A DNA stretch of 64,000 nt from Astropecten irregularis (lineage: Eukaryota; Echinodermata; Asteroidea; Paxillosida; Astropectinidae): contig OZ020244.1 of the NCBI GenBank assembly GCA_963971285.1, positions 3,658,001 to 3,722,000 of the forward strand. Reading direction: 5' to 3'. This document shows positions 1 to 64,000 of the stretch, one piece after another. Positions within the stretch are counted from its first letter, which is position 1, and each line of letters starts with the position of its first letter. The notes beneath the pieces are model-generated. The model searched no databases. It had not been told where the DNA came from and was given only the letters and a program-made list of their open reading frames with translations. Both the position numbers and the translations under genes were made by a program.

Positions 1-221
1 GATGGAATATGCCCTGTCCCTAAGGTTTTCTCTGAGTGTTGTTACATTTTTCTTCAAGGAGCTGAATTATTAAGCAATACAGACCTTGCCCTACACAACC
101 CATCTGCCCAGAGATGTGTTCAGCAATGGGTCAACACTGTCTAGGATATGGATACGACAGAAGAAGATCAAGCAAGACTCTGGATATTGGATCCAGGAGA
201 GGAGATAAAAGGGGGACCTAC

Positions 222-11847
<11,626 letters not shown>

Positions 11848-13288
11848 CTTGTCCCTTACCCACAATGCCACATTCTCATGGAAAGGCCCGGATGTTGTAA
11901 ACAGTGCAAAACTACCTCTTTCAATAATATTTACCTATTAATTAAAATTTCCCAACGATATTACAATCTTTTTCAACACAAATATCAGCCTGAATATTTT
12001 TAACAGTTAATTCTATATTTCGTTTGTAAGAACACGTACCATTGTTTTATTTATCGGTGCATTAGAAAAATAATTTGATGCGACTGGTACCCACAACAGC
12101 TATCGGTCACCAGTGAAATTTAGCGGGAACTAAATGGGCCGATGGCGCCTCAAATTTAACTGTTCAGCAGGCGGCGCTTTGAAGGCGGCGCGCGCCTGGT
12201 TTTAGATAGGCCACTATTACTGAGCTGAGCCGCAGGTGAACTCGCCTTGCCAATTTGTAAATACGCAAGGCTTTTTCGTAAATGTCACGATCTTGGCAAT
12301 AAATTCCGATATTTGTTGGCAAAGGCCAAATTGTTTCCCTTTCTTCTTTTTTGTAATGGCAATTTAATGTTTTTGTGGCGCCTAGCATAATTCAGTTTTT
12401 TCTAATATAATTAAGTTGTGTTAATTTCGATTTTTTTTTATTGATGATCTTGGCTTGGGATGATGGGGACTGATTTATAATTCTGTTCATAAATTCCTGT
12501 CTCTCGAATGACACCGGTCTGTAAGGCAAAGGGTAGAAGTTCATTAAAAAAGTTTCAAAAATTCCAAACACTTTTTAAAAATTCCTTATTCCAACACAAA
12601 ACGTATTCCAACTTTTAATACCCTGCCAAAATAAAGAACAAATAGGGCCTACATCGATAAATAAATAAAAACAAAATTGAAAACGCTACGACTTGGTTCA
12701 TGTGCGATCAGCTGCGCACGAGTGAGATGAATGAAAAGAAATGGGGCGTCCGCGCCTGACCCCACAACACAGCAAATGAAAACTGCATAGACGATTTAAG
12801 GCTTTTCATGGGATATTTCATCTCGTGTGTAAATTATGTTTTCTGAAAACAGTAAAACAGCTCAGATCAGATGCAGCTAACTACAATTTCATTTCTCTCT
12901 TTTCCACATCATTTTCTGAGCTCCTATCCATGACCAGTACCTCCACACCCTGACCAATCAGCTGCAGCTAGCCTTTACTAGTCCCGCACCCCACCGGCCG
13001 CGCCCATATCGCCATGCGCTATGAATACCCCGCTTGGTATTTGACACCAAGTAGACTAGATTAGACCTTTTTGCACATGGCATTCTGTTTACAAATTTTA
13101 TTCAGGGATTTTTTAATAATCTTATCGTGGCATGGTGCCGGTAGTTAGGGCGCCGCAGGAACAATTTCACTAAGTTGGAAAAAGTCTTCCTTGATAAAAA
13201 AATATATATTACTTTAGCAAATAAATGGGAATAAATTAATCAAATTAAAAAAAATAAACCAATGTTGATTCCTTTTAACTGGCGACTT

Positions 13289-13524
13289 GCGGGCAATTTC
13301 ACGGCCCTACTTAGCACACACATTTGCTAAGCATGACATTTCTGTATCAAGAAAAACAGGATTAAAAGCCACATTTCCATGTGTTTTGAATCACTATTGT
13401 TCTTTGGCTTTTGTTCGCTGACCATGAATATCAAATGGAATTTTTAATGGTGGTTTGTTTTATAGAGCAAGACATTTGGTGCTAAGCAATTTTTTGTGGT
13501 TAACAGCTCCATGAAATTGGCCCC
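13289..13524. repeat. MITE family B copy
   Basis: From CGGGCAATTTCACGGCCC to CCATGAAATTGGCCCC, with ACCATGAATATCAAATGGAA inside. Confidence 0.65.
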
Positions 13525-14046
13525 TGATTTTGTTTAGTAATTTTTTCTTACGTTTTAAATGTTGCCGTTTATAATTAGCAGCTTTATTCGAAATTAGCCG
13601 CCCCCCCCCCCCGACATCAATTTTAACTGCTTAAAAGCTTGAAAGGAAAAAAAAGTTACGTAGACTTAATTTGCGCTAAGCAAAAAATAAACCGAGAACC
13701 AGTCACAGGCAGTATGCTTTGCACTGAATTTTGGCTGGTAATCTGCAACTGCAACTAAACCTTTTTTGTAAGTAGCTAATTATTAATCAGGTCCTATCAC
13801 TCCCGTGTACAAATTCACCGCCCGTCTGTCAAATTTGGTTAATTTCCTTTACCAGTCTGTAAATCTAAGTTAACCAATTTTGATAGGAAATTGGCCGCTA
13901 AAACTTATACAGGTACTACCACTCGTTTTTTTCCAAAGTCAGATGACCCGCGCCCCACATTGCAACACCCTCATAACACCCCTACCTGTAAATCGAATGC
14001 GCCATTTATATAGGGAATTAATTTGTTTAACGTTGCCCGGTGAGTG

Positions 14047-14054
14047 TGACGTCA
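14047..14054. promoter_or_regulatory. CRE-like palindrome TGACGTCA
   Basis: A full 8-bp CREB/ATF palindrome in the intergenic region, about 1.5 kb before the large gene's start codon. It could belong to that gene's promoter; there is no further support. Confidence 0.35.
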
Positions 14055-15379
14055 TCCTGTCACCTGCAGCCCATAGGACAATAGGGTTCAACACGGCACT
14101 GCCTAAAGCTCACGTTAATTGATTGACACAGGTAGTTTTCGGGACTTGTTGTGATCTCCATGTTGTGATCAAAAGAAAGTTGATGATTTGCCGATCGTTG
14201 CATGACAGTGAGGCGATTTGATGAGGAGTATCATGATTTCTTAGGGTGAGGAAAAGGACTGGTTTGTATCATTGGCTTTTGATGACAATTGGGTGTTTTT
14301 GGAGTGGTTGCAAGGGGATCCGGTTACAAAATCGTGAAGTTGCAAACTCCATGCTTCCGTGTGTTATTTGCCTATGCTACAGTACATGTACGTTACGTAG
14401 GATAGTGCTGGCTTCCTTTTAAGTTCTAGATGGCTTACTCGGCATGTAAAGCCTTATAAATCTAGAAGTAGTGCTGGCTAAGCATGGAGGACTTAAGAGG
14501 TAGAAACATGGTGGAAGAAATAGAAATAAGTATGACAATCACTATTGAGTATATTGGCAGCAGTCACATTTTTGTACTACTGGAAACATGAATTCAGCTC
14601 GGAGCGAGCGATATTTCAGTGGAATGTTGCTAGTCTAGTGTTATAATTATAGAGGGTCCGCAGGAAATTTACTTGAAAAATTAAAATTTGATGACTGCAG
14701 TCACTGTACTGACACTGCAGAACAGAGAGTACAGTGCTAATTGCGGGACTTGTTTATGTCCAAATAAATGCAGGACTCTCGACTATATGAAGAATGGCTG
14801 TGATGGACAGTTTACTATAGTTAAATAGTTTGGTGTTACAGAACAAGTTCTTAGACTTATCTTCCATATGCTATAATGTGGCAATAAAATAATATACTGG
14901 AACATTAAAGATGAAAATAGAACAAAGGATAAATTAAAATTAAAACAATATATATCATTATTATAAATATTAAATTTGGCATAGACAATCCATATCAGAA
15001 CCAATTATATATCCACCTCTGGAATGCTGTAATTTTAAAGAAATCTTTGTTTAAAAAAATTAAGAAAAAGGAAAAATTAATTGCACCAGCTGATTTTAGT
15101 TGTACTATTTATCATCCATGGGATTAGTAATTAAAAACAAGCAGAAACAAGTTTTTCCAAGTTGTTTTACTAAACATAAACGCCAATTTCGATCAATTTG
15201 TCACAGATTTATAATAAATTGCCATTTTACAGATGATTAATGCTTTCATCCGATTCAAAATTATAACGATCAAATAACCACAAGGGAAACTGACTGAATT
15301 TTCATTTGTAATGTTCACCTTTCAAAATTATAATGAATATTTGTAAGTAATAAACTGCTGCAAACTGCTCATCAGCAAT

Positions 15380-15445
15380 TGAAACATATGCTCTTCGATA
15401 AAGATCCTGCTAGGATCGAAATGCGCCAGGCCCTCCTAACTCAAG
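15380..15445. repeat. Single 60-bp-type unit
   Basis: TTCGATAAAGATCCTGCTAGGATCG followed by GCCAGGCCCTCCTAACTC. It sits about 65 bp before the splice acceptor of exon 1; AACTGCTCATCAGCAATT just before it is the usual flank of this element. Confidence 0.55.
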
Positions 15446-15510
15446 CAAAATTATAATGGGATCAATCCTGTATTTTACCATTAATGATTTGAACATTTTC
15501 ACTTTTTCAG

Positions 15511-15685
15511 CTTACAGACATTGTGTTAAAGCATCATGGGGATTGAAGAGGAATTTGAGGCCATTTTTGACCTCTTGGATCCGATGTTCAGAGGTTTCGT
15601 GGATTGTGAACAGCTGCAGGAATTTCATAAGGCTTTCTACTTCACATCAATAAATGCTGATCAAGTAGAGGCCGCAATCAGCCAG
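15511..15685 (+). CDS. Large gene exon 1 (start codon; degenerate EF-hand 1)
   Basis: Coding from ATG 15536 (residues 1-50, M-G-I-E-E-E-F-E-A-I-F). The ATG context is CATCATGG. The first EF-hand loop D15-Q26 keeps Gly at position 6 but has Met and Arg at ligand positions and Gln instead of Glu at position 12. An acceptor-like TTTTTCAG precedes 15511, so 15511-15535 is probably 5' UTR of a spliced leader exon. Donor GTATGG, phase 0. Confidence 0.85.
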
Positions 15686-18600
15686 GTATGGTTTAATGCA
15701 TTGTATGGATATTTATGTTGTTTCAGGGTATGAAACAATGATACATAACGAGTGGGATTTGAACCTTCAACCTTGCGGTTGCTGGACCAGATACTTCACC
15801 AATAGAGTGCTTTAGATTGGTGGGAACGTGGACCTCATTCACATCGACCACAAATGTGAGAACGTCATGCTGAATGTCAAAATCGTAATTTGTGCATCCT
15901 GGACTCACTGTGAGAACTATGGATATTTCTGCAATAATTAACGATTGGGATTCGAACCTGCAACCTTGGGGTTGCTGCGCTAGACACTGCATCTATGATT
16001 CATTCTGCTCATCGATAATGATGTTTCCAAGTTGCCAGTCACCTTGTTCGAAGCCATTAATTCTCACATATTGAGCTGTAAACAAAAGGTTGGAGGTTCG
16101 AATCCTGTTCCAGTCAATTTGTTCACTGACAGTGAGTTTCTGTTGCCATTAATTATGCAATGGTATAATGTTCATTTTTCAGTGGAACAGAAATGACAAG
16201 ATTGTTTTTGTTTTTTTTAGACAAGACAGGGGCGGATCCAGGGGGCCACGCCCCCCCCTTTTTCTTCCAGCAAAAAAAAAAAAAAGAAAAGAAAAGAAAA
16301 AAGAAAGAAAGAAGAAAAACAATGTATAGGGGAGGGAGAAAGACTCAAAAAGAGAAGAAAAAAGAGGGGGGAGAAAAAATTAGCTAGCTTTAATCGCCCC
16401 GAAATGCACCCGTCGCCATTGAATTGGTGCATTCTATTTCCACGCCCCCCCCCCCTTTTGGAAAATCCTGTATCCACTCCTGAGGGAGGGAGGGATTTTG
16501 TAGTTTCATGACTGATAGTAAGTATTCTTGATTCACCTGTTCTTGAAGGTGTGCAATGGAGGAGACCGATGCCCCAAGTTCTGTTTCCTAGATGTCCTGC
16601 AGGAGACACAGAGGAGGAGGACCATCGAGGAGCAAGCTTGGTGGGACTTCCGTGCCCTGGACAGCCAGGGCAACCACCGCATCACCCTGCGGGAAGCCCT
16701 AGTCCTCATGAAGGCCACTCACCAGGAGAAGTTCACCATGACGACCTGGGAGGCCTTCCGGAGGACCCGAGGCGCGTCCAGCAACAAGGACGTGACCTTT
16801 GATGAGATCAGGATGTGGCTGTGCAACCCTCCTTTGCAAGAAGAAGACGAAGAAGGGGAGATTAGAGACGTTGCTGCCATGGGAGAGATGCTGGACAGGG
16901 AAAAGCGAAGAGGCACCTACCAGGACCATAAGGATTTTCTGGCTTTACAGGTAAATTTCAAGAAGAAAGATAAAGCTAAGCCTCTCAAAAGAAAACTAAT
17001 GAAATGTATTCAGGATCATTTTGGCACCTTATCATGAAATTGAGTGCACAATCTTTCCCAGCATAACTATAAAGCAAATAATTATTCAACAAACAAAGAT
17101 AATGGACAGTTTGAGACATTAGGAACACACGGCTGGATAGCTCAGTTGGTAGAGTGCCAGTACGGTATTTCTGATGTTGAAGGTTCGAATCCCGCTCTAG
17201 TCAGTTTTCTTTGTTCATCTTTCAATGACAAATAACTATTCCTTGACAACTTTACAGACTAAGATGTACCCTTAGGAAATCATCAGACTTGCAAGGGGGA
17301 TAGGTGTACTCTTTGTTGAGAAATTACCGGTATTCTATAAATTTTGATCATCAAGTAACCACAAGGGAAACTGACTGAATTTAAAGTCATTTAAAAGTGA
17401 ACAAAGAAAAGTGGGATTCGAACTGGCGACCTCCTGAATACTGTATAGGCACAGTATCCTCTTTGAGTGATCCCGGCCCCCATGTACCTTTCCCAGGTTG
17501 CAGCATCGCTGCGCGTATCAGTGAAATGATCCTTGGGGTATGGCAGTGTGAGCATGGTTTCATGGCTTCTGAATGCCAAACGAACAAAGATGATTGACTA
17601 TTGGGGTCACCACCAATGTAGGGCTGGATGGCTCAGTTGGTAGAGCGCCTGTACAGTATTCAGAAGGTCGACGGTTCGAATCCCGCTCCAGTCAATTTTT
17701 CTTTGTACACTTTTTAATGTCTATAAATTTTGATTTATTAATAAAAATGGACATTTAAAGAGTAACCCTACAAAGCGGTCATTGTTGGTTGTATTCACTT
17801 TTTAGGAAGATGAGTTGTCTCAGACCTTGGAAGCTCAGGACAGACGTCAGTACCACCAGAAATTCCGCAGCAAGGCAAGACGAAAGCTCAACAGGTCAGT
17901 ATCATCTTTCTTAGAAGGAAACCAGAATAATTGAACATTGCCTTGTCTATGAGTTTCTGTAGGTTTTTTCTGCTCAGAGTTAGGAGGGCCTGAGGTTTCG
18001 ATCCCAGCAGGATTTTTCTCAAAATTAAAAGGCCTATAAATCATTCTAAAGGGAAACACAAACAAGATTTTACTCAGCGCAGCGTGGGCCGCCGTGGAGC
18101 TAAATGATGGGAATTTCAAAGCTACAACTCACCCCTCTACCGCAGCGCTGCGCAGCCCCCAGACCATACTGCAGCTTATTAACTTTAGCTATTGTGCTTC
18201 ATGTGTTGTTAAATTTCAAATTTCAGGTCATTATTCTGGTTGATGAGCAGTTTGCAGTAGTAATTTAATGTTTTTTTGTGGCTGGTTAATTTAAAGATGG
18301 GTGAATCTGGGTGTGGAGGCCCTTATCTTTGACGATGGAAAGGACTATGAAGTTGACTACAAGATGAGGAATCGGGTCACAGTGCAGGACCTCCTGGAGG
18401 CTCTGGAGCAGAAATATGACATCCTAAGGGAGAAACTGCTCTGGGAAGCCGTCAAGAAACACATCGGTTTGTAGACAAAAGTGCTCTGTAGCATCAATGA
18501 TTTCTAACTCTGAGTGGAGTTTATTTATAAACTTAACTTGGTATCATGTTCTGAAGCATACCGAAACAGAAATCTTCACAGATATATGTTTAACTTTCAG

Positions 18601-21600
18601 GGTATGAAGATGGTGATGGTAGAAAACTACCGTTGAAATATGTCTGACTGAAATGCTGTATTCAATCAGAAAAGAGTAAAACCTAAGACCCCAAAACAGT
18701 TTTAATCTCGGGGAGATCAAAACTCCTGTGAATAGATTTCGCGATTTATACTAGTGCTTAAAGTATACTTTAGGGGTAAATTTCATGAAGTCCTGCGATC
18801 GATCGTAACACAAGATACGAAGGATAACCCATCATATCCTACGTTATAGAGCTGCAATGCATCATAAGTCCTACGATTGATAAGTTTGGTGAAATTGAAC
18901 CCTGGGTCGGTAGCTGCCCTGTTTTGTGATGGTTTATCTTGAGAAAATTGTTATCTCCCTCTAAAACGTTGACAATAACTAGGTTGTCTTTACGTACTTA
19001 CCTCTCAGGTGAGCCAATCTGGTCTTCCATGTCTGAGGGCGAGCAGCAGGAACAGGTCCTCCGTGTCCAGATGAAAGAGCACCGTCTCAGGAAGAACAAC
19101 GACTGGGACCAGATGCTGCGTTTGGTCATCTCCTACCAGCACTATGACTCCCGGCTGACGGCCATGATGGGAAGCTTGCGCAGTGAGTTTGAGCGGCAGT
19201 CCATGGATCATCAGAGCAAGGTGGCTGAGCTGGAGACAGCCGGCAAGACAGAAGATCAGATCTATGAGATCTTTGCTAATGAGTACGCCCAGCGTGTACA
19301 AGGTGAGCTTCCAACGTCGGGTGTCAAGTGGATAGAAGATAAAATAAGATAACTAGGTTAAAAGGCCTTTCACAAGATTGATGGAACAGAAAGAAACAAG
19401 ATCACAACTGACAAAAACAGGCTGGCATTGGAATTGTTAGGTTAGAAATTGTCTTAAACATTAGCCTTTGAGAAAGATCCTGCTGGGTTTGAGACGTCTG
19501 GCTCTCCTATTAACTCAGAGCTTTTTGTGTTTTTCAGGTCAATAGTTTGGTTGATGAACAGTATACAGCAGTTTAGGACTTTATGAAATTATAGTTTAAA
19601 AATTGAAAAAAATGGGTCTTCGGATATGATGATAATGTTGCGCATGCAACAAAAGATGTCAAACCTCTCGGCTTGTTCAAATGAAGACCATGGGGCCAAT
19701 TTCAAAGAGCTGCTTAAGCACAAAATTTGCTTAATCATGAAAAGTCTTCCTTGATCAAACAGGATTACCAACCAGATTTTCATGTGATGTTTACTGCTTT
19801 AGACTTGTATCCGGCCATTGTTTGCTGAGCATAACATTCACAAGGAGTTTTGGCTGGCATACTCATTTTATTTATCAAGGTTTTTGGTGCTTTTAAAAGC
19901 AAATTGTGGTGCAGCTCAATGAAATTCATACCTTGATACAATTTGCGTCCTCTTGTGCCAGGCAATGCCTTTAGGGATATACTTGCTTCATTTGCAGTGA
20001 GCCTTCCCTGTTGATGAAAAACAGGATACTTTTATTGTTTGCATCATCATGAGAACCTTGAATGATGCCTATGTTTGTTTGTTTTTCAGGAGCTACAACC
20101 TGTGGGCAGCTTCTTGTGGACCTTCACAAACGTCACCTCAAGGAACGTGAGTTCCTGCTCTCTGTACTCAAGATGGGGAACCGTAGAGCACTGACCTCAG
20201 CTGAGATGATCACCGAGTATGCGTCACTTGCCGCTCAGCAGCTGATTGCCTCATATGAAGGAGAGTCATTTGAGTATTCCTCCATGGCAACGGGGCTGGC
20301 AGAACGCCCGCAGCAGTACATAAGTTTGAGGTAGGAGAAATGAAGAAATTATATTTGATAACAAAGACTGTGGATCTTTTTGTATCAGTAAAGATAAGCT
20401 GTGCCTGAGGAGTCCTATAACTATACAACCCCTGTCGTGATGTGGGAACCCGCTTTGTCGGAGTAAACATCCAGATCAAGAACTTGTGTACAGTGGACAA
20501 TGCTCATGACAGGTTACTAGCTGGTAGTTGCTCAGTTCTCATTGTGCTAGTAAAACTAAGTTCTGCTTGGGAGTTAGGAGTTAGTTTTTATTCAAGCAGG
20601 ATCTTTATCGAAGGCTAAATGACAAGTTGAACAAGAAAATGCAAGTGAAGATACACATAAATGAATGAGAATATCAGGACAAAAGGAGGGGGGGTTGGGG
20701 TAGGGAGGGTGGAGGAAGGTAAGTGTGGTCAAACAAAGAGAGGTCATGGGTATATAGGCAAGATCAAAGGTAGACAATAAAAAAGGTGTGGAGAAGAATG
20801 GGGAACACAATGAGGTAATTATATGTATCTGTACTGTGACTCTGTTCTCCCAGCTTTGACAGTGACAGAGACTTGGGGGAGCTGCTGGCCCTAGAGCGGC
20901 TGCACCAGAGGAAAGGCAAGAAGCCTCCCAAGGTGACTGACGATGATGGCCACCTGATCGGCAAGAACCGGGGCATCGTGGCCTGGCATGTGGAAGTTGT
21001 CAGACAACTCCTGAAGAAGCACAGTCATGAGCGAGAGGTACGTGCTTCCCTCGAGTGAAGTCTATAAAAAACAAGTGCTCAGGTGCAGTTGAAATGGTGT
21101 AGCTGTTCTTTCCTCACCTTCACTTCTTGCAACCTGGGTTTGGGTCCAGCTTGGTCAACAAGTGGATTGGGTTTTCAGTCCCAACCTGATTTTGTGGGTT
21201 TTACCCAGAATATCACTCTGGAGTTTTCTCTCCCACCTCTAAAACTGTATCTTTTTCTCATCATCTTTCCACAAAGGCTTCATCAGGCTTTCGAGCTGCA
21301 GTGCCTAGAGTGCTTTTGAGGAATTCTTGCTTTAATTACCAGAAAGAAATGAAGAAATGATAATAAATAGATAAAAGAAAGGTGGAGAATTTGGTTCACA
21401 GTTGACTCGGGCAGGATTTGAACCTGCGTCTTCTGTTTTCTAGTGCAGATGTCTTAATCTCAGATGGCATCTCCTGGTATCTGGTGATGTTAAAACCAGA
21501 GAGTGACAGGTTGTGCAACATATCTTCTCAATGCTATCATTTGCCACCTGTCATCTGTTAGCAGTGGTCTCAATACATCTAGGGTCGATTTCACCAAAGT

Positions 21601-24600
21601 CATTGTAACTTTCTATCAATCGTAGGACATATGATGCATTGCAGCCCTATATGTAGGATATGATGGGTTATCCTTCGTAACTCGAGTTACGATCGATCGT
21701 AGAGCTTCGTGAAATCGAATGCAGTCAGAACATCGTCACTTTACCTAACTGTCAACATGCAATTCTTGACTGATGTTCCGTTGCTAGGTGATGGTGTATC
21801 TTCTCCAAGGCAAAGAGAGCAGGACCTGGCTCTCAGTCGCACAGCGGAAGAGCCAGCAGCAGCGTGAGGACCGACTGAAGGAGCTACGTCTCCAGAGGTC
21901 TAACTGGCGCCAAGGTCCTTCTGATCATCTGATCTCCAAGAGGACCATGCACCTCAAGATCCTGCTGGAAGGAGCAGGTCTCTACCATGAGAACAGGTGA
22001 ATAACTAATGCGACTTGTTGTGTGAAAATGAGTCATAAGTTACAAGACCTGTTTACAAGTTATGGACCGTTATGACGTTTCAGATTATTATGACAATACC
22101 TGTATTAAAATGGATCCTTAATTAACCTGTGGAGCACTGCACAAGAATTACATGACTTGCATTATATCCAGCCTCTTTCAGTGTCTTTGCCATTTGACAC
22201 ATTATAAAGAGACAAGTGCATTTTATTTTTAATTGATGTGGGCTGAAATTCTATCCCACAACTGGTGAATCTGGCTACAATTAGAAATACATAGTGCCTT
22301 ACAAAACCAGGCTTGAGGCTAGGCTTGGGACTTATTTCCCTACTGCCATTTGAGACCCACAAAATGAAGGGATTGGGCCACATGATGAAGCCGAAGAAAG
22401 GCTCCAGCTTTGACATATATCTCAAGCCCTTTGTTTCATTTAGGACACAAAACGGCGGTAGCAAAATAAACACCAAGCCTAGCCTCAAGCCTCATTTCGT
22501 GAAGGCCCATAGTTCTTTCCACCAAGGTGGGGAAAAAGATAAAATATTGAACCAGTGGACTTCAATGAGTGCACACAGTTTGCCATTCAAGTTAAAACTG
22601 GAATCGATCAATGCACATTCGATATTGAGAAAATACATTTTAATCAAGTGTATTAGTTTAGCTTATACTGCATGGATTCAGGTGTACCCAATGGCCCATA
22701 GTCTGTTGATTTTGTTTTTACATAGTCGATGGTCTTTACATTTTTCTTGTGCATAGACGCCATGAGGTTCGCGGTGGCCACAACTTCACCGACAATCAAG
22801 TCTCAGCATGTTTGCTGGCCGATCTCCAGCAGAAGCAGGCCCAGGAGGTGGAGAGGGTCGTTGTGGAGATGCAGACGATGGTATGAGCTTGTCTCTCATT
22901 GCTAATCATCCTTACTCGCAGCTGGGGTGCTGAATTGCGAAGGATGCAGCTACAAGTTGCCAACATTCATGGTTGCCCTTGGCTGTCAGCCACAATAACC
23001 CATACAATGACCAACGAACACAGCCTGAGATCGAAAGTGTTCAAATTTTGTGGAGGGAGAAAAACCAGAGAACCTGGAGAAAGATCCTTGTAGCATAGGA
23101 GAGAAACAACACACAACTTTGACCCAAGCCGGGATCGAACCCTGGCCACATTTTTGGGCACCCTTGGCTGCCAGCTACATCAACCCTCATATGACCACAG
23201 CAGGAACGGAAATAATTGCAGAAGTGTTTTGAAGTGGAATACAAGACACTGATTTTGAAAATCAGAATTAAAAAATACCTTTGATGGAATGTATATATAT
23301 GTTTATATCTTTGTCGTCTGTTAATTGCAGACTGCTGATGTTCTGAAGGAGCTTTGGAGGCGTGAACATCGCTCTCGTATCGAGGAGTGGCTGGACAACG
23401 TATCAGCGGTCATCCTGTCGACCTTTGAACTCACCGAGGCAGACAAAGAGTTGATGCAAGCACTGGAGGACAAATATGATGTCTTGAGGTAAGAAGGGTG
23501 AAGGATACAAGTTGTTTTACCTTCAGAGTTAATTGATTCTTGTCGTCAAGCTTTGACTGGGGCCTGGGGAGGCTTCAGTATTGGGTCTCTGAGGAGGATC
23601 CTTGGGCTAGATTCCTTGCGAGTGATCCTGCCAGACGGATTCTCACTTTGAGAGAACCTACTGGTAGGACTCACCCGGTATGTGTCCACGTGATACGTGG
23701 TTGCGTCTGATGGATCGTTATTTTGCTGAGATGGGTCACGTGGCTGCCTGGAGGATGGCCATCAGGTGACCGAAGGAGTACCGCTTGAAGGTAGATGTGG
23801 CAATACGCTGTCACGTCACATGTTCCCACTGATTGATTGATTGATTGATTGAAGCTGTTGCCTTTTTTGAATCAGGGACAAGATTCTGGCGGAGAAACTG
23901 ATGAGTGAGATCGGCGAGAAGGAGTGGCTGTTGATGTCCGAACAGGAACGCCAGCGTCTCCTGATGAAGCGGAGACTGGAGGAGAGGCAGCTGAGGCGGG
24001 AAGGCAAGATGGACGAGCTGGCACGTCTCATTGGCAGTGCTGACCAGGTATTTAGACCCCACCAGTAGAGCTGGCCTCGGCCCCAGCCTCTTGGAGCTTG
24101 TGAGGAGCATATTACAGACTCCAGTATCTGCTTACCCTGAAGTAGTCACTGCTGGTCTTCTACTTTTTGTTTGGGTGATAGAGTTATTTATATTAGGTCT
24201 CGCCCTTCCCCTACGTGTATTAGTGCTGGCACGAGTAGGATTTGAACCCATGACCTTTTGCATGCTGGCAGTTTGAAGATGTTTAACCATCTGAACTGCC
24301 AAGCTAGCTAGTGTCAGTGGATTGACATGATGCCCTTCACTGACGTGTATCTGTGCTGGCTTGGGTGGGATTCGAACGCATGATCATCTGCTCACTATTT
24401 GAAGATGTCTTACCATCTGGACTGCCAAGCTAGTTGGTGTCAGTGGGTTGACTTGCCCTCACTAACGTGTATCAGTGCTGGCTTGGGTGAGATTCGAACC
24501 CATGACCATCTGCTTGCTATTTGAAGACATAGTTGGTGTTATGGGTTGACTTGCCCTTCCTGACGTGTATCAGCACTGCATGCTCAGTGCTTTCAAGTGC

Positions 24601-27600
24601 CCAGGGAAAACAAAATCAAATACCGGCTTGGGTGGGATTCCAACATACAATGGTTCTAGTTAATTTTAAACGATCTTCACGTTTTTTTTTTCTTTCGTTT
24701 ATAATTAATTCTGCTCCACTGCAGAACAACAAACGTCTGCAGAAACTCATGGGTAAAAATCGTGAGGAGTATGAGAAACAACTGGCAGCACGACTGGCTC
24801 GCAGGGAGCGCCGTCGTGCCATGGGCCTGGACTCTGATGAATCGGATGAGTCAGGTATGTTCAAATCAAAATATTAAGACGGTCTGCTGACATAATTGTG
24901 TCTAATTGTCAACTTGTATTTGTAGGACCATCTTGGCGATAATGTTTCTAACCTCAAGTATATGTGAAGGACCAGTCAAAATTTTCAGTCAAATTTTAAG
25001 TGACACTTGACTCACTTTGCTGGACTTGTTCCAATTTCTTGCCATAGATTCTGAAGATCCTAGCAGCCCTGGCAGCCACAACGTTCTGAGGGATCTGCAG
25101 TCTCGGTACGATGAAGACATGGATGCTTTGATGGCTCTCTTGCGCAAGCAGCAGAGCGGCGAGATGAGTGAACGGGAGAGGCAGGCTCTCCTGCTCCGAC
25201 TCCGAAGAGAGAAGAGGCGAGCAGCCATGGAGGACAACTTTGATGAGGCAGCGCTTCTTCTTGGTCTGGCTGAGAGGAATCGACTCAACATGGAGGAAAG
25301 GTAAGACTGTATCATGTCTCTTTCAAGAGTTAACATCATCACTTTTCCATAATGAATCAAAATTCCTCAAATGAACTTATACGCCTCTAGTAAATAATGC
25401 GGTGGGGTGTTGTGGCCTAGTTGTCTGGTGTGTCACACTCAAGGTCTTGATGTCAATCTACAGATTTTGGGTTCGAATCCAGTCATGGGCTAGTGGTGCT
25501 TGCATCCTTGGGCAAGACGTTATGTCACATATTGCTCCTCTTCACCCAGGTATAAATGGGTACATGTGAGAGTAGAGATGGCTTTGAGCTTGATTAGCCT
25601 TTGTGCATCTGACTGCAGCCGGGGCTGTATACGCCTCAGGGAGTTGAGATGGTTTCAAGAGTGTAAATGTAGTCCAATGACCTGGGATAATAATAATAAG
25701 CATTTAGAGGCTTCTGTCACTTTGCATTAAAAACTATATAAATGTTCCACATTATTACTGTTGTTAATATATTCCCAAATAAAACACTTGAAAGAAGACC
25801 AGGAGAAAATTTTCTAAATCTTAGAAATGCCCAACAGAATGAGATGTAAGGCCTATAGTCCACACATCGGTCCAAAAGTACAAAGGTAAAAGATTCTTGG
25901 ATCCAGTGTTTGTGAATTGAACACACCTGTGCTTTTGTTGTCAGGATGAAGGCTGATCGGGAACGGCAACTCCTTCTTGCGAGGGAACGGCTGGCCAACC
26001 GGAAACGGCGCAAAGCCGATGGGGAAGGGGAGATGAAGGATCACGAAGAGCTGCCCCTTCCTGCAGAAGGTAAACAAAAAAACCTGATCAGTTTTTGGGC
26101 CCAATCATGAGTAACAACTCCAGTATCAAACAGAAGAATGTGGAAACCACACAAACTTACAAGAGAGATTATACATACATGGTGCCTCTGGAAACTGTTC
26201 TTGACTTGCTGTCTTTGCCATGAACAGCGTAAAATCTCATCTGGGTTTGCAAAGTGAAGCAAGCCTCATATTGGTCTGCTGAGTTTTTAATTTTCCATCA
26301 GCTGTACTCTGGAGTGGAACGTTACATGCCTCACCTTTTAGGGGTTAGTTTTGAAGAAGCACCTTAGCAGTTGTTTCAAATTAAAATTGCATTTATGTTT
26401 GACCGATTCAGGTGATATCGCTGCCTGGCGGGAGGCAGTCCTGAAGGAGATGGACCGGAAGCACGTCAGGGAGCGAGAGCTCCTCCTGGCCACCCTGACA
26501 GACGAGGGCACCGCTGAGCTGAGGGAGGCTGCTGGCCAGATGGTCCAGAAAGTCCGCCAGGCGCGCCTCCAAGAACTCAAGGAAGAAGCCGAGCAACTCA
26601 ATCCAGACAAGAAAGGTACAAGACAGTAACATTCTGAAACTTGGTGTTCTCCAGTTGAGTTGAGGTTAAGAATAAGCTTGATGATTAAAAACTCAAGAGT
26701 TGGAAGGTGGATTCTTGACGAAGCCTAACTTGATGCAGTATGCCTCTTGGATTAGCAAACGTGATCTGACAAGCTGGGGTTTTGTTTGTTTGATGGAATG
26801 CAGAAGAAAGAGAGGGTCGTAGAGACATCTTGGAGGAGGCAGGGGCCATCAAGAGCATCCTGAGGCGGATCACGCTGAAGACCAAGAGGGGCGTCCAAGA
26901 GATTGAGATGGACGAAGTCAACATCAGCCTTCTGGCTGATCTGCAAGAAGAACAGGAGAGGGAGAGTGAGGTGGTCATGGCTGGGCTTGTCTCAATGGTG
27001 AGGGCTTCCATCCTTTACTCAACCATTAACCCTGATGTCTTGACCCTGATGCATTGAACCTTATGTCTTGACACTTAGGCTTTCCATTTTTTTTATTTAG
27101 TTTTACATACATGCTTTTTTGTTTTGATATGTGATTTACACGTACATAGCACTCATACTCACCCTTTGGACTGAAACCTTGGTAGTGTAACTTTAGGACT
27201 TCAAACTTTTTATACCTGAACTTTAAGAACATTTCTTGATTTGGTAGAAGTGAAGAAGAAAAATAATTCAAATCCTTCTCTTTATTTTCTTCAGTACATT
27301 TTATATCTAAGACTTTAGCATCATCATTAGTGTGAATTTTATTTTTGAGAGGAAATTTTAGTTGTACTTCTGAAATATTGAAACAAGATCTAGACTGGAA
27401 TATTTACATTATCTTATTTCAAAGGTGTTGCATTGACCCTTTTATAGATAGACGGCCTCTGGGATTTTGTGTATAAAATTTGAGCACAAACTGTCTCACA
27501 ATGCATTTTTCATATACCTTTACTGCACACTTGCGAACCTATCCATGAAATGGTGTTATTGTTGGAACTGTGTGTGTGAATTTTGTCCTTTCAGAGCGAG

Positions 27601-30600
27601 GAGGAACTGTCCAAGCTGCGCATGAAGCAAGTATGGGAGGCCAAGATGGACATTGGCAAGAATATTCTCACCATCTTCACTGTGTACGAGGGAGCAGCAG
27701 AGGATGATGAGATCTTGAAGGTTAGTAAGCTATCATTGGCATCTCCCATGAAATATGCTAACTGTAAGCAAAAAAAGTCTGCTATCATAAGCAAAGAATT
27801 TTTGCTTAACGGATTTCATGAAATTGGGCCCTGATGTGCACTTGAAGTGAGCTATACACAGAAGGTATAGCATTTGTTGGTAGTCAGATCTTTCTCAAAT
27901 TTCAGATTTTAATCTTATTTCTCGACATAGGCGCTAGACAAGAAGTACGACGCCTTGAAAGACAAGCTTCTGATTGACATCTTGAGGAGGCAACTTGGAG
28001 AGAAGGAATGGGCTCGGATGAAAGAGCAAGACAGGCAGAAGAAGCTACTGGAGCTCAGGCAGGAAGAACTCAGACTACGCAAAGAAGGTACAACACTTTA
28101 TAGCTGTCCATTAGGGCCTATAATAAATAATGACCATTCACGTATTTATGTAGTGCAATTCCAAGACTGGATTGTGCACTTTACAAGAAATATCTAAAAT
28201 GAAGCAAAATGTGTTGGGAAAAGACAGAGGACATGAGACAATATTATCATTAGCTTTAGCAACATTTAGGGGATGTTTATTGGGGCGATTAACCCAAGTC
28301 CTACTTCTGTCAGAAAATGCAGGAAAAAACTGAGATTATGCAAAAAAGGTAGCACAGAGAGATTAATTATGCAAAAAAGGTTGTACAGATTTCTGCTGCT
28401 GGTTGACTGAAAATTTCAAAGAAGAACTGTTCACTGGCCAATTAATAATGTTAATGCTGACACAGTTTTGATTTGAACGATGGCATGATTGAATATCTTA
28501 CTTTACTGATTGGTTACTAGGGAATATTGATGCCCTGGCAATGCTCCTTGGAGAACATGACAAGCAAGAGACGGATCTGAAGAAGCTGATGGGAGACAAC
28601 TGTGCCGCCTTCCAGGAGAAACTCAGGCTGCGACTAGAGAGAAGACGAAAAGGTCAGAACAAAAAATACTTCATTTTATAAACTTAGAAGCAAATTTATA
28701 AAACTTGGCCCAGACTATAGAACCATGAAGGAAGGAATTGAAAGGTTATATCCAAACAGGGCGTATTGATTGACCAATATGAAATGACCTGAGCTGTTTG
28801 ACCAGTTGTAAGGACCTGTTTGACTGCAGAACTCTGGACGGCCAGAGCACACTGGTCGAAACATTGAGAACTTACTGTCACCGGTTCTTCTCAAGACCAC
28901 ACACCTTCCAAGAAGAGTGTTATACATGGTGTCTCCGCAAGTCTCACTTAGTTCTAGACTCCACCATTCAAAACTTCAAATCCTACTTGTTTCAAGATGG
29001 TTTGAACTTATGAAGAATGTCAAGCAATGATGAGCGATATTAGCCAAGAAGGAAAAACACTGCTGTATCTGGTCATAGGGGGGCTATTCTTTACTTGCTC
29101 TCAATTATTTTATACTCATGATGTAGGCGGAGCACTGAGCGATATCAACGAAGAAGGAGAAATATCAGAAGATGAAGACGACCCAGAGGACTCGCAGAAA
29201 GACTCAAATCCCCTCAACGAGCTCCAGAAACGCTATGACACAGAGAGGGATAGGATACTGAGCCGGCTCAACAGCTCAGACTCTCTGTACATGGGTGAGA
29301 AGGAGCGTCAGGCCGAGCTGGTCAGGCTGAGACTGGAACTGCGCAAGGCAAGAGGGGAGGACAACTTTGTGGCAGCTGCGCTGGTCATCGGGCTGGCGGA
29401 GCGCAACCAAGCAGCTGAATCAGAAAGGTAGTCTTATCAAACTTTGATCAAAATGTCAAATTAGAAGTAATAAATTGCTTCAAACTGCTTATCATCCGGA
29501 CAAATGACCTGAAATATACAATGTTTGGAGTTAGGAGGGCCTGATGTTTCGATCCAAGCAGGATCTTTCTCAAAGGCTAAAATGGTTGGAGTTAGGAGGA
29601 GGGCCTGACGTTTCGATCCTAGCAGGATCTTTCTCAAAGGCTAAATGGTCAGAGTTAGGAGAGCCTGACGTTCCAATCCTATAGCAGGATCTTCCTCAAA
29701 GGCTAAATGGCCAGAGTTAGCAGAGCCTGACATTTCAATCCTAGCAGGATCTTTCTCAAAGGCTAAATGGTCAGAGTAAGGAGGGCCTGCGGTGGATTTC
29801 ACAAAGATTTACCATTCATCTTTCACATGAGTTGTTCCTGTTTTTATAGTAACTAGTATTGTGACATCACACTTTTGCCCTTTCATTTTTAGATTGAAGA
29901 ATGACAGGCAAAGACAGGAGACGTTGGCCAAGCAGCGAATTCAAGCCATGAGGAATAGACGGGCTCTTGGGACAATCCAAGAGGAAATGGATGAGACAGT
30001 GACTGATAACAATGATAGGAACTCCATGCAGGTATGTAGTCTCTCTGGTCTCCATCTTGGATCCAACAACAAGCTTTTGATCTTGGTACTCCAGCACTCT
30101 TGTCCAACTTGTCAAAGTATGGGATTACTATCGCATGAGGATTCAGTTTCACTGAGGGGTTGAGCACCAAAATTCACTGAGCATGAGAATGCCTTATGTG
30201 GATCAGTTTGCGGAAACACACGTAATATTCGTTCATACTTTTGTACTTCTTATTTCGTCGCACTTCTGGTTTGGTCTCAACGTTACGATTAGCCTGCTCT
30301 AGTCATCATCAGGGGTATGCCTTGCTTGGCAAAGATGTGGTAACAAAATACCAGTACCAATAAGAAGCAATCCACAGCAAATTGACTGGAGCTGGATTTG
30401 AACCAGTGACCACCGGAGTACCATACTGATGCTTTACCAACTGGGCTACCCAGCCCTAAGTTGGGGGTGTCCTTGTTTTTACATAAATATTGAAGATGCA
30501 TGCTATCTTTATCTTGATTGTCTTCCAACCAGGATGCCGTCATCCGCACTCTTGAGAAGAAGCACCGTTTGGAGCGGGAGGCGCTGTACATTCTCATGCA

Positions 30601-33600
30601 GGAGAAGCACAGCAACGATGACATCCTGATTGCTGAGCACATGACTCAAGAACAGAGACAAGAGATTCTACAGGAGCTGATGGAACGTAGACGAGCTACA
30701 GAAATCGGTAAAGACATAGACAGTTCAACCTTGTTAGGAAGACCACTGTTAATACATCATTCTGCTTCTAACAAGGAAAAGTTAAGGTCCTAATCCTTTG
30801 TTCTCTGTTGTATTCAATCCTGATAATACAAGGTTCCTGTTATAACAAGGTTCCTGCAAAGTTCCAAGGACCTCTTATGAGGTTTGACCTAGTTTGTTTT
30901 ATAGTCTGGTGCATCAAATTCAAGATCTCGTTGATAAATGAACACATTGAAGCCTCAAGCCAGCCATGAGGACCTTGATGTGTCTCTGGGCAAGAGGCTC
31001 TGTCACATATTGCTTCTTCCCATCCAGAAGTAAATGGGTCTATGGGTTTTCAGGGGGGAGTTGATTGCTGTGTCTGAATCTGGTGTGCATTCCACTCCAG
31101 CAAGTGGCGCACTATGTGCAGCACAATTTCCACACTTGAAAAAACGCTGTTAGGCAAACACGAATGCAACATTTGCCAAACATAGCTAACGGTGTAGAGG
31201 AGGTGTTTGCTGAAGTTGGCTAACTACATTGAATGAAAGATGGACACAATACGCAACACATATGTTCGCCGTTTGTCACTTGCGCATTCCGCTTCAAAAT
31301 TCAAGTTTAGTGTGAACCTCGCAAACATGCTTGCGTATTTTCCTGCACGTGAAACACACCCCTGGTCCTTACTGCATCTTTTCTGACAAGCTTGAATCAT
31401 GAACATTGAACTGAATTTGCACAGGTTGGTGTTTTAGTTGAGAAAAGGTACAGTGATTAATACATTTATGGTGCTTCTTCAATCCTCAGGCAAAAAGCAA
31501 GAGCACAAAGTCATTCTAGGAGAAGCATCGGTGGTGAAAGTTGCTGGCCGCAAGCAGAGACTTGAAAAAGAGACTACTAGCACTTCTATAAATAGAGATG
31601 ATGTCATTGTTACCCTCATGGCTGATCTGCAGCAGCAACAGTCTAAGGAGTGTGAAATGGTGCTCAGTCAACTCCCTGATAAGGTATTGAAAAAAGAAGG
31701 CCTAGCCAGAGTATAGTAGAAGATCTCCTTGTTCTTTTCAGAACTGTATCCATTCAACTAGCAAGGAAATATATCCAGATGGCGCCAATTGTGATTCCAG
31801 TTTGATCCCAGTTTGATTCCACTTTGATTTGACTCCAGTTTGATTCCACTTTGATTTGACTCCAGTTTGATTCCACTTTGATTTGACTCCAGTTTGATTC
31901 CACTTTGATTTGACTCCAGTTTGATTCCACTTTGATTTGACTCCAGTTTGATTCCACTTTGATTTGACTCCAGTTTGATTCCACTTTGATTTGAATCCAG
32001 TTTGATTCCACTTTGATTTGACTCCAGTTTGATTCCACTTTGATTTGACTCCAGTTTGATTCCACTTTGATTTGACTCCAGTTTGATTCCACTTTGATTT
32101 GACTCCAGTTTGGTTCCACTTTGATTTGACTCCAGTTTGATCCCACCTTTATTCCAGCTGGATTAAAGTCTGATTCTAGTTTTCTAGTGCATTTTAGTTC
32201 CATTCCAGCTTCATTCCAAATCCATTCTAGATCCTATTCATTTATTAGATCCATTCCAAATCTATTCGAGTGAAATATGGTTGGATTAGGCATGCTTTAA
32301 TAGTCAGTAATTTTTGTTGGAATGCTTAGGGTAACCACCTACTCAACAAGGTCTTTAAAGTGAACTATAGAAGAAAAGCATTTTGTTTATGAAATTTGGA
32401 ATGGATTCGAAATGAAATCATGGTTCTGGAATCACTCAAGCTTCATGTTCTTGTCTCCCAACCAGGATCTGAAGTCCCTGGTCCACGTACAGCAACTGAA
32501 CATTGAAGACCAGAAGAATGAACGTATCGAGAATGTGGCCCATGTCCTGATGACCCCTGACCTGAGCAAGAAGGCAGGGGAAGAGGAGCTAGTGGACGCC
32601 TTGAAGGGGAAGTTTGATGCACTGAAAGACAAGATCCTCACAGAGGCACTCATGAAACAGGTGGGTGCAGACTGAAATGTCAGCTGTGTTGATTTTCTTG
32701 AAGATCGCAACAGGACAGGCCAAATGACAAGCCTTGGTTTGGTTTAGAGGGACTTTGTATTAAAGGGAAATGAACTTTAAAAGCCTGGCAAGTACTATGT
32801 CTTCTGGCCTGAAATCCTCCTCTTGTCAGCCTTGAATTTCACTACAATAGAGGTGCTCAAAATAGATATAGCCCGGCTTCTGGATACTGTCCATGATCAA
32901 TGTGGACTCAATCTGTCAATCAGGATAGTGCCAACTCTGATGCAGGACACAGCAGGGACTTGACGATAATAGGTCAAGGCTTGGGATTAAAGAAGCCTAA
33001 GACCTCAGGCAAAGCCCAGGCCTGGCCTGGCTTTTCAGTGGCTGGGCCTAAGTGCCATTTAAGTGTCGCTCCCTTATGGTGTTCTCTGAGTATTCAATGC
33101 ATTTCATTTGATTTGCTGATCTCTGGACAGGTTGGTGAGGCGGAGTGGGCCCGACTCTCTGAGAAAGAGCGTCAGGTCCGTCTGATCAAGCTGCGGCTGG
33201 AAGAGCGACGACTCCGACAGGATGGCAAGTACGACGAGGCCGCCGCCCTCCTGGGTGATGCCATCGCCTCCCAGAATGCACTGGAACTGTTGCTAGGAGA
33301 TACCAAGAAGCAGCAGGAGGACAAGATGAGAGAGAGGCTAGAGAAGCGGAAACAGAGAATGGCAGCAGGTCAGTTGAGAGGTTTGAAACGTAAATCATCA
33401 ACAGTTTTGCCAATGAATTGCCATCTCCTGGTGGATGTCTGATCAAACCTAAAACTAAGCAAGGATTGGCCCATGCCACATAGCACTGGCAACTGGTTTT
33501 TTTACACCAAAAGTGGCAGAACAACTGAAGTAACAGTCATTTCATAATGTGTATTGTTGAGAACAAAGGTTTTTAAGAAAGATTTGAGGCTTTGCATAGT

Positions 33601-36600
33601 GACAATTGGTATGTGGATCGGTTTGCGGAAACACCATGTAATATTAGTTCCTACTTTCGCACTTCTTATTTCGTTGCACTTCTACTAAGGTCTCATCAAC
33701 ATTTCGACTAGCCTGCTCTAGTCCTTATCAGGAGACAATTGAAATGAGGGATGTGAGGTCCTTTTATGATTGTTGAGGATCCTGCTCTGTGGAGGAGCTC
33801 CGTGATTGGTACTCACTGGAGTGTGTGAGGATCTTTGATGAAGGTTTTTGTTTTCATTTTTATTACAAGAGAAGTGTATTAGCTGTCTTACAAAGTTTGC
33901 ATATTGAATCCCTTTGTTTCAAGGTATGGCTGAGGATGAGATCAACCGTCTGGAACAGGAGGAGATAGAGCAGGAAGAAGAGGAATTAAGGAAGAAGAGA
34001 CCCAGGAACATCCTGGATGACCTAGATAACCGTCTGGATGCCGTAAGTATATACACTCTGTTGATTGAAGGTTGATACTAGTGATCGGTACAAGTACAAG
34101 TGACAAGTACAAGTGACCAGTACCGGTACCAGTGACAAGTACAAGTGACCAGTACGAGTGACCTGTATCAGTGACCAGTACAAGTGTACAGTACCAGTCA
34201 CCAGTATAAATGTCCAATACAAGTGACCGGTACTAGTGACCAATACTAGAGGCTGGTAGTGGTGACCGCTACTAGTGACCACTGCTAGTAGACCACTAGT
34301 GAATGGTACTGGTTGCCATTACTAGTAGTGACCATTACCATTGACCATTACTAGTGACCACTACCTTACTGGTGGCTTGCTGAGTGCTTGTTCACGCTAC
34401 AAGCCTAATGCTGTATACTCATCCATTAAAACATCTTTGTTTCCAATGCCACCTGCAAATATACAGGTCTTTCTTCGCCCCTCCAGTTTACCATTCAAGA
34501 ATTACAAGATTGTAGTTGATAAGCAGGCCATTACATTCTCATTGAATACTGGTTGAAACTATTTAAGGGCCATTGGTATGGGAGAAAATGAAGTGTCTAT
34601 GTAGGCAGTGAAGATCTTCTCTTTAGAGGCCATGGATGTCCATAATCTCCTATCCTTTGCTGTTCTTATTATTTCAATTTCACTGAGTCTTGAGATGAAA
34701 GTGAGTCTCTGCCTTCCTCTAGCTTTGTCTTCCTCTCCCAAGTCACTCGTGACTAAAGACCTTTTGAATATAAGATCCATGACCATATCAATTCCTGAGG
34801 AATCTAAAACATGTCCTCTTCTCTTTCCTTCTCTGGATTCAAACAGGAGCGGGATGCCCTCCTGGCAGGTTTGCGTGATTCCGACAACCGGCTCCTGAGT
34901 GAGAGAGAGCGGCAGCGGGAATTAGCCCGTCTGAGGAGGGAGCAGCGCCGGGCGAGGAAGGAGGGGAAGTTTGATGCTGCTGCGCTGGCCATGGGATTGA
35001 CCAAGCAAGCCCAGGACGCCAAGGACCTGTAAGTCAATATGATCCGCAAAGTTATAACCCTAATGAGTGCTGGATTACATTCAAATCCATGTTGATAGCC
35101 AAAATGTCTGATGCAGTTAAGGTTTACCCTACCTACCGTGGCCCTTTACGAAACCACAGCTTGGGCTTGGGCTTGGGCTTGGGCTTGAGCTTAATTAGCC
35201 TCTGTCATCTAAAACCTGAAAAAACAGGTTGTGGTTTTTCTTTGAGGTTGAAGCTCCATTTTCTTGTTTGAAACAGAGTATCTACTTTGAAACCATACCT
35301 TAAAAACCTCTATTTGATACCTGTTACTTTAAAATGGAAGTTAGAAATGGAGCCGAAGCCGGAGCCCAAGCTGAGGTTTCGTAAAGGCCCTGTGCTGAAG
35401 TATTAGCACTTTGCCAAGTACCAGTGAAAATTATCACTGACAGGTTGGTTGGGATGTCACATGTGGTACTCCTGAGCTAGGCAAGGTCATTGGGTGAATG
35501 GACATTGCTACCGTCAGTCATTGCTGTGGTTTGTGCCAGTGTAATCCTAGTGCAGTATAAAGGCTTACCCCTCCCAGCGTGGTGAAGAACTGTATAAAGT
35601 CAGTACTATCCTGTCTAGGGCAGGATTCGAACCTGTGACTCTGCTTCCAGTGCAGATGTCTGACAAGCTTGACCACTGAGCTGACTTGTGCCAATTGGTG
35701 AATTTCAAACACATATTTGGGGGAGGGGCTAAGGTGTGGATGACAATGCACCATGTGAGACAGGTCTGCAGTGAGCTCCAGATACGCAATAACCCTTGAC
35801 TGAAAATTTCTAACATTGCTTTTCTAATGTAGGCAGGAGAAGGAAAGGAAGAGGCAGGAGCAGTTGGCAAAGGAGCGTCTTGCTCAGCGCCGTAAGAACA
35901 AAGAGGAGAGGATGAGATCCAGGGAGGTTACAGGGCCTGTCCCTATGCCTGAGGATGAGCAGAATACTGTCATGATGCAGGAAGCTGTCATTCAGGAGAT
36001 GGAAGTGAAACACGAATCAGAGAGGAATCTACTCATAGAGGTAGGGGATGAATCCCAAAATCTGTCTTGTTTCACTAGATAGAGCCCTCTCAGTCACATC
36101 TGGGGCCTTTTCTTAACCTCGGCTCTGGCTCATGCTCAGATTCAGGCTCCTGCTACATTTCTTGAATCCATTTTAAAATAACGAGTATCAAAATAGAGGC
36201 TTTTGGCTGCGGTCCAGAAGTAGATACTCTGGTTTGAAAAGGAAAACAGAGCTTCAGCTTCAATGAAAAACTACAACCTAAATTTTCAGTATTTGGATGA
36301 CAGAGCCGGAGCCTGAGCTCAAGCCTGAGGTTTGGAAAATCCCCTTCTTTGCGGACAGTTGAAAAGCTATGGGACTTTTTGTTTAAATGTATTCTAATCA
36401 TGGAGTTTAACAGCATGTAAACCGCAAACAACCTCTGTAGACTTCATACTATGAATCACTTTGAAGCAGAAATCCAAATTGTTTTTTGTCATTGTTAAAG
36501 GAATTAGGCTGCATAAAGTTAACAATAACTTTACAATTTATTTCAAACTTTAAGCAATCGGTGCTGACAAAGCTTAGGTGGCAAGTGCGTTAGGCACTCG

Positions 36601-39600
36601 CCTCTGAGTAGATTTGTGCGTTGGTTCTCTCCTATGCTACGAGGGTTTTTCTCCATGTTCCCCGGTTTTTATCCCTCCACAAAATCAGCACTGTCGACCC
36701 TCTGACGTGATGCGGGAACTCGCTTGGTCGGAGTAATCATCCAGATCCAGATCCGGAAAGCTAGTCTTCTTTTCAGCAGTCACTAAGTTCAGTAGAGTCA
36801 AAGAGATGAAGCAATTAATCCTCATTCCCGTTTAACAGCTGATGCAAGACCAGGAAAACAGCAGTCTGAGGACCAATGCCAGACAGATGACAGAGGAGAC
36901 TCGACAGAAGAAACTGAAGGAGCTGAAAGGAGCCCGTCAGGAATGGAGAGACAGCAGGCCAACCAAGGAAAATGAACAGGAACAGATGGAGATATTTGAT
37001 GTAAGTCACTATACTGTCACTAAACTCCAGATTGCTGTTTGTTTTTATACAAATGTACAAGACAAGATGATTATATTGATTAAAACGCCGCATTCTCTTT
37101 GAGTGATCCCCAGTTTACGATTTCTCAGGTTGCAGCATTGCTAATGCTGCGTGTATCTTAAATGATCCTTGGGATATAGCAGTATGTGCATGGCTTCTGA
37201 CTGCCAAACGAACAAAGATAATTGACTAATAGGGACATTGCCAACAAAGGGCTGGATAGCTCAGTTGGTAAGAGCCCCGGTAGGGTATTCCGGAGATCAC
37301 TGGTTCAAATCCCTCTCCTGGAAATTTTTCGTTGTTCAGTTTTCAAATATACAAGACCTTACAAATCAAAGAACATTGTACAGATTCTGCCCATTACAGA
37401 AACTTACCCATTTTTGCTTAGTACTAAATTCATTATAAACTGAACTCTATTAGAAATGTAGAAAGGAAGGCTGGCTGACATTCTACAGAGTCTGTAGAAT
37501 GTCAAGTGTGGCTTTCATTGACCAAAGACAGGTGCATTCTTGAGCCATTACAAAGATCCAGCACCAAAAGTTTCTTACATTCTGCAGAATATGCATAATT
37601 CCAGTATAAGCAAACACAAAAACAAGTCCACAAGATCATTCTGTAAAGATCATAGCATTGAAGAACAAAGCACTAGAATAACCTGCTAGCTCCCACATTA
37701 CATTACATTGAATGCCCATCATTACATACATGTATGTTTAAGATGCAACATGTCAGCTATCTACATCTTAATCATTGTTCTGTTTATATGTTTATTATGT
37801 TAAATATCTTGTTCAATTTTCAGTGATTTTGTTTAATACTCTAGAAAGTGAGTTATAATAGTTATAATATTAATAGGAATAATAGTGTCTACAGATTATC
37901 CTTGTATTAATCAAGAAGCTGTCTTTTCTCGTCTTTATCCCCAACAGAAAGCCACCTCTCTTACACTTGAAAGCCGTGTACAAGAGGCAAAGGAAAGCCA
38001 AGCAGACGAGGCCACAGAGAGCGAGATTCAGATTAAATTGCTGGCTGATCTTCAACAGCAACAGGAGCAGGAGGCTAGCCATCTCATGGATGACCTAGGG
38101 TCAAAGGTTAGCCTTTGCCTTGGATATAGATCCTGCTAGGATCAAATTGTCAGGCCTTTCTTACTCTGACCATTTAGCCTTCGAGAAAGATCCTGCTAGG
38201 ATCAACACATCAGACCCTCCCATAAGCCAACTCTGACCATTTAGCCTTTGAGAAAGATCCTGCTAGGATCAACACATCAGGCCCTCCTAACATGTTACCA
38301 TTTAGGCTTTGAGAAAGATCCTGCTAGGATTGAAATGTCATGCCTTCCTAACTCCAAGAATTTTTTTCATTTAGAAGTTTCAAAATTGTTGGTCATTGAA
38401 TCTCTCAATCATTACTTTTTGTCTTTTAATTTTCTCTGTGGAATAGACTGTAACAACCTTGAAGCAACTGAAACAGGTGCAGTACATCGCTAGAGCTAAT
38501 GGTTGGAATGATAACGTGGCTGGCACTGTGATCGTCACAAAGATAGACACCTCAGAGGTGACGGAGGAGCAGCTTCTGAAGGCCCTGGAGGTCAAGTACG
38601 ACACACTCAGAGATAAACTGCTCAGTGATGTAAGTGGTTTCATCTATAAACCTTTTTCACTAGGGACCTTTTTCAATAATGTTTGTCGGAAATACATAGG
38701 ATGTATTTGATTTTGGAAGGTTTTGTACAATGAAGGTACAATGGGATGGAGATTGGTGGGAACACTATGTAGATATGGTTGTATGGTAGCATGTTTGGTT
38801 TTGAAAGGATCTGGTGGTATTACACACAACATTTTGATCAGCATGTTCTCTTTCCTCCTGGAGATAAACGGAGCATGTTGTTTGAAACGTCGAGTACACC
38901 ACATGTTCTTCTCAGAACCACACAGGATATCTACATGGTGTTACTTCAAATCTCCATCCAACTGAACATACTGTATAATAACTACGGGGGAACATTGATA
39001 TACCAAACACATTGGGATCCACAGAAACTGTTTGTTATACTGGTCATTCCTTATAGTAATTTTAAGAACAATGTTCAGTAAGTTTTGTACACAAAAGTTG
39101 GGAGCCAAGGATGATGTTTGATAAAAACCAATTGGTAAAGTGCTGTTTTCCACTGAAGTAAATAGTCAATAACTATCTAAATATAGTTAAGAGGAACCGG
39201 CCAGGTTGGTTTGAGTGCATACAGAAGTCTAGTTGGTGCAGTGTTACTTTCCTTCTGTCACCTGGACCTGTGTTCACATCCCCTCTAGGATCTCATTTGA
39301 ATGCTTAAGTTCTCTTTCCGAATGGCAGGCACTCATGAAGCAGATGGGTGAGGCAGAGTGGGCCAAGCTGTCAGAGAGAGAACGTCAGGGGAAACTGATG
39401 AAGCTCAGGTTGCAGGAGAGGAAGATGAGACAGGAAGGGAAATACGACGAGGCAGCTGCTCTGCTCGGCCAAGGAATCAAAGACCAGCAAGGTTTGAATT
39501 CAGATTTACTCATCTGATTAGTAGTGTTGGTCTGAACCGGTTGACAGACTTCTGGGTTTTGGTCTTGGTAAGAGTCTTGCTCTTGGATAATTCCATCTTT

Positions 39601-42600
39601 GACTGTTACATCAGGTCTGGAGCCTCCAGGACTGGGGACTCCAAGTCTAGGATATTTAGAACCTTATTAAAGTTCTTAGAACTTGGACAGTCTTGCTCTT
39701 GGACAGTCTTGCTCTTGGATAATTCTGTCTTCGACCGTTCCATCAGGTCTGGAGCCTCCAGGACTGGGGACTCCAAGTCTAGGATATTTAGGACCTTAAG
39801 TCCTTAGAATTTGGACAGTCTTGCTCTTGGACAGTCTTGCTCTTGGATAATTCTGTCTTCGACCGTTCCATCAGGTCTGGAGCCTCCAGGACTGGGGACT
39901 CAAAGTCTAGGATATTTAGGACCTTAAGTTCTTAGAACTTGGACAGTCTTGCTCTTGGACAGTCTTGCTCTTGGATAATTCTGTCTTCGACTGTTACATC
40001 AGGTCTGGAGCCTCCAGGACTGGGGACTCCAAGTCTAGGATATTTAGGACCTTAAGTTCTTAGAACTTGGGCCTGTAGTCCAGAAACTAGCAGATCTCAG
40101 GCCCACTGAAGCGGATCTAGTGACACCTTGCCACAGCCTTTACTAATTCTGACTAATTTTTCTGTCTTTGACAGAGCTTGCCAAGCTTCTGGGCACCACC
40201 AAGGCAGAGCAGGAGGAGAGAATGAAGCAGCGTCTGGAAAGACGACGCCAGCTCCAGGAGGAGAGGAGCAAGGAAGGCCTGAATGTTGACGATGAAACTC
40301 TGGACAAGATTCTGGACATAGAGGAGAAGCGACGAGACCTCACAGGAGACAAAAAGAAGAAGCGGGTACGTTGAAGTCCATTTTGTGTAGATTGAACTGC
40401 TCAGATAATTTTTATGTAGCCAAGTGAAACTTGACGTGAAACCATGAATTACAGCAAAGGAACAATACATTTATTTATAAAAAAGCTTTAGGGCAATAAA
40501 TAATCAAATAAATAATAAATTTGTGACTCAGCATCATGAGCATGGAATGGCCACCATAAGCACAGACATTAGTGAGCTACTGTGAAATGTTGCCCCTGAC
40601 TTTGCATGAATCTTTCCAATCTCTTCCAATACCAGAACATTCTGGAGGACCTGAACTCACATTTTGAAGACGAGCGCAACCAACTCTTGGCTGCGCTTCG
40701 TGGGCAGGATGCCAGCTTCACCAGTGAAAGAGAACGGCAGCTGGCACTAGCCAAGCTGCGGCGGGACCAGCGCAAACTGCAGCAGGAGGATAAGTTTGAC
40801 ACGGCGGCCCTCATCTTCGGCATGGCCCAACAACAGCAGAAGGACCGTGAATCAAAGTGAGTAATCTTTTAACTGTAATGGGAGCATGTGATTCATACAT
40901 TACCCTAACCTACTGCACTGTTTGGTGCCTATAAAGTTATCCGAAGAAAACATTAAGACGCTTGGTTGCACCACACAGATTGCAATACTGCAGTGATGTC
41001 ATTGATGTGTTGCGTCATGTCAATTCCCTTAACGTATAATATTTTTCACACTGCCAAATCATCTTTTACGTTTTATTGAAATTTGGGAAGCCACCACGTA
41101 CCAATTAAAGGTAGTATCATACTTTGGTAAAAAACCAAAACAGAAATGTTCACAGATTTACGTTTAACTTACAGGGTATGAAGATGGTGGTGGTAGAAAC
41201 ATACCGTTAACATTCAGTGGCGGATCTACGGGGGGGGGGGGGGTAAAAAAAAACCTTGGGCTCCCTAAAAAAAAAAAATTAAAATGTCCAATTGAAAAAG
41301 CTCCCTACCAAAGACCTACCCACATCTTCCCCCTTCGGGTGCTTCGCGTCCTCAGGCTTAACCGCTCCGCTCCCTCGCAGTGCCTTGCTAAAAAATTTCA
41401 TTCCGGGTAAACCCCCCCTTAGAAAAAAGCTAGATCTGCACCTGACATTGTTTTTATTTATCCAGAAATTAATAAAACAATGACCGGAAATCTTTTTGAT
41501 CATAAACCATGCATTACCACACAATCCACACTGGTGCATTGTGGTATACATTACTTACCACAGGAAAAAGTTATGTGTACTAATAAAACTGTGGTATGCA
41601 AGTGGGCTAGAGTTAAAAAGCTTGACATAAATCAGGGCGTGATTTGTCAGGAAAAACCCTGATTTCAGGAAATTTTGTTTGTCACTTTCCTAGTACTAGA
41701 TTATAGGAGATATGTGATTTTCAGGATTTGTTACCATGTTTGCAGGATTCAGGTGTGCCAGTGCAATCACAGCCCTGATAAATACCTTTTCACCTCAGTT
41801 TGAAATTAGACAAAGAGCGTCAGAAGCAGTTGGCCCGTGAGCGAATCGCTAACCTGCGCAGGAAGAAGGAAGCAGCAGCTCAGGACTCCTCCTCAGCCAC
41901 CGTGGAACTGAGCCAAGAGGAAATGGTGATGAGACTCAGACAGGAGGAAGAGGAGAATGCCAAGGTGGATGCGGTGTTGACATCCCAGAAAGATGGTGAG
42001 TCCACACAGATATCAACCAAATATCCACTCATAATTAGTAGGTATCAACACACTATCAGGAGATAATCAAGGTCAATGCAGTATCTACTCTTGATTAGCA
42101 GATCTATATCCACACATCATTAACAGATCATCAAAACCAGCATGGTTTCTCCACATGATCAGCCAAGACAGATAGACCGATATCAACAAAATGTCTACTT
42201 GTTAATAGTAGATATCAACACATTATTAAGAGATAGTCAAGGTCAACGCAGTATCTACACTTGGATGGATCATCAAAATCAGCATGGTTTCTCCAAAGAT
42301 CAGCCAAGCAATATCTGCCTGTCATCAACAAATCATCAGCATCAACACAAAATCTTCACTTGATCAGCAGAGCAATATCCACAAAGCATCAGCAGATTAT
42401 CAAAATCCACTATGACATAATTATGGCACACAGTATCTATCTGCACATGATCAGCAAAGCAGTATCCAAAAATAACAGCAGATAATCAAAATCCACATGC
42501 AGGTATGCAATGGTATGGCACACAGTATCGATCTGCACATGATCAGCAAAGCAATATCCACAACTTATCAGCAGATTTATATCAAAATCCACACAGTATC

Positions 42601-45600
42601 CACACAAGTATGATCAATTGATTATTTTCTTTGACTGTTTCTTTAGTTGGTGTTGCGCTGCACTCAACCATCTTGGATGAGATAGAGAAGAAGCATGGTG
42701 TTGAGAGGGATGTTCTTATGGAGCTACTGGAGGAGATTAGCAGGAACAAGCAGGAGGTCCTGAGAGTGGAACACCTGACTGAACAGGTATGGCAAATACA
42801 CATCTTCATTTGAAGTTCATTGTATGAAAGAGCAACATTTATTATAGCTTCAAAAGCAATGGGTCGATTCAGTTCTATTTTTTGAGAGTCTAAAATGTGT
42901 AATACTGGTTTAGGGACTATAAATCGCAGGCTATGGTTTCGCATGGTTGAAAGTGAATCATAGTTGATCAATCAATCAATCAACTAGATTATGTTCAACT
43001 TATGCTATGTGCTGATTTTCAACAAATGGATGATCATGAGTATCAAGTTGATCAACACATCAGTGATGCATCACGGTCATTTATATAATTATATCTATAC
43101 AAAATCCACACATAATCAGCAGAACCATTTTGAATCACCTGTCAACTGATATGTGACAAATAACAATCTAATTGGTTCATCAACACGATGTATACAAACA
43201 TTGCAATGTTGATCAACTGATTTGAACAGCAGTTGAAACTGTACTCAACCATTTGATCAAAACATTCAACATTTACTTGTAATATATACTGTAGCTCCAT
43301 TTGTCAATTAGATAATAAAAACATTCTTAATAAGTCAGTATTTCAGTCCATTCAACCACGTGATAAGAACTTCTGAATTTTGTTGGTGAGAATTTTAAAG
43401 AAATTGCTCTTGCAAATGTCCCGCCACAGGAACTTAACCAAGAATTGAAACGTTGCATGCAATATTGGAAGGAGCAGGAGAAGCAGCTTGGAAGTGGTGG
43501 CAGTGACGGGATCAACAATCTGGATGCAGTTGCTGAACTGCAACAACAGAAGAGAGATGCATTCAAAGTCGCCCTGCTTCTCAGAGTTGAAGGTATAAAA
43601 TGTTGGTTGTCATAGTTTTGCTGAGAAAACAAGAGCACAAGCTACAAATGCAAAACTAATGTGAATCCGCTAACATAAGAAATCTTAATCTTTTTCGCAT
43701 ATGTATCAACCATTTCGACTGCCAAAACAGATCCTCTACTCTAAGCTAGTCGGTTAAGGCACAAGACTGAGGACGCCCATGCCTGCACTTCAAAGACACT
43801 ATTAAGAGGAACATGAAACAACGGAACCTAGAGCCAAAGCCATTTAGTCTCCCTGGCTCAGCAGAAAAATGAGTGGAGAGCTGCTGTCAAGTAGTTTCAC
43901 GAAAGCCGTCTTTGTCACTCCGCGTTGACCGACAGCATTGATGATGATGATCAACCATTTTCTATATTGATTTTAGCATTTCTTGTGCATTCATCATGTT
44001 CAAGACAATTTTCTTTTAGAATGTCCCTTTAACTTCACTGTCTAAATGTTTTTACAACATGGCAGACTACCGTCGTAATATGAAAATCTCGACCAAACTG
44101 ACAACTGAAGAGATGCAGGAAGAGATCTTAGTGTCCCTCCTGGCGGACCTCCAACAGAAGCAGTCTGCTGAGAGCAAGGCCCTCAACAAGATTCTGTCTT
44201 CCGATGAGGTAGGGAACATGTTGCATTGGCTCTTGTGAGTGAAAGATACGGTCATTCTCAAAGTAAAGCAAAGTTTAAGTAAGACTTAAAGCTTTGCATG
44301 GTGGAAGTACTAATTAAGGTAGGTTTGCCGTGACACCATGTGAAGACACCTCCTAATTGTTACCACTAATAATATGAGCTATGAATTAGTTCTCCAATCA
44401 AACACAACACTGTGGGTAACACTTTTGTCTCCTAAAATCTGAGACAATCAAGGAAATACTATCAAGTGGGTCCACAAAGGGTGTTCTTAGAATTATAACT
44501 TTTCACTGTGATGTCAGATCACGCTAAAAAGTGTGAATTCTCTCTTCCTCAAGGACCCTGAGATGCCCAAAGCCGACGATGAGCTTCTCAAACAGCTCAT
44601 CTCAAGCCAGCGGGCAGCAAGACGTGAGCTCCAGCTTAAGAACCTTGAGGCCGTGGTCTTCGGCGGGTTGGCTACCATCAGAGAGGAAGAGGAGAAGGAG
44701 ATGGCTGCCGAGAGCAGACAGGAGGAGGACAAGATGGTCCAGGAAATGGAACAGGAGATGGAGCGGGAGAAACAAGAGCTTAAAGAGAAAGGTAGGTACT
44801 CAGAGAATTGACTCTGAAATTTGAGTAATGGAGATAATCGTAGACAGCGAGTGTATGATAAGATTTATGTGAGTGCAATTTAAGACCCGTGACTCCTGGG
44901 CCCTTTTCCAAACCTAGGCTCCGGCTCCGGTTCCGGCTCCGGCTCCGGCATCCATATGCTGAAAATAGAGGTTGTGGGTTTTCATTGAAGCTGAAGCTCC
45001 GCTTTCCCTTTCAAACCAGAGAATCTACTTCCGAACCACAGCCAAAAGTCTCTATTTTGATACCCGTTATTTTAAAATTGAGTCAAGAAATGGAGCTGGA
45101 GCCGGAGCCTGAGCCGGAGCCGAGGTTTGGAAAAGGGCCCTGGGGTCTATTTCGCCAAACTCCTCCTAATTACTTGCTATCAATCGTAGGACTTGTGATA
45201 TATTGCAGCCCTATGTAGGATGCGATGGTAAGTTTATCCTTCGTAACTTGAGTTACGATCGATCATTGGGCTTCGTGAAATTGACCCCTGTTCAAGTTAG
45301 GTAGTTGGACCACCAAGTCGGTGGTATAGGAATCCAAATTTGAATCTCGTGCAGTATTAAGCACCTGGCATAATATTCAATCACACAAATGGTGTGATTT
45401 ACTTTGTGTTCTTAATGCAGGTAGAGCTAAAAAAAGAAAGACAAGCCAATGGTTTTGTAATGGTCAGTTGGGATTTTTGTCCAAATTTTCTGGCCAGTGG
45501 GTTTGCTCTGAAAGTTCGTTTTTTGGAGGTGTGTAGATCAAAATGGAAAAGTGTTTTGAATAAGGCCTACGTATCTAGATTCCGGATAGCTCACTTCAGG

Positions 45601-48600
45601 AAACGTGTAACAAATATGTGTATGGTATATACTTGTTGTATGAGTTAACCGGCTCATTTCAGAGCCACTCCGATCCATACCCACAAAAGAGATAAATATA
45701 TGTCACATGGTGTTACCTCAAACCTGTTACTTTATGTACATGTATGATGAATAGCCTCAAATCTAGGTACTTTGTTATTCTTTTTTCCATGACTGCATTC
45801 AATTCCCAGGGACCGGTAAGTTCATCCTGTATTCTGATTCTTCACGGAAATGCTGTTGAGCAAATTCTCTCTCCCCATAGATGTCATCATTAGGTTGATT
45901 TACCTGTCTATCTGTCTAGCACTCAGTAGTCTACTGTAGTCCAATCTTTTGAGAAGACATATTTGACATCAGTCATTTAAAAATGCACTGCTTATGCTTG
46001 CCATCAATGACTCCTTGATGATTTTATGGGATTATAAAGGTTGCAAACTTTGCTTGGAGTTGGGAGGGCCTGACGTGTTTCGATCCTAGCAGGATCTTTA
46101 TCGAAGGATCAATACGCGTCAGGCCCTCCTAACTCCAAGCGTTTTATAAATTTCATGTCATCATTTTGGCTGATGAGCAGTTTGCAGTATACTTAGTTTA
46201 TTTACACTTTACGTTTTGGTTGCGAACTTTGTTACAAATGGCAAATTTCATACACAGATCTACCTTTGGTGGTTACATTACTCTGGAAGGCTTTTTTCCA
46301 TTTCAATGTCTTAGTTTTGGAGCTGGGTTGGGGTAGCAAGAATACATGTATATGTTTGAAATGAGAATAAGATGATGGGGTGTCAAAAGAATTATGATTT
46401 TTGTTTGCATCAAATCTCTTTTTATAATTCATAACTTTTTGTTAGATTGTTTAAGAATTTTTCAATCCCAGACATTTTCCAAAGCATGGGCAGTGCATTT
46501 TTAACTCACTTTTGAATTCCCTATTTTGAAATAACTCTTTCCAAGCATACATTTCTCATGAATTCCTTTTTATCTTCTCCTTGTGTGATCCATCATAATT
46601 ATGCCATAATTATGCCATTTTATGTTAATCTATTTATTTGTTGGCGTGTCACTTTAAAACCTATGCAAAGAGCCAATCATTTTTTCCTGATAGATCTAAG
46701 ATTTTCAATCTGTGAATGTGTGTGTAGTTTTTAAATGCAGAACTTGTAGTTTTCGTTTGCGTCAACTTTCATTTCAGATGTGTGGTACACTGCACTTTTT
46801 AAGTCATTCTGTTTGCAAAAGTGACTAAATATGTTAGTACAGTAGTTTACTTGTGACATTTCAGACTGTATTTTTCCCATCTACACTACTGTTCTTTGAA
46901 AAATGAAATATTGCACTTGCAACCATACTTAAATTACGGGAGATTCCTAATTAGTCGTACAATTGGGTGAGCTTGGTTGTAAGATGGTCATGTTGTAAGC
47001 CTAAAAGGGATTTACATTTGATCTAGACTTGTAGACAAGTCAATAGATGTTGTGATGATCATCTCTGCTTTCACGCGACTCTCGCAATATTGCTATACTT
47101 TCTTGCGAGACGTCTGACTTCATAGCTCAAGTTGGTCCTGAGAGCCGAAATCTCAAGTCTACATTTGATCTAGCGTGGGAAATTGAAGGGTGATCCACAA
47201 TGAGTGTGAAAGCACTTGCAACTCAAATCTGAACATGAGATTTGATCCACCTTAGGAGAAGGATCAGAACTGGATCAGATCTTGCCTACACAATCAGCAT
47301 ATATCAACGTGTACAATCATCAACAGCTACATGTAGCTATGATGCAAAGGACATAAACAGCTAGTTAAACGTGCAAAGGACATTATGCTGGTACCCACAC
47401 TTGCAGCTCATGTGTTTGTTCGCAATTTCAGCGATACACCAACACTTTCATTCTCTTCTCTATCTCTTCTGAGATCTTGCTGCTCCAAAACTTTCCAAAA
47501 GCATTTTCTGTTTTTGATCTTTGTTCCTTTGATCTTCCTTCACAGCATACTTGTGTATTCAACTCAATCTATTTTTGGATCACAATCATTTTTCAAGCAT
47601 CATACTTTCTCTTATACATGCATCACAGTGCGTAATGTTACATGCAAAAACAAAAAGACCAAAAAGTTCCATGCATATTTAAACAAAACTTAAAAGGACA
47701 CCAATGTGTCTGAAATTTGGACGGTAGATATTCCCACATGCATTTTACCTCTGACTTTATGGAGGGACTTTGTTATAAACCAGGTGTACACGGATGATGC
47801 ATCATCTATCATTCTTAAATACAATTGCGCATCCACATTGTTTTTCAAATTAAAAAGAATTTGTCAATCGCTTTGTGGTAATTAATAGAAAGTTTAACGA
47901 AGAGTCATAATGAATGATAATAGATGTTACATGTACAGTCCTATCAAGTTCATATCTTGTCCCAACTTGGAAAAATGCTCCTTTTCAAAATGCTCATACA
48001 TCAGATCTTCATACATTGTCATGACATGAATTAGAGCAAAGGATAATTTGCAAATAGTGAAAACATTCTTTCTTTCTTTTTCTTTTCTGTCCATATCTGT
48101 GTGAAGAAAAAACTAGAGCTCTTTACATTCTTTTCCCATGTGTTTCTTTAAATCCAGAGACTAGTTTGTAATCAGATTTGAGAGACAAAGTTTTAACTCA
48201 GTTATAATTGATTTATTCGTCGTAGAGATAGAATAGAGCAAACTTCAACCATGTAGATAAGCACTTCAATAAGTGCCTTTTGAACACACACGAAAAAATC
48301 ATGCGCTGGCTCAGGTGGGATTCAAACCAACAACCTCCTGCTTACTAGTGCAGATTTGTAACCATTGGACGATTAGGAATCGACAAACAAGTGTGTAACT
48401 ACTGTACAAACTAGTTTGTAACTAAGAGTTTAATAGGTAAGTTCAGGAGTAGACTGACTAATAGTGTAGTAGTTTAGTAGTTACTGATTACTCTGTAACC
48501 AGGAGTTGACAGACTAGCTGTTTGTATGATTAGGAGTCAACAGACTTGTACAACTAGAAGTTGACAGACTAGTTTGTACAATAAGGGAGTTGAAAGACTA

Positions 48601-51600
48601 GTTACATCAGAGTAGCACCAAGAGTTGACAATCGTAATGTCTTGCAGAATTTTACCACGTGCTAGCTCAGCTGGTATTTAGGTAGCAATTAATTTTTGCT
48701 TGTGCTTATACATGCCTCTTTCTTCCTGTTTCAGTGAATGCACTGAAGTCTGCAGGTGAAGGTGTTGATCCTGAAGCTCTGCTGGCTGAGTTAGAAGCCC
48801 AGCATGCCGCCAAGAGAAAGGTTAGGTTTAGGGTCAGATATTAACCATTAAACTGATTGTGAGCACTGGGGAAGAGACAAAGTGGCAGTAGCTCTTTGAA
48901 GAGGTCTGTCATTCCCAACGAATTCTCCACATTAATTTTGGGATTTCAGAAACTGAAACATGGGAATCCAGACTTCAGTACAGGTCTTATGTCCAACACA
49001 GTACTACAGGGTAGGCCTACATCAGAACGTTTTTAAAGGTCTTTGACAAAGATTCTGTGAGGATCCCAACATCAGACCCTCCTACATCTTGAGCATAATA
49101 TAAAAACCACATCACTACACACTGATGAGGTGAACATAGGTCCTTTACGAAACCAGGCTTGAGGCTAGGCTTGAGACTTATTTCACTACCCCCTTTTGAG
49201 ATTTGAGGCCCACAGAACGAAATAGAGGGATTGGGCAATGCGACAAAGTGGAAGAAAGGCTCCAGCTTTGTCATGTATCTGAAGGCCTTCATTTCATTTA
49301 GGACACAAAATGGTGGTAGCAAAGTTAACCTCAAGCCTCATTCTGCAAAGGCCAATAGACACAATGAAGTGCTTACCCCCTTGATGCTCTTGATCCAGGC
49401 CCTGCAAGACCAGCTTGAGAAGCAACGACGGGTGATGAGGAACAGACTCACCCAGAGACGGCAGAAGCAAGAGGACAAGGAATATGAGGAGGATGCAGCC
49501 ATGGCACTCATCCAGAATGCTGAGAAGATGCTGAATAAGAAAGATGAGGATGCACAGATGCTGAAGGAAAAGCAAACCAGTACAGTGAGTACATAAACAG
49601 TGTTTATATCATTAACATTACTAAGACAAATTGACTGGAGCGGGATTCAAACCAGCGACCTCCGAAATACTGCACCGGCACTCTTACATGTACCAACTGA
49701 GCTACCATAGCTGCCTGACCAGTCTGTTCTCCTTGTGGTTATTTGATGATTTTAGTTACATCACATCCGGAAACTTTGACATCGTTTATCCAAAATGAAT
49801 GCATGTATACAGTTATACTCTCAAATTAAAATGAAAATAATCTGTGTACCTTAGGTATGAAAGTGCAACAATGTTAGGGAGAGAAACTTAAATGGTTTGG
49901 TTAAGCCACTGAAAAGCCAGGGGTTGATTTCACTTGTCATAATCCGGTCAATCGTGGGACTTGTAATGCATTGCAGCCCTATGTAGGATATAATGGGTCA
50001 TCCTTTGTAATTCGAGTAACGATTGATCATAGAGCTTTGGGAAATCGACCACTGGCCAGGCCTGGCCTTTGCCTGGGGTCTTTCGCCTCTATAATCCCTA
50101 GCCTTGAACTATCAACTTTAAGCCCCTGATGTGTCCTGGATCATAAACCTGATTGACAGACTGAGTCCACATTGATCATGGACAGTATCCAGAAGCCAGG
50201 CTTGATTGATTTTTAGCAGCTCTGTTATACTGAAGTTCAGGGCTGGAGGCCTGGGCCTGACCGGGCTGGGCCAGGGCCAGACTTTTCAGTGGCTGGCCCC
50301 AACCAGTATTAAAGTAGTTTCTTTCCCCTAAATGAATGAGTCATAATGTAAGATAGTGAATGGTTTGAGTATAGTGATGTAACTTGGCTGCCATTACATA
50401 TTGTGTCCCAACAGATGAAGGCTAGACTGGCTGAGAGACGGGAGAAACGTCACCAGGCCGAGTTGGCCAAGGAGGAAGAAGAAAGGAAGGAGGCCGAAGC
50501 AAAAGCCAAGAAAGCACAAGCTGCTGCCGCTAGGGAACGCTTGGTAATAAAAAACAATCGATTGTATTTTGTTAGAAAATCTCTTGCCATCAGGGAGGAT
50601 AACAGATTGTTCAGATTGCCCTTTTGCTACAAATGATACATTAATCCATGTCCTTACAAAAGTATTGTAAGTCTTATGAAAATGTACAGCCAGCTTTTCC
50701 CAGATTGAAATCCTAGTTCATTGATGTTTCTTATTAAATGAACTCATACCAAGCGCCTAGAAAGAATATCTTGCTAGGTGTTATAAGAATATTGTTACTG
50801 GTGTACACTTCAAGAACATGCAGGCATACAATTCTCATGGAGGTGCACTTGCACTTGCCATATACTCAGAAAGACATTTACTCATACTATAAATAATTCT
50901 GAAAGACTCGTACTCATGGAGAATTACTGTACTTGCATTCATGAATGGCAAGTAAAACTATCACTTGGCGAAAGTGATAGCAAAATACTCATGTATTTAT
51001 AACCCTTTTTATCAAAATAATGCTCATAGATCTTTACACAAACTATACTACATCAATGGCCCAAACATGTATGTATATATTCGTCTCTTTCTTCTTCTTC
51101 ACATTATGCAATATGTTTCCTTGTTTGTTTCTTTGTTTGTTGGTTCCACTGAGCAGCCTCCAGGTTTGGGCATGCAGCGTGAGAAGACGGTGATTGACGT
51201 GACGGTGTCCGAGGAGAAGAAGAAGGCTGTGTTTGATTCCTTGATACGAGAACATACCAAGGCACAGCTCAAGATAGAGAAGGAACAAGAGAAACAGACA
51301 CAAATGGTAAACACAAACTATGAGTCATCTCTGCATGTGGTCTCTCATTAGGGCATTTCACACTACAATAAAATCTTCAGGTTGTACATGGGTCCAAACC
51401 TAGTAGAAGTAACTGATCTGTTCACACTGCAATATTTTACCAAGGCCCAGTTCAAGATTGAAAGGGAGCAAGAGAAGCAGACGCAAATGGTAAACAGAGA
51501 CCTAATGAGTCATCTAATAGCTAAATAGGGTCTTTCACACTACAATAAAATCTCCAGGTTGTATATGGGTCTAACCCTAGTATTTAAAATTGACTGACCT

Positions 51601-54600
51601 GTTCACACTGTGAGATTTTAACACTGCTTTGACCCCTGTAAAGTGCTCAACCCGTGTTGAAACTAACCATACTTTGAAGGTCAGTTGAGAGCGGTTGATC
51701 CGTTTGAAATTTGAGATGTGTTGAGAGTGGTCTAAACGCCTTGAAGCACATTTTCTGTTGTGTAGTATGAGCGCAGAGCATAATTGAATCTGATTCATGT
51801 TTGATAATAAACTGATCTGTTGATTATGTACAATTTCCTTTTTTTATAATTGAATGGAATGATTCAGTGATGTTCATTGGTTCATTCAACAATTTGGCTT
51901 GAATTTTACTCCTCAGTTGAAAGACCGAATCCAGCAACGTAAGCACCGTTACCAAGATGCTGCCACGATGCTACTGGGTCTGGGTGAACGACAGAAGACT
52001 ATGGTGGCCAAATCACAGAAGGTAAGAACAATTACCACAGTGCAAGGACGTTGACCTAGGGTTGATTTCACCAATCTCAACGTAACTTACTATCAAACGT
52101 AAGATTTCTGATGCATTGCAGCTGTACGTAGGATATGATGGGTTATCCGTCATAACTCGAGTTAATAAGATCAATCGTAGGGCTTCGTGAAATCGATCCC
52201 AGGTAACATTTACAGGTAACTAACTGCACTGCATGCAAAGGAAGACTTCTGTAGCAAAAGGCATTTTTTTTAATTTATTTTCCCTTCCGGTCAATCATAG
52301 ACTTTGCTCTTTGGGATCTCCCCAGTGCAGCACATTGTAACCTCTTAATGCATATGTTCAACATAGATACTTTACTCTGTCAGGGATGGTTTGTTTGGGA
52401 TGGTGACCCCACCTCTTATGTGCATACATGTGGTTCTAAGGAGAACCAATGGACTCAACATTTTGCAACAGGAGAGACTGCAGAGATTCTAGCAGTGATG
52501 GACAGTGTACTGTTCCGAAATGTTGAGTCCATCGGTTATTCACAACAGATCGAGTTATACATTGTACATGGTGTCACCGCTGTAGTGTTGTTCAATAACG
52601 CCCTCTATTGTTTGTTATGAGAAAGACTATGATGGCCGAATAAACCACTTGGTCAGATCAAAGTTCCACTTTCCTCATGCTAGTTAGGTCCAAAACAAAG
52701 CAGTCCTAACTCACTGCAGTCATCAGGAAATGCTGTATTTGATGGTTTGGTCATCTTCAACGCATACATGACCCGGATTGCATCCCTAGGCAACTGTACA
52801 ACTTGAAACTAATTCAGGGTAACGAAAATCTGGTTGCCCTAGGACATCATGGCGAGAGGCTTATCCAGAGAGACATCAAAAAATGGATCTCGGGTGGTCT
52901 GTAGAAGAGGCAGAGGTTGCAGCACGAGACCGTGTTATTTGGAGGAATCTGTCAAATCAGGCAGCATGTGCAGTTATGCACGATGCTTTCCAGTAGTAGT
53001 AGTAGAAGTAGTTTGCCACTCAGTCTCCACACCCACAAACAATCCTTGACGTGCTGTCTCCTCCATGAATAGCCTGAAATCTTATATATACTTTAATTCT
53101 TGTTATTGCCATACAGGAAGAGCGTGACCGCCAGCTGACCATGGTCAAGGAGCGCATCCAGAAAGTGAGGTTCGAGCGAACCCAGACCATGAAGCTCAAG
53201 CAGGACCTGAACGCCAAGACCTTCAAGGAGATGATAGGGCCAGACAAGGATTCAGGACAGTCTTCCGATGAGAAGATGGCTCAGTTAGCTGCGGACATGC
53301 AGAAGAGGTTCAAGAACGATGAGATGGAGATCAAGAAAGGCACCAAGAGGGTAAGGATAGCCAGTCTCTTCTTTCTATGCTATTTTGAGTCTGGTTGTTC
53401 TTCTTCGTTTTTCATTTTTGAAAATGAGCAAATGATGAAATGAAGGTGTAAAGTCAAGTCTCTTTGACACCAGGTGCCAATATCATAGAGCTGCTTAAGC
53501 ACAAAAGTTGCTTAAGCATGAAAAGTCTTCCTTGATCAAACAGGATTACCAACCAAATTTGCATGTGATGTTTACTGCTTTTAACTTGTTTTGCCATTGT
53601 TTGCTGAGCATAACATTCACAAGGAGTTTTGTTTTGCATAATGGTTTTATTTATTATGGTTTTTGATGCTTAAGCAAAATTTGGTGCTGAAGCATCTCTA
53701 TGAAATTGGCCCCAGATTCATTGGAACCAGGTTGGCCAATTTCATAGAATGCACCAAAAATGTACCCAGCTTAAAATGACTTCCGTGATAAAAACAGGAT
53801 TGCTACCAAATGCTATCATCATAGCATTTGTCATGCATTCAGCCGACTACTGGTTGCTTGGCAAAATATTCATATGTACTGGGTTTTAGACTGGCATCTT
53901 GACTTCATTCAGTGAGGATTTTTTGTGCATATGCAGATACTGTTTCTTAAACCAGGGGCCAATTTCATAGAGCTGCTTATAAGCACCAACATTTGATTAA
54001 GCACCAAAAACCTTGGTAAATAAAATCAGTTTGCCAGCCAAAACTCCTTGTGAATGTTATGCTCAGCAAACAATGGCCGAATACAAGTCAAAAGCAGTAA
54101 ACATCACATGATAATTTGATTGGCAATTCTGTTTGATCAAGGAAGACTTTTCATGCTTAAGCATATTTTGCCCTTAAGCAGCTCTTTGAAAGTGGCCCCA
54201 GCTTTGTGACATTGGCCCAGGCTTAATGACAATTTCAGGTTCTTTGGACTATTTTCTCTTATAATAATTCTATGAAAACTAAACAACTTAGATTTTTAAG
54301 AATCTCCCACTGCCCCTTTTCGGTTTTGATGAATGACTGTTTTTTCTGTAGTTGACACGTTATAGCCTGGCAGGAACAACTATCACATATCCAGTTGACA
54401 CTTCAATCACCACGGTAAAGAAGACTGCAAAATTCAAAATGGCAGAATCCCCACCCGCCCAACCCCCCAGCATAACCCTGGTTGTTTTGCATTATTAATC
54501 AAAGTTAACTAAACTATCAGTTATCTAGCCTTTGAGAAAGATCCTGCTAGGGTCTAAATGCGTCAGGCCCTCCTTACTTCAAGCATTTTAAACTAATAGT

Positions 54601-57600
54601 TAACTAAACTATTCGAGAAAGATCCTGCTAGGATCAAAACGTTAGGCCCTCCTAACTCTAAGCATAAATATAATGACTAAGTTGTTAATTTGCCCTTTTT
54701 TGCCTGCTCAGCTAAAGAAGTTTATATGAATGAATGAATTATGCATTTTTTAACAATGGGATATAATAACCTTTTTTCCCTATGGGCTATTAACAAGAGC
54801 CTGTTGTGCAGTGATTGTGCATTATGAGCATTTTGTTTCCAGCATTAATAAAAGGATACATGGTGTTTTAGCAATGAGTTTTATTGCCACGTCTTAGCCA
54901 CGGATTGCAATGGTGGATTCATGTGATCTTTTCAGGATGGGTGATGGATCAGCTGGAATATCGATTACAAATTGGCATGACTTAACAGTGTGTGGTGTTA
55001 TGTCATAAAATTGCAAAATATTGTATGCAGCATGTTCACCACACATACTAGATGTTGGAGCTAAAAAGGAAACCTTCAGCTGTCTAGGTCTAGGTCTAGG
55101 TCTTCACTCCATTGAAAATATGCAGAGACACTAAGACAGTAGACCTAGCCGTAGCTCTGGAAGCCTGTTTCAGACATGGCCTTAGCCAGAGGTCCAAATA
55201 ATACTAAGCATCTCTTGCAATTTCACTTTCCCCATTTCTTCAAAAGTTGTCGGATTTCCTAAGGGATGATGATGATATGTAACCATGTCATCGCAACTTC
55301 AAAATGAAAACCAGGTAAAACACAGCACTGAATGTGGGTGTGTGATGTTCAAAAAAACAACATGTGGATTTCTCCCTTGGCACTTTAATTGATGCTCCAC
55401 CCTAGAGCATCCTACTACAGGAGTTGCACTGGGGCCGACACTGTGAGCTGCTTGTGCTGGCACAAGATTCCCTACTGAAATCCCCACACTTTCCTCTGTG
55501 AGCACTCTACTGTATGCAGCGTGTAGTGACTTGGTAATAATCAATATTAATGCGGAAATGGGAAGAAAGTTGTCCCTCAGTGAATTTCATACAACTTTAA
55601 TCGGAGGACGTTAACCTGCTCTATTATTGTATTGAACCATTTGGGTTATTAATGGTACTATCATATTTTGGTAGGAAACAAAAACAGACATGTTCACAGA
55701 TTTACCTTTAACTTGCAGGGTATAAAGATAGACCTGGTATAAACATATCATAACATTTTTTCTGCCTGAAAACCTGTATTTTTCAAGAAATGAGTAAAAC
55801 AAAATACCAAAAACAATTTTTATCTCCGAGATCAAAACCTCACAATTACAATTACGCATCACAATTGCAATTGTTTTTCGCTGTTTTCTAATGTTTCCAA
55901 TGATCAATTGAGCTGAAAATTCATGTTTATTTTTATTCCATGACAAATTGTGAACAGACCGCAGCTGTTTTATCAACTTTACCAAAGTCAGGCGTGCAAC
56001 TTGGACTTAACAAACACCGAGGAAATTCCATTCTTTACCATACATTGCACAGTGTTTTTTACTTTTTAATAGCATAAGAGTGAAGTGAAAAAAAGAGGAA
56101 ATCAGCTGATCCGAGGAAAAGTTGCATGCCTGCAAAGTATGATAGTACCTCTAAACCTGACTCAATTTCTTTTTTGCAGTTCTTGTATTGATGTTATGTG
56201 TCTCCAATTATTTTTTGAGAAATGACTGACCAAATTTATTCATATTTTTAAATTTCCTTTTGTTTACAAATACTTTTCCCAACATTTGCCGTTACCCAAC
56301 CACCAAAAGGTCAGTAATAAGGAACAAAGTTTTAGCTTTTTGAAAAGAAATTCAGAAATCTAACCGTACCAATATTGATGGGAAGTGATATTGACATGAA
56401 TAACTGATTAATATGAATTCTGTTGCACCAGCTTTGACTTTCTTTTTAATATTATTTTTTCCAAATGGGTGATTGTTGTGTACTTTTCCAACTGTTTGGT
56501 CTTTCAAGAACCCGGACACTGAACAACCAGTGAGTAATATGGGCTTCAATGTAATTTATAACGTGAACTGTCATCACACTGTCACGTGCATCTCTTTCTT
56601 TGCTAAAACAAATTGAACAAACCAACACTTCTATGCACTATACCTTTAATATGGATACTGCTATTCTCTTGATACTGTTTTTCTTTTGGTTGTATTCAAT
56701 TGAAATTGTTAATGTATTTCTGTTCACACTGGGTGGTGTCTTAGTAATATTTTGGTGACATTTTGTATTTTTTCAGTCTTCTTCTTAATCGTGTCCACAC
56801 ACATCATATGGTGTGTTTCAATCAAATCTGTACACAACCCATCATTGTACCTTGCAAGGTCATCAGCTTTGCATTTGTGCTCCAATAGAGGACACTTCAA
56901 GAGGTGCTCCATAGTTTGTGGTTTTTTTTTAGTAAACATGGGTCATTCCATTATTTTCAGACAAGATTTGTTATGCATGTAAACCTGTAAAGTCATTGGA
57001 TGTACCATTAATTTTTATAATGAGTGAACACTGGCAATTCATTTTTCACAATGGAATTGAAATTATTAGTTTGTGTACCCAAATTTAAATCCTAACCATT
57101 TGATTTTGTATACATGCCATGATAAAGAGAATTTGTTCAATACAATTTTAAAAGGACATGAAATACATTTTGGATGGAAACTTTCAGTTCACGTATAAAA
57201 AGTTAATTTTGTCAGCATCAACATTTGATCTAATAGATCATTGTCACCTTCTTTTTAGAATCCATCAAACTTATTCTTGAGTATTTGAAGGGTTTGGTTG
57301 GGTTGAAGCTGTGAGAAGGAATATCAAATTATTAGTCTGGGTTGGTTCACTTGGTAGAGATACTTTGGTTGTTCTGTGTATTTTTTTCCAAACCTTATTG
57401 GTTAGACCTATATTTGCATTTTTGTCTCATCTTCCCTTCAGTATCATGAATTTCTTGTGATAGATTTCCATTCTAAAATTATCTGTAATTATTAATTATT
57501 GATTAACTATCTATCTGTTACTTCAAATATTGATAAAATCCCTTTCTGATAATACTTTGTTGTAAAATAGATTAAAATGATTAAAATGTCTGAAATGCTG

Positions 57601-59630: not shown

Positions 59631-59668
59631 AGACAAGAAGATCAAGACTTTCAAATCAATCACTCTGT

Positions 59669-59674
59669 ATTAAA
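59669..59674 (+). promoter_or_regulatory. Proximal polyadenylation signal ATTAAA
   Basis: A common variant signal 39 bp after the stop codon of the large gene. Its use would give a very short 3' UTR that excludes the downstream MITE/SINE. Confidence 0.4.
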
Positions 59675-59800
59675 CAGTGATGAACATTTTAACCCCGAGT
59701 AGCTCAGTCAACAAATTGTTTTTAATTGTTTATAATAATATGTCAACACAGCGATCCTAAGTGGGATTCTGTGTTGGATCCATCACACCTTATCACACCA

Positions 59801-60296
59801 GGGGCCAATTTCACGGCCCAGCTGCTTAACACAACAATTTGCTAACCATGAAATGTCTTGTTTAATAATTTAAGCAGAATAATCATCAAATCACCACAAT
59901 GGAAACTGACTATATACTGAGGTATTCAGGAGGTCGCCGATTCGAATCCCGCTCCAGTAAATTTTTGAAAAGTGAACAAAGACAATTTGACTGGAGCAGG
60001 ATTCGAACCAGCGACCTCCTGAAAACCGTACAGGCGCTCTACCAACTGAGCCAACCAGTCCTACGTTGGTGGTGACCACAATAGTAAATTATCTCTGTTC
60101 GTTCTTTGTTCACCTTTCAAGAAAAACAGGATTAACAACCAAATTTCCAGTGTTGTGTATCACTTGTGAATGTTCTGGCTGTTGTTCGCTGACCATGAAT
60201 ATCAAATGGAATTTTCAATGGTGGTTTGTTTTATTGAGCAAGAAATATTTTGCTAAGCAATTTTTTTGTGCTTAACAGCTCCATGAAATTGGCCCC
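59801..60296. mobile_element. MITE family B copy split by a tRNA-like insertion
   Basis: GGGGCCAATTTCACGGCCC and CCATGAAATTGGCCCC bracket the element, but about 240 bp near 59880-60120 are foreign to the family: opposed B-box modules GGTCGCCGATTCGAATCCCG and AGGATTCGAACCAGCGACC. Confidence 0.6.
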
Positions 60297-60911
60297 TGAG
60301 ATCATTATATCAAGACTTCTCTGCTGGAATCTGTACAATCTCCTAGTGTACTGAGCACTTTAAAACTTTAAGACCATTTGTTCTCCTTAGAACCACAAAA
60401 CACCCACAAAAGGGTGCCATCGCAGATGTTGACGTTGTCAACACTTGTATAGTTTATATTTACAAGATTTCATAGGTATTCTTATAGATATTTTTTAGGG
60501 TTTTCTTAGTTTAGTTCGGAATAAGAAAGGATGAATTTGTATGATAAAATGTGATCATTTTAATTATTTTAAAAAAATCTAGGGCTTTCAATGGGTAGTC
60601 AGTGTTTTATATAAATTTGCAAGATGACTGCACAAATAACATAATTTTCTGATAAATTTTTTCAGATTAGAGTCAATTTATTTTTGGAAATCAATTAATT
60701 ATGGATGGTTTACCTAAGTGCCTGATTTCTGAATCATTGCTTTTAAATGTTGAAATTCATTGCTCCAGTTAAAATTATATTTAGTAAAAAGTTGGAAATA
60801 GTCACGATTATGTTTATAGTTATATTTTGCAATAGTGAAATTAATTAATTAATATTTTTAGTGAATTCTTTATTACTTGGTAGCCTATAACGTTGACTAT
60901 TATTTTGTATG

Positions 60912-60917
60912 AATAAA
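60912..60917 (+). promoter_or_regulatory. Distal polyadenylation signal AATAAA
   Basis: Canonical AATAAA about 1.28 kb past the stop codon, in AT-rich sequence. The alternative 3' end of the large gene; a transcript ending here would carry the nested MITE at 59801-60296. Confidence 0.45.
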
Positions 60918-61512
60918 ATGCATAGATATTCTTTCTATTCTATTTCATTGTATATACCCTGTTTATTAACTTCAGTTCGAGTAGGTTGGGCAAAGGGCAG
61001 TTTTTCTTTAGTTTTGAACAAATTTTTATTTTTTAGGTTTTTCATATTCCTCTCCACAAGACCACAACCATAACACCAGTAACAAGATGCTACTACATGA
61101 ATTTATAATTAAACTTCAACCAGACAACGTTTACTTTAATGATGGACAAACAGTTCACAGGTTCATAAAATGTATAGTGCACATGTGCCACAAACAGAGC
61201 TAGAGTTGGTACATAGAGTTTGGAATAACAAACTGAGCCGGCAAGGCACAAGTTTCAAAATGTACAGCTTGAGTTTCCTGCACAATGAAACATGGACAGG
61301 GAGTGAGCTGCAAAAAATAATTTAATGAAAAGTGGTGCTTGAGAAGGAAGCAAACTGCAAAGAGCAAGGGAAATTGTGTACTGACAAGGGGAGGCCGGGA
61401 ACAGCAGTGTTTGACAGTGCAGGAAGATTGTGATAACAAAAAAATTTAACTTAACTGAAACTCGCACATAGGCTACTGTTTGTTTTGATATTTATTTTGT
61501 AGTTTGTAACTA

Positions 61513-61648
61513 GACCCAGTTACTGGGGAGCTGAACTCCTTTTTCTTTAAATTTTTGGGCTTGACGGTCGTAATAGCTAGTTACGACCGTCGACTCCCAA
61601 ATTAAACAAAAACTTTAAAAGGGAGTTCAGCGCCCCAGTTACTGGGTC
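61513..61648. repeat. Fold-back element, 136 bp
   Basis: GACCCAGTTACTGGGGAGCT pairs with GCGCCCCAGTTACTGGGTC, and the centre has TGACGGTCGTAATAGC / TTACGACCGTCGA. Nearly the whole unit can form one hairpin. Confidence 0.75.
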
Positions 61649-61715
61649 CAAGTTTAGGCCACCTACTCATAATCCTAAAGGGAATAAAAACCTCTTTTGT
61701 AAACTGAAACTCACC

Positions 61716-62160
61716 TAAAAACGTTGGTGGTTGTGTCCTCTTGATTAGCCAGGTTAAAATTGTGGAAAGATGGCAGAAATTTGAATTTCTTTGGCGAAAA
61801 TGTGGGGAGAACCACTCCAGCGACACAAAAACGAACACGCACTCAACACGGCACACTTGCTGCAAAAACGAACAAGTGAAATTATGGCGCTGAGTCGGTC
61901 GTCTGCTCTTTCGTCAAGCCAACTTTACAACTTAAATTAGTCCTAGTCGCACCGCCACCTAAAAACACACAATTATTTGATTCAAATTCACTTACCTCAA
62001 AATATTACACTTTGTCCTGTTGGTTGCGTGATCTAAAACTCCAGTTTTGCAGGTGTTTGTGTCAAAATCCGAGAAATGCCGGTGTTTGTTATTGTCGTCA
62101 AATTTCGCGGTGTCGTACGTGTAAGCCTAGACTAGCGCCCTCTACAGTTCGTAATAATAA
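61716..62160 (-). other. Possible untranslated first-exon region of a minus-strand transcript
   Basis: Minus-strand donor-like sites GTGAGT (at about 61710-61715) and GTAAGT (at about 61990-61995) follow CpG-containing, stop-rich sequence, and TTTTTGCAG gives an acceptor near 61862. No ATG-led frame is convincing. It could be a promoter and noncoding exons of an antisense or neighbouring gene; evidence is thin. Confidence 0.25.
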
Positions 62161-62339
62161 AAAATCATCGCTGGTCTTTTTTCGGCATCAGCTAGCGGCC
62201 CGCTGTCAGAACTTTGCAAATAATTATGTTATATGGTTCCCCCAAAATAATCATTATTTTAGCCGATAAAGGACTTAAAAACCAATGGAATGGACATTTT
62301 TTTATGAAGAACAATACTTAACCCACCATTTACCAGAAG

Positions 62340-62733
62340 GTTTCTTGTGGTAGAAAGTTAGAATTAAGTGGCCAAGTGCAAAAATTCAAGTCAACCGCGA
62401 CCGGCGGTGACGGACGCAGTGCGTCTTGGTTCTCAGTCGGACCATGGAGGACCATGGTCGGAAATTGCCAAGGAGGGATACAACTGGCCCAGCTTGCTAG
62501 GCCTTGGTCTGCAACAGTTAACCGGCCCACTACCAACACCCTTGATCAAATATCCCATCGTTGTATGTTAATCAAATCCGGATCCCTTTACTGCCGAACC
62601 AATAATGACATTTACCGGCCTGCCGCATCCTTGGAAACAGTCACCTTGGCAACGAGGGGTGACCGACTCCTCCCTAAAGTCCCGACAAAATGGAGGCAGC
62701 TGACAAATGGGGCTTTATCCAATATGTCGACTG

Positions 62734-62765
<32 letters not shown>

Positions 62766-62766
62766 T
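62340..62766 (+). repeat. Unassigned sequence ending in a (CAA)n tract
   Basis: GC-richer sequence with an open frame of 130 codons ending in N repeats encoded by (AAC)n at about 62737-62766. The microsatellite tail is retroelement-like, but I recognise no domain. Confidence 0.3.
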
Positions 62767-64000
62767 AGAGTTTATGGCTGTTTGAAACAGCACATAAGGC
62801 TTTTCCGCATGTGATATATAAATTGCTTGTCAATCAGATCGAATTGTGTCATTAGAAAGACCTTCCCTTACATTGACATTTGGCGAAAGAATCATGATTA
62901 TAGCTTTTACCACTTTTAAATGACAAGCTACTTCCTGTTTGACCGGAAGTAGAGGTCACAGAGGTCAAGCAATGTGTCACAAAGAAAGATCTTGCCTAAC
63001 ATTGATATTTAGTGAAAGATTCGTGATTGTAGCTCTAAAAACTTTTAAATGAGGAGCAACTTCCGGTTTGACCGGAAGTAGAGGTCACAGAGGTCAAGCG
63101 ATGTGTCACAAAGAAAGATCTCGCCTAACATTGATATTTTGTGAAAGAATCATGATTGTAGCTCTTACCACTTTTAAATGAGGAGCAACTTCCGGTTTGA
63201 CCGGAAGTAAAGGTCACCGAAGTCAATTAATGTGTCACAAAGAAAGACCTTGCCTAACATTCACTTTTGGTGAAAGAATTATGATCCTAGCTCTTACCAC
63301 TTTTAAATGAGGAGCTACTTCCTGTTTGACCGGAAGTATAGGTCACAGAGGTCAAGTAATGTGTCACAAAGAAAGACCCTGCCTAACAATCATTTTTGTT
63401 GAAAGAATCAAGTTAATATCTCAAACCGTTGATTTTTTGTTGATTTTTAAAGATTTTTATTATTAAATTCAAATTGCTGGTCACGTGACACCTAATGACG
63501 TCATCATGACGTTATTTACGCGGGCACATCTATGCTATATGGACTTCCTTCACACCAAGTTTGGTTAAGATCAGCCATTTAAAAGTGACCAAAGTGGCCC
63601 GTAGAATGCCCCTGTAAAAAGTCTATACGAAATTTGGCTGAAGAAGAGGAAGAAGAAGAAACTAGAGGTTTATGGCTGTTGTGAACAGCACATAAGGCTT
63701 TTCCGCATAATTATTATATAAACTGCTTATCAATAAGAATTGTGTCACTAAGAACGACCTTCCCTAACATTGCCTTTTGGTAAAAGAACCATGATTCTAG
63801 GTCTTACCACTTTTAACCAAGGAGCTACTTCCTGTTTGACCGGAAGTAGAGGTCACAGAGGTCAAGCAATGTAACATAAATGAAAGACCTTGCGTAACAT
63901 TGACCTTTGGTGAAAGAATCATTATCATAGGCTTTACCACTTTTAAATAAGGAGTTACTTCCGGTTTGACCGGAAGTAGAGGTCACAGAGGTCAAGCAAT
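62767..64000. repeat. Complex repeat array with 128-bp units
   Basis: A leader (TTTATGGCTGTTTGAAACAGC then ACATAAGGCTTTTCCGCAT) at 62771 begins the first block of four 128-bp units with CCGGTTTGACCGGAAGT and AGGTCACAGAGGTCA. A spacer (63410-63660) contains TCACGTGA and TGACGTCA. The leader recurs at 63665 and two more units run to the window edge. Confidence 0.8.

Follow-up and report, generated by a model that had tools for sequence, protein, structure and literature searches.

The window analysed here is a stretch of 64,000 nucleotides of the Astropecten irregularis genome (contig OZ020244.1, forward strand, positions 3,658,001 to 3,722,000), and all nucleotide positions below are counted from its first letter unless a contig is named. 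In a self-trained gene model with manual curation, the plus strand between positions 15536 and 59630 can be read as a single spliced frame of 46 exons, which encodes 2,799 residues and is free of internal stop codons. The predicted protein has a mass of 327 kDa and opens with an EF-like head (residues 1-184), followed by five tandem units (residues 185-2329) and a C-terminal region. The features of this giant gene are as follows.

15511-15685, plus strand: exon 1 with a presumed 5' UTR piece (coding part 15536-15685); UTR acceptor tttcag assigned by eye, ATG at 15536
16549-16950, plus strand: exon 2, remainder of the EF-like head, residues 51-184
17806-17894, 18297-18466, 19009-19302, 20090-20330, 20854-21037, 21788-21996, 22757-22880, plus strand: exons 3-9, unit 1, residues 185-621
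23331-23488, 23876-24047, 24725-24854, 25048-25300, 25945-26069, 26412-26615, 26804-26997, plus strand: exons 10-16, unit 2, residues 622-1033
27595-27720, 27931-28087, 28521-28652, 29127-29427, 29893-30031, 30533-30707, 31490-31683, plus strand: exons 17-23, unit 3, residues 1034-1441
32466-32660, 33131-33368, 33924-34042, 34847-35028, 35833-36040, 36839-37000, 37948-38106, plus strand: exons 24-30, unit 4, residues 1442-1862
38447-38629, 39329-39491, 40175-40365, 40636-40856, 41799-41995, 42647-42786, 43430-43592, 44066-44208, plus strand: exons 31-38, unit 5, residues 1863-2329
44554-44791, 48735-48820, 49399-49584, 50415-50543, 51157-51306, 51917-52021, 53117-53350, 59346-59630, plus strand: exons 39-46, C-terminal region, residues 2330-2799
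45421-45462, plus strand: optional exon of 42 nt, judged by eye to be open in the required frame and excluded from the model

The reading frame ends in exon 46 with a TGA stop codon at 59628-59630, and an in-frame TAA begins 9 nt upstream of the ATG at 15536.

Other features of the window lie around and within this gene. An exon on the minus strand at 9407-9736 encodes the Kelch domain of a host cell factor (Kelch_HCF, E 4e-62) and belongs to a gene divergent from the giant gene, and a histone 3' UTR stem-loop (Rfam RF00032, 37.8 bits) occupies 3975-4019, also on the minus strand. Rfam gave five tRNA matches (1733-1805, minus; 17131-17203, plus; 17622-17694, plus; 30383-30455, minus; 59988-60060, minus), two of which were also called by ARAGORN and three of which sit inside introns of the giant gene; these are perhaps tRNA-derived short interspersed repeats. 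Minisatellites were detected at 29528-29789, 31801-32153, 38117-38352, 39573-40070, 58888-59242 and 62854-63410. Those at 38117 and 58888 have units of about 60 nt containing GATCCT(G/A)CTAGGAT, and a similar stretch is present near 15400.

The gene-finder was trained on seed exons picked partly by self-similarity, used splice-site tables in both gene-finding and scoring, and its output was then corrected with the help of three-frame translations. Before curation the automatic result comprised 55 exons and 2,681 aa. Curation by hand removed 13 exons of 9-56 nt, added four (15536-15685, 18297-18466, 42647-42786 and 50415-50543) and shifted three exon ends (16592 to 16549, 26843 to 26804 and 41964 to 41995), so that the final exon count is partly a matter of judgement. 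Exon 4 (18297-18466) has a weak donor. Near exon 43, a 183-nt tandem duplication of 1.8 copies (51255-51582) covers the 3' end of the exon and thus places a partial second copy of it in the following intron; the segment 51445-51489, a copy of the exon end, had been taken by the automatic finder as a small exon and was dropped in curation. A first-pass annotation of the same DNA had described one continuous open frame of 47 exons and about 2,820 residues. The continuous frame was recovered here with about one small exon fewer, and the additional exon of that earlier count is probably the 42-nt stretch at 45421-45462.

All 45 introns in the final model are bounded by GT and AG and have consistent phases. 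Since the gene-finder permits nothing else, however, neither these properties nor the one-gene outcome constitute independent evidence for the model. Independent support comes from the score: with a codon table derived from the final model itself, the plus strand reached 1,369.7 and the minus strand 79.9, and four versions shuffled in blocks of 300 nt gave 42.9-66.9.

The five tandem units measure 437, 412, 408, 421 and 467 residues and are encoded by blocks of 7, 7, 7, 7 and 8 exons, in exact agreement with the unit lengths and exon blocks (3-9, 10-16, 17-23, 24-30 and 31-38) given by the first-pass annotation. Pairwise identity between units is 27-42%, with unit 1 the most divergent of the five. 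In alignments, none of 200 full shuffles reached the score of any of the ten unit pairs (z 13.4-34.9), nor did any of 200 shuffles that preserved blocks of 28 residues (z 8.4-14.0). Three markers occur once per unit and in the same order in all five: GE..W (residues 271, 687, 1098, 1508 and 1930), KH...R (504, 917, 1328, 1745 and 2196) and L(L/M)ADLQ (599, 1011, 1419, 1840 and 2306). Ten of the 12 spacings between successive copies of a marker fall within 408-422 residues, the other two, both leading into unit 5, being 451 and 466. The earlier proposal of a five-copy repeat with a common order of motifs is thus borne out by the markers and by both shuffle controls. The self dot-plot, set beforehand as a refuting test of the repeat, contained off-diagonals, with 1,555 windows above the highest score of five shuffles; these heaped at offsets of one, two, three and four units (400-440, 820-860, 1220-1280 and 1640), and minor accumulations at 120, 280 and similar offsets reflect the sub-repeats. 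Across the five units 43 alignment columns are invariant, including glycines at unit-1 positions 87, 141, 165 and 253.

Profile-profile comparison showed that each unit has an internal structure of its own. Sub-repeats A and B, each about 105 residues long, are related to one another; a third copy, C, is partial, and a block called D carries the L(L/M)ADLQ motif. Homology between A and B was supported at 97% (E 1.7e-11) and between B and C at 84% (E 8.1e-6), the similarity of A and C was weak (E 0.0033), and block D had no convincing relation to the other blocks (E 0.0097-0.3). Four reversed controls gave E values of 0.26-0.37. The repeat also extends beyond unit 5. Within the C-terminal 470 residues, residues 109-321 are colinear with part of the unit profile (positions 84-282 of 435; 93.6%, E 2.2e-7), where the lowest E value among 60 shuffled tails was 0.047 and the reversed tail gave 0.4. 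The core profile scored 15.1 bits on the same 470 residues, whereas none of 500 shuffles exceeded 9.4. As both matches stand clear of their controls, we describe the protein as carrying, beyond its five full units, a sixth that is partial and degenerate.

The positions of introns within the units were then compared. All six unit borders are in phase 0. One internal intron, in phase 2 at alignment column 272-273, is at exactly the same place in units 1, 2, 3 and 5, and its counterpart in unit 4 is 3 nt off, beside an alignment gap. When introns were placed at random, a position common to all five units within 3 nt arose in none of 20,000 placements, and within 9 nt in seven of 20,000. Units 3 and 4 have one further intron position exactly in common, and the remaining introns differ. 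This pattern fits a multi-exon unit that was duplicated long ago and whose introns have since turned over; the intron data do not show copying of each of the seven exons as such. Of the earlier claim that whole seven-exon blocks had been duplicated, tandem duplication at the level of the unit therefore stands, but exon by exon it is only partly visible, with one internal intron common to all five units.

The region built from these units was described in the first-pass annotation as a coiled-coil rod. Proline makes up 1.4% of residues, one stretch of 534 residues is free of proline, cysteine amounts to 0.4%, and the units are high in E, K, R and Q. The size of the protein, its scarcity of proline and its charge fit an extended helical rod. 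Hydrophobic periodicity in the rod was, however, not cleanly heptad: the signal at 3.5 residues was weak (z 2.4), with values of z 4.1 at 3.8 residues and z 3.2 at 5 residues. No clear heptad was seen by this measure, which makes the coiled-coil description less firm than the first-pass annotation put it. The helical reading of the rod is drawn from composition and alignment. Given a pattern that is helical but not cleanly heptad, together with the invariant glycines, we prefer short hinged helices over one continuous coiled coil.

Searches of sequence and structure databases returned no named family with this layout, in line with the first-pass annotation. In Pfam, nothing exceeded a curated cut-off when the head with unit 1, units 2-5 and the tail were scanned, and the best E value for ten sub-repeats was 0.02; S100 families were absent at E<=0.1, as were actin-binding and spectrin families from the Pfam scan. 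In NCBIfam the five units gave a sole match, to the isonitrile synthase model TyIsonSynPvcA, in one unit. Against the PDB, the head with unit 1 gave nothing convincing for the rod, and unit 4, the unit profile and the sub-repeat profile gave either no match or E>=1.3. In searches of open-access literature, no paper was recognised as describing this protein.

Several weak or isolated matches were considered as candidate relatives and rejected. These were Nup96 (E 0.0046), FAM184 (E 0.013, and E 0.02 for two of the ten sub-repeats), HAAS (E 0.014), Rpb5_C (E 0.022), NRBF2 (E 0.069), LMWSLP_N (E 0.079) with S-layer chains (E 0.088-0.1), TPR_10 (E 0.11) and TyIsonSynPvcA (E 0.0015 in one unit of five). 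A close bacterial, archaeal or viral relative was also rejected: of the 117 and 20 pattern matches obtained with 229 residues of unit 4, none was confirmed.

Within the 475.7-Mb genome, a six-frame search with unit 4, in which the best candidates were scored, gave 15 matches at E<=0.01, all 15 inside the giant gene, and the corresponding search with the head gave two, both inside it. No paralogue in the same genome was seen with unit 4 or the head as query, at a sensitivity that short or diverged copies could escape; because only the best candidates are scored in this search, the gene is single copy at that sensitivity. The mitochondrial code of the same assembly points to an echinoderm. Its mitochondrial contig C168 (16,335 bases) carries a COX1 with ten in-frame TGA codons, and where AAA codons could be compared with the best-matching solved cytochrome c oxidase subunit 1 (8ugh_4A, 837 bits), all 4 of 4 coincided with asparagine. 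Reading AAA as asparagine is a trait of echinoderm and flatworm mitochondrial codes, and the strength of the COX1 match makes an echinoderm the likelier of the two. Two further COX1 matches were recorded elsewhere in the assembly. One, on contig C131 (102,890 bases), has no stop codons in the standard code, and this contig is probably a bacterial contaminant. The other (C25:9951047-9952018, in a contig of 14.4 Mb) contains seven TGA codons and is probably a nuclear copy of mitochondrial DNA.

The head (residues 1-184) resembles the calmodulin superfamily. Parts of residues 4-137 align with centrin, calmodulin and myosin regulatory light chain, and all 19 of its PDB matches at E<=10 carry the names of EF-hand proteins. 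However, its best E value is 0.026 (centrin), its Pfam match to EF-hand_7 is below the cut-off (20.2 bits against 30, E 7.6e-4) and its loops are mostly non-canonical. The canonical Ca2+ loop is DxDxDGxxxxxE, and the pattern D.D.DG was found nowhere in the protein. Three loops were assigned as EF loops by their spacing and rated with an ad hoc score. The loop DSQGNHRITLRE at residue 88 is near-canonical and the best in the head, DPMFRGFVDCEQ at residue 15 is degenerate and ends in Q in place of the final E, and GASSNKDVTFDE at residue 125 is poor, starting with G and lacking the first D. A stretch at residue 157 scores slightly above loop DPMFRGFVDCEQ, the highest value in the whole protein belongs to an acidic linker of unit 3 (residue 1177) outside the head, and 23 of 500 shuffled heads reached the head's best loop score. 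The head had been annotated as Ca2+-binding. An EF-like head is supported, whereas Ca2+ binding is a weak claim, because the head is sub-threshold and its loops are mostly non-canonical. Published work on such modules states that Ca2+ requires an E as the final residue of the loop, that the EF-hand pairs of NIN and FIP3 bind a helix of LIC1 without binding Ca2+, and that LIC1-binding EF-hands are not predictable from sequence (PMC7655957). Given this target binding by NIN and FIP3 without Ca2+, a head that binds its target independently of Ca2+ is no less plausible here than one that senses Ca2+.

Considering the head and the rod together, the reading that we favour, at about even chances, is an intracellular extended scaffold made of short glycine-joined helices with regularly spaced sites, whose head docks a partner under little or no Ca2+ control. 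The rod would be a chain of short helices linked at the conserved glycines rather than an unbroken coiled coil. Because the units are equal and their order is fixed, they may present equal, evenly spaced docking sites, and if every unit offers an equivalent binding site, the whole would form an extended scaffold with a regular pitch. Like other calmodulin-like heads, this one may dock a helical peptide belonging to a partner, with Ca2+ having little or no say. No partner-binding motif was identified in the protein, and a cytoskeletal setting, such as that of the crosslinker suggested in the first-pass annotation, would be a guess by analogy of architecture.

Four other explanations were weighed. 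The first, unlikely in our view though the best of the four, is that the protein is a dynein-dynactin adaptor of the ninein kind, in which an N-terminal, non-Ca2+ EF-hand pair grips the helix of the dynein light intermediate chain and the rod reaches to dynactin, the centrosome or cargo. The order of parts is alike, since in ninein and the other EF-hand dynein adaptors (NIN, FIP3, CRACR2a and Rab45) the EF-hand module also precedes a long helical region. However, five long super-repeats are not a known feature of EF-hand dynein adaptors. The protein moreover contains no match to [ST]LF.E, the Spindly motif. The poor loops of the head would agree with the non-Ca2+ EF-hand pairs of NIN and FIP3; against this reading, LIC1-binding EF-hands are reported not to be predicted by sequence (PMC7655957).

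A relationship to spectrin, alpha-actinin or plakins, that is, a chain of three-helix bundles linking cytoskeletal filaments and equipped with an EF-hand module, is quite improbable. It was examined because the sub-repeat, at about 105 residues, is as long as a spectrin repeat (PF00435 has 105 positions), and the spectrin superfamily likewise combines repeats of about 105 residues, a long rod and an EF-hand module in one protein, much as this long, helix-prone protein with its EF-like module does. The EF-like region is N-terminal here, unlike in the spectrin superfamily, and the Pfam scan returned no actin-binding family. In a profile search of the genome, in which 150 of 193 candidates were scored, none of the 82 matches listed was on the contig of the window. 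Comparison by hhalign with 12 spectrin stretches from the genome gave a probability of 0.4%, whereas a positive control pairing two halves of the spectrin set gave 99.6%. Neither this genome profile search nor hhalign showed homology to spectrin repeats (PF00435), and only analogy is left.

Equally doubtful is a structural filler of the trichohyalin kind, in which a charged helical rod with an S100/EF-hand head would be cross-linked in some special tissue. The abundance of E, K, R and Q, the low cysteine content (0.4%) and the EF-like head agree with it, and trichohyalin and other S100-fused proteins (including filaggrin) have an EF-type head followed by a charged, repetitive helical body. The repeats of trichohyalin lie within one exon, whereas the present gene has many introns (46 exons), and no S100 family was matched at E<=0.1. 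In addition, the units have kept their motif order at 27-42% identity, which argues for a specific constraint. Finally, it is very improbable that the splicing model has joined more than one gene across the 44 kb, or the pieces of a gene in decay: the long introns preceding exon 40 (3.9 kb) and exon 46 (6.0 kb), and a gene-finder that could return one gene only and whose answer is thus no test, leave some room for it, but 2,799 codons run without a stop, homologous units follow in order with phase-0 borders, neither the other strand nor the shuffles score comparably, and the last exon itself has a weak repeat-like match (2.8 bits).

Giant rod proteins such as titin, nebulin, spectrin and ninein set distances and hold the machinery of cells. 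The favoured reading of an extended, regularly spaced scaffold can be carried further, tentatively and at long odds, to a founding example of an old and unrecognised animal repeat family. Its modules would be hinged at glycines with a period of about 412 residues and present four ordered docking surfaces per unit, forming a molecular ruler held by a degenerate, Ca2+-independent, calmodulin-like head. The order of motifs has been kept over five to six units despite their deep divergence, and no convincing relative was found in Pfam, NCBIfam or the PDB. If the protein is conserved across animals, it would be a large structural protein, and its repeat supplies a profile that can be used for searching immediately.
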